This document shows, in pieces, positions 1-64,000 of a DNA stretch of 64,000 nt. A program made the translations under genes and the position numbers. Positions within the stretch are counted from its first letter, which is position 1, and each line of letters starts with the position of its first letter. Source of the stretch: Armillaria gallica (taxonomy: Eukaryota > Basidiomycota > Agaricomycetes > Agaricales > Physalacriaceae); the NCBI GenBank assembly GCA_037576215.1, contig JBANDB010000001.1, positions 8,246,001 to 8,310,000 of the forward strand. Direction: 5' to 3'. Below the pieces are notes generated by a model. That model worked only from the letters and a program-made list of their open reading frames with translations. It searched no databases and was not told the DNA's origin.

Positions 1-810
1 GGACGCCAGCCAGGACATACAGACATTCAAGAGCCGTTGAATGAAAGTCCTAGAGAGACATAGTAAATGAGAGAACACTGAGGAGCTACCGTGTCAACAT
101 CTAAGGCACTGAAAACCCCGAGTTGTCAATAAAACAACACTGGAACCAAGTTACTACAAAGCAGAGGTGAGTGTGGGAACCAACTGGAAAGAAAAAGGAT
201 GCACAATGATGGCGGCGAGAGAGTGTTAGAGATAGGCGTAATCTAGAAAGTAAATTAGTATACCTGAGTAATACAAGTGTCACTTTCAATGATTATCGCT
301 TGAGATGTAGAGGGCGAAGTAACAGTTGAGCTCAACAGTTACCTTGGAAGGATAAGATTGAGTAATGAGCCGATTAACCTAACGAGGTTCGGCAAATGCT
401 TAAGATCACTCGAGTTTGTGATGCGTAAAGCAAGTTAAATTGTAAGGTCACTAATACAGCAATTCGTCTCGTTTATATATGTACTACTTGAGAAGGTTCT
501 TTACGTTTCTAGTGAATACTATGCGACTCGATATGAGTCGCTTTGCTGCGGCCGAAATATGTATTAAAGTAATTATAGTATAAAGAAAGAATCATAGTAA
601 GTAAATGGCATATGTTCGTAATAGGTCGTGATATGTGAAGGAATACGAGAGGGATACATGAGAGCATACCGGATTACCATAACAGAGAGGAAGAAGCGAC
701 GCGCCAGTGCCTGATCATATCGTCACCTCTTGGCCTTGAGTTCGAACACCATCATGTACCATCCTGCCAGATAAGAAGGCTAAGATGCACATGCTCATCT
801 TTGTTTTCTC
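1..810. other. Left flank without recognisable gene
   Basis: I see no open frame with splice signals or a recognisable protein here. The only longer frame, at 101-289 on the minus strand, has a biased composition and no domain. CpG content is ordinary, unlike the right part of the window. Confidence 0.5.
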
Positions 811-911
811 ATTCGGAGGTGGTGTAGAGGCTATTGCTATCACATGTCAGTAGGGGTTCAATTCCCTAAGTCTGAATTATACACGGGTAAAAGCGATACT
901 TTTTTTTTTTT
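811..911 (+). ncRNA. tRNA-like Pol III unit 1
   Basis: A box TGGTGTAGAGG at 820-830, B box GGTTCAATTCC at 855-865, and a run of 12 T at 900-911 as a likely Pol III terminator. ATTCGGA (811-817) pairs with TCTGAAT (871-877) as a 7-bp acceptor-like stem with one G-U, enclosing 67 nt. That is short for a tRNA, and no clear anticodon arm is visible, so it is a tRNA-like transcript rather than a functional tRNA. It lies just beyond the 3' end of the convergent gene at 1044-2520. Confidence 0.5.
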
Positions 912-1043
912 GCGGAAGTTGTCGGTTTTGATGTCATGTCTGTGCGGCTCACACTGAGATAGCTGATGCGAAGTGAACGTGATATTGAATGGTCCATCCG
1001 CCTTCCATTTCTACCGGAATATGCCTAAATATCAAATCGAGTA

Positions 1044-2520
1044 CTAGAAGTATTTCGTCTCGCCGATATCGCTGACGAGAAAGTCGCGCTCAACGATACC
1101 AATCTTCTTGCACTCTTCAGCCAACCTCTTTGGTGGCTCTGTGATCTCTTCCGTTGTTAGGATCCAGGTCCTAGAAGAGAATGAGGATGGGGACAAAAGG
1201 CATAAAAGAGTACTGACCCCCAATGCATTGCGACGGCCTTCTTCGCCCTAATATCCTTGAATATTCGAACACTATCCTGGGGCGCGCAATGTATGGTCGA
1301 CATGAACCATCTTGGATTGTACGCTCTTGAAGGACATGAGATGAAGAAACGTAAACGAGAACCCTACGTACCCAATAGGAATCATCGCCAGATCAAAACC
1401 ACCAAAGCGCTCCCCAATCTCCTTGAAGGCAGGACACACTGGTCTCTCCGCTTCATCCTCTCCGTCCTTCACGGAGCGATAGCCTGTGTCACCAGCGAAG
1501 TACACCTTCTTACCCTCACCCTCGACAGCCCAGCTTGACCAGAGTGTCTTTCCCTGGTCGAGCGGCCCTCGGCCGGTGAGATGTTGGGCGGGAGTGCACG
1601 TCAACTTGAAGGACGTTCCGGGTATCTCCACGCGTCGTGCGTCCCACCAATCGAGTGTATGCGCGTGTCCGTTGGGTATTCTGATCGATTCGAGGTGCTT
1701 TTCATTTCCTAACGGTACGAAGATGTGTGGTGCGCGGGCCCGTTTGAAGAGCGTGGATAATGTGTGATTGTCTAGGCTAGGAGAGGTTAGTAGGTGACGG
1801 CGCTAAGGAGGATGGCACGTACTGGTCGTAATGGTTATGCTAACAATGGCATTAACCGCGGCTTAGTCTGATAATGATCTACTCACCGAGATAACGACCG
1901 CATCGATCTCTGGTATATCCTCAATCTTGCATGGAGGCTCTGTGAACCTCTTCGGACCGAAAGACTGGCTAGGCGAGCAGCGATCGCTGAAGACAGGATC
2001 GAACAGTACCCTCGCGCCTCTCCCTAGCGAAGTCACAAACGGGAGCTCGATGAGATAACACGCGTGGCCCAACCATGTCGCCTTTATCTCGCGTTGATGC
2101 TCCTCCTCTAAACCCCACGTCGGTGTCCTAACAGGAATCCCAGCAGTTCCGACTTTCGGCAAGGAAGGGCTGTTCCGTGTGACATGGCCGACCTATCTAA
2201 GGATTAGTGACGAAAGACCAGAACCAAAAAACACGTACTATACGAAGAGTATCCATCCTCCCATTGGACCTCCAGCTCGGCCATGGATTCTGGAACCATA
2301 GAGGCTTGTCAGAGGTCCAATGCGCTGGCCGACCTCCTTTCTCTTTCTTATCCTCGTCGATGACACGGATGGCGGTGGTCGAAAGCATTGCTGTAGATAA
2401 AGCTGCGCTCAGTCTTCGAGCTGTTCTTATACAAAGGAAGGGCATACGGACCAATTCAAGGCCCGGTTTGTGATTGACATGGTGGGCATGGGCAAGTGTC
2501 CCGGCAACCATGACATACAC
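1044..2520 (-). CDS. NAPE-PLD/Fmp30-like metallo-beta-lactamase phospholipase D, six exons
   Basis: Predicted exons, read down the minus strand: 2520-2239, 2192-1887, 1839-1823, 1776-1372, 1325-1218, 1170-1044. All introns are GT-AG and 46-47 nt, and the phases close to a 414-residue protein ending in TAG. Seen: FQNPWPSW near residue 80, [24 protein letters not shown] then HNHYDH (zinc site), [21 protein letters not shown] and HWGT. These are the family's metal ligands and conserved blocks in order. Members cleave N-acyl-phosphatidylethanolamine to N-acylethanolamine and phosphatidic acid; yeast Fmp30 is mitochondrial. A second start at Met27 (about 2442) would expose an Arg/Ser/Ala-rich, targeting-like N-terminus, so the start is uncertain. 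HNHYD and part of the next codon sit in the 17-nt exon 3. No inactivating change was seen. Confidence 0.88.
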
Positions 2521-2778
2521 CGCGGTGCCGGCCGTGGTTCTTTCATTGACTTGCGCTTTCTCAGATGCCTAACTCAATGGATGCATGCATAATGGTCAAG
2601 GTCTTCAGGGATCACACTCATTTTCGATCGCCTACATTCTCACTTCTTCAACTTGATACTTGGGGTCTCGTTTGGGGCACACTTGTATCCAACTTAGTTC
2701 GATGGACCGTAGGCCGTTTCCGCTCCTATTCTCCACTGGGAATTAGTAGTATCTTCAATGATGAGGATTCTATTCCGA

Positions 2779-2861
2779 GTCGGATATCGTGTAACGGTTA
2801 TGACACCACTCTGGGGTTCAATTCCCTCTATCCGACATACTCTATGAATCTTCATCTTTTT
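2779..2861 (+). ncRNA. tRNA-like Pol III unit 2
   Basis: GTCGGAT (2779-2785) and ATCCGAC (2830-2836) form a perfect 7-bp acceptor-like stem around a 58-nt core. A-box-like TCGTGTAACGG is at 2787-2797, B box GGTTCAATTCC at 2815-2825, and TTTTT at 2857-2861. A-to-B spacing is 28 nt against about 44 in ordinary tRNAs, so there is no room for a normal anticodon arm. Confidence 0.5.
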
Positions 2862-2959
2862 CACAAGGGCCCTAGACCTACCCTTGATCATGCCAAAATC
2901 GTAAGATTTAATTGTTACGGGCCGATTACTTACTTTTCCCATTTGTTCTTCAACTATTG

Positions 2960-3039
2960 GAAATCATCCAATCACTAGCGCGTTACTGGGGAAGGCTCGA
3001 TTCCCTACATCCAAGTTCAAGTGAGGTTCTATTCTTTTT
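2960..3039 (+). ncRNA. tRNA-like Pol III unit 3 (weak)
   Basis: B-box-like GGCTCGATTCC at 2994-3004, followed by CTACAT and TTTTT at 3035-3039. The A box is not convincing. It is called mainly because it shares the B box, downstream spacing and orientation of its neighbours. Confidence 0.3.
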
Positions 3040-3244
3040 CAAGCGCTCTCGTTCACGTAGCTCACCAATGAAACGAGCAGCTGGTCCGAGGCTTGGTTCG
3101 TTCAAATATTGTGGCTCTCATTCCTCATATTCAAATTCGGCTGCCAGGTTTTCTACGCTCGCGTACCTGTGAAGAACGAAATCACCATTGCAAATGGATC
3201 AAAACCAAGAAGATTCCTAAGCTAGGCCATCCTCTATCCACACC

Positions 3245-3323
3245 TAGTGCAACGGCGAGTGTTACACATCGAACCTGGGGTTCAATTCCCTAAGTACGAA
3301 TTCTGTGAGACCGTTTCCTTTTT
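3245..3323 (+). ncRNA. tRNA-like Pol III unit 4
   Basis: A-box-like TAGTGCAACGG at 3245-3255, B box GGTTCAATTCC at 3279-3289 (34-nt spacing), T-run 3319-3323. The stretch between the boxes closely matches unit 7 (CAACGGCGAGT, then ACATCGAACC), so the two are recent relatives. Confidence 0.45.
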
Positions 3324-3448
3324 CGGGAGCAATCAATTTTAGTCTCGGGTCTTCTATTTTCAATAAGCTTCGCCTCCAACTCGACTCAAAATAAGCCTTA
3401 ATCACCTCACAATCGAAGTCATGAAACTATCGCTAATGTGCAGTCTGG

Positions 3449-3526
3449 TGGTCTAACGGTGAGCTGGATGCCTGGGGTTCAATTCCCTAGGGCATTCATT
3501 TAATGAATCTTTCCAAAACTTCTTTT
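3449..3526 (+). ncRNA. tRNA-like Pol III unit 5
   Basis: A box TGGTCTAACGG at 3449-3459, B box GGTTCAATTCC at 3476-3486 (27-nt spacing), TTTT at 3523-3526. The A box has the form found in tRNA-Asp/Glu genes. Upstream AATGT could pair with GCATT just after the B box. Confidence 0.45.
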
Positions 3527-3652
3527 CATGCTTTCAGGCTAGTCAACCTCATTGGAGCAAATAAGTAATCGCTCTACATCGAGACTCCTCCCCAAAGTCC
3601 TTTTATTGCCCTCGCAGACATATGTTCATGTTGACTTGTAGCCTATCGGATA

Positions 3653-3727
3653 TAGTCCAACGGCTCGCCGGGCGACTGGGGTTCAATTCCCTATAGTACA
3701 AATCACAGCTCTTGAGACATCTTTTTT
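3653..3727 (+). ncRNA. tRNA-like Pol III unit 6
   Basis: A box TAGTCCAACGG at 3653-3663, B box GGTTCAATTCC at 3680-3690 (27-nt spacing), six T at 3722-3727. Upstream TTGTA and downstream TACAA could form a 5-bp closing stem. Confidence 0.47.
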
Positions 3728-3880
3728 GCACCAGAACACTGCTGCAACTTTTTTAGTTCTCAGGGAGACGTTCAGCTCCATTTTTCAAACATCTGCCAAG
3801 TATGTGCACCTCCGTATGGGCGTCGATGATAGACGACCCGAAGGCGTTGCCGGATTTCTAGGTTATTCATTATCCAGATC

Positions 3881-3962
3881 TGGTACAACGGCGAGTTCAT
3901 ACATCGAACCCTGGGGTTCAATTCCCCGAGTACCTATTGCTGTGGTACAGTTCCGTTTTTTT
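3881..3962 (+). ncRNA. tRNA-like Pol III unit 7
   Basis: A-box-like TGGTACAACGG at 3881-3891, B box GGTTCAATTCC at 3915-3925 (34-nt spacing), seven T at 3956-3962. GGTAC near the start and GTACC after the B box could pair. Closest relative is unit 4. Confidence 0.45.
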
Positions 3963-4104
3963 CGTCAGAAGGTCTCGGCTCGTCTTCAGGTTCTCTATTA
4001 TTAGAGGGTTCACATCTGGAAGAAACCCGAAGGAAGAAAGGAGACGACAGTTGTCCTGGATGTACGTTTGTTGCTCTTCCTCTCCGTTATTACATTGTCA
4101 CACA

Positions 4105-4188
4105 TAGTCTAACGGCATGTTAGACGCCTCGGGTTCAGTACCCTAGGGTACGAATAAGTAGCAGCGAAAATTAGCATACCTTTTTTTT
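4105..4188 (+). ncRNA. tRNA-like Pol III unit 8
   Basis: A box TAGTCTAACGG at 4105-4115, B box GGTTCAGTACC at 4132-4142 (27-nt spacing), eight T at 4181-4188. No acceptor-like stem found. Confidence 0.47.
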
Positions 4189-4491
4189 CATGCGAGCGTG
4201 CTGCGTACGTCGAGATGTTTATATTGTTTCCGCCTTCCATGGCCGACATAACTCTCGTTCACTTCCTCGTGGACAATACTGGTTTTGCAGCAGAAATACT
4301 TACGTCCTCTTGATGTATCTCAGATATGCCAATGTCTCCGGATGTGGATTGGATTCTCTATATTGAGGCGATACTTTAAAGACCCGTTCCGTTTTCCCAG
4401 TATCCCAGTCCCAAGCTGACGCGGCTCGTAGCGATGCATTCCATCACAACCACGAAACTTACTCCCAATACCTTGTCAGCCAGCTTTTACT

Positions 4492-4571
4492 TAGTCTAAC
4501 TGTGAGTAGGGACGCTTGGGGTTTGGTTCCCTATGGGTATGTGTTCCGGATTTAGAAATCAAGTCGTTTTT
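4492..4571 (+). ncRNA. tRNA-like Pol III unit 9
   Basis: A-box-like TAGTCTAACTG at 4492-4502, B-box-like GGTTTGGTTCC at 4520-4530 (28-nt spacing), T-run 4567-4571. The last T is the first base of the TATGA duplication of the LTR retrotransposon that follows. Confidence 0.4.
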
Positions 4572-4575
4572 ATGA

Positions 4576-5054
4576 TGTAAGACCCGAACTTCAATCAAAG
4601 GTGAATAGATCGGCTGTATCGCGTTCGTACAGTCACCGTCTAGCCCTTAGATGATTGACGCCCAAGACTCACTTTAGGAGCTCTTAGCAGAAGGAGTGTG
4701 TTTCGGTATGAATAAACTTTAGCTCAAAGCTAGGGAAATACAGGCTTTGAGTAAGCTACTTATATACTAAAGTGAGGGTCTGTAAATGGTGCTAAAAAGT
4801 GGCTACCGTGTTAGAAAGTGAATAAGCCAAATACACGGTAGCCGAGAAATCCTACGTGTCATTACGTGTCGAGTACCCAGTGATGACTTTACCCCTTTCT
4901 CGAGTACACGTCGACTGAGTGTGACACGATAGCGATGTGAAGATTTATGAAGACCCTCCGAGGGTTGCGGGTCTAAAGATAAGGAGTGAGTAAGCATCTT
5001 ATCTAATCTTCCAGAGATAAGATAAGATGCCATGAAAACGAATAAATCGTAACA
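4576..5054 (-). repeat. 3' LTR of the chromovirus
   Basis: 479 bp. In the sense orientation it starts TGTTACG and ends TCTTACA. It matches the right LTR except at seven sites, all CpG versus TpG/CpA. Confidence 0.95.
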
Positions 5055-5057
5055 TTA

Positions 5058-5070
5058 CCCCCCCCTTAAG
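5058..5070 (-). promoter_or_regulatory. Polypurine tract
   Basis: On the minus strand CTTAA followed by eight G stands three bases before the 3' LTR, the expected place for plus-strand DNA priming. Confidence 0.7.
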
Positions 5071-5430
5071 GCAGGTGTCCCAACTGCCAGTACATCGGCA
5101 TTCCGTCTACTTCATCGTCATGCTGTCCCCAGAGACCTCTAGTGTTTCGGAGAAATGCCATATGCGCTGCAGCTTGTCCCAAAGGCCTTGTTCACCCAGA
5201 GGGAGCAGGGATTTTTCATATGGTGGTGACGCGATTGGTAAATGGTCCCGTATGACCCATGGGCAGACCCGATGAGTCTATTATTTTACCGGCTTGTAGT
5301 GGAGTATTGGTCATCTTGGAAGTCATGAGTGAAAGGAAGCATGAAGGAGGACATGAGGCATATTTGTCATTAGAAGTCATGAATGAGGGCCCGTTGGCTA
5401 TCCCCCTTTGTAGGGCTCGACTGTGTTTAT
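5071..5430 (-). other. Untranslated region between pol and 3' LTR
   Basis: About 360 bp after the pol TAA stop (5431-5433). No further retroviral gene such as an envelope is visible. Overlapping frames here are out of frame with pol. Confidence 0.6.
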
Positions 5431-8400
5431 TTATGGGATTTCTGTTGCTTCGTACGGCGATTTCGAGCTTGTCGAGGGGTCGTCGTTGCCACCAAACCAA
5501 TCCCAGTCGAGTTCTTGGTCGTACCAAACTTTTCGACCAGTGAATGGATCCGTATAGGACTGCCAATCTCCTGTCTCTTGTTTGGTGCAATTCACTTTTT
5601 CTGTGAGGTATTTGTCGACTAGTTCGTCGGCATCCATGTCGTTTTCCTTTACCCAGCTGTTGTATTCCGGTCCATATCCCTTCCATTTGACGAAGTAATC
5701 CATGGTCCAGCGCCATGGTTCACCAGCCTTTCCTCGGACCTTTCAGTCTCTATGCTTGAGAACTTGCTCAATTTCATAGTGCTCCTCCCCGTCAATCAGA
5801 TCGGGTGGTGGCGGAGGCAGCTGTTCCTGGTTAGGGAATGCGGGTGGCGTGTAGGGCGTTAGGAGTGATTCGTTGAATACGGGATGTATATGCCAGCCTG
5901 GGGGGAGTTTTAATTTGTATGCTGAAGCTCCGATCTTGGCGATGATAGGGAAGGGGCCCATTTTTTTGTCTGCGAGTTTTTTCTTCGGACGTGGGAGTGC
6001 CAGATTGCTTGTATCGAGCCACACTTTGTCTCCCACCGAGTAATCAACTGCAGGTCTTTTCTTTTTGTCATATTGGGCTTTCATCTGGTCGGCGGCTTTT
6101 TCGAGTGCTTGCTTTGCCTCGGCATGGATTTTCTGTATGTCTGAAACGAAAGTGGTAGAGGCCGGTGTTCTGAAGGGTGCTTGGGGTCGTACGGCACCAG
6201 GGAGGACCTCGACGTTATAGCCATGGGTAACCTCGAAGGGACTTTTACCCGTTGCGGAGTGGGTGCGGTTATTGTGAGCGAAGGCTGTGAGGGAGAGCCA
6301 TTCTACCCAGTCGTTCTGGCGGTGATTGACGAAGATCCGGAGGTATTTTTCAACCTCCTGATTCACTCGCTCAGTCTGTCCGTCAGTTTGTGGGTGGTAG
6401 GCGGTGGATGCGTTTGCCTTGATCTGAAGCAAGTCATAAAGGTCTTTCATGAACTTGGATACAAACACGGTGCCTCGGTCGCTGATGACGACTTGGGGCA
6501 TTCCATGTTTGGCATAAACTTCGTCTCGTAAGATTTTGGCCCATCCTTCCAATGACATCTCCGTGGTACATGCGACTGGTATGATTTCCTTAGAGAAGCG
6601 ATCGACGATCATTAGGATCGCATCAAAGCCTTTGCTCTTTGGTAAACCAGTTACCATGTCGATGGAGATATGAGTCCAGGGTCGGGATGGAATGGTGTTT
6701 GGATGAAGCGGTGCTGCTTTTGCTTGAGTGCTCAACTTGGTTTGTTGGCATGTCTCGCAGCCGCGGACATAGTCCTCTATGTCTTTCTTCATCCTGGGCC
6801 ACCAATATTCTCGTAAGACGAGTTCTTTAGTCTTTTCTATGCCTGGGTGTCCCGCCGTGATGTGGTCGTGAACTTGTGCGATTATTCGGCCTCGTAACGC
6901 ATGGTCAGAAGGAATGTAGATGCGGGAATCGTAATAGATTAGCCTGTCATCCATTTTCAGTCCTAAGTCGTGGTTAAGGGAAGTCGCAATGTTTTTGTCC
7001 CATCGGTGGTGGTCGAGCATGGCTTGCTTTATCTGGGAATGGGTTTCCTCAATAGTGGGCATGACTAGTGCCCAGAAGTGCTCGGGTTTGAGGACGATAA
7101 CCTCATCGTTGTCCTCCTTTCCTTGCTCGTGATCTGCTCTGCGACTAAGTAAGTCGGCTTTCTTGTTTGCGGTTCCTGATTTGTGGTGCAGTGTGAAGTG
7201 GTATTCGGCCAGCTCAGTTACCCATCGTGCTTGTCGCCGATTGAGTTTCTGGGGTTTTCGGAAATACTGGAGGTTTTGGTGGTCCGTCCATATTTCGAAG
7301 TCCTGAGCTGCGCCCATCAGATAGTGCCTCCACTCGTCGAGCGCGATCATTATCGCGAGCAGTTCTTTGTTGTAAATTTCATAATTTCGTTCTGTCGTGG
7401 TGAGGGATTTGGATAAAAATGCGACCGGGCGCCATTTTCCATCCTGCTCCTGCATCAATACCGCACCTATCGCTCCCTCACTTGTGTCCGCCTCCACGCG
7501 GAATTTTCCTTCTTCCGTCGGTATGGCTAGTACCACCTCCTCCGCTAGTAGCCTCTTTAACTCTTCGAAGGCGTCTTGTTGTGCTTTTCCCCATTTCCAT
7601 GGATCGTTTCCTGTCAGCTGGGTCATCGGTTTGATGACCTTGCTGTATCCTTTGATGAAACGTCGGTAGAAATTGGTAAAGCCCAGGAATGATTGGAGCT
7701 GCACTTTCTTGACAGGAACGGGCCATTCTGCGATTCCTGCGATCTTAACTGGGTCCATACGAATGCTTCCTTCGCTGATGATGACGCCGAGGTATTCTGT
7801 TTCCAAGGTCTCAAACTCGCATTTTTCCGCTTTAAGGAATAGCTTGTTCTTTCGTAGAAGCCTTAGTACCTCGCGCGTGATGCGACGATGCTCTTCCTTG
7901 GTCTTGGACATGATAAGGATGTCGTCAAGGTAAACGGTGACGGCGCCTGATGCAATGAGGTTTTTGAAAATGTCATTCATCATCCATTGGAAGGTGGTGG
8001 GTGAATTGGTGAGCCCAAAGAACATAACTGTGGGTTCGAACAACCCGCGATTAGTTCTGAACGCTGCCTTCCATTCGTTGCCGCTTTTGATGCGCACATT
8101 GTTGTATCCCCAGCGAACGTCAAGTTTGGAAAAATACTTGGCACCTCGCAACTTGTCCATTAGTTCTGAGATTAAAGGAAGCGGATAACGGTTTTTAATC
8201 GTCATCTCATTGAGCTTCCGATAATCCTGGACTGGTCGCAGCTTGCCGTCCTTCTTTTTAACGAAGAAGAATGGCGAAGCCATGGGTGACTTGGATGGTC
8301 ATATTCGTCCACTTGAGAGGTTCTCGTCTAAGAACTTATTGAGTTCCGCTTGTTCACTTTGGTTCAGAGGGTAGACCTTGCAATCTAGATTGGCACTTGC

Positions 8401-10440
8401 GTTTGGAGTGAGTTCGATGGCGTGGTCCCACATCTTTGGCTCAGGAAGTTCGTCGAAACTGTCTTTGTCGAACAGATTGTTGAAATCCCTACACCATTCT
8501 GGGACCATTTCTTCGAACGTCTTGGTTTCCTTGTCTGCGTTGGCCGCGGCGGCTAAGTCATTGGCGTGATGCGCACGTATGAGAATAGCCTGCGTAAAAT
8601 CTATTGCAAGGATGGTATCCCCATCTTCCAGCTCCTCGTCCCACTTGTCGTCGGGATCGGCATCGGGTAGTGTGAATGGGTTCTTCTTGCACTCACACCG
8701 TGCAAAGGTTAATCCTCCTGTTTTCCAATTGATGATCGGATTATGCCGGGCTAACCAATCGTGACCAAGGAAGATTTCCTTATCACTGAGATCTGTTACG
8801 GCTAGATCTATTCATTCAGAATGATCCCCGATTTTGAGTTCGATCTCGGCGTATTCGGTAATCGATCCTCCTGAGTTCTTGGTTCCGTCGGCGTTATAAA
8901 CTGGGATTGGGGCAGCCGTTGGTCGGGTCAGGATGTGGTGTTGTTTAACGAATTTTTGATTGATGGCACTACTGGTGCATCCGCTGTCTACCAACACGGT
9001 TGTAGAGATATTGGGAATTGTTCCTGGAGCCCCGAGCATGACGGGGATCACCAGGTCTTTCCCTTTATCGCTTAACACGCTGATAAGTCGCTTTGGCTCC
9101 TGTAGCTCATGAAGCCACCAGAGTGCGCTGATTCGTTCCATCCCCCTCATTGCTTCGATCATTGAGTCAACGACCTCCTCTGTTCGTGTCTTGTGAATCC
9201 AGTTTTTGAGGATTGCCTTCACCTCCGACTCCGTTCGCGCTTGCACTACGCCACATAGAGTCCACTCTGCTCCGAATGGTTTGAGCCATTCTCTATAGGT
9301 CTGTCCCTTTGTATAGGTGCGGGACAGTTGCGGGGCCTCTTCAACCTTCGCGTCGCCCCATACGGGCGCGACTACCGTCGGTGAGGTCACCGCATTTTCT
9401 AAGTCTAAATGGGTTAAATTAGCGTTCCTGTTCATCATGAAATTGGTAATGTCCTCGTTGTCAGGCACTTCTTCCAAAGTAGCTACCTGATGCCCCCTTT
9501 GCACTGCCTGGGCGCTAGCAGCTTCCGATCCTGCGGCTTTCTGGTCGGTCGTGGAACGGGAGGTGCTTTCCTCAAAGGCGCCGTCTCGATTAGAGACAGC
9601 AGGCTGGGCTGTCACCACTGGACAATGATTGCCTACGCTTCTTACCATTGACGAGTGGTCGCCCTCGCCTTGAGCCTTCGGGCCCATCTCTGTGATGACC
9701 GGGACCCTCGTTTCATTCGGCGTTCCCCCTTCGTCGGGTCGCCCTACGTCTCGATAGGCGTTGGCAACTGATCGGGGGCACTTACCCGACTCCAGGTCAT
9801 CCTCTTGGTTCTTCAGGACAGCGGGCAAATAGTCCCTTGCCATGTCCCTCGTCTTGGTTGCCTTCGTTAGGGCCTGTAGTCCAGTGTTGCGGGAGCTGGC
9901 CTCCGTTGCTGTCATCAGAGCCCCGTTGTGGGATTTACACTCTGCAGCCTGTGTGCAAGCCTCTTTTACCAGAGGAGGTTTCACCGTAGCTATTCCCTTG
10001 AAACTCCCTGCGTGGCAGGGACTCCATAGAGCTGCAATTTCAGGTTGAACAACTCGTGGTTGTCCTCCTGCCCCATCCGGTCGAACATTCGTCACTGCGG
10101 CTTGAAACTCCCCAAGGGAAGGTCTCAACTGGTGCTTCGCCATTATGATGGGTGTCACTATGGTAGGTGACTCATCGCCTCGGACTTTCGCCTGTAATAG
10201 GTTACTTGTCGGGCATCGAACTGATAGCTCTGTGACTACCACGCTCGTTCCTCTGGTCGCTTCGTTAGGCGCTGTTTGATTCTGGCGGTTTAGTTCCTGG
10301 TCTGATTGCGAAGTCGCGGGTATATTTGAATGCGCGTTAGATACTACAGGCGATATATAAGTACAATGATGAAGTGCGATGGGCGTACCAGCCGAAACTA
10401 AACCCTGAGTCACCGAATAGATTGAATCGTTATCTAAACA
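5431..10440 (-). pseudogene. pol: pol polyprotein with three in-frame TGA codons
   Basis: One continuous frame apart from TGA at about 8812, 8296 and 5743. Order: a long low-complexity lead, an aspartic protease (LVDSGCTSSAI, about 8970-9005), reverse transcriptase with FSKLDV, FFGLTNSPTTFQ and catalytic YLDD (7921-7932), RNase H (EADTSEGAIGAVL; YNKELLAI), an integrase HHCC zinc motif (HDHITAGHPG, CETCQQT) and core (ISIDMVTGLP, VISDRGTVF, GQTERVNQEVEKY), then a chromodomain (DYFVKWKGYGPEYNSW) at about 5600-5703. Known of the family: it copies and integrates the element, and the chromodomain can direct integration to modified chromatin. Each TGA stands where Arg would fit, as in GRI-stop-PSKSPMASPFFF. 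The pol frame is shifted relative to gag and overlaps its TAG stop (10434-10436), so expression would need a -1 shift or equivalent. Confidence 0.92.
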
Positions 10441-12854
10441 GTGATTTCTTTTACCTCCTCAATCGTTGAGAGGCCTTCCTTCCGGTCCCAATAGGTATTT
10501 GCGCGTTGCAAAGACTCTGCTCGGGTTTTTGGCACGGTGGTAGGGCAGTCGTGTTTGAAGTGACCTTTCTTGCCACACCCAAAGCATACCGATGCTGCCC
10601 TAGCCTCATTGATATTCATCGGCTGTCCGCGCCCTCCATAGGTTGTTCCTGTAGCTGTCGTTGTTGTCGGCACAGGGGCCCTGGTTTGACCACCCTGTAC
10701 AGGCATGGTCATCTTCTGTGGTCAGGTTGGTGGCCCTGTCGTTCCTTCTGCCTGTTTGAGGTGCCAATTGAGATCGATTCGGAGCAGGCGAGCTTTCCAC
10801 GCTGGGTAGTCGGTTGGTACGTCCCCATCCGACAAGTATATGGTGTTTTTGCTCATCTGGTGGGTGGCCTTCTTGATCTGGTGAAGCATTACCTGGTTGT
10901 TGTTGCGTACCCCAGCGTGGTAGGCCAGTTCTTCGAAGAGCTGGAAGAACTTGTTGCCATCCTTGTGCTCCGACTGCTTTAGCTTTTCCCATTGTGCGTA
11001 TTTTATCTGTGAGTCAGCGTCCTTCCAGAACCTATCGTTGAGCTCTGCTTTGAAGCCCTCATAGGTCGGGTACTGCTGTTCGCCGTCTGTGGTCTTTTCT
11101 ATGACTTGCGTGCACAGCTGCCACCACCTTTCAGCATCTCCTGCGAGTCGAGAGACGCAAAAGACGACCTTATGCGGGTGCTGGTGGAAGTGCCGGTTAA
11201 AGACATCGAAGTGCAGTTCGCACTTTAGGAAAAAGCGAGCGATGTCGTCAGAGTCCCCAGAAAAGTCGTCGACTTCTTTCAAGATTTTTGGCTTGAAGTC
11301 ATTGTAGGGGGCCATTGCTCCAGCTTGTAGTTCCCAAGGTATAGGCGGGTCTGGCATTGCTGGAGGTGCTGGGAATTGTGGAAGCATTACCCGTACTGGG
11401 GGGGTGGGAGGTGGCTGTGCTGGTTGTCCACCTCCTCCACCGCCACCGCCAGCTCCATGACCGCCACTGGCGAATGGTTGATAGCCGGGTTGATATGTTC
11501 CTGGGGCCACTTGTCTGGTGGCATAGGCAAACGTATTAGTGACTCGGGGAGGTTCTACTGGGGGCTCATCTGGCATCGGTTCCTGAATCTCGATCTCCTG
11601 TGTGGCTTCTTCGTAAGGGGGAAATGTCTCCATTACGGCATCCAGGTGTATTTCGTTCCATAGGAGATGAGCATTTCGCTCCACCTTATACTGTAAGATC
11701 TCATCTGCTGGGAGATCGGCCTGTTTCCTAATAAAATAATCATTCCCGGCTGGGGATCTTCCCCAAACCAAGGAAAATGGTAATTCATAGGCGAAATAAT
11801 TGTAAATGTCAATATAATCTGCTCGCCTTAACAAGGCGGGGATAGGGACTGAAGGGTCATCGTCTGTTTCGTTATAGTAATTGATGGCATCAGTTAGCAT
11901 CATCATCACTGGGGTAGTAGGGCGAACGCTCGCACACCTGCTCGGAGGTCGACTCAGGGATCCCATCGACTGGTCGTCCCGGGAAGGGGGTAGGGGCGCA
12001 TGCTGGGGAACTAGCGACGGTGGTCGACTCACTGGACTCCTCTGGTGGGCGCGTGAGCTCGGGCGGTGGCTGCAGTTGCTCTCAGAATCACTGGGCGAGC
12101 TGTTCCCAAGCACTTGCTCGAGGGGGACGGAGCGGGGACCTTCAAGGCTGTGCTCGCCAACCACTGCGCCTGGGGTTTGAGGGGCCGGCGATGGGTTCAC
12201 TGACCTGTATAGGCTCGAGTGTCGACTCGCTGGCCTGGACAGGTTGGTCGGGCGAACGGGAGGGAGCAGGGAAGTAGGCGCTATAGGGGATGTCAAGGTT
12301 ATCCCAGAACTCCTGGGTGGTGAAGTGGGACTCCTACCCATCCAAGCACTGTTATTGGGGGTTGGGCTGTCGGGTCTGATGTTGTGGCCCATGTCGTGTC
12401 TCTGGTCACGGGTGGCGTGTCGGGGGTTCGAGCCGGGTGAGGGAGTTCGAGAGACGAACGTGGCATAGTAGGAAGCGGGATGCTCGGTGGTGATGTCAAT
12501 GCTAGACACATTCCTTCTGGGAGGGGTAGGAGGTTGGCCCTCTGGGATGTCGGGAGTAGTCTGCTTAGAAACGTCCTCCTCCGCCTCGTTGATTCCTGAC
12601 CCAGCGAGCTGGTGGATTGGGATCGGTCGCCGTGGTACGGGTGCGAAGAGTTGGGGTGGCTGCTGCTCGAGCGGGATGCCATTGTTATTATCTGTAATGA
12701 CTGAGGGGGTGGTGTGGTGCGCCTCTTCTTGTCGTCGTAGTTGTAGTTGTCTCGTCCTATAGCGGAACCTGACTGCAAGAATGAGGGCGAGGGAGATGAA
12801 GGTAGCGCTTGGTATTCCTAGTGCGATGGCTATGATACGAGCATCGTCTTCCAT
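10434..12854 (-). pseudogene. gag: gag with zinc knuckle, interrupted by one TGA
   Basis: The frame starts at ATG 12854, has TGA at 10722-10724 and continues in the same frame to TAG 10434-10436, about 806 codons. Residues 6-28 are a hydrophobic, membrane-segment-like stretch followed by RFRYRTR, unusual for a Gag. Then come about 400 residues rich in Pro and Ser, and a retrotransposon Gag core (FSGDSDDIARFFLKCELHF, RLAGDAERWW, FKAELNDRFW). Beyond the TGA is a CCHC zinc knuckle (CFGCGKKGHFKHDC). Gag forms the particle and the knuckle binds RNA. TGA followed by CCA probably replaces an original CGA. Confidence 0.88.
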
Positions 12855-12896
12855 AAGGGTTCTGGAGGGAGAATAAGTAAAAAGCTTTGAGCTAAT

Positions 12897-13375
12897 TGTA
12901 AGACCCGAACTTCAATCAAAGGTGAATAGATCGGCTGTATCGCGTTCGTACAGTCACCATCTAGCCCTTAGATGATTGATGCCCAAGACTCACTTTAGGA
13001 GCTCTTAGCAGAAGGAGTGTGTTTCGGTATGAATAAACTTTAGCTCAAAGCTAGGGAAATACAGGCTTTGAGTAAGCTACTTATATACTAAAGTGAGGGT
13101 CTGTAAATGGTGCTAAAAAGTGGCTACCATGTTAGAAAGTGAATAAGCCAAATACACGGTAGCCAAGAAATCCTACGTGTCATTACGTGTCGAGTACCCA
13201 GTGATGACTTTACCCCTTTCTCGAGTACACGTCGACCGAGTGTGACATGATAGCGATGTGAAGATTTATGAAGACCCTCCGAGGGTTGCGGGTCTAAAGA
13301 TAAGGAGTGAGTAAGCATCTTATCTAATCTTCCAGAGATAAGATAAGATGCCATGAAAACAAATAAATCGTAACA
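12897..13375 (-). repeat. 5' LTR of the chromovirus
   Basis: 479 bp, with a TATA-type core (TAGTATATAAGTAG in sense) at about 13077-13090. The sequence just after it in the sense direction (12870-12896) does not begin with the usual TGG of a tRNA primer-binding site, so the priming mechanism is unclear. Confidence 0.93.
13077..13090 (-). promoter_or_regulatory. LTR core promoter, TATA box
   Basis: Sense reading TAGTATATAAGTAG. Nearly the same core occurs in LTRs of four other families here: D2 (22931-22944), E1 (43486-43498), G (46646-46658) and B/C (GTAGTATAAAA). Confidence 0.6.
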
Positions 13376-13426
13376 TATGAGTTGCGCCGTTTTTACTAAC
13401 ACATATGTATCGGCAAGTGAATTAAC

Positions 13427-14533
13427 CGGGCACATAGAATTCTGCGTTTGCGTGCGTGCGTTTGCGTTTTCACGCATGCATTTGTCACATCTGCATGAGC
13501 GTGACATGGATGCGTTTGTTGGGCGTCTTGTTCATTTGGGCCTACAAACACCTGTAACATGGTTTCATTAGCTACACTGTAAGTAGGACTTACTGGCTAT
13601 CCTATTTATATGCTGCATGATATCGATACTGGCCGTAATTGACTTTCTTCATAATGGTAGAGTCTCTGTACACTTGAATTCATCAGTCTTCGAGCTGGAA
13701 TTTTAAATGCAGGGACACTTGGAGGTTCTCCGAAGTATTAGATGCCATGAAGCATGATATCCTTCAGTGAAGACTATGGTACCATTACCATTCTGTCGAG
13801 GAACAAGCTGAAGAAAATGAGCCAAATACTGGCTCCAAAACAATGGCTTGACCGCAACTTGGCTATTCATAGCTTGAATTTATCATGAAAATTAAAAAAC
13901 TACCTAAAGGGAGTGACTAGAAGCAAAAACGGGTGGGAAAAACTGAAGAGATCATAAGTCAACTAGTTCAACTCGGACTTGAACACATGAAACGCACCGA
14001 ACGCAGATTTGTCACACTGCTGTCACACACTTGCGTTTAATCTCAAATGGATGCGTTTCGAAAAGGAACGCGTGTGTGCACTATTCCAACGCTTGCGTTC
14101 AATGTTTGGACACATGCGTGAATTATTTCTGAGATGCGTGAGTCTTTATGTTAATTTTAGAGGTGTCTGATTTACTCAAGGTCGAGAAAAGCGAAGGGAT
14201 CACAAGTACTTTGGCATAAAACGGTACTATAGTCCTTGTGAGACTAGGCCTGACTAACATGCATGCATTTATAGCATTTATAGACGATTCTCCTTCATTC
14301 TTAAGTCATAGTAAATCACGGAGATCTTTCCAGGAAACTTAGAAAAGTAAGTCAATTTTCAACAGAAAGCATAATTAATGAGTATCGTTGAAATGACACT
14401 GGCTATAAGGATACTGTACATCTAAACACATTGATGGGCCCACAAACATATTCAAGTTGAACTCACACAAATGCAGACAAATGCAGTTGAACGCACGCAT
14501 GCAGATGCCGAATGCAGAATTCTCTTGGCCCAC
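13427..14533. mobile_element. 1.1-kb inverted-repeat element rich in TGCGTTT
   Basis: The left edge (GGGCACATAGAATTCTGCG, 13430-13448) and the reverse complement of the right edge (GGGCCAAGAGAATTCTGC) match. The inner ~130 bp are loosely inverted copies with repeated TGCGTT/TGCATT words and a shared GTTTGTGGG/GTTTGTTGGG block. No coding frame. It looks like a non-autonomous DNA element (MITE-like). No target duplication was confirmed. Confidence 0.5.
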
Positions 14534-14569
14534 AAACAACCCAGCTCCAATGCATAGCAATCACCTTTT

Positions 14570-15603
14570 TCACCTTTGTATCCTTGAAGATATGGATACT
14601 ATCCTTCAGCATCCAGAGTATAGTTGATACGAACCACCCCAGTTCATATGCCCTAAGAAATTGTCAATACCATGAAAACACAGATAAAAACTGCACAAAC
14701 CTGATAGGGATCATAACAATGTTGAATCAGCCAAAGTTATCCCCAATCTCCTATAATGCAGGACATACTGGCCTCTCCTCCTCGACCTTCTCATCCTTTA
14801 CCAATGGGTAGCCTATACCACCAGTGACATGCCTTCTTTCCCTCTCTGTAAGCATCCCAGCTCACCCAGAGAGTCTTCCTTCCCCTGGTCAATGCCCCTC
14901 GACTGGTCCAATGCTGCATTGGGGCATGGGGCCTGAGGGACATTCCGCATATCTTCAATGCCAGTCAAGTCTATGTGCATGTCCCCTGAATATCCCTATG
15001 GAACAGAAAGGACCTTTGTTTCCAAGTGGAGCAACTATACGAGGAGTTTGAAGAGTGTGCATATAGTGTGTGTCTAGGCAAGGAAAGATGAGCGGGTGAC
15101 TGAGCTGAGGAGGAGGACACATACTAGTGATAATGGTTATTCTAGCAACAGCATTGGCCATGGCCAAGTTAAATAATGAGCTGCTCACCAAAAAGACCTA
15201 TATCTTCAATCTTGTATGGCATCCCCATGAACCTTCTTGGTTCAACTGACTAGGTGAATGTGGGTGCCATCGTGACTTTGGGTATCGCAGGTTGGCTGTG
15301 ACTGAGTAACATGAACTAGGATCCAATATTCAGAAAAGTAAAAAATCCAAGTACATGCACCATACTCATCTCATTGACCTTCCTGCTCATCCTCCAGCTT
15401 GACCATAGATTCTGGAACCACACAGGCTTGTTGGGTGTATGGAAAGTGCTGGCCTGACTTGCAGAGAGGTGTATGCCCTGCTCGTGAGTGATTGCCTCAT
15501 CGTCGCAGACTGGCAGTGGGAAAAGAGCAGTCCTTCCTAATTGAGCTCTGCCAACCTTGTGGTGATCCAATATGCGCTGCATGTCAGGCTTTCGAGAGGG
15601 CAC
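14570..15603 (-). pseudogene. Decayed duplicate of the NAPE-PLD-like gene
   Basis: It matches the intact gene at 1044-2520 in the same order. KPVWFQNLWSSWR at about 15390-15430 corresponds to [14 protein letters not shown]. The end of exon 2 lies at about 15195-15240, the micro-exon at 15125-15141, exon 4 at about 14755-15100 and exon 5 at 14575-14640. The block coding for [11 protein letters not shown] is missing, the last exon was not found, and frames are broken. In the micro-exon HNHYD has become NNHYH, removing metal ligands. Introns are retained with GT/AG ends, so this arose by DNA duplication and not through a cDNA. Many differences are CpG to TpG/CpA. Confidence 0.85.
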
Positions 15604-16139
15604 CCTTAGGAATGGATCCTGCCTCTACAGGACACTATTTATTACTTCATCTTCATATTATTGTGAGAGTTGAGCTCCATTGATTGCATAATCTACATTC
15701 AGAAATGTAACTTTTGCCTCCCATCCCTTCTCAAGGGGGTACTGGGATGTCGGCCCAGAACACTGGGCAGGGAGGGAGGGTCATGTGCCAGTCACAAAAA
15801 AGTTTATCCGACCCCCAAAATTTTCATATTGTTACAGCTATTTCCACACTATTTCTGAAGTTTGAAACCTGTCTTTGATCTTCTTTTGCCTTATCTCTGG
15901 TGTATTTTCAATGGTACTTGCTAATCTAATCATAATATGCAATATGATTCCATTTTGGGAACACTACCACACAAGGCGGCAGTAGCTGGATTTGGGCTAG
16001 ATTAGAAATCTTACAATCATCCTCTCAATGAATGGACTACCCCAAGGTATGTTCTATAACATGACTATAGTATAGTGGCTGATACATTATGCAGCTACAT
16101 GTACACAGTGTTCCTGACCTCGCATCACCTATCGTGCTT

Positions 16140-17542
16140 ATTGATGAGTGTAATATTTGGTGCCTGCAATGTCAATGACCCTTCGGGATTGGTCCTGCGA
16201 GTTTAGCTGGTGCACTCAAGAATCTGCACAACAACCATCTTGGGACTAAAGCATGTAGAGACAACATGCAGATATCTGGGCAAGACTGGAATCCTATGAA
16301 GCAGAAGGGAATATTAGCATTTTTCAGTAAAGGGAAGTCAGAGGCCATACCAACAACAACATCTGCACCTACTATTGTACCATCTCACAGTGGTACGTCA
16401 TCCCAAATGTTGCCAATCTCCATTTCCATGCATGCCAATCAGGATTCTACTACACCACCTTCTGAGTTGCTGCCGCCTGCCTCTATTTCCAAGACCAATG
16501 AACCCATTGATATCCTAGAATCAAGTATCATGCTTCTTTCAAAGGACTTCCCAGTCGCAGCTCCCAGCAATATACTTGCAGCATTTTCCGGAGATCCTGC
16601 TCTCTATGATGATCCTACCATTGCATCAGCAGAGCTGTGGGAGGAGATTTTGAACTGGAAGATGCATATTTTCCTTGGGAAATCAGACTTTGAGCTTGTG
16701 CCTCTTGTTTGTATGGGAGAGAATGGGATAAGCGGGTTCTGTTGCTTTGTCTGCTACTTTGTTGGACAGCGCAGCATTGATCCTATGCTGTTTGATTCTT
16801 GAGTTTGAGGCTTCACAGCAGCTATTCAGTCAATGTGAGTTTATCAATGGCTTGTAAAGGTGCTCATAACTCACTACCAAGACAGTCTTGCTAAAGATAA
16901 ACCTTCAAGCCTTGTTAGCATTGACAAGTCTGAAAAACAGGCCGCACAGCTCCAGTCACCTAATGATGATGCTACAGCATCTTCTTCAAGCTCCCAGAAG
17001 CTTCCAGCACCTACAAATGAGATTATCAACATTGATGCCCTTATGCAACCCTTTATACAAGCTACAACAATATCAGTATCTTCTCGACACTGTCAAGGAT
17101 ACCAGCCTACCTTTCCTGATGGCAAATCATCTCATATGTTGTATCCATTTGCACTCCATCATGAACTCTCACTTCCCTAGGACTATGAGACCTCTAATGG
17201 TGTCCTGCAACTTCATGCAAGAACCAGACAGCTTCAGCTTGATGATAGCAATGAAGTCAAAAGGTGTATGGCCTGTACAATGCTGGGACAGGATCCTATC
17301 ATGAAAGGGATAGAGAAGTGCGCAACTGAAGGAATCCATGAGAATACAGTACTCACTTACTATGGCTTCGGAGGACTCACAGAGATTGTACACTGGAAGA
17401 ATTGGCAGATCAACAATATGAGTTTGAGACATTTAACAATGGAGAAAATGTTGCTGACTCATGCGAGGGCTTTAGATGATTATAAGCAGCTTATCTGGCA
17501 GATAGGGCATCGAATTTTACAAACATAGAAAAGCTGATACAG
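16140..17542 (+). pseudogene. PHD-finger transposase-like gene, part 1 (N-terminal)
   Basis: It begins with a zinc-binding-like motif, C-x3-C-x2-C (about 16150-16170) followed by LHNNHLGTKAC, as in many transposase DNA-binding fingers. A Ser/Thr/Pro-rich linker (16266-16800) follows, then conserved-looking stretches such as CTMLGQDPIMKGIEKCATEGIHE and LMEKMLLTHARALDDYKQLIWQI. The frame then reads NIEKLI up to the D1 insertion and resumes as RVTLRHGRGIKGILDL at 19131 if D1 and one ACGG copy are removed. An in-frame TGA sits in the zinc motif, and a 1-nt shift lies near 17500. I recognise this as a protein family common in Agaricomycete genomes; its biochemical role is not established to my knowledge. 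Confidence 0.7.
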
Positions 17543-19130
17543 TGATGTGCTCGGTAACGGGCAGCATGCAAATGCAACAAGTGTCTAGATTATCAATCTA
17601 GATACTGAATCACACACACACACACACACAATCACTAATGTTTAAGTTCGAGGGTGAGTATGGTAGAAGCACTCATGGTGTACTTAAATATCAATAATCA
17701 ATTGGGTTTGTTTCAAAACAACTTTGATTCAAATCTAGAAGTGTTTACACAAGATACACTAATCACGATAGCAAGGTATATGGACGTGGGGGTTTGTAAG
17801 GTATAATTTGAGTGGCTTAGACTTGAAACAACTTTGTCTTGGAGAGCTGGTAAGGCTTTAACTAGACAAGCTTTAACAATTGAACAATCAAAGACCTAGA
17901 GGTCTACAAAGAGTGTAATTGCTCTGGAGTACATGGACTCGATTACAACACAAGCACACACACTTGCAACAAAGAACCAAAGTTTTACAAAGAGTACACT
18001 GACTCGTTAACTATTCAAACTTAAAGCATTCTAGGGCTTATTTCACTTCAACTAGGCAACATCTTCGGTCTGTGGTTGACTTAGCACATCTAGATTACTT
18101 TAGTCAGTGAGGGAGCAAGAGGCCTTTGTATGTGGAGCAGTTCAATTAACTAGCGAGGTGCAAACACGGGGACGACTCTTCTTCCTACTTAATTCTTCTA
18201 GATTACTTATAGCTGCCCTTTTGGGGTTGACTTGGTAAACTTAATTCACTTCAGTTGAGGATATGCAATTAAAACCAGTGATTGATTAGGTAGCTATAAG
18301 GCTACTAGCACAAACATGGGGGAATGCTTTCCTGCTGTTATGTGTCTAGTCGCTGCTAATTTATATGATTTCTAGTCTAGGTATAGGAGCTTGTATCTAA
18401 AAGTAATTATGGTACAAGCTCTTGGTATCAATACAAATAATGAGTAATTAATTTACAAGGATTGCGCCATTCCAAGGTTTCTATTCAGTTGGACAGAATG
18501 ACTAGCGGTCATTCTATTGCCGAGGAGTGTCATATTGGTCCATAGGAACTCCTTGCTTCTCCTTCATGCCTTGCCACATGGATTCCTATTCAATACTATG
18601 AATTGCGCAGTATTTTGAGGATGTAACCACTGATCGTGATTGATCATTGGACTGAGATTGTATTTGCTTCAATCACTGTGCAATATTTAGCTATCGCTGT
18701 GCCAAGCATTGGTTATTCAGTTATTCTAAGTTTATTTGTGTTCTAGACTAAGTTCATTTCACATTGTGAACCATTGTGGACTTAGCAATTCTCTTCTTAG
18801 GTTCATTCAGGTCATCGAGATGATGAGTAATCTAGTCCTTCTGTGTTCTGCTTTATTGTTTGTAACTCATCTTGATGTGTCCCTTGGTTCCGACTGTAAA
18901 TAGTCTTGTTTTGGGCAGGGAATAGCATTCAGTGTTAAAGGCTTGTAGAGTTGACTCATCTAGATATCGCTTCTAAGTCCATTCTTATACTGTATTGCTC
19001 ACTATCTTATGTAGTATTCTAGCTATCAGTGTAAAGCCTTCACTATAGCTCTCTGTACTGCTTGTAGACTGTGTTATTTGATATAAAATTGCAAAATCTA
19101 CAGGTAGCCTGATACCAAGTGTATCAATGG
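17539..19130 (-). mobile_element. Solo LTR D1
   Basis: The LTR is 17543-19126 (1584 bp), starting TGATGTGCTCGG and ending GTATCA, with flanks ACAG (17539-17542) and ATGG (19127-19130). Both derive from ACGG by one CpG transition each. The family is shared with D2. The TATA-type core in D2 is on the minus strand, so the sense strand is taken as minus. No internal genes remain. Confidence 0.8.
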
Positions 19131-20603
19131 GTCACCTTGAGACATGGCAGAGGGATAAAGGGAATACTGGACTTGTATGAGGCAGCTGCATGGGGTGTAT
19201 ATCACTCAAAATCATTCACAAAGGAAGAAGAAATGCTTGCAATTCTGTTCTGGAGATTATGTCGTATATGGCTGGCAGAAATTGCTCACTGTGCACTTGG
19301 TCTACCTGGCATGACCACCATTTGAGGGTGTTCAACTGTCCCCCTCATCATCCCTTCCTATGGTTGACCTTCTCTCACTGAAATCAACAAGAATATTGCT
19401 GCTTGTTTTGAGGGCATCCTTTCAATCCTTCAATCTCTTCCTGCAGGAGTAGTGCAGGTTATCTTGATGTTCGATGAAATAGCAATCGAGAAGTGCCTGA
19501 GATGGGACCATTCAATGAATATCATCATGGGGCCATGCCAGGAGCACTCACATAATGTTGATCTTGAGTTTAAGACCAGTGATGTGATGGATAAAGTGTT
19601 CAAGGCCATTGATGATGATGAGATCCATTATGCATCTGAGGTAATAATTTTCCCACAGTCACTTCCCTTTGTGCAAATGCTGATTTACGATTATATAGGC
19701 CACTGTCAGTGCACTATCAACTCTGAGTAATGATAAAAGGCTCTATACAGCTCACCCAATCCTCATTTCAGAAACCTGCAAGAAGGAAAATGCCCTGGAG
19801 CATTCTTATATCCTCAAAACTGTCCTGACTGCCATTAATCATCAGCAGACAATTACTATGCTTCATACAGTCTCTATTGCCTCTGATGGTGAGACAAAGC
19901 ATGGTGGGGCTTTAGTGCTTCTTACATGCAAAAAGGAGCTAGCCCCTGATTCTCCCATCTATACATACCTCTCCCCACATGTATTACATTTTATGAATTT
20001 CCTTGTGGGAGACAATGACCTCATGGCTGACAAGGACTATTGACATGTTTTTAAATGGCTTCGGAATCTTTTCATCAGGCCCAACAGTGTCACCATTCTC
20101 GATGTCCATATCACACCAACAATGATTCAATCACATCTTTGATCTGAAGGCCATTCAGAAGCTCATAAAAGCAAGTTGTTCAAGCTGAATGACAAACAGG
20201 ATGTTTGGCTCACATACAAGCTTCTCAAGGATATGTGGAGTCTCCCTGAGACATCAAGTGAGAAGCCCAGCTTTGCTTGTGCATGGAATGCCATCCAAAT
20301 ATTGGGGAGATTATGCAAATATGTCCTCTTCCCATACATCTGCATGGACTTGAGCCTCTCTGAGCAGCTCCATTATCTCAGTGCTGCAGTGCACCTCAAT
20401 CTCATCCTTTTCTGATCATCACAGAAGGACTTTTTTCCTACTCTGCTGTTTGATGATATCATGATCACCATCAAGAACATGTATTTCTGTGTTGCCCGAG
20501 CTAAGGTGGATACACCAGATGATCAGTTTTACATCATATTACTCAGTACAGATGGTCTTGAGAAGCTATTTGGCATCCTGTGAACCATGGTGGGTAATGA
20601 CAT
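19127..20603 (+). pseudogene. PHD-finger transposase-like gene, part 2 (catalytic core)
   Basis: Reading continues from part 1: RHGRGIKGILDLYEAAAWG, then ILMFDEIAIEKCLRWD (Asp codon 19473-19475), EHSHNVDLEF, a short intron at about 19640-19698, SIASDGETKHGGALV (Asp codon 19885-19887), VGDNDLMADKDY-stop-HVFKWLRN, IKNMYFCVARAKVDTP, LSTDGLEKLFGIL-stop-TMVGND. The FDE-I-K block, a later SDGE and a K-D-x2-H-x2-K-x-L-R-N block resemble the RNase H-fold core of P-element/THAP9 transposases, where Asp residues bind catalytic metal. That match is my inference from motif order. All premature stops I noted here are TGA, several standing for Arg. The gene is cut at GND by insertion B1 and resumes with TNVDILQL at 37800. 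Confidence 0.72.
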
Positions 20604-22297
20604 TGATGAGCCTCCAGGCTCTGTATGCTCAGAATTCACAGATTTATCCTACTAATTAATGCTACCATCCCTTCAATGGCCTTTCAGTAAACCAATGATT
20701 GCACACATGGCAATACCACTTTCATCCTATGGCAACCACTCCTCATGTGCTTGGTTATCCATCCCATCTTGTTACACATTATAATTGCCATATTTCATCA
20801 CAGCAAGGCACCATTGATTGAACATCATCCTAATATGGAATCATAGCATCACTCAGAAGCACCTAGTTGATGTGCCCATTGATCACTTAATGAAATGACA
20901 TGATTAATGCAAGTACCCTCCCAGCTACAGCAATTACAGCTACAGCAACTACAGACCATGTTTACTAAGGCTGTTACTCTGCCAAGGCCTTGAGAAAACA
21001 TTGCCCCATGCATACTCTTCAGCACAACCACTGCAGCCTGATAATCCACAGCTAAACAGCACCTACTGATCCATTTGTTGCTCAGTAAAACCATATGGTT
21101 GCCATCCATACATGGCAACATTGAAGAGTTGGTGTTACTTTAGAAGACAAAGGACCATATGTTCCCTACAAAGCCAAGGCCTTCCTGTCTTGCTAAGTCT
21201 CTCATATTTACACTATTTATAAATTTGTACTTGTAGTATAAAAGCTAGCTAGAAAACATTGTTTAGGGTTAGTTCATCTCCAGTTGACCACAGTCTATGT
21301 CAATTATCATCACACACTAGTCTATCACTTGTAACCCACATTTATTACCATTCTATGGCAATATACTGTTTACCCCAGCATATTCTTGATTGCACATCAA
21401 CTCGTTAACTCACCAGAGTTATTCCACAGTTTTTAACTGTGAAGGGTTCTTTGACACTCACTCTTCGCTCTTAACACTATTGGTACATGCTCATATTGTG
21501 CCAATATGTGATCACCGCACCATTCTTTGCCCATGTTATCTTTTATAGGCCGTCATTGTTTCACTTTCACACCATTGGAGTTTTCATGTTTTCTCTTTCG
21601 CTATCGTTATTGTCACCCACTTGGGTAGTCTCTGAGTAGACTTAGGATTAGTATAGGACCAGTTTCAGCAAGTTTTTGTATAGTATCAGCCTCTCGAGTG
21701 GACTTGAACATTAGTTTTGACATAGGATAGGATCGTTTCAGTACCAGACCAGTTTCGACATCGACTTTAGCATCATCACACTGTATAGGACCAGTATCAC
21801 TGCCAGTTTTTGTAGTTCCATGTTTTCCCTTGCCATTCCACCCTCAGCACCTCATTCCACATTTTCTCTTGCCTCCACCAGTTGCCATTCCACATTTTCT
21901 CATCACATCACTCGCTTCTAGACTATTGCCGACCATTTAGTCTATCTTCCATCGTTCACCCTGCTAGGATTGCCATCCAGCAATGTTTTCTAGTCTCATC
22001 ACATGTTTTCTCATATGGATTCATGGTATTCATGTTGATGAGTCTAGACTTCCATGGCAACAGCAACACCAACTTGGAATGAGATTGGGTAATTAATGTA
22101 GTAGCACAGCAATCAAGGTGATTGTGTGTGCGAGTGGGTTTGGAGCACCTCTGTGCAGTAAATCAATTCCTCTATATGCAAGTATACACTGCAACTTTAA
22201 GTCTGCGAAGTAGTAGTGCTTGGTAGTCAAGTACTAGATGCTATGGCTTTAAGCTGGTAGGGTTCTCTTTAAAAGAGAGGGAACAGGAGCAGGTATG

Positions 22298-23668
22298 ACA
22301 TTGATGTGCTCGGTAATGGCAAGTGGCAAATGGACTAGAGGCTGGCAATGAACACCAACAACACTAAACCAATCACTAACTCTACACTTATCACCAATGT
22401 ATTGAATTCGGGCGTTTCGAGTATGATAGAAGCACTCTGCAGACTTCAATAATCAAGGAAAGTTGTTTAAAGATGTTTTATTTCGTTACTAGTGAGCTAT
22501 ACAAGCGTACTACTCGCACTAGCAGGGTTGGTAAGACACAATTGGATGGATAGTGACTTGACTTGAGCTACTGCGCTCGCTCTGACTGGGACTGCTTCAA
22601 ACTAGTGGCTCTCTTGGCCCTGTAATGTCTTACAAGTGAATAAACACTTGACTAGTCGCTTTCTAGGCGGACTAGTGGCGCTCTTGGCCTAAGAATAATA
22701 CTTTAAACTTCGAGAACTCGCTTGAACTAACTTTGAAACACTCTTGGCCTTTGCAGGACACAAAAGATTGCTCTAAGACACTTCTATTCACTCAATGCTA
22801 TGGGTAACTTAGCGACTAGTAGCCGCTTTGTCGAGGTTAAGCACAAAAGCCTTTAATTGGGGCACTAGATACTGACTAGTAGGTCACAATTGCGGGGATG
22901 GCTTGCCTCCTCCACACGTGCGCCTATTCTACTACTTATATACTGACAAACAAGGTATGATTGAGATATAAATAACTGACTAGAGGAGTATTATTGATAA
23001 GGATTTCTTGGCTAGTCACAAATAATGGTGAATAATCACACAATAGTCGGTCTAGAAACGGTCGCTTGCTGACTAGTGAGCCTAGGAGCTCTGCTAGCAG
23101 TTGTATTCCATGCCCTGGGCCCAGTGACGCTCCACTAGTGTCAAGGATAAATGACTAACCAGGTGAGCGTGCCTGTAACAGCTATCAATCGTGATCGAAG
23201 GCACAGCCTGGCTAGTACCGATCGCAATGGATCTGTATCGCACTAGTCGGATCTGCTGCAAGGTTAATCCATTGCTAATTCATTTCTAAGTCCTGTTTCG
23301 AGATTGCCGCATGACTAGTTAACCTGACTTAGGCATTTATGCCCAGATCGACTCGCTAGTGACCAAACTTCACAAGATTTGTGTCCTCTGCTTCTTGTTT
23401 GGTGTGCTAGTCACGTTACTTGTCCATTAGTGGCCATATTCACTTAGCCCTGTTAGCATTCAAGTCACCAGTATGGCTGGCTGGTAGATTTAACCCACTA
23501 GTGGTATCGCATCTAAGTCCTGGCTCTACTAGTCGCATACTAGTCTAACTATCAGCTTGAAGCCTCAGCTATAGTCCTCTAAGTCTCACTAATGTAAGAT
23601 AGATATGCAATAGTATTATTATAAAATGGCAAAATCTAGGTGTGAATGTGTAGACAGCGTATCAACGT
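22298..23668 (-). mobile_element. Solo LTR D2 inside B2
   Basis: The LTR is 22302-23664 (1363 bp), TGATGTGCTCGG to GTATCA, flanked by ACAT (22298-22301) and ACGT (23665-23668), one CpG transition apart. TATA-type core CAGTATATAAGTAG (sense) at about 22931-22944. It enters B2 at the position homologous to where B2 enters B1. Confidence 0.82.
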
Positions 23669-24637
23669 GAATACCACAAATCCGTATGAGAAAACATGAG
23701 ACAAAACTAGAAATTGTTGCTGGACAGCAATCCTAGCAGGGTAAATGATGGAAGATAGACTAAATGGTTGGCAATAGTCTAGAAGTGAGTGAGGTGATGA
23801 GAAAATATGGAACGAGGTGCTGAGGGTGGAATGGTGAGAGAAAATGTGGAACTACAAAAACTGGTGGTGATACTGGTCCTATACAGTGTGATGGTGCTGA
23901 AGTCGATGTCGAAACTGGTCTGGTACTGAAACGATCCTATCCTATGTCAAAACTAACCTTCAAGTCCACTTGAGGGACTGATACTATACAAAAACTTGCT
24001 GAACTGGTCCTATACCGATCCTAAGTCTACTTGGAGACTACTCAAGTGGGTGACGATAACAATGGTGAAAGTGAAACTGTAAAAACTCCAATGGTGTGAA
24101 TGAAACGATGACGGCCTATAAAAGATAATGGGGGCAAGGTATGGCATGGCAATCATGTATTGGAACAATATGAATGTGTACCAATAGTGTTAAGAGCGAA
24201 GAGTGAGTGTCAAAGAACCCTTCACAGTTAAAAACTGTGGAATAACTCTGGTGAGTTTATGAGTTGATGTGCAATTGAGAATATGCTGGGGTAAACAGTA
24301 TATTTTCATAGAATGGTGAATAAATGTGGTTTACTGGCAATAGACTAGTGCGTGATGATAATTGATGTAGATGGTGGTCAACTGGAGATGAACTAACTCT
24401 TAAATGACATTTTCTAGCTAGTTTTTATACTACAAGTACGAATTTATAAATAGTGTAAATATGAGAGACTTAGTAAGGTGGTAAGGCCTTGGCTTTGTAC
24501 AAATCATAGGAAACATATGGTCCTTGGTCTTCTAAAGTAACAGCAACTTGTTGATGTTGCCATGTATGGACGAAAACCATATGGTTTTGCTGAGCAATGA
24601 GCAGATCATTAGGTGCTGTTTAGCTGTGGATTTCTGG

Positions 24638-26335
24638 GCGATGATGAGCCTCCAGGCTCTGTACGCTCAGAATTCGTGGATTTTGCCTGCTAATTAACAC
24701 TACTGTCCCTTCAATGGCCTTTCAGCAAACCAAAGATTGCACACACACTGATATCACTTTTATCCTACGGCAACCACTCCTCACACACTTTGTTATCCAT
24801 CCCATCTTGCCACACATCATAATTGCCGTACTTCATCACGGCAAGGCACCTTCGATCAACAATCATCCCAATACGGAATTGACGCATCACTCAGAAGCAT
24901 CTAGTTGACGCGCTCATTGATCACTTAATGAAAATGACATGATTGACACGAGTACCCTCCCAGCTATGGCAATAGCGGCTACGGCGACTACAGACCATGT
25001 TTACTAAGGCTGTTACTTCGCCAAGGCCTCAAGAAAACGTTACCCCATGCATACTCCTCAGTACGATGACTATTGCTCAAGTAATCCGCAGCTAAACAGC
25101 ACATAACGATCCGTGCATCGCTCAGTCAAACCATACGGTTCGCATCCATATGCGGCAACATCGACGAGTTGCTGTTACTTTAGAAGACCAAGGACCATAT
25201 GTTTCCTACAACTTTTTACAAAGCTAAGGCCTTACAGCCTTACTAAGTCTCGCATATTTACTCTATTTATAAATTCGTACTTTTAGTATAAAAACTAGCT
25301 AGAAAACATAGTTACAGGGCAGTTCATCTCTAGTCGACCCCAGACTACGTCAATTACCGTCACGCTCTAGTCTATCGCCAGTAAACAATGTTTATTCACC
25401 GTTCTACGGCAATATACCATTTGCACCAGCATATTCTTGATTGCATGTCGACTCTTGAGCTCACCAGAGTTATCTCACGGTTTTAACTGTGAAGAGTCCT
25501 TCGCTACACGCTCTTCGCTCTTAACACTATTGGTACATGCTCATACTGTGCCAATACGTGATCGCTGCGCTATACCTCGCCCCAGTTATCTTTTATAGGC
25601 CATCATCATTTCACTTTCACACCATTGGAGTTTTTACAGTTTCACTTTCGCCATCGTTATCATCACCCACTTGGGTAGTCTCAGAGCAGACTTAGGATCA
25701 GTTCAGCAAGTTTTCATATAGTATCAGTCCCTCGAGTGGACTTGAAGGTTAGTTTTGACATAGGATAGGATCGTTTCAGTACCAGACCAGTTTCGACATC
25801 GACTCAGCACCCTCGCATCGTATAGGACCAGTATCATCACCAGTTTTTGTAGTTCCACGTTTTCTCTCACCAGTCCACCCTCAGCACCTCGTTCCACGTT
25901 TATTTCGCCACTCGCAGTCCCCATGCCATTTTCTCATCGCTTTGCTCGCCCACAGACTATTGCCAACCGTTTAGTCTATCTTCCATTGTTCGCCTCGCTC
26001 CGATTACCGTCGAGCGACGTTTTCTAGTCTCACAGCACGTTTTCTCATACGGATTCGTGGTATTCATGTCATACCCGTTTTCGTTCTCTCTCATTTCGAG
26101 AGATCCCTACCGGCTTGAAGCCATAGCATTTAGTACTCGACTACCAAGCAGTACTACTTCACAGACTTAAAGTCGCAGTGTATTCTTGCGTATAGAGGAA
26201 TTGTTCTACTGCACGGAGGTGCCCCGAACCACTCACACACACTATCGCCTTGATTGCCATGCTACTATGTTAATTACCCAATCTCGTTCCGAGTTGGTGT
26301 TGCTGTTGCCACAGAAGTCTTAGGCCCATCAGCGA
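24638..26335 (+). mobile_element. Solo LTR B3 inside B2, uninterrupted reference copy
   Basis: The LTR is 24642-26331 (1690 bp), flanked by exact GCGA (24638-24641 and 26332-26335). TATA-type core at about 25287-25294. It is uninterrupted and therefore supplies the empty-site sequence for the KDZ target (about 24990-25005), for the B2/D2 site (about 26060-26078) and for the C1 site (26213-26216, ACGG). Confidence 0.87.
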
Positions 26336-26410
26336 TAGTCATTGTGCTGAGGAGTATGCGTGGGGCAACGTTTTCTTGAGGCCTTGGTGAAGTAACAGCC
26401 TTAGTAAAAC

Positions 26411-26735
26411 CACCTGTTAAGCCTGCAAATGTACAGATATAAGAGCTGTTACAAATGCATATTAACGGCTATAACAACTGTGAGGGAGAGGGATATTTAT
26501 GGTACCCCAATAATTATTGAATAAAGATGTCTTCTGACTCCTTAATACGATATCCTTTTGTCAGCAACGTCATTGCATACACGTGTGCCCATTGTCCTGT
26601 TGTCCCCAACTCTTCCAAACCCTGAACAATGGTCCCATCCCTGGGCTCACCATCATCCACGACAATGATGACGATGACTTCTTGATTTTTAAACTTAAAA
26701 ATATGGGGGAAAGCGTAGAAAGTCAGGAATATATA
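26411..26735 (+). repeat. KDZ left terminal inverted repeat
   Basis: About 325 bp, the inverse of 34900-35224 with scattered substitutions, many at CpG. The match stops near AGGAATATATAT. Frames inside it mirror each other in the two repeats and are not taken as genes. Confidence 0.88.
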
Positions 26736-26812
26736 TTTGTGCACACTGCCTTTACTAGTATCACTGATAAGAAAGGAACAAAGCTACTGGTAGTGGCAGC
26801 AGTGGGAATATG

Positions 26813-28654
26813 TTAAGCAGACATTTTGCTTCCTTTATTCAGCCTGCACTTCTTCCCTTTATCAGACCAAGTCTTTCTTTTCTGCCCTGCTGCCTCGCCA
26901 CTTTCCCTACGTTGATGGTCCTCATTGACACGCTGCTGAACTTCTGGCTGGCTTAAATGAACCCACTGGTATGAGCCCTCAACTAGGGCATTGCGCAGAA
27001 CTTTCAAGTCTGCCAGTGTTCGGATTTCCGAAGGGGATTGCATTGGTGCTATGCAGATCGGCCAACCAATGATCTCAACACTGTACTTCTTGATGATATC
27101 AGTTTAATATTGAGAGTATGACATGGAAGCAGAGGGCTTCTTCATGATGAAGCCTAAGAAGGATGAGTGGCAGCGATATGTAGGGCAATGCAAAGGATGT
27201 ATGTAGGCCTGCCAATATTCTGCTTGTAATGTCGTTGCGCAAGTTTGATGTCATATCACATTCTTCCAGAGCTGTGGGAGGGGATTAGTTTATCAGATAT
27301 GATGGTGAGAGAGCTCTATGCACTCGATGCTTGGCTACATGCCCATTGTTCAAACTTTCGAACAAGGTCCAACAGATCCATGCGGAGGACATCCCAGACA
27401 AAGCATTCGGCACCTGAGGAGGTGAAAATGTCCAGAATGTACATGTCATCAACATGAGCCTGGGTAAAGAATGCAATGGACATTACTCTGGTCCTGGGTG
27501 CAAGGTTTGAGAGCTGGACAAAACCTATCAGTAAATCAACTCAATAAGAATAGGTTGAACTCACTTCTTGTTCAATGTGGTCGACTGTCTTCCAGTAATC
27601 CATGGAAGCCACATGGTTAGATACATGAGCACCTTGAGCCTTGATGGCATGAATCTCACAGACCCTCTGCATCATCTGCTCCTGAGTCTCCTTTGACCAG
27701 TTAGCCATCTCCATGTCCTCCTTCACAAGGGTCTGGATCTCGGCTAGTGTCTTTGGTGTCTGACCAGGTAGCAACTCTGCAGAATCAAGTTGTTAGATTA
27801 CAGAATAGAGCCAAAGAACCAGGGTACTCACTATCCTTTTCCTGCTTCATTTTCCAGCTTATCTTCGCATCATGAAGAGAAACGTTGTGTCAGTAGCAAT
27901 GGCACGCCTGTTCAAAGGCCATTTGCTTGATCACGTCGATTTTCTTGCTGTGCTGGTTGGCAACTCATTGAAGAATTGCCTCAATCTTGCATTTAGCATC
28001 ATTGGTAGCACAGACAAGGTCCCTCTGCCTTTCCTCCACTTGCATCCCCTGCAGTTTGCATGTCTCCTTGCTCACATTCCCCCTCCTTGTCTGTGCAGGG
28101 AGGACAGGATGGTCCAAGTTCCTCTGTGCCCATGTAGTGCTCATGCCTTTGGTATTGAGACTGGCATGCTGCCAGTGGGAGGTGTCAACAGCTACTGTGA
28201 CTCCTGTACAATGTTCGTCTTCATCCTCGTCTTCGCTGACATCCAGAATGGTCCCATCCTGTGCTAGCTGTGAACTCTGGGGAATGGCATCCAAGGACTT
28301 GTCACCAAGCACTCCAAAGCACCAGGTAAAGTTGTCACCAGTAGGGATTGTATTGACAGCTGGATAATCTTCATCAAGGCTGGAGAAATTGTTAAATGCT
28401 GGGAATGTGCAGGGATCCATTGAATCTAATGGTACATCTATCAGATCCAATGGTATGTCCCAGCCAAACAGCAAACTCATAAGAGTACCAGCATCCATTG
28501 GTGGTACTGTGGTTGTAAATGTGTCACATAGAGACTGGTTTACACTGACTGCTGGTTGAGAGAACTGGCTGTTCATGATATCAGAGAGGGTCATAGTGTG
28601 TGGTGTGTAGGACATTGGCTGGTGCTCACAAGACAAAATTTTATGTGTACACAA
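26813..28654 (-). pseudogene. KDZ partner gene, decayed
   Basis: The minus-strand frame starts at ATG 28654 with an acidic Ser/Pro-rich N-terminus containing VSEDEDEDEH. It continues through two in-frame TGA (LQ-stop-VANQHSKKIDVIKQMAF and CHCY-stop-HNVSLHDAKI, Arg fits both) into LLPGQTPKTLAEIQTLVKED, QEQMMQRVCEIHAIKAQGA (27541-27774). After an intron near 27540 it reads LSNLAPRTRVMSIAFFTQAHVDDMY, then FVWDVLRMDLLDLVRKFEQWA (about 27340-27510). The C-terminal piece 26813-27043 reads IRTLADLKVLRNALVEGSYQW and ends in a Lys-rich tail. I recognise this arrangement from proteins repeated across agaricomycete genomes. The function is unknown to me. It is divergent from the plus-strand gene, with 620 bp between starts. 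Confidence 0.65.
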
Positions 28655-29276
28655 AAGTGTCCCAGGACAAATAATGTGTCAACATGAAGACAATGTGTGT
28701 CTCAGCTCCTATGGTGACTGTGGAGTGCATCTATAATAGGGGACTCATTAGGCTGCATTACAGGGTAGTGATAGGCAGCAATGTTATTCACAAGGCGCAG
28801 GTCAGCACGATATTAGGACAGTGCATTGGGGTGGCATCATCCTAGACTGACTCAGTATCAGCTTTAATACAGAAGATTCACATACTGTGTAATTTGTATT
28901 AGTATCATCTCTCAGTGCTCAGCGTCGGGACCAGCTATGAGTGACTGAGGGAGTCTCTGCAAGAACATGTGTGGGAGCTATTTGAAATAATCTGGGCTTT
29001 GCTGAGATACTCTTGGTCTTTGCATTGATGTTGCTACCAACCCTACAACCTCACTTCCCCTATGCGACCCTTTGAAACTCCTAGCTTTAGCCAGCATGGC
29101 TTTTCATTCATGTGAAAGGAACAACTGGGATAGCCGACTGTTTCCCACTGTAGGAGGGCAATATAGTAAGCTCTACTTCACTCTCTGTGTGAGACAACTG
29201 ACTGACAGGTCTTGGAGTTGGTGCAGTCGATAGCCATCCAGATTCACCTGAAATTTCAACTGAATCAAGTCTAATA
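28655..29276. other. Intergenic region between divergent KDZ genes
   Basis: 622 bp between the divergent starts, a likely shared promoter region. An open stretch from about 29210 is in frame with the downstream gene and could be part of an upstream exon, since ACTGACAG at about 29203 is a possible splice acceptor. Confidence 0.4.
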
Positions 29277-30349
29277 ATGACCACCGAGTATTCAACAACA
29301 GTGACAGTTGTAGATGTGGAGCAAAACTTGGAGAGGGCCACCATTGATGACCCCCCTTACCTCTACATTAATCTCACTACCCCACCTTTGTCGCCATCAC
29401 CACTTCCTGTACAGGAGCATCCTGTATCCACTGAACGTGCTCCTGCCTGTGATGAGCATTCAAGCCTGCCTGATTTCCCATCATTCTCAGTGAGAAAGCG
29501 CAGAGTGAAAGGACCGGTGTTGACTTTTCAGCCAGTGCCTGGAGTTCCACGGTCTCCTTCAAAATTTACACCTTTCAAATCTCCATGCCAGCCAGTCTCG
29601 AGGCCCAAATTCACCCCAATTCGAGCTGAATTTCCCACTCCTCCACGCCCCATTGTGCATAAGCCAGTTGATCCAATCAATGTTAAGATGTTCCAGCACT
29701 GGCCCAAGGAGAATGAATCCAGCTCAGAGGAGGACAAATCCAGCTCAGAGGAGGACCAAACTAGCACTGAGATGGAAGAAGCAGACATGGAGTTGCACCA
29801 GCTGACTGCCAATTTTGGTTCCAAGAAGCTCAAAGGCCATGGGACACGTGGAGATGTGTATTGGGTCATTACACATGGAAGGGTCATGGGTGTCTACAAT
29901 GATCAGTAAGCCAATTATCTCTCATACATACTTTTGCTTACCCTGTTTTCAGTGAGACCATGGAAGAAACTAATGCTCACTTCCATACTGCTAAGATATG
30001 TGGATTCCCTACCCTGAAGGCAGCGTGGCAAGCCTGGGATCACGCATGGCATAACAAGAAGATTGTATACTGTGCATATGGTCTCTCATCTGCAAATGAG
30101 CCAGACATAAATGACAATGTCGAGCTCTTCTGGGTTATCCTTGAAGGTGCTACTTCCAGTATTCACTGCAATCAGTAAGTTTGATCTTGTATTTTCATAC
30201 AAAATCTGATGGTTCCCATTAGTGCTGATACCATGGCAGCAGTTGGAGAAGACAATCCTTACCTTCTCCACATTGCATGGAACCTCGCAGATGCATACGA
30301 GATCCAGAACTGGGGCATCAGCCATGGTCTCATCAAGTACCACTGCTAA
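29277..30349 (+). CDS. Intact KDZ cargo gene with two tandem RNase H1 N-terminal-like modules
   Basis: Predicted exons 29277-29905, 29953-30174 and 30223-30349, with introns of 47 and 48 nt. Both donors read CA/GTAAG and both are phase 2. The total is 978 nt, 325 residues plus TAA, with no stop or shift. Residues 1-165 are disordered-looking, Pro-rich, then acidic (SSSEEDKSSSEED). Then VYWVITHGRVMGVYND, HFHTAKICGFPTLKAAWQAW resembles the small RNA/DNA-hybrid-binding module at the N-terminus of RNase H1 (viroplasmin-like). A second module follows: LFWVILEGATSSIHCN, IAWNLADAYEIQNWG. The splice junctions fall at the same place in both modules (NDH-ETM and CNH-ADT), pointing to an internal duplication including the intron. 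Its being intact among decayed neighbours suggests selection or late arrival. The domain name is moderately supported and the role in the element unknown. Confidence 0.7.
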
Positions 30350-31599
30350 ATACCTATCTGATACTGTCTCTACCTCATGTGCCTGTATTCCCTACTCAAA
30401 TGAATATTCTGTTTCCTCTGTTCAATGCAAGATCAGCTCATTGCTGAGAAACCAGATGGCAAACAGTGAGATGTGTCAGCAATACCTGCCTGCCCAATGT
30501 TCACATTGATGAGCAATTCTATCCCATATTCACAGTCTATGTGGCTCAGAGGTTTCAGGATAGACTATATACTGCTATATCTACAATATTTATAAGGTAG
30601 AACTGTCCAATTTTCTACCATTGATTAAAAGTCTGATTAACATCTGATCATTTCAGAGGCCAAGGTCTTTACCCATGCATTTTGTCCTCTTTGATCATGA
30701 CATCCATCATCTGCTTTCTTGTTGTTCCCCTTGCTCCCAACTTTTATGACCAACGATGATCTCCATACCAGACAGCATGGATGGCCATGCAAATATTTCA
30801 CAGAGGAGGAAAAGAAAGATGCGAGAGCAGTTATACAGGCGCAGTACTATGGACAGTGTGTGTCCTGCTATGCAATAGGCATTAGATACTGATTTGAAAC
30901 TAGGAACCGTGAAGACATCAACACAGATATGCGACATTGCTACCACACTCAGAAACCATCAAATGTAAGGTCCCAGCATCAATGCCTACAACAACAAGAA
31001 CAGATTGCACTGTCACCTTCAACAACCTCCACATCCATGTAGGTTGCAACCTTGACTGCTTTGTTCATCTAATGGGTTATCCTCAGGTCTAACAAGTGGA
31101 CTCTTTGTGTTCAGTGGCTGCATCAGATCAGGCTACATTGAGGACAACTGATAGCATTGACTGGCAACAATGTGGGAAAATATATTGGCCATCTATGCTC
31201 AGGATTCCTCTGCATACAAGACGAGAGCACAGAAACACTTGAAGATGCTCTTTCCAAGATTGAGAAGATTTATGACGACGCTAATGGGAACCTTCAGATG
31301 ATTTACTTGGAGTCTGGAGTCTCACCAATCTTTCATGAAGCAGAGGAGGTCATAAAAGGATGGAGGATATTAAACAGCAGATACAGGATGTTCTGGCTAA
31401 TGCAATGCTTGGAAGGCAGGAACTTAGAAGACTTCATACTAGAAAACTTCTATTATATCAGACTTCATAGGCATAATGATATCTCATCTAATGCACCACA
31501 GAAGATCAGTCTGTCCAGGCCTCGTCACATTCTCATCTGTTGATTGTCTTACCTTTTCATTCTCATCACAACCCAGCCACAGCCATTGGAGCTCCTACT
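30350..31599 (+). pseudogene. Decayed coding stretch between KDZ cargo gene and transposase
   Basis: Fragments such as LLRNQMANSEMCQQYLPA, then NVHIDEQFYPIFTVYVAQRFQD (about 30440-30600), and a 128-codon frame at 31157-31543 (GNLQMIYLESGVSPIFHEAEEVIKG) look like former coding sequence, but no continuous gene can be built. I do not recognise a family. They may belong to a third gene of the element. Confidence 0.35.
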
Positions 31600-34500
31600 A
31601 TGTCCAAGAGGTCAGGCTCATCTAAAAGAGTTCGTACTCACTTTCACAATGATGCTGGAACAATGGTCTTGAAGAAATACTGCAGTCAAGCCCAGATATC
31701 CTAGAAAAAGGATAAATCCTCTCTTTCAAGGGCATACAAGCAGCAGAGTAGGTCATTTAGAGTCTGAACAGTCATGGGTTAACTTGCTTTACTAGTACTG
31801 AGTCCAGAACAACTACGACAGATGGAAGAGACATGACTTGCCATGACCCAGGGAGATCTACCAGCTGATGAGTCGATGGAACTGAATACAGGATCCCTCG
31901 ATGCTGAAATGATGAATGATGTACTTTCAGGACAAATGCAGGTGGATATCAGCCACACTGGGGGTGAGTATGTCGAGGTGATGGAGGAGTTATGTGACTG
32001 TCTCAGAGAGAAATGGTGAGTACAATGTTTAATCCATTGGCCATATATCCTCAATGCTATCAGGCATAAACATGACACCAGAAAGTGAAAAAACTGAACA
32101 TATGTTCACCATCAAGGCTTCGATCCCCAAATGTCCGCACTCGCTGATGCTTTCATGGAGTGGGATTTGAGTCGAGGAGAAGAAAAGAAGATGGGAGACT
32201 CAGACAAAATGATAGATGGTTCCATATCTATCAAAGCGGTTGATTTGTATCATGTGTTTATTTCTTCATTTTCAATGAATTTTCTCTCATCTGCATGTAG
32301 GTGAATATGATACTATTGTATCAACACTATCCACAGATGAATTTGTAACTGTTGCACTTGTCTGCCAAGGATTCCTCCCATGTGCACCCTTCCAACCGTC
32401 TGTTGTAATCACTGTCTCTGCAATGGAAGTATATCATACCACCCATTGGCGGTGTCTGCAGTTTACCATCCAGCCTTTTGTCAAGATGCTCTGTGATCTT
32501 CATGCTGTTGCCTTTTGACCATACCTACTTCAACAATTCTCCATCTGTTACAATTTATACATGGACCTGCTGAATGCCATTGATAGTTGTGTTTGTACTG
32601 CCCTGGGATGCGACACACCAAATTGGCATGCATTGAACACCTGTCCAAGCTGTACTTATAAGCTCGAGGGCGAGAAACCTTTGAGGTTTGCTATGCTTGG
32701 AACAATGGATGGTAATGACTCTTTGAAATGTGTTGAGAAGCAGGAGAGTGAAATTATTGACGATAATAGAGGCACCCAACCTGGTGAATCCATCGAGAGG
32801 CTGGATTTGTGAAATGGGTGAGGTGAGTATTTCATTCCAAGGGACAAGGTGGACCAGTGATCAAAAGAGGCGATTGGTGAATCCCTTGTTCATTCCAGAG
32901 ATGGTAATGATGAAAGCCCCTGCTCTGAGTGATGGCAGAACATGATCAATGATATATCAGCAAAGGTATGGGGAATTTTTGATGAGACTGGGATTCTTGT
33001 CTGCCTGTGTAGACATGGCTTTGTGTTGCTCATAACTGACATGGTTTGTAGCAGGGAACTGTGAGTAAATTTCTTCTACAATCTAAACATAGGCTGATCA
33101 GCACATGGCACAGCCAAGTACCCCCTTGCTATGGTTGATTAGCTTCTAGATTTGTATAGGGATGATCTGGGCATTGGATATGATGTTGGCTGCAAGTTTG
33201 GAACCACTGTCTTGCGATCACCGCTAGGGGAGCATGCATGTGCATTGAGGTTCTCCTCACTTGTAGGCCTGTTCCATGGCCATGCGCATCAGTGCCTATG
33301 CCAAATTCTCTTCCTTGCAACATACATACTTGGCCTTGGGCTTGACAACCTTGAAGGCTGTGAACACTTTTTCTCAGGGTCAAATGCTCTCACAGCTGCT
33401 ATTTGACATGCAAGCAGGTTTCACTGACATCAAGCCATCACAACTTACATAAAATATAAAGACAGGTTCAACACCTTCCAGAACCTAAGTGAGTCCTTCA
33501 ATCATGCACAGAAGACCTTGACTTGACAGTTTCCTTCTGGCAGGCTTGTTCTTGTGTAACAACTATAGGCAAGCCTTGGATATACTGCAGGAGTTCCTGA
33601 TTCTTGAGGACTCAATGAAGTGGCTGGAAATACAAGACAAGTCCATGTTTGACTCCTGGCAGAAAGAGGAGGAAGAATACCTTGCAAAGCTATCCAAGGA
33701 ACCACTGCAAGAAACACTTGAAATGGAATATTTTATGGCACTATTGGACATGTACACCCTTCAGTAAGTGGCCATGATTCTTATGCTATAATTGTACTGA
33801 CCTTGTGTAAGGCTTCAATAGATGAAGCAGCAGACACCTGGACAATGGTGAAAGTTGACACAGTTGACAAACAAACTCACAGGACCGAGACAGCACACTG
33901 GCACCTCCTGGAAAAGCACAACAATGCCCTCAAGACGGTCCAAATTCTAGAGGCTTGTCTTGAGACACAGCAGTGAGAGATTTGGTGTGCAAAGTGGTTG
34001 GAAAATGAGAAGCATGTGAAGATGCATACATATCAACGAGCCATTGATAATTTGGAGCATCTGGTCATATCACATATTTTTGAGCTGACAAAAATGAACA
34101 TGTCACACACAGGTGAGGTCTCCAGTTAATCAATCTAGGATACACGACTGATGACTCCTTCACTTCAGGCTACAAAATGAGGAAACACATAGGGAAGGCC
34201 TTGCAAACTTATTCGCAAGCTATACAGACTGCCCTTGACAGATACAACAATGCCACTTGTGCTCTAGATCCACCTCGTGCTATACTTTGATGGGATCAAG
34301 TCATTGATTATGCCTTCCTGTCTGACTTTGATCTTCTTCGAGATCCTGGCATGTGTGAGGGCATTCAGGAAATGTCCAATAGGATCTGGGAAACACCGGC
34401 TGGACAAGCGACAATGGATCGGTATTTCAAGATCAAACATGCAGAAGAGGAGATTGACCATCTGAATATTGAGATTCCCTGCTTGCTCACATACATGGCA

Positions 34501-34890
34501 GATGAAGACCACTATCTACAAGACCAAAACCTTCACCTCCAGGCATCCAACCCTGCTCTGGCTCATCAAATTTCGCATTATCGTCTTGAGCGAGTACGCT
34601 TTTATGATCAACATCATAAACACTTTGCACATCTATCCAAATGACCTGCTATGACTGTGTCCTTGACAGCAGGGATGGTAGCAGGGACAAGGCCTGGATG
34701 GAATGGTTCTGCTGTGGCAGAAGCTCTTGCTGGTGATGGGCAGGGTGCTTCTCGAACAGCCAGTGATGTGCCACCCTCCTCCGAGTATTTTACTGATGAC
34801 ATTGAAGCTGACGATGATGATGATTGTGATGATACTGAGGACCAAGTTGAGGAGCAGTTGATAACACTCATGGACACATTCTCTGTCTGA
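31600..34890 (+). pseudogene. KDZ transposase, decayed
   Basis: The probable start ATG at 31600 reads MSKRSGSSKRVRTHF. Conserved KDZ blocks follow in order but in changing frames: LVCQGFLPCAPFQPSVVITV (about 32350), CPSCTYKLEGEKPLRFAMLGTMDGNDSLK (32640-32730, the cysteine-containing CxC-type block), DDLGIGYDVGCKFGTTVLRSPLG and LVGLFHGHAHQCLCQI (33150-33310), DNLEGCEHFFSGSNAL (33340-33395), then C-terminal YKMRKHIGKALQTY, DRYNNA and a coiled-coil-like stretch (34350-34640). It ends in an acidic tail (EADDDDDCDDTEDQVEEQL, TGA 34888-34890). Known: this enzyme cuts and reinserts KDZ elements. Frame changes and stops make it non-functional here. Confidence 0.85.
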
Positions 34891-34899
34891 GTAACAGTA

Positions 34900-35224
34900 G
34901 CCATATATATTCCTGATTTTCTACACTTTTCCCTGTATTTTTAAGTTTAAAATTGAAGAAGTCATCACTGTCATTGTCGATGACAGCGAGCCCAGGGATG
35001 GGACCATTGTTCAGGGTTTGGAAGAGTTGGGGCAATGGGACAATGGGCACACATGTACGCAATGACCTTGCTGACAAAAGAATATCATATTAAGGAGTTG
35101 GAAGATATCTTTATTCAATAATTATTGGGGTACCATAAATATCCCTCTCCCTTGCAGTTGTTATAGCCATTAATATACATTTGTAACAGCTCTTATATCT
35201 GTACATTTGCGGGCTTAACAGGTG
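34900..35224 (-). repeat. KDZ right terminal inverted repeat
   Basis: Inverse partner of 26411-26735, ending TTAACAGGTG just before the AGTAAAAC duplication. Confidence 0.88.
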
Positions 35225-35735
35225 AGTAAAACACAGTCTGTAGTTGCCATAGCTGTAATTGTCATAGCTGGGAGGGTACTCGTGTTAATCACATCATTTC
35301 ATTAAGTGATCAATGGGTGCATCAACTAGGTGCTTCTGAGTGATGCAGCAATTCTGTTTTAAGATGATTGTCGATCAAAGGTGCTTTGCCATGATGAAAT
35401 ATGGCAATTATGATGCATAATGAGATGGGATGGATAACAAAGCGCACGAGGAATGATTGCCACAGGGTGAAAGTGGTAATGCCATGTGTGCAATCATTGG
35501 TTTACTGAAAGGCCATTGAAGGGATGGTAGTGTTAATTAGTACAATAAATCCACAAATTCTGAGTGTACAGAGCCTGGAGGCTCATCAATGTCATACCCG
35601 CTCCCGTTCCCTCTCTTTTAAAGACAACCCTACTGGCTTAAAGCCATAGCATCTAGTACTGGACTACCAAGCACTACTACTTTGCAGACTTAAAGTTGCA
35701 GTGTATACTTGTGTATAGAGGAATTGATTTACTGC

Positions 35736-37683
35736 ATGGTGATGAGCCTCCAGGCTCTGTACACTCAGAATTCGGGGATTTAGCCATTCATTACCCAATA
35801 TCTTCGAAACAATGCCATTATAATCCCCACATACTCCATACTACTGCCAACTCTCAATAATACCACGGATTTTCACAGTATAGGCCACAAACGCCCAGAT
35901 ACTGTTATGATTTATTCACTTTTTTCCTTTCTCTTATCTTATCTCTCACACTGGGCCATCGAACATAGGGGTAACCATGCGCATTCCCATGTTATCTCTT
36001 CGATATTGCGTGTTCTCGCTTCAGCATTGCATGCTCTAGCTCCAATCTTTCATGGACGACCTATACATAGACCCTCACTCTGAATATTTAAGTAGTAGCT
36101 CTTGTAGTATATACCCCAGCCTCGAGCTAACATTAATCTATACTGAAACTATCACTTAATTCCTCGCTAAGAACTAAAGAAGTTAGTCAGATCACCTATC
36201 CCTTAAGGAACTCATTGGTGACTGCCCGAACGCGAGACAGCTGGTGTTTATCCTTGATAGGAGTTCAGGTCTAATAGATACAATCCTAAAACCATGACAT
36301 CCATACTCCTCACACACCCTGTTATCCTTCCCAGCTCGCCTCACATCACAATTACCATATCCCATCATGGCAAGGCACCTTTGATCGACAATCATCCTAA
36401 AACAGGGTTGCTACATCACTCAGAAGTATCTGGTTGATGTGTCCATCAATCATTTAATGAAATGATGTGATTGATGCGAGTACCCTTCTGGCTACAATAA
36501 TTACAGCCATGGCAACTACAGACCGCGTTTACTAAGGCTGTTACAGTGCCAAGACCTTGAAATATCACAGACACAAGTATACACCTCAGTACAGCAACTG
36601 CAGATCAGTAATCCGCAGCTAAACAGCACCTTATGATCTGCTCATCACTCAATTAAACCACACGGTTTTCATCTATACATGGCAACATCGAAGAGTTGCT
36701 GTTACTTTAGAACCACAGAATCCATATGTTTACTACAGCTATTACAAAGCCAAGGACTTACAGCCTTATTAAGGCTCTGATGAATATTCTATTTATAAAA
36801 TCATACTTGTAGTATAAAAACTAGGTAGAAACCGCATTTTTAAAGCTAGTTCTTACCCAGTTGGCTAGACTACAGCATTACCAGTCAGCTATGGTTACTC
36901 CAAGTTATCCCTCACTGCTTGCTTTACTCTAAATGTTGTTGGTTTACATTAGCTATTGTGCCAATACATGGAATCTTGCATCAATAACTTGCTTTTGTCT
37001 TTTAATGCTGCAACATCACTTCACTTTCACCACATAGGATTGTTCCATCGCTTTCATCTTCTACATCACCATCATTTTCATTGCCCAGTTCAGTATTGCC
37101 TCCATGTAGGCCCAGTTCAGCATCATTCTCCATAGGATCGCCCTTGTCTTCAGAGTTGCCATGCATCTATTGCTGCAACACCACCCTCAGCATCTCAGTT
37201 ACCACATTTTCTCCCAGTTTCAAGGCAGTTTCCACACATTTATTGCCATTCCTTCGACTCAGCATTGCAGTACACCATCTGGACATGTTTTCTAGTCCAT
37301 CCCCACGTTTTCTAGTGCATTGCCACGTTTTCTGGGTCCATTTTCATGATCTCTAGACCTATTTTCATGCTCTTTAGCTCGTTAATATGGTTTCTATCAT
37401 GGTTTCTTGGTATTCAAGTCATACCAGATTCCATTCCATCTTGTTTATTGAGATCCATCCTGGCTTACAGCCAACATCTATTAGTACTCCTTGACCAAGA
37501 GTACTACTTCACTGACTGAAAAGTCACAGTGTATCTTGTGTTATTGAGGAATTGACCGCATGGAGGTGCACTGAACCACTCGCACACACATTGCCTTGAT
37601 TGCTGTGTTGCTATGTTAATTGCCTAAGCTCTCCCTGAGTTTCGGGTGTTGCCGTTGCCATGGAAGTCTAGGCTCATCAACAG
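35736..37683 (+). mobile_element. Solo LTR C1 inside B1
   Basis: The LTR is 35740-37679 (1940 bp including H1), TGATGAGCCTCC to GTCTAGGCTCATCA, related to family B at the ends and in the TATA region (36813-36820). Flanks are ATGG and ACAG. The empty site in B3 (26213-26216) reads ACGG, so both copies have lost the CpG in opposite directions. Confidence 0.83.
35898..36281 (+). mobile_element. Small Gypsy-type solo LTR H1 inside C1
   Basis: 374 bp (35903-36276), starting TGTTATGATTTATTC, close to the sense start TGTTACGATTTATTC of the chromovirus LTR, and ending AGGTCTAATA against GGGTCTTACA. Flanked by GATAC on both sides (35898-35902 and 36277-36281). The C2 copy lacks this segment. ATATTTAAGTAGTAG at about 36085 is a TATA-type core. 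Confidence 0.75.
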
Positions 37684-37799
37684 AGGTGACCTGAACCCAC
37701 TCGCACACACAATCACCTTGATTGCTATGCTACTATGTTAACTTGCCCAATCTCATTCTGAGTTGGTATTGCTGTTGCCATGGAAGTCTAGGCTCATCA

Positions 37800-40421
37800 A
37801 CACCAATGTTGATATTCTCCAGCTTGTTACCAGGCTTACCGGAACTACTGAAGTCACTAATATTCATGCCCAATGTCCTGATTGGGATCATGGAATGCAG
37901 CATCTTCGCCTCCCTGCACTTGCGTGAGATTCATCCCAAGTTCCTGAAAATGAGGACCATCATGCACCCTCTTCTTGGAGAGGTGATGTTTCTTTGAGCT
38001 CTGTCTCACTCCAAACATGCTGGTGACAAGGCAAGTCCATAGCATTGGAAGAAACGCCAGAAATCCAACTGCTGATGTCTGCTTTGGATGGCTGATCTGA
38101 TGTGGATATTCTGCAGCCATTTGGATCCTGGATACTTTCTCAGCCTTGTGCACCAGATGACAATGAGGATGAGGGTGAAGAACAGGGAAAACCTGAGAAT
38201 CCAGTGATAGTGCAGCCTATTATAGGCATCATGGGCACACCTTACTCTCAAGACCTCAAGGATGCACTAGCTGTGGAAGATATTGGCCCAGGTACAAGTG
38301 GATCCTGGAATTTCTCCTCAGATGTACTATTGGATGGGCAAAAGCTGAGCAAAGCTTGTGTGCTTGCCCTTCAATCAAAATACCAGCATATGCCAGCATC
38401 CACTGACTGTCTGCAATGTGTTGCTGACAAGAACAGGTTCACACTCAGCATCAGGTCCTGAGACAATTATTGATCATCAATCCACATTCAGAGAACCCAG
38501 TCTGATGTTGAGTGAGCCTGTGGCCACACTCATCTATTGTGAGAAATGTATATTCCTAGCCATTGGCAAGGTTGTGGATATTCATATCAACTCCAATTCT
38601 ACAGAGGAGCTGTCATTAGATTTGCTCATGGAAGATATGGCTACAGTGACATACCAAGTTGTTGATCTCATTCCAGCAACTCAAAAAGATGATCCATCCC
38701 TGAAAAATGACTGGCACTCCACCAGTCATCTCCAGCCTGCGTTTCTTACTGCACCAGGCTACCTTGTTCAGCCTGTCAGCCCTATGCTCTCAATGGCCGC
38801 AAGCAAACCATTCTTTCTATTTGACAGTGCTGTGCTTGTCACATTGGCAGACAGCTTGGCCACAAGGATATGCACTGGAGACATCAAACGGATTCCGACA
38901 GTTCCATGTACTCAACACTTTCTCTACCAAGAGAAGTCAGGTATGTTAGCTATCTTGGAAACAGAATAGACATACTGAACACCCTTTAGGAAAAGCTTGC
39001 TTTTTGTACACCTCTCCGAGTCACCCACACTCACCTCACGATGTTGATATACTCACAGCTGGTGCTCTCTGCCTGTTTTGTGTGCCATCAGTCCCATTGG
39101 ATCCCTCAAAACCTCATCACTTTCATGAACATACTGGCGCACGTATCTTGAATAAGTCTGTTCTACCATTGATGGAGCCTTGCAGGCTTTGCAGCTCACC
39201 ATTGTCAAGTTGTCAATTTTACTTGACAAAGGGTAAGGGGTCTGGAGGGCAAATGAAGATTGATTATCATGCATTGTGAGGCTGTCCAAACCTTGGCATC
39301 AGATTCAAATATGATGTCACAAAGATTTCCAGAAAAACTGCACCATGTTCCAACATTCCTTTTCATTGCCCTATCTGCCCAGAGAATGCACCTGCCATTT
39401 GGAAGTACATGGCAAAATATCACTTTATGAATCACCACCCAGCTGCTAAACTCAATTGCTATGCAGCCCTGTGGACAATCATGAACAGAGAACGCAAGGG
39501 GATGAAAAAGGTATGGAAGAACTGGAAAAAGGTTATGAGGACGAGGGGCCCAAATAAAAGGAAGAAAAGTGAGCTTGGTGTCCTTGTAATTTCTGATGCT
39601 CATACCACTGCAATTGTCCAAAGGTAAGTGCAGAATCTCTAAGAGATCAACAAGAAAATAACTCAATCTATTACACAGAAATACCAATTTGACTTCCAAT
39701 AACAATGATAGTAGTATGACAGGCACAAACAACAATCTGATGGAATTAGATGACAGTGAGGCACATCCAGATTTAAGCGATGAAAGGAGTACATCTTCAT
39801 CTTCAGATGAAGGTGAAGATGATGGTAGTGATGAGGAGGATGAAGATTTGAGTGACGACAGCTCCAACCTAGGGCTAGATGACATGTTGGCAAATGAGAT
39901 GAGAACATCAGAAGCATGCAAACGTACCCATGAATTTGACCCATGCTCTGTAGCCAGCCTTCCCTTCAACCAATCCTTGTCATGCTCACCTTCTCATTCT
40001 ACAGATCCTATGTTGGTGCCAGATTCTGCGTCCATGGTGTCTTCAGAACCATCTGCTGCACTCACACCCTCAGTCAACCCTCCTGATGTGGCTTCTGGGA
40101 GTCATTTGATTATGATAGGGCATCAGCAAGAAGACAGCTCCAATAATGCTGCACCATGGAGATTGACAAGGAAACGGAAGGCCATAGATATCAGATCGCT
40201 GAGAGAGTGCCTATACGGCCATGTTGTTGAGGAGGAGGAACGTCTGCTGGCAGCAATGTGCTGTAGGAAAGGCTGTGAAACAGTTTGGGTAAGTAAGACA
40301 CTTAGATGGATGAATATGAGACTTACTGGCTATACAGTACTACTTGGCATGTCCTGAGGTAGACTATGTATCAATTGAATGGTTGTGTGGGGCATGCAGG
40401 AAAGGGAAGCGAAGGAATTAA
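37800..40421 (+). pseudogene. PHD-finger transposase-like gene, part 3 (C-terminal)
   Basis: Reading resumes as TNVDILQLVTRLTGTTEV, then decayed blocks: MDILQPFGSWILSQ, LLDGQKLSKACVLALQSKY and STDCLQCVADKNRF (38340-38450), CEKCIFLAIGKVVDIHINS, LCLFCVPSVPLDPSKPHHFHEHTGARI, EPCRLCSSPLSSCQFYLTKGKG, CSNIPFHCPICPENAPAIWKYMAKYHFMNHHP (39340-39440, a Cys/His zinc cluster), then a Ser/Asp/Glu-rich linker (39690-40100). The last exons (to 40288, then 40338-40421) give GCETVW-YYLACPEVDYVSIEWLCGACRKGKRRN, with the Cys pattern of a PHD-like finger, and a TAA stop. An in-frame TGA after DYHAL probably replaces Arg. PHD-type fingers read histone tails in known proteins; a chromatin-targeting role here is inference. 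Confidence 0.75.
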
Positions 40422-40616
40422 GCTTGTGATGGCATGGGAAGGGAGATGGAGAATGTGGGGGCTGATAGTGCTGAACACTCTGGTCCTGGCATTCTCTATA
40501 TGGAATGTATGATGTCATATGCTCATGTGATAGGGAGGGAGGGTCCATAGGATGCACAAAATATTTTAATTGACCCTATATCTTTTTTTATTTTTTGGAA
40601 CCCCCTTGTCCCTTCT

Positions 40617-41123
40617 TTGAACATTTGTTGAACATTCAGAGTTGAAAAAATGCTCATCTTGGGACTGGCCTAAGACAGCTATTCACAGCACCAGGACCCT
40701 GTCATCATTTGATGGGCCCGCTACTTCCAACAACATTCACGTGAACATAAACGATAATGCATCACCTGAAAAATTTGTGTGCCAGATAGATGACTCCTCA
40801 CTGAAGAATCAGTGAAGGTCTGAATAAAATGAAATTCACAGCAAGGAAATGCACTAAAACAGACCCTGCATACTGTCCTGCTTTGCAAAGTCCCATGCTG
40901 AAAATGTGAACCCAATACACGACATGTCTCCCTACATGGACAATGGCAAGTAACATGGAATGGACAGACAATGAGCAACTTACCCTCTCATCTATGCATT
41001 TACCAAAAATGTTGGTGAACATGTTTGTTGCCCTCAATTCATCAGTGCCCAGGGGGACAGGATGTGCGGTATAAAGGTGCTCTGTGCACTCACCGAGTTT
41101 TCTCTGTTAAACACCTTAGAACC
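40617..41123. other. Spacer without recognised feature
   Basis: CpG-poor sequence between the large transposon and the Old Yellow Enzyme pseudogene. No supported gene. Confidence 0.4.
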
Positions 41124-44100
41124 ATGATGTCAACGAGCAAACTACTCCAGCCTATCACTGTGGGACCTCTCTCCCTCTCTCATCAAGTCATCCTGGCTTT
41201 TATGGGGCAATTCCACATGAATCCGGTTACACTTTCCTTCTTACTACCTTTGGTGAAGGATTACTATGTCCAATGCGCTAAGGTGCCACACACACTTCTC
41301 ATCACTGAGGGCACAATCATCGCACTGAAAGCCTCCAGGATTCCTTGCTTACCAGAGATATTGACTGAAGAGCAGATCTCTGCATGGACAGAGGTGGATG
41401 TATTCTGTTCAATACAGGCATTCCACTGACTAGCTTTGTATTGCATAGATTGTCAACTGCGTACATGCACAGGGAAGCTACATCTACATGCAAATCGCTG
41501 CTATGGGATGTCAGGCATCTCCAGATTATCTCAAGTCTCATGATCCTACGTTCCTGCATGTAGGGCCTTTGGTGCTGCCCCATACATCTGACATGCCTAT
41601 CCCCCACAAGATAACAAAAGAGGAGATCAATGAATATATTAAATTCTTTGGCATTGCTGTGGCCAATGCAGTGCACAAGGCTGGATTTGATGGTGTCAAG
41701 GTTCATGGGGCCAATGGGTACCTTGTGGACCAGTTCTTGCAAAGTGCAAGTAATGTTAGGGATGATGACTATGGCAGGAACATCTAGAAGCAGGTGAAGT
41801 TCCCATTGGAAGTTATTGAACAGGTGGTCAAGGAGGTTGGTGCAGATAGGGTGGGTCTCAGGCTGAGACCCTGGAATCACAGTGCAGGTATTTGTATTGA
41901 ACATCAAGCACAATGGTTTACAATACTCATGGATTTATCTTTCGCAGGAATGAGAATGAAGGATCCTATACCAACTTTTTCATATCTGACTGTGCAGGTA
42001 AAGGAGCTGTATCCTGACTTTGCATACATCCATGTTATTGAGGCCCATGTGGACAGTCTCATTGATTTGTCCCCAGAATATATCAAGGTCTTCAAAACTA
42101 ATGACTTCATTAGAAAGATTTGGACACCTAAGCCACTGATTTCTGTGCGCAGATATACTAGAAAATCTCAAATGGAAACTGCTGACAAGAAGAGAGATCT
42201 TATTGCTTACAGCAGAAGGTACATCTCCAATGTAGGCCTTTTTTGCATTGACTGAGGATAACGGGCTCATTTTATTCTATTAGCCTGACCTTCCTACAAG
42301 GTTGAAGAAGAGTATTCCACTTTCAAAATATGATAGATGTCAGTGGTGTATGCTGTTGAGCTTTGTGGCATGTACCAGTGAAACTAAGAGCAGCCTAGCG
42401 TGAATGACACACTAAATCTACACTCAATCCCACTAACACACACACACCAATCTCTAATAAGTGCAGAGGGGAGCAAGAAATTTAATTCTACTTGCAGGCC
42501 AACAGTATCTCAACAAATCTCAAGAGCTCTCTCTAAATGGCCCAATGCTATGCGAAGTAACCAGCAATATCTCAAGTTCTCTTTGTTTCTCCTTCAAAGC
42601 TTTTTACAAGAGAGCATGGTGAACCATGCAACCCTCAAGGCAAAGACTTTTTATAATTTATACAAATAGACACACAGATCTGCAAAAATGACACAGTTTG
42701 CACAGTGAGCTCACTAAGTATGAATCACCACTAGGTCCAACTGCACACAACTTTGCCTTCTTCTTAGCTCACCAAACCTGAGTCCCAACTGGTCATGACA
42801 AAAGTCTATTCAGTGAGCTTACAAGTATGAAGTGCCACTAGGTCCAACTGTGCACACCTTCATCTTGCTCTAGTCCACTAAACCTGAATCCCAACTCGTC
42901 ACAAATGAGGCCCTCAGCACTCTCAAACAAAACACAATAAACCCTCAAACAATCAGGTCTTGCACTCAGCAAGCTCACTAAGTAACAAGACACTGCCAGA
43001 GTTCTTTCAGCTGGTGTGCACCTACTACACCTTGTGCAGCTGTCACAGAGCAGCCTGATCTGGCCAATTCCCACACAAAACCCTCAATCCTCTCTTACAC
43101 TGCATTAGAAATGGAACAGAGCTTCTCTCAGATGTAACCAAGTATACTCTCAAGGCCAGCACAGCTTCACAGCCTCTGAATCTCTTATTTATCTCAAGTA
43201 AACTGAAGTTTATTATCCAAAATGTTTCTCTAATTCCATTTCTCTGCAAGCTTGCTACAATGCACAAGCCCAGAAGCCAACTAATGACTCTCTCGCCAAA
43301 ATACAGTCTTTTGGCACTTGTCTGTCACAATTTCCAAGGCTAGCGACTAGTAGGCTCACTACGCAAGGCAGGAGACCCACAGATTCTGAGCTAATCCTTT
43401 TCAATGCAACTCAAGCCATTCACACTGTGCTTTAGCAGAGAAGAGGGAAAATAGTAACTTGAATTGTACACTGGCTAGCTGAACTACTTATATACTACAA
43501 GCGAAAGGTGATTACAAACAGTCCATGAGTAAGGTAAATAGTTCAGATCTTTCAATGTGTTTCTATGGTTTTTGATGTCAGTCCTCCACAGCTGCAGTAT
43601 TCCTTGGAAGATGAGTCAGGCTATCTCTGATTGGTCTCTTCAAGGTGTACTAATGACTGTGCATGTCAAAAGTCACCTCCATGGGCTTAGGACCTTAGCA
43701 ACTAATGATTAAGCCCACAGCATCTCTCTTCTGGAGCTCTTTTCTGGTGGACAGCTCCTTTATTAGGCATATTAGCCCTTGAATCTTTCAGATTCCTAGC
43801 AATCTTGCTAATCACTTGGCCAAAACCCTTGTATTAGGCACACCTCATGATATCTCTTCATTTCCTGCCTCACATGAGGTTATCTCCAGATTTTCAGGCA
43901 CCATGCTTCTTTCATTAAGCGAGCACATGGCTATCCTCATCATTATGCCATGATCCAACTCTAAGTTCATCCTACTGATGTGCATGCAGGTCAATCTGAT
44001 TTGGAAGGAGTGAGCTTGCTAATTGGCCTTTTTATCAAGCCTGCCCTTCAGGTACAGTGCTGTGACCAAGTCCTTGGTTAACTCTGTTGTTTCCATTGAC

Positions 44101-44270
44101 ATGCTGCAACATTGCTCCTGTAACCTTGCTTAGAATAGGTATATGCTTAGCAAGCTCACTAAGTGTAGCCTGTAAGCTAATGCTTAAACATGCCAAATCA
44201 CGAATTTACATGGGTAGCCATGCTGCAGGTGTGACAATGCTACACTGACTATCCATTCGCCCAATGATTT
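41124..44270 (+). pseudogene. Old Yellow Enzyme-type NADPH:flavin oxidoreductase, decayed
   Basis: From ATG 41124: SKLLQPITVGPLSLSHQVILA, PLVKDYYVQCAKVPHTLLITEGT, LTEEQISAW; an intron at about 41415-41480; YIYMQIAAMG, ITKEEINEYIKFFGIAVANAVHKAGFDGVKVHGANGYLVDQFLQ with the His/Asn substrate pair (codons 41704-41706 and 41713-41715); EVIEQVVKEVGADRVGLRLRPW; RRYISN; an intron; PDLPTRLKKSIPLSKYDR. Solo LTR E1 interrupts it at 42354. YTDYPF-like sequence resumes after it at 44240. The family reduces activated alkenes using FMN and NADPH. An in-frame TAG after GRNI, a damaged second half and the LTR make it non-functional. Confidence 0.85.
42350..44240 (-). mobile_element. Solo LTR E1
   Basis: The LTR is 42354-44236 (1883 bp), flanked by ATGC (42350-42353 and 44237-44240). 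In the sense (minus) orientation it starts TGTCACACCTGC, has TATA-type core GTAGTATATAAGTAG at about 43486-43498 and ends AAGCTCAACA. No internal genes. Confidence 0.8.
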
Positions 44271-45738
44271 CATGCACACTGGGGGGCCAGCAATTGAGAT
44301 TCATAGATGACAAGTTGAAGGAATAGTTTGATACATAGCCACATTCATTTGATGCTTAGGGCTGCTGATTTCATGCAATTATTTGAATGATTTGGAACCT
44401 GAGGGATTGCTTGATTCATAGAAGAGACTCTAGATTATAGCACAGCTTGCTCTACCTTTGATTGATTGCATTTGATACGCTGGTATATATCCTAGGTTTC
44501 TTGCTTATAACTTCATTCACAATTACGGCCACTGCAGCCATTATCTGTTCAATGTTCTAGTATCTATTTCTAATGATTCCTGGGATTTCAATGACAATAT
44601 ATCATCATCTTGACATGCCATGTCCATTCAATGTTTCAGTTGTGCTGGATATTCTCATGCAGCATGGACCCTGTGAGTAAATTTATCATCGTTTTGCTAG
44701 TGTATTGTTTAAAAAACATACTTAATTCTCCCCAAGTGAACAGTCTATGAGACGGATGATCTGGGTTGGCAAAAAGTACATTCCTACCATTGTCACAGCC
44801 TTTGACACAAAGAGTAAGTACTTGTTCAGTGATGTAGAACACGTACAGGAATTGAAAGAAGGATGAGGCATGGCAGTAGCCTGGCAAAATCTACATCAAA
44901 AATGGGTGAACCTTCAGATGGAGATTAATCTCTGTCCATTTTGCAGAAACTTTCAATGTTTAGCAGTGTGAGAAATTGAAGGGTGGATCCTTGTGGAGCC
45001 AATGCTGACACAATGCAATGGTGCAGATTGCAGATTGCAGTGAATCAGTCAGCGAACCTAAATGACTAATCAAAGTGAATGCTGAATCAGTGACCTCCAA
45101 GGCCCGAAGGCTAACATTCATTATACTCTGCTTGAAAAGAGGGTTTCTAGGTGCAGTGACTGACCAGAAATGCATCATATGTTCCTTCAAATCCAGGGTA
45201 ACAGTTGCGCACACTGATGTTGGGCCAATTATGCCATCACCCTCTGATAATGACCACAGCACGACCGGGTTGCGGGAGGGGTGATAAAACATCATTCATC
45301 TAGCTCAGTTCTTCTTTAGAGACATCTTCAATTCAATGAAGGCATGTCAAAATATAGGACGAGTCTTATTCTGAACATGGCTGCTGCTAGGCAAAGCAGG
45401 AATTCCCAGGAAGAGTTTGGACCAGGTGGCTGATTGGCATAGCAACAACACCAGGAAAGGTGGTTGAAATGGCAATAAATTGGATATAGGTAAGCAGAAT
45501 CTGAGACCAGGACTGGCTGGTACTCACAGCTCCAGAAATGAACATTGTGGAATGAGTACAAGGAATGAAAAGTGTCAAAGTAAATAAATTTAAAAAAGCA
45601 AAGAAAAGAATGTAAAAGCAGATAAATGTTGACCTCTCATATTGGGCTTCTCTTACAAGTGAGCTGCTCTTACACTTCATGACATTAGTGATGGTTTTGT
45701 AATAGCTGTAGAGACTCACAAATGTCAAATTCTGTGAT
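44271..45738. other. CpG-poor stretch with coding-like fragments
   Basis: A plus-strand frame around 44640-44820 (VVLDILMQHGP; after a possible intron, MRRMIWVGKKYIPTIVTAFDTK) and another at 45075-45284 (FIILCLKRGFLGAVTDQKC) look like remains of an exon-intron gene. No family recognised. Confidence 0.3.
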
Positions 45739-47204
45739 GCGATGATGAACCTATTGACTCCTGCAGGCAGAAAACACAAGACCTGTAACGGTGAGTGAAA
45801 CCAAACACAGAATCTGAAGGCAGGTTCTAGTGAGTCTAGTCTTGCACCTCCATGCAATGACTGTAGCTTCTGGTGATGTGGCAAAGTATTGCTATGCTTT
45901 GTTATGATTTTCTGAAGGCTGTTCAGAGGCTCAAGGTATGTACACAAACTTTTCTGGAAGGGAAGAGATGTGTAAACGTGGGTGTATGCTGAGCAGGGGT
46001 GACCTAGATGCAGCGCAAACTATGTGAGTGTCGAAATCCTAGCTTCAGATTTGGTTGGGGAACTCTATGTGAGTTAACTGGTACTGGTGCTCCAGGTGTG
46101 AGCGAAGTTTTGTCCAAGATGAAATATGTGCAAGCAAGATATAGCTCTAAATGACCCTAATATCAAGCAAGTCAGTATCAATCTTGAGTCGAATCACAAG
46201 GGCAACTGTAGTGAACTTTGTCTTCTATGAGAAAGGTAGCTAAGGCCTTAAGGTGTCTAACTCTATAAGAGTTAAGTGGTGTTGTTTCCTAAGTTCAGAA
46301 ATGGTAGTACTAGGTTGTTAGTGGCTAAAAGCTTCAATCCTTGCTGCGGATTGCTGTTTAAAGCACACAGGTATGCAAGCGAACTTAAAACGTCGAGGAT
46401 GCTTCGCAAGGGTAACTAATAAAGGTTTCCTAGCGAAGTTTTTGGAGAAGAGGTAAGCACACAAAGTTATAGCTAACTTTTATTAGCAAAGGGAAAGTTC
46501 GCTAATTGTTATTTCTCTGATGAACAGTAGAGAAGCAATAACTTTGGGTGTGTGTATCTGATCTAGGAGGTGTGTAAGGTAGTGTATTTGTGGGCAAGTA
46601 ACTCCCTTGGGGTTCATCTCTTTCTCTTCGTACTTTTAGTTAGCTACTTTTATACTACTTTGAGAATTTACTTGTATGTAAGCTACATTTGTCCTTGCCC
46701 TGTTAATTCGCAACACAAGTGAACTATTTACTGTGCAATAGAGTGTTCTTGTCCTTTCTTTACTAATGCTGAGTTGAGATCTGTCAGCAGCTGTGCAACT
46801 TTAAGAACTATGCAACTGTGCATGGCTGTGCATAACTGTGCATGTAGCTTCAGTTACTGTGCAATGCGAAATTTCTGTGCATTTACTAAGCCATAAACTG
46901 CGCAAAGTAAACAGCCTTGGTAAGGCTTTAACTGCTGCTGACTGTAGCGAATTATTAAGTTCACTAACTTGTCATTAGAGTTGCATAACAGGATTCAAGT
47001 CCTTTACAGCTATTCCAAGTGATCTGGAAAGTCTGGGATGAGGATTTGGAATGATTTTGAAGTGGGTTTAGTAGGATTCATGATCAAAGAGCCTGATAAT
47101 CATGGCTGAGCTTTGATATAGAGGTTCAGAAGGGGCAGAATATCACTAGATCATTATAGATCCGTGAATTTATGAGTGTACAGAGCCTGGAGGCTCATCA
47201 GCGA
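45739..47204 (-). mobile_element. Solo LTR G
   Basis: The LTR is 45743-47200 (1458 bp), flanked by exact GCGA (45739-45742 and 47201-47204). Sense start TGATGAGCCTCCAGG is shared with families B and C, but the body differs. TATA-type core GTAGTATAAAAGTAGC at about 46646-46658, minus strand. It contains short tandem-like words (GCAACTGTGCATGG). Confidence 0.75.
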
Positions 47205-50200
47205 AATGCCATCTTTGAAACAGATAAAGACTGCCATGGCCATAGTGAAGTGCTCAAGTTCAATTTATTGCCCCTCTCACAATAAGCCTTACATCATATT
47301 AATCTTGCTGGCTTCTGCAGAATGTCATGGAAATGACCAGAGGAAAGAGAGCAACAATCAGAGACAGTAACAATGAATGTCTGGCAACTTACCTTCAAAG
47401 ACCAGGATGATGACATTGTCCCAAGCATAATCTCCACTTTCATGGTTAGTACAAGATCATGCTGATGCCTGTCATTCAGATGGTGAATGTCTGGGTTGAT
47501 TGAATAGGATCTATCATTTCTAGACTATTGTACATTTAGTCCACACACAGGGACTACCCCAAAGAGCATGAATTTCTAGAAATGACAATGATACCTAAGA
47601 TCACTAGGGCCTTTCCAATACATTAAATTGATATGTAAGATCAGTACACACCCCAAAGGTAGATGCAACCCACTCACCACACTGCCAACATTCTAATAAA
47701 TGCTCCAGATCACTAACTAATCATTAGTGAAGGGTAAAAAAAGAAGAGAGAAGACATGAACTATTTCCTCTTCACCCTCACCAGCTCCTCATAATTCTCC
47801 CCCCAAAAGGCATGTTCCCAATCAGGCTCATATACATCAGCCTCATTCCCATATGCCCCACCTCAAGAGGTGATTTCCCTTAAAAGATCTATACTTCACA
47901 ACAGGTCTCAGTATGCCTTTTCTTGTTGTGCAGCAGACACCGGGTAATCCCACAAATGTCCAAAGGTTACCTGGATGTGAGATGTCAGTGCCATCAATAT
48001 AACATGAGCACAAGCACAAGCATACTCATGTCCTATATACTCTGTCTCCATGCATCTGTCATGCTCATCTTGCCATCCCCAAGGAATGCATGCGGAGTAT
48101 TTGTGAAGATGAACAATGCTGAGAGGGTGTTTATAAGCTGCATTAAGGTGCTCAGCAACTCTTTGGGTGAGTTGGAAAATATCTCTGCAGGGATGAGCCC
48201 TGAAGCTGGAAAGATGGGGATGCATTTTGGCTGTTAAAAATGATGAGTAAAGTGGTGGGGGGAGAAAGAGAATTGTGGACCAAGCCAATGAATGAGAGGT
48301 GGAGATCTTTCTTATGGAAGTCTCCATATGAGTGCCTCATCGATACTTACAGCTCAATGGTCAGCTCTTCTTTGGGAATGTCTTGAGCAGTGCTGTGTAT
48401 GTAAGTGCTCTGTCCTCTGTCATCGTGAGTTTACTTAGGTGGAATAACCCGACAGTCTACCTCAGCATCAGTAGCAAGTAGAAGGTGAAGTGGACACAGA
48501 TGATGGTGCACATATATGTATATGCTCCAACCTAAATAAAGGAATGGTAAGAGAACAAAGCCTTGCAATCAGAAAGGATTTACCATCCCTCGCCCATCTG
48601 ACTGAGTAAGGAATGACAAATTCTGAAAACCGCTCAATAGATGTTGTAGGCTTGGATGTCATCAAAATGAGGAGGTCACCAGTTGGTATGATGATCTTGC
48701 ATTCAGGCTGCACACATGAACTTTAGTGACCATTAGGCGAATATGAGAGCAGTACATACAACACAGTCAACTGCTAGTCTGAATATGTTTGAAAGTGGGC
48801 TAGACAGTAGGACATAAGCAATGTTTAATGGAGTGATGTATCTGGTCAGACCTGTGACCACCCTGATAAGTGAAATTAGCATTATTGATGCCAAACCAAG
48901 CAGTGAACAAACCTGTAGATAGCTCTCTCCAAGACCAACTGTCATGACAGATCCACCAGGTATCATCACATTTTTCTCATTTGCAAACTGCAATAGGTTG
49001 GAAAATTGAGCTCTGCTTGACAGTAGACAATGAGTTATGCAAATCAAAAGAGTTAATCAACAGCCTACCCCAAAAGTCACAGCAGGAACATGGCCTGCCA
49101 TTGTTTCACATCCTTGTAGAATGAATGTCCTGCTACAAGATATCTACTTGAGGTAATGAGCACTAATGTTCCTGAGTAGGGAAGGGACTGATTGATTTCA
49201 GGTGGTGGGTCTACGACCATAGATCAGGCTTTCTTTTGACATTGATTAAGTTCCAAATACGTACCCAGATGTGCAGCATCCCTGGTCCACTGCTGTGACC
49301 TATGTAATCATTCTAAGGAAACAGTCAGTCTGGGCCTAACTGTAAAATGTCAAACTGGTGGACCCTAGTATTCTTAATGGCTACAGGAATGCCTGTATGC
49401 CTGGAGAACTTGAAAGCTGCCATGATGTTCATATGGTTACTGACATCAATTTAGCTTTCCCTTTAGCATGCTTGCAAAAGGTAGGAGAAAGATGTACATA
49501 GTAAGATGGAACTGCTCCTTGTTTGTAGTCTCTGCCACTTGCTGCTGCATTTATCCAGTTCAAAGTACATTCCTCTGCAGTGGCTTGACGTGATAGAGAA
49601 AATATTAAGATATTGGCAACACAACACAGGATAATGGGGGGAACCTGAAGGGACATCAGTTGTGTAAGATAGAAACATGACACTGAATTGAACCTTTGTG
49701 AAGAAGCCCAATCCATGAGAGTGAACACATCTCTGTGTGGCAAGCATTGGGCTATTGAGATATGCAGACATGGAATGAGCATCCTGGATATGGTCAAAAC
49801 TGAAGGCTGCTAGAGAGGCAAAATTGATCGGTACGGATGCCATGTTTGTGTATGACATTGTTAGAGACTTAAGGCCAAGGTTCTGCCCTTTCCATCATCA
49901 ATGTCAGAGGAACAGAAAGCTGGTACATCAAAAAAAAACTCACCAACACAACACCGTATTACCACTCTCCAAGCAGCTCCCAAAACTTGTCCTGGGTTTG
50001 TTGGGTCCCCTCATCTATTGGGCATCAAATGTCATGGAGACTGTTGAGCAGGATGGTGTATTGTTGATGGAGACTGTCACTCAGGGTGACCAGGGCATCT
50101 CAAACTGCATGCATTGCAATGGAGAAGAAAGCAGGGTGGGAATTTGAAATTACAATCATTAGCAATCAACACACTAGACTGGCCCTAAACTGTTCTGGTG

Positions 50201-51150
50201 ACTTTTACTGCTCAAAGAATTCTGGATGTAATAACAGCCACATCACATGAGTAGCATTCTTTGAATTCACGTTCTTTGACAAGTGCATTACTGGTGCAGA
50301 ACAGGGCTATTACAGCATCCTAAGATTGCCTTGCACCTAACTAACCAGCAGCCTTTCTGAACTGCTTCATTTTGGCATTCTGACTCCCTTTCTGCAGTAG
50401 GAATCTCAGACTGGCTCTCTTTGTGCCTCAGACTATCATGTGATCCCTTGTCATTCCAAGAACTTTGGTACTGCAGAGAGTTGAGTGTGTCAGCATTTAA
50501 TCACAACATGGTATATGGCCTATGCTGTTTGTATGTTCTTTTTGTCTTATCAAATCGTAATCACATCTACAGGCTCCAGTGCATGCCTTGCCTACTGATC
50601 TGCTTACCTGCTATCACAGAGGAACGAGTATGCTGGGCACCATAGGTGGAATAGACTCTTCTTCCTTAACAACTGTGCATGTATACCTAAGCTTACTTGC
50701 CTCAACTATGCTATTTTGTGTCCTTGCTTCCAACAATAGGTGGTAACCCCTGATTACTCAACAGTCTGTACTCTCAAAGATCACAGCACTCACATATGTG
50801 AGGAATTCCCAAATGCTTGGTGCTTTGACAGTGAGGGGTGCTATAGTGGAGACTTGACTGTATGTGATGTATTTGTGGATTCTTAATACTACATAGCTTT
50901 CTCTCTCAGTGTGATGACATGCCCCATTGAAAGAGGATGTTTTACTCACTGTAGAATGAAAATGTACCTTGAGTCCACTGTTCTATAAGGAGACGAATTT
51001 TTCATACTGTTTTACTAGTGGCTTGTTTTATAACCAGATTATGGCATACTCTTAACAGCAGCATGAAACCAGTGCTCCCAAAAAACACAGTGTCATATTT
51101 GTGACATGCATCAACTTGGCTGGCATTTTTTAGTCCCAAATTACTACAGA
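47205..51150. other. Long stretch without recognised gene
   Basis: CpG-poor, AT-rich sequence. Several minus-strand frames of 80-139 codons (47908-48327, 48468-48713, 48733-49047, 49429-49858), some hydrophobic, do not join into a recognisable protein. They may be remains of genes or chance frames. Confidence 0.35.
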
Positions 51151-52857
51151 ACACTGATGAGGCTCTGTATGCTCAGAATTCACGGATTTATCCTTCCATC
51201 ACCCAATACCTTCAAAACGACTCCATTATAATCCCCACATACTCCATAACACTGCCAACCCTTGATAATACTATGGATTTTCACAGTATAGGTCACAAAC
51301 ACCCACATACAATCCTAAAACCATGACATCCACTCCTCATGCACTCTGTTATTCTTCCCAGCTCACCTCACATCACAATTACCATATCCCATCATGGCAA
51401 GGCACCTGTGATTGACAATCATCCTAAAACAGGGCTTCTACATTACTCAGAAGCATCTGGTTGATGTGCCCATCAATCATTTAATGAAATGATGTGATTG
51501 ACATGAGTACCATCCCAGCTATGGCAATTGCAGCTATGGCAACTAAAGACCATGTTTACTAAGGCTGTTACAGTGCCAAGATCTCGAATTATTGTTGACC
51601 CAAGTGTACACCTCAGTATGGCAACTGCAGATCAGTAATCCACAGCTACACAGCATCTCATGATCTGCTCATCGCTCAATAAAACCACACAGTTCACATC
51701 CATACATGGCAATGTCGAAGACTTTCTGTTACTCTAGAACCATAGATTCCATATGTTTACTATGGCTATTACAAAAGCCAAGGACTTACAGCCTTACTAA
51801 GGCTCCGATGAATATTCTATTTATAAAATTGTACTTGTAGTATAAAAACTAGGTAGGAACCACATTTTTAGTGCTAGTTCTTACCCAGTTGATGAGGTTA
51901 CGACATTACCAGTCAGCTACAATTACTCCAAGTTATCCCTCACCACTTGCTTTACTCCTAACATTGTTGGTTGGCTCATATATTGCACCAATACACAAAA
52001 TCTTGCATCAATAACTTGCTTTTGTCTTTTAATGTTGCAACATTGCTTCACTTTCACCACATAGGATTTTCATCACTTTCACCTTCTACATCACCATCGT
52101 TTTCATTGCCCAGTTCAGTATTGCCTCCATGTAGGCCCAGTTCAGCACTGTTCTCTGTAGGATCACCCTCATCTTCACCATTGTTCAGAGTTGTCATGCA
52201 TCTATTGCTGCAGCACCCCACTCAGCATCTCAGTTACCACAATTTCTACCAGTTTCTTGCAGTCTCCATATGTTTATTGCTATTGTTTTGACTCACAATA
52301 TTAGGTACACCCTCTAGCCACGTTTACTAGGCTATTTCGACATCTTCTAGTCCATTGCCACAATTTCTAGAGCATCACAACAATTTCTAGCGTGTTGCTA
52401 TGATTTATAGAGCATTGCTATGATTTCTAGTCCATCCCCACATTTTACAGTCCATCCCTGCAATTTCTATAGCATTGCTATGATTTCTAGAGCATTGCAA
52501 CAATTTCTAGAGCATTGCTACAATTTCTAGATCCATTTTTGTGGTTTCTAGACTGTTTTCACAGTTTCTATCATGGTTTCTTGGTATTCAAGTCATACCA
52601 GATTCCATCCCATCTTGTTTATCGAGATCCCTCTTGGCTTACAGCCAACGTCTATTAGTACTCCTTGACCAAGAGTACTACTTCGCTGACCGAAAAGTCA
52701 CAGTGTATCTTGTGTTATTGAGGAGTTGACTGCATGGAGGTGCACCAAACCACTCACACACACGACACCTTGATTGCCATGTTAGCATGTTAATTGCCTA
52801 AGCTCTCTTTGAGTTTTGGGTGTTGCCATTGCCATGGAAGTCTAGGCTCATCAATGC
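51151..52857 (+). mobile_element. Solo LTR C2
   Basis: The LTR is 51155-52853 (1699 bp), family C (compare C1), TATA-type core at 51841-51848. Flanks ACAC (51151-51154) and ATGC (52854-52857) both derive from ACGC by one CpG transition. Near 52340-52530 the phrase ATTTCTAGAGCATTGC recurs many times, a local expansion absent from C1. Confidence 0.8.
52340..52535. repeat. Degenerate tandem repeat inside C2
   Basis: About ten imperfect copies of an ~18-nt unit around ATTTCTAGAGCATTGC(T/A). C1 has two or three copies at the matching place (about 37285-37380). Confidence 0.7.
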
Positions 52858-53734
52858 ATGAGGAACCGGTAAGCACTTACTACATTTCTGCACTGCGGAG
52901 GCTTCTATTACATTGTCACTGTGTCTAAGGGTGTAATTTTGCAAAAATGTCATACTTTACACATTAGCAATGCAGAGGCATCGCGAGCAGGCTGACAGTG
53001 CAAGTGGCACATGAAGAAGCAAGGTCACCGAGGTAGAGAGCTCTATAATAGAAAAAGAAGCAACAGAATTAAAAACATAAGGACTTCATTGTTGCACTGT
53101 ACCTTATGGGCATGCATGGCAACAAGGCTGAAGGGCGAGCTAGCTTGCCAAACCACCTGTTTGCAATAGATGCAGTGGGATGCACTTGTATGCAGGCCGA
53201 GGCTAATTTAGATAATGACACATCTGTAATCTATGACGTGTGGTCCCTGGAGATCCAGAAAAACGATATCACACACAGGGTAATCAAGAGAACCCCAGCC
53301 ATGGCCTAGAAACAGGCTTCAGCCAATGGAAATAACAAGCAGGATGGGAAGCCAAAGCATTTCTTGGTTACCTGGTCTAGAATATGATGCTGTCACCTTT
53401 GGAGCAGACCTGAAAGCCAAATACAAAGTGTGATCAGTGATCAAGGATTAAGCAGCTATTGAGTGCACACTCATGAGCTACTCTGCTCCTAGGGTGAGCG
53501 ACATCGACATCACTTAGCTCCTTGAGACTACTAAAAAGAGGAATGACTGGCACACTGCCTAGAGCATTGTGCCAACTTGGATGAGGAATGTCCAGCTGAA
53601 AAAGAAGTAAATTACTAAAAATCTGTTTGTAACAATCAATCTCCTGTAGTATAAGTAGCATAGATTTTCATGTATGAAGCCAAGCCACCTACCCCCCATG
53701 TAACATAATAAAGTTTCAGTTTGGATCTGGACTT
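52858..53734. other. Stretch with one coding-like fragment
   Basis: A plus-strand frame at 53106-53309 (LPNHLFAIDAVGCTCMQAEANLDND) has coding-like composition and somewhat more CpG than its surroundings. No family recognised. Confidence 0.3.
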
Positions 53735-54449
53735 GTTGCACTGTGTAAGAGTTAGCAACTTTGAGCCTCGGCTATAATTCAAGTTCAGTGAGCTCACAGA
53801 GAAATTGAATAAGAGAGAAATTTTGGATACAAACTTTGGTTTACTTGAGATAAGAAAGAGACTTGGAAGCAGTGATGCTGCACCTGTCTCGAGAAGTTTA
53901 CTTGATTATATCTGAGAGAAAGCTCTGTGCCTTTTCTGGTTCAGTGTAAGAAAGAGAAGTTGTATTGTGCTGGCCTCTGAGTAGGTCTAGAAGTAGTTGC
54001 AAGGGAATCAGCCAGATTGAGCTGTTCTAGCAGTTGACCGAAGTGTGACAGGTGTGCACAGTTGGACCTCATGACACCATTGTTAAAGTGAGCACACTGT
54101 ATGTGAGGACTTGTGTCGTTTTGTGGATCTGCGTATCCATGTGTTTTGTCTTTTGAATATCCTGTGCCTTGAGGGTTGCATGGTCTGCTGTGCTCTCTTG
54201 TAAAAAGCTCTGAAGAGATAGAGAATTTGAGATTGGCTTGATAATACTATATTGTTTTGTGTATCATTCTAGTGAGCTCACTGAGATACTTTGAGATACT
54301 GTCGGCACACAAGTGGAATTAAAATCCTTGCTCCCCTCTGCACTTAAGGAGATTGTGTGTGTGTGTGTTTGTGGGATTGAGTGCAGGTTTTGTTTGTGTT
54401 CATGCTAGGCTATGCTCAGTTTCATGGGTGCCCATCACCAGCCTTGTCA
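53735..54449 (+). mobile_element. Partial LTR of family E (E2), inverted relative to E1
   Basis: It matches the reverse complement of about 42360-43330 of E1: TTTACTTGAGATAA, CCCCTCTGCACTTA, GGGATTGAGTG, CATGCTAGGCT. The TATA-proximal half is missing, so it is truncated. No 4-bp duplication identified. Confidence 0.7.
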
Positions 54450-55299
54450 ATGTTCCATAGTTTCATAGACTGTGACTGGATTTCCATCTTCTGATGCTCT
54501 TCCAGCTGTTGAGTTATTAATACATTTGAGCAAATACAAGGCTATATGTCTTGATCAGATCATGGACCCTCATGAAGTTATGATCAAAATCCTCCCACAG
54601 ATAGAGAGGTAAGGAGTGAGGTTTATCTATGACAAAATATAAGAAACAAGTGGGCTTTTTACAGTAAGAATGATACAACCTGCTAACCATTTGTGAGCAG
54701 TGACCATTCCATGAACAGAGAAGCACATGAGTTATTCACATGAGTTCCCATGCACTGGCCTAATATGTATAATGCTAGCCACCTGTCTGGTACAAATCAA
54801 AACACAGGAGCAATATGGTTGATGCTGTTGCACAGAAAGATCATCATCCACCATGATGACTCAACACTAGAGATGCTAACCTTCAACTAGTAAGATAAAT
54901 ATTATGAATTATGAATCTGGTGGGAAGCAGCATGGACAGTTCACTGGGTTCAGTTCGGATGGTTATCTGCTTATATGAACTTATTACATGACATGAGCAA
55001 GGAAAGGAGAGAACTTATGACTTATACACAAGATGCCAAATGCAAGCACTGGAGATGATTTGACTTTTGTGATCAGTGAGAATGATGACAGAAAGCTTGG
55101 CCTTCATGTATTGCCTCAGATGTAGAAACAACAAGAGATCAAGATATCGACCAAGGATGATTGTCTAGATCCAGTGTAACATTGCAGTCAGCAACAAAAC
55201 TTTCAGAATGCAAATTATACTGCAATGGCCTATGATTTACCAAAGTGTCATGGTGTTCATGTCCTATGATGATGGCCATGCAAGATCAAAAAGTAACTT
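54450..55299. other. Stretch without recognised feature
   Basis: CpG-poor, with short frames only. Nothing supported. Confidence 0.4.
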
Positions 55300-57085
55300 G
55301 TCTCATGTTGCAAAAATTTAATTATACCACTCCTAACTCCCAACGATTTCAGCCCGAAGGAAACTTGACGGAAATCGTTCACGGAGCTGAAAATGTTTCC
55401 TTGGATGTGTTTCCGTCTGTTGGAAATCTGATTTTGGCAGGGGGGATTCTGTTTCTGGCCAGACGGAAACTGTATAAGGAAATTCTTTCAGTGCCACTAC
55501 ACATTTTCTTTGTGCAGAAACTCAGGTATGTCAGGAGTGTACCATACTTCTGGGCACTCAACAGCAGAACAGAACATCCCAAAGGATCAAGTAATCACCA
55601 GAAAAGGCAGTCACTGTAAGCTGTGCAGTCTATATGTGTATAAAAGCAGCTCGATACAAAGTCTAGAGATTTATCAACCTTCGCTTTCTTTTACCCCCTT
55701 TACTCTTGTCTGCACTTCATTGAATGATGTTCATGCCTACTACTTTGTGTCCATCTCATTACCAATGCTATTACATGTCTGTTCTACCACATGTTGACTG
55801 TAGTTCATAACTTTTTTGACTGCCCTGTCTAGTGTCACCACTTTGCTGTTCAGCGAGCTTGTCAGAATCCTCCCCAGGGACATTACCCATGTTGCTGTTG
55901 ATGAGGCCCAGGGAGACTACCTCACTTTTAAGTGTGATAGTTCTCTGTATGGCAGGTATCCTGTTGATGTTGAGTCCAACAGTCTTGAACACCATGCCAC
56001 CAGCCAGTGTGGCAAGCTCTTGGTTGACAAAGCCAAAACCCATCCATCAGCACTTCCCTTTTATGCTATACAACACTAATCCACATTTATACAGTTCCTG
56101 AGTGGGATGCCATTGAGAAATATGCCAATGATAACTTTGGCAATAGCTCCTGCAATATTGTTACAAATCCTACTCAGGTGAGATACATTGTTGTCATATT
56201 CAGTGACTCCTGACCATATTTCTAGTACATGGGCCAGCATGCCTTGGTCTGCATCACTGATGACATTGTAGAGCTCACTTTCTCCAGTACATTTGACCTT
56301 ATCATCTTTTCGATTTGAATTCTGATTTACAGACCAGGTGACCCTATCTTCCAGGTGTCCAATGCCTCTGCTGATGGTACATTTGTTGGTACCTACAGTG
56401 AGGTTGATATTGAAGTAGATCATGGCCTCAACACCAATACTTCTTACACTGTCACTAGTATATCTTCTGAATGATCTTGATGCCCATTCTATTACTGATC
56501 TGATTTATAGCCACCTCAACTATTGGTGTTTCCCAGACTCTAACTGCTCAGATCGGTATTCCAGACATAGCCCAAGTCACTGATGAGCTGACCATCTCTG
56601 CCAAGGTGACAGATACTGCCTTGAGCTTATACATTGTACCATCTTTGAGATTTGAGCTTGTTGGCTTAGACAAGCTATTAGCTTCAAAGTGTCCTATGGC
56701 AATGTGTCCAAGTTGACTGTAAAGGTGACTGCTAAAGATGGACAACATTGCTCCACTAGGTTTGAAATTTTCTGCCAAGTATCCACAGTTTAATTGAGTG
56801 CCATCTTAGATTAGCACCAAGACCTGTAACATCCAAGTGAGTGCAAACATTCATTACTTTGTGAGTGGCTGGATTTGGTTAAACTATGATAACCAGACTA
56901 AGGATCACTACAAATGTTCATACACTCTGGTGTTTATTTTTCCTAGTCTGACCAATGACTGACTGCAGGGGCTGTTCACATTGAGGAGGTTGTCACAAAC
57001 CAGGACAACTGCTCCAGCTTTGCCACTTTTAAGGGTTCTATGGGTGCAGTCACAAAGTCCTATTATGACCCCACCTGCATTTAAA
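55300..57085 (+). pseudogene. Decayed unrecognised exon-intron gene
   Basis: Coding-like pieces in shifting frames on the plus strand, several ending at GT donors or starting after AG: THVAVDEAQGDYLTFKCDSSLYGRYPVDVES (about 55885-55980), VPEWDAIEKYANDNFGNSS (56090-56150), YMGQHALVCITDDIVELTF (56222-56280), PGDPIFQVSNASADGTFVG (56340-56395), IGVSQTLTAQIGIPDIAQ (56525-56570), FKVSYGNVSKLTVKVTAKDG, and VHIEEVVTNQDNCSSFATFKG (56975-57040). The alternating, beta-strand-like composition suggests an all-beta protein. I cannot name the family. Confidence 0.45.
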
Positions 57086-57120
57086 TCAAGGGGGAGGCAC
57101 AGCTAAATTCTGGCGAAGAA

Positions 57121-57430
57121 GGTAGGGGGGAGGGGGGGAGGGGTCCCAACCTTAAACATGACACTGACTTACCTTATATGGTACTGTGAGAGACCCTAAT
57201 GAGGCATAAAGTGATAGTTTTATATCAATGGGATATATTGTGAGGGTTTTCAAGCATTCAATATGCTTTATATCTTTTTTTCAATACCTTTTTGAAGTCA
57301 TGGCAACCTAGCCAGCAACTTCGGGTCTCATATTGATTGAAATGTATTACTAAGCTATCTATATATAGCTATATTACTACCCTATATGGTAGGAGAGGGA
57401 GAGGGGGGAGGGGTCCAGCCTTATACATGA
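57121..57430. repeat. Direct repeat of a G-rich block
   Basis: 57121-57170 and 57381-57430 share a G-run block (GGGGGGAGGGG) followed by GTCC, CCTTA and ACATGACA, about 255 bp apart. TATATGGTA recurs near both copies. The G-runs could form a G-quadruplex. Confidence 0.55.
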
Positions 57431-59868
57431 CAATGTACATTATGTGTGCAATTTTATTTCTGCTGCCCCCTTGGTTTAAATTCATTTCCTTGACCCAACG
57501 AATCTTTATGACTGAATTCTTCTTCAGCTAACTTGGATACTATTATGTTTATACAGTTCATGTTGCATAGGATTCCCTGTGTGCTTGTTATCTGACCCAG
57601 GGTACATAAATTTTGCATGTATATTCTGTTTAGAAGGGTGTTTTCTTCTACTGATGTACCAGATTCGATACAAGGATCATCGAATCACTTGTGTCTTGTT
57701 TATTTTGTCCCCTCATCTATAGCTCTTAGTATCAATCAACTGTTATGTTGCCGTTAAATGCTCTCAATACTAGTATCTGTTGTGACACAGGGAGATCAGT
57801 TCATTCCCAGTATGTACACATGTGGTGTCAAGCTAATAGTATGGCACTTGGCTGAGCTCGTAGTGTCGCATATCACAGAAGATACCTGGATGTTTACATC
57901 TCTTTGTGTAGCTATCAACTTCATTATAAAAAGAAGTCACTCATGTGCTGTGATATCAAAGAAACAAGTGTTGCAGGTATTGTAGTGGTGCTGGACAACT
58001 GAGAGCTGTGAAGGGATGCGAGAATAAGACTCAGTCAACTCTCTTCCCAGGGGGCTGGATGATTTGGTGTCAGTAACAGAGCACCACAAACTTTATTAAA
58101 TGGACAGAGATACTGAGCAAAGTAAAGAGATAATGCATGGCTGAGCAACTGTGGTCCTTGATTAACCAAACACCTGCTACACCACCAAAAAAGCTCTGAG
58201 TGTATGCATCAGTGTGAGAAGAATGTTGGAGTACAAAGTCACTTACCCAGTCACAGCTATCTAGCCAATCGAAATGATTCACATCATAGGTTGCAGGAGT
58301 CATAGAGCACATCTTCTGCCAATTATCCCATGGTGGCTGATGGTTTCCCATATGAGCTTTGATGTGCTTCAAAAATCATCAAATAGGTGTAACTGTATGG
58401 ATGTAATAGACCTACATGGTAATGTGATCCATTGGCTGTGCATCCCTGCAGAGACCATCACATGTTAAGTCCAAGAACCTCAAAGAAACTGAATAGACAT
58501 GTGCCTTATCTTTGAAAGCCTCCCACATTGTCATGCAATGCAACTCATTTGACTTGACGATCCAATCTCTGTAAACTCTGGTGGTCCCCTCAATAAAGAT
58601 AAGTCAATCCAGTGTCTGGAAATGATAGTTTCATCACTGATTTATCCACATCAATAGTACAATGTGCCAGCTTCTTGAAATATATTCTATAAATGGTGAT
58701 CTTCTTCTCTGTACCACTGCACACCATCCTTGTCATTCAATATGCCCCTCAGCAGAGCGGAATATTCCTGGGTGCTATAGTGGAGACATCGGTTCGACAC
58801 AGTAAGTTCAGTCCACCTAAGGCTGTTGAGGATGAGCTGATATTCCATCCTTTTGTGGAGGTAAAGTGTAAAGACGATTGCAAGGATAGAAAAAATAAGT
58901 ATGGTTCAAAGGGTCTTACTTTGATTTACAATTAGGTTTAGTAAGATAAAGAAGTACCAAGACATATCAAGAAGAGGACACTGACATTGATTGGTATTGA
59001 TAAGTGCTAAGTGAGCAGGCATCTGGACACTGTTCAGTCTGGTACAAAAAAATCATGGACTCACTCTGTAGTTTCCCTTGGAACTGTGTAATGAATGGGA
59101 TTTGCTGTAGAATGGTAATAATGGGAGTGTAGGAGGAAAGAAATAATGGTGACCTACTGGAATACATATTACAAAGGGCTAGTTTTGTTCACTCCATGTT
59201 CGATATCTTCACTGTATGGAGGTGAAGGACCTAATTGTGAGCTAGAAGATATCGTATTTGAGTTTTGCAGAGGCGGCTGCAGCTTGCTGTGTGTCATGGT
59301 GATAGGCGGAGACAAACCTGGATTCGGACTTTCGGGCCAATTTGCTGGTGATGTGAAGTTAGGTTACCAGCCAGTCAATTTCATGTCCCACACCATGACC
59401 ATCAAATTTTTGTCATCTCCTTCTCTTGTCTGCTTTGTGACAGTGGTAGTAATATCTAGGTGCTGAAAGAAACAGAAACATTTTCAAAATATCACTTTCA
59501 TGGTTCTTTCTCCTGTCCATATCTCATAGAAACACCAGCCCCAAGATGATTCCTATGGAAAGCCAGTGATTAGAAGCATATCATCCATTTATACTCGAGG
59601 GTCACAAAAGAGGAACGGCACCAGCCCTAGAACACATCTAGCAAAGATCATCTTCCTTATTGTCGGTGTTGTTGTTAACCATGGAAGAAGGTGAGCCAGG
59701 CTGCATCCACCTTGACCCACCTGCATGCAAATCTGATGACACTAAGCCAGCTACAAAATCACTATTTCTAACCATGCCAGCCAACAGCGAACTCATTAGT
59801 GTCACCATGAAGGACTCTCCTGGTACTCTCTCTTAATGGCGCTCATTCATTATCAAGTGTCATTATTT
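57431..59868. other. CpG-poor stretch with coding-like fragments
   Basis: Fragments such as the minus-strand HIKAHMGNHQPPWDNWQKM to SCDWVSDF (58230-58372) and plus-strand VEDELIFHPFVEVKCKDDCKD (58830-58890) may be remains of genes. No family assigned, no continuous frame. Confidence 0.3.
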
Positions 59869-60359
59869 CAAGGGAGTACTGGGATGTCAGCCTGGCACAC
59901 CAGGTAGGTAGGTAGGTTGGGCCAGCAGGCCCAAAAAAAAAAGTTGACCCCTCCTATTTGGGTCTAAAAATGAGTTTTTGAGGGATATTTTGAATGAATC
60001 ATGATACAAAATATAGCAAAATACATTCTATTTACCTCTGACAATATGACAACTGGTGTTACAGACATCTTCACCAATGCTCTTTGGCCTCAATACTCAC
60101 TGCATTGTGATGATGTCATGTGCCTTGTTGAATTAATTTTGAAGTACAAGTCCAATAGGAGACAGATTGTGCTCAAAACATCGGAATATCCATTATGCAG
60201 ATACTTTTGCATGAAAAATGAGCTAAAAAGTGTGAAAATAGACCTATATTAAGAAAAATGACATCATATAGGTCACATGGAGATAGGTAGGTCCAGCACC
60301 AATGCATGAAAATATTTAATCAACCCACTGTCTTTTTTATATATATTTGGACCCCCTTG
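59869..60359 (+). mobile_element. 491-bp non-autonomous relative of the large TIR transposon
   Basis: It starts CAAGGGAGTACTGGGATGTC, like the left end of the big element (CAAGGGGGTACTGGGATGTC at 15732), followed in both by a G-rich block, an A-run and GTT. It ends GGACCCCCTTG, like its right end (GGAACCCCCTTG at 40608), with similar AAAATATTT and TTTTTTAT blocks before it. No coding gene. I found no matching 8-bp flanks, so the duplication may have decayed. Confidence 0.65.
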
Positions 60360-63300
60360 ATAATGTCAAACAGTCAGGAATCCTTCAGCTTGTGCTTGAA
60401 GTTGTTCCTTCACTCTGAGATTTGGAGGTTGAAACAAATAGAAAGAATTGGGGACCAGCGCAGGATGTGTCACTACACAGATGAGAGGAGTGGGATGGCT
60501 CTGATGGTGCTGCACAGTGCACACATTGTGCTGCATCTGTGCATGTGCATGTGACTGTCATGTGCAGTGGATGTAGCACAATGTACCTGCAGTCCCAGCA
60601 CTGTTGCAGCCAACATGGTGCCTCCTATCGCTCACTTCCATGGTCCCTCATCTACACATCTCTCTCCTCTCCTTTTGGCAGTGGCTATGATTGGCTGATG
60701 GCCTTTCTGATGGGGTTTCTCATACTGCCTATTCCAATAAGAATAAGAATATGTCATATGTCATGGATGTAGAGATTGTTGAGATCTTCAATATGTCGGA
60801 ACAGGAAGGAACCTAAAATACTCCAAACATAGCTGTACTAAAATAAACACAGGACAGTGGATGGGACTCACAGCTGTACTTGGCTGCGCTTTCGGTCTCT
60901 TCAAGCGCAATAGTAATGAAGGGTAGTATTCCAGCATGCCAGTTGATTGCACCCTTGAGTTCATTGTCATGGCCATATTTTGCAAAGTCGAGTTTCAGAT
61001 TGTTGTCCATACCTCATCAATGGTATGATGTCCCAGAAGGTGTAATAATCCAAACTCTAGCCCAATGTATCTGGACCATCAGTCTGGACTTCTTAGTTGT
61101 ATTTGTATGTGAGGAAGACTTCAGACAATCCACAGAGCGGAAAGTAAGGGACTGTAGAATACTCAAAAATCTTGTGGCTCCAAAGATCACAGTACGGCAG
61201 CAGCCAGGGGAAGAATGGAAAGGTCTTGACATTCAACTAAAACATTCATCTAAGATCTTAGCACTGCAAAGCGTCGCCGGAACATAACAAGTGTGTACCA
61301 CTTGATGCCACAGATGCTGGAAATGTCTGGTCATGACACTAAGTCCTTTCTGAACCACTCACAGTGATTATCCATCAGTACATTACACCTCTGTCCTGCT
61401 GCCTGGTACCCTGTGCACTCCCATGGATGCAGACAATCAATCATGGAGCATGGCTTTCAAATTTTCAAGCACTTAAGTGAGCACCTATCATCGTGATTCA
61501 TTCTCCTTGTCAGTGGGGTGAATCTCAGATCTACAAGCAGAACCAAAAGGCATTAAATAGTAATCTTTCACCAAAACAACTGCTGCACATATCACAACAT
61601 GCACTAACACATACTTTGATTTTGCATTAGTTCTCAAACCGTTTCAGGATGCATTACAGAACACCAAACGTATTCTCTCCTCACAATTTAGGTTTCTACA
61701 GAGATATGAAAAGATTGGCAGGGTACGACACAATAGCACCGATGAACGGCTTCGCTGTGTCCACTAGGGATGGGGCAGACTATGAAGCCGGGTAACGACA
61801 GCCAATAACGAAAGACCGAGGTTTGACAGGAATACGCTCTGGCAGGTCAACATGCTGAAATGACAGTAAGTGTATGGTTCTTCTACTAGGCCACACTATT
61901 CATTTATTTATTGAATGCAAGTTTTCATACGATGGGCACACTGGTGAACAATCAGTCACCAAAAATTATGCTTTGATACTATCACACATCAGTTGACAGT
62001 GATATACCACTTTACCATGGTATCTACTACTGGACCCGACCCCCCCTTCCACCGATTATGGCTCTTGTCGGGTAACAGCCTTCGTTCCCCAGCTTCGTGG
62101 GATGCTCCAATGTCCATGACTTCTACATTTTGTACAGTCACTTTTGAGAACATCTGCCTCCATATGACTGTATCATAGTCGCTTGATGCAGATATTGCAA
62201 TCATAATTCTTCACTGTGCTGTAGTGATCACTTCGGGTGTTGCACAAAACATTTACTGTATAAAATAGATTAATTAAACGAAATAGGAGGACATTAATTG
62301 GCGAGGAGTAGAGACTTGAGAGAGCTGCTACAAGTACATACAAAGAACAAAGAGTAGACATATTCATTAAATCATATAAAATATATGGGAGAGGTGGGTG
62401 GGTGAGCGAAAAAAAAGTTTTAAATTATGGAAGATAGAACGACGATGGTGAAACAGTGATGATGGTGATGAAGGACATCAAGATGAATCACCCATGGTGC
62501 ACCCATTTCGATGTCATCCCGAGCCTGGCATCTGCCACAACCGTGGCACCTAACTGGGAACAAAAGGAGAAGCCGGCGGAGGTCACCAGGATGCTGGCAG
62601 CGACGACAACGATGTTCTGAGCTCATGCAGAGGCCTACAAAAATGTTCCCCACCCTTGGAACCGATGTTTACACTGAGCATTATGAGGAAACGGAAAAGA
62701 CCATCACTGGAAAATGCTCCCTTCTACTGGGCGCATCCGTCATTAAATTGGTGAAACACCTTCCTCATATCCCAGCTGGCTCACGATGCTATCTGTAAGC
62801 ATGACAATCAACCTAATCCTAGTACGAACAAGGAGGAACTCACTATGGCATCAGGAGTCTGGAAAGGCCTTTCTGCATTGTTTCTCATGCTCCCCAGAGT
62901 GATAATGGATGCCGCTGAATGCATCATGTCCGCTTCTCCTCGACAGATATCATGTGTTATGCGTTGAGCCCTGCACCCTGCTGAGGTAATTGACCAGAGG
63001 GAAAACAATATAGGCTTTGCATCACTCCCCCACAGGAATGCACTTGAGATGGTCAAGTTCAGTCAAAGAACAGACTAGGAGGGGGTGTCATTCACTTCCT
63101 GTGTCAAAGACAGTGTCTTACATACTGAGAAAAGAGACACCGAGAACTTGGCGCTTACAACAGTCACGGTTGGTTTCCGTTGGTTTTCGATGCTGGATAT
63201 GGGTGGGCTTCTATAAGAAAGACGGTTAGAATGTGATCACCCGTAATGATGGATAATTTACATAAATCTTTCAAACTTGCAGCTCAACCGACTCTTCCTT

Positions 63301-64000
63301 CGCCTTTGGCCATGCCTCCTCCGTGTAGCCTTTTCTGCACCAACTAGTGATGGAGCCTGGACAGGCATCAGGTTCCACTTCTCCTGCAGGCCTCAGCTGC
63401 CATGAACACTTTGTGGGTCATGACAAGCCTCCATTTGATGCCGGAGATTCCATTCCTCCGTGACTCATAAACATAGATTGTAGCCTTCTAGCGAAAACTG
63501 TAATCACAAGTCTGATAGAAACAGATGTGCCTACTTGTTATATCTCTGCCTCCTACATCTTCTAACATCCATCCTCTTCCATCATCGAGTACCTCCCTTT
63601 GTGCTTCCGTCCACTTGGACATGCACCCATGAAGGGTAACATAATTTGGGGTTGCTAATCTCTGACTAGAAAAGGATTTGTTAGGGGTATCGAAGGCATA
63701 GTTTTGAGCATCAAGTACTGCGACCTGTTGATCATTATAGACAGCCCCGTGGTAAATATGAGCTACACACCTGAAATTTACCTGCCTGTGTTCCTCTATC
63801 CCAAGAGCTAAAACTCGATGTGTCTAATAGTATGCCGATTTCATTGGATGATGGGCCACACCATTTTATTCTGGATACTGACAATTTCCTGCTCTGTGCA
63901 GAAGCCAAACTTGAAGATAGCATTATTCATGGCCATCCAACTGATTCGGTAACAAGTAACAGTTGTGAGATCCACTGGTGGATAGTCTGAGTCGGCAGTT
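60360..64000. other. Right edge without recognised gene
   Basis: Somewhat more CpG than the centre, especially 61690-62100 and 62440-62900. A minus-strand frame at 60813-61010 (LKLDFAKYGHDNELKGAINWHAG) looks coding-like and may belong to a split gene continuing to about 61280. Nothing could be named. Confidence 0.35.

Follow-up and report, generated by a model that had tools for sequence, protein, structure and literature searches.

A decayed DNA transposon in Armillaria gallica, very probably from a deep Agaricomycetes branch of the P superfamily

Introduction

As two identical octamers, each bordering a short inverted repeat, lie 24.9 kb apart in the genome of Armillaria gallica (contig JBANDB010000001.1, positions 8,246,001 to 8,310,000 of the forward strand; this whole stretch of 64,000 nucleotides is referred to as the window), we were interested whether they delimit one mobile element and to which superfamily of DNA transposons it belongs. 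An earlier note, made from the sequence alone, had proposed a P-element/THAP9-like transposase. From the ends, the empty site, the catalytic residues and the predicted fold, the locus is very probably a decayed cut-and-paste DNA transposon of the P superfamily, belonging to a deep branch present in many Agaricomycetes.

Results and discussion

Ends, target-site duplication and empty site

The 9-bp inverted ends and the exact duplication named in the earlier note were both found, at these positions:

15724..15731 (no strand): left target-site duplication TCCCTTCT, single copy in the empty site on contig C19
15732..15740 (+): left terminal inverted repeat CAAGGGGGT, one of 33 related left ends in the genome, itself included
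40600..40608 (-): right terminal inverted repeat, reading ACCCCCTTG on the plus strand, the reverse complement of CAAGGGGGT
40609..40616 (no strand): right target-site duplication TCCCTTCT

As the nonamer CAAGGGGGT is by itself common in the genome (824 places in 86 Mb and 28 contigs, compared to 576 for the pattern read backwards), independent proof of the ends was needed. Joining the flanks of the window element with one TCCCTTCT led to a 91% match at C19:399462-399625, running straight through the junction, and the alignment revealed an uninterrupted site with TCCCTTCT present once. This is an unoccupied paralogue of the exact insertion site in the window. The search covered four sites (the window, the C4_66 copy, the MITE L032 and L024), with one hit per site aligned, and junction-spanning hits were obtained for the first three. 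The best hit for C4_66 was on C5 (90%, GATAGATA present once) and that for the MITE on C3 (88%, with a single target differing at two of eight letters); for L024, no hit extended more than about 12 bases beyond the junction.

Short relatives carry the same duplication length. A hand count of the first 100 of the 824 nonamer places gave 18 plus/minus pairs less than 600 bp apart, and 13 of these were fetched, all on contig C1 and 384-534 bp long; an exact 8-bp duplication was present in 11 of the 13 and a 9-bp duplication in none. Similarly, the first 85 bases of the element occur 33 times in the genome, the window element included, from which 30 loci were cut out and 27 kept after three without CAAGG at the expected place had been left out. 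A right end within 1.5 kb with an 8-bp duplication was detected for 15 of these left ends (11 exact, 4 with one mismatch), and displaced 8-mers, taken as a control, matched with at most one mismatch in 2 of 1026 trials. At least three of the duplication-bearing loci are identical with elements of the C1 set. The 8-bp target-site duplication is the one expected for the P superfamily. Both this length and the CAAGG ends, which fit the hAT end consensus YARNG, would also suit a divergent hAT element, a reading taken up below with the protein.

A further right end of the same type (ACCCCCTTG) lies at 60351-60359 of the window; a left end and duplication to match it were not found within 12 kb. In another group of short copies (L024, L029, L031, L033 and L034), 8-bp duplications are present together with a common end like CAAGGGGGTGGCGGAAATAAAATT, which differs from the subterminal sequence of the window element; this group perhaps depends on a different branch of this transposase.

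The interrupted transposase gene

Stop codons and two nested inserted regions break up the gene in the window. After removal of the inserts about 6.1 kb was left, in agreement with the earlier estimate, with approximate insert borders (15732 to ~17535, ~19116 to 20603 and ~37800 to 40608 by our own arithmetic). The following features were assigned:

16161..16265 (+): coding stretch of an N-terminal C-x2-C...H...C zinc finger, with one stop; similar motif in long homologues
16179..17528 (+): 5' coding pieces, open at 16179-16802, 16839-17180 and 17181-17528; homology at 16998-17507
17536..19115 (no strand): nested insert of about 1.6 kb with GATAC/GATAC flanks, interrupting the transposase gene
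19131..20607 (+): catalytic region, from homology and catalytic codons
20604..37799 (no strand): large nest of later insertions, among them a KDZ transposase fragment, by which the gene is split; approximate borders
37799..38449 (+): coding region resuming after the nested inserts, from homology
38451..38939 (+): predicted SH3/Tudor-like beta-barrel domain
38989..39627 (+): Cys/His-rich region; homology at 38989-39504, open piece to 39627
39662..40288 (+): acidic region, then the first half of the PHD-like finger at the C-terminus, which runs from 40208
40338..40421 (+): remaining half of this finger with the stop codon, behind an intron-like gap (GT...AG)

The N-terminal zinc motif and the C-terminal PHD-like finger described in the earlier note could thus be located, the latter split between 40208-40288 and 40338-40421 and also found in full-length homologues. 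The catalytic codons are GAT (D) at 19473-19475, GAT (D) at 19885-19887 and GAG (E) at 20560-20562; D and H of the D(2)H motif both fall within 20035-20046, with a TGA between them.

The KDZ transposase fragment of the nest (PF18758, E 1.1e-25 at 33143-33403) lies within ~26411-35224, bounded by inverted arms (26411-26606 and 35029-35224) that are 92% complementary. Many repeat units, 77-96% alike and in both orientations, occur at 20604-26606 and 34903-36863, and the outer ends of the nest, reading TGATGAGCC...GGCTCATCA, are LTR-like.

Homologues, catalytic residues and domains

Homologues were searched with the C9 copy, its TGA being read through (361 proteins), and with a profile of 24 (812 proteins), scoring 8,000 candidates and listing the best 120 in both cases. 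Three hosts of listed homologues that were looked up belong to Agaricales, Auriculariales and Russulales, and the remaining named homologues among the matches listed are presumably from Agaricomycetes; rust fungi were absent from the best 120 of either search. The named ones are annotated as hypothetical, as zinc finger or as PHD-type proteins. Alignment of 38 members showed the first D conserved in 36 of 37, the second D in 37 of 37, and D(2)H as well as E in 38 of 38, which gives the signature string of the P superfamily (D, D, D(2)H, E).

Among the 49 listed homologues of at least 1,450 residues, the N-terminal C-x2-C...H...C motif was found in 36 and a complete C-terminal C4HC3 PHD finger, by a strict pattern, in 15; several other long homologues end inside the PHD pattern, perhaps as an artefact of gene prediction. 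Against the Pfam PHD model, P0137 reached E 2.3e-5 and 24.9 bits, slightly below the cut-off of 27. No Pfam family except PF21787 had matches in more than three of the 38 members; PF21787 was matched at E 0.5 or better in 27 of them, with one locus just over its cut-off; the window itself matched at 19368-19730 with E 0.0072, below the cut-off. Neither the P transposase profiles PF21788 and PF21789 nor a THAP domain was matched in Pfam searches of the window, the 38 members and P0137.

Predicted fold and relation to the P transposase

A predicted fold lacking an RNase H core would have spoken against the earlier proposal. The core is present in the predicted structure, together with a P-like helical insertion domain, and the P transposase is the best match by a wide margin, 8 Z units above the next best. 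The match covers model residues 218-744 on chain residues 128-566 and includes the insertion domain (339-528; limits as given in PMC8230255), so that by prediction the transposase fold is P-type. A divergent hAT element is therefore highly improbable in spite of its fitting ends: the hAT dimerisation domain PF05699 gave no match to E 0.5 in the 38 members, some of them partial, and the predicted fold agrees best with P. A KDZ transposase was rejected likewise, as PF18758 is absent from the 38 members, with the nested KDZ fragment serving as positive control, and the predicted fold is closest to P.

At the level of sequence, similarity to the fly P transposase is barely detectable. The P transposase was not hit by sequence searches of the PDB, and hhalign led to a probability of 3.8 and E 0.011, with the aligned register largely as expected. 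Profile alignment of the first half of the insertion domain exceeded 25 shuffles (z 3.1-3.8) and would place fly D339, H342, K345, N349 and V401 on D531, H534, K537, N541 and V587. The alignment score was reached by 4 of 60 shuffles in the first RNase H part and by 39 of 60 in the last; in these blocks, which are not clearly above shuffles, fly D230 falls on D349 and E531 on E709, D528 is unaligned, and D303 is placed on A427 rather than on the second D. Two fly P transposases were retrieved for comparison, and the alignable sequence was too little for a tree.

In the fly enzyme K400, S409 and K385 contact GTP (PMC7776569). As these align, weakly, to D586, R595 and R574, with K385 unaligned at the lowest gap cost, the presence of the same GTP site is doubtful. 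Within the set of GTP-contact residues (K385, K400, V401, S409, F443, D444, N447 and D528), V401 is kept, and F443, D444, N447 and D528 are not reliably aligned.

The apparently changed GTP-contact positions, the near lack of P sequence similarity and the failure to find THAP might also be explained by a new superfamily of eukaryotic transposons that is sister to P, hAT, KDZ and RAG/Transib and shares with them only the common plan of RNase H core and helical insertion; the long C-terminal part and the unusual subterminal arrays described below would fit as well. We consider such a superfamily very improbable, because the P match in the predicted fold, with its wide lead, extends over the insertion domain and no Pfam family but PF21787 is shared by more than three of the 38 members. 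Membership in the P superfamily thus held for the earlier P/THAP9-like assignment (fold, D-D-E, 8-bp duplication), but its strict THAP9-like part did not, since no THAP domain was found and the alignable GTP-contact residues seem mostly changed. The element belongs to the P superfamily in the wide sense, outside the THAP-bearing family.

Gene-bearing copies in the genome

A one-exon search of the genome led to eight loci carrying the gene. The earlier note had asked whether homologous genes in other genomes are bounded by such ends and 8-bp duplications; within this genome that applied to four of the eight, with CAAGGGG ends, and for the other four one or both ends could not be recognised in the fetched sequence. 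Besides the window element, the C9 copy has both ends (5,651 bp, TTTTGTCT twice), as does C4_66 (6,152 bp, duplication matching in 7 of 8 letters), and for the C4:2356299 copy the right end follows 18.4 kb on, with CTTTGAGG twice. At C3:967961 only the right end was detected, and no convincing ends were found in the stretches fetched for C7, C3:2659862 and C4:1114088. Stop codons interrupt the middle and core protein-matching stretches in seven of the eight copies; C3:2659862 (L023) has a stop only in the C-terminal match, and a gap of about 1.8 kb divides its gene. Next to these several gene-bearing copies, many internally deleted ones are present.

The left flank of the C4:2356299 copy (L017) shows GGTC/GGTT-like repeats and a CCAGACC...TCTGGAA stretch, and this copy seems to be nested within another element of this kind.

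Subterminal arrays

Inside both ends of the window element a short tetranucleotide array was observed:

15769..15780 (+): tetranucleotide array AGGGAGGGAGGG inside the left end, at a distance of 37 nt
40532..40543 (+): array AGGGAGGGAGGG inside the right end, at a distance of 65 nt and on the strand of the left array

For a survey, 30 two-ended elements were used after removal of near-identical ends, including L027 and L028 without exact duplication and L042 with two mismatches in it. Perfect period-4 arrays of at least 10 bases occurred at the left end of 22 elements, at the right end of 21 and at both of 17 (means of single-letter shuffles 0.67, 0.60 and 0.01, respectively). They lie 33-38 nt from one end and 56-83 nt (mostly 61-73) from the other, in identical orientation. 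As read from the rows, the unit is identical at the two ends in 15 of the 17 (AGGG, GGTA or GGTC, whichever strand is read), the other two being the C9 copy (GGTT and GGTC) and L046, where the right-end TATT run is probably due to chance. The unit varies between element families, and as many rows are related copies, the independent array events are few. The binding sites of the P element are known to be asymmetrically spaced (PMC7776569); the arrays here are putative transposase-binding sites.

Comparison with known elements

With the Drosophila P transposase (6p5a, 6pe2) the element shares the predicted RNase H core and helical insertion domain, D-D-E and D(2)H, and with the P element the 8-bp duplication and subterminal binding sites, here putative, at unequal distances from the ends (PMC7776569, PMC8230255). 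The ends are 31 bp there but 7-9 bp here, THAP is replaced by another N-terminal zinc finger, and the very long C-terminal part with its PHD finger and the tetranucleotide arrays are found here. Vertebrate THAP9 and zebrafish Pdre2 have the same catalytic triad and D(2)H (PMC8230255), and the Pdre2 copy shows 13-bp ends, 8-bp duplications and internally deleted relatives (PMC7776569), whereas the present element has a PHD finger and a predicted barrel domain and no THAP domain that could be found. Galileo of Drosophila also has the P-superfamily triad and D(2)H but mostly 7-bp duplications and long inverted repeats (PMC4168063), in contrast to 8 bp and very short ends here. The Kyakuja-Dileera-Zisupton (KDZ) elements are likewise DNA transposons of Agaricomycetes (PMC12730594), with one fragment nested here, and differ in the PF18758 match that the studied gene lacks.

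The earlier note knew of no named transposon for this protein type. Basidiomycete P-superfamily elements with 8-bp duplications were, however, reported in 2011 from Puccinia and Melampsora (P-1_PSt, P-1_MLP and P-2_MLP in Repbase; PMC3164196), with which ours was compared by description only, and a fungal P element is therefore not new. Fungi are stated to lack THAP domains (PMC7776569). Neither an Agaricomycetes P element nor one bearing a PHD finger was found described in the literature searched, most subscription papers being outside its scope. For the P superfamily, the set of domains and the structure of the ends are unusual.

Proposed mechanism and implications

From these features, the transposase would bind the subterminal GGNN arrays via its zinc-binding domain and pair both element ends, the D-D-E active site would cut, and the ends would be joined 8 bp apart in the target. 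Short copies that retain only the ends would be mobilised by the same enzyme. The PHD finger and the Tudor-like barrel may direct it towards certain kinds of chromatin or away from them, and GTP is perhaps not used as in the fly enzyme. A more far-reaching scenario, which we offer tentatively and regard as rather unlikely in its entirety, is an ancient Agaricomycetes branch of P in which THAP was swapped for another zinc finger and the GTP cofactor lost, PHD finger and Tudor-like barrel guide integration by chromatin state, and a variable GGNN end array is recognised whose unit co-evolves at both ends with the DNA-binding domain.

Hundreds of proteins, those with names being called hypothetical or just after a zinc or PHD finger, most likely represent transposases. 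CAAGGGG ends, GGNN arrays and the 8-bp duplication allow their short copies to be annotated. Three questions are thereby made testable: if GTP use is general in the P superfamily, if integration is directed by a PHD finger carried on a transposase, and in what way the transposase changes together with the repeat unit of its ends.
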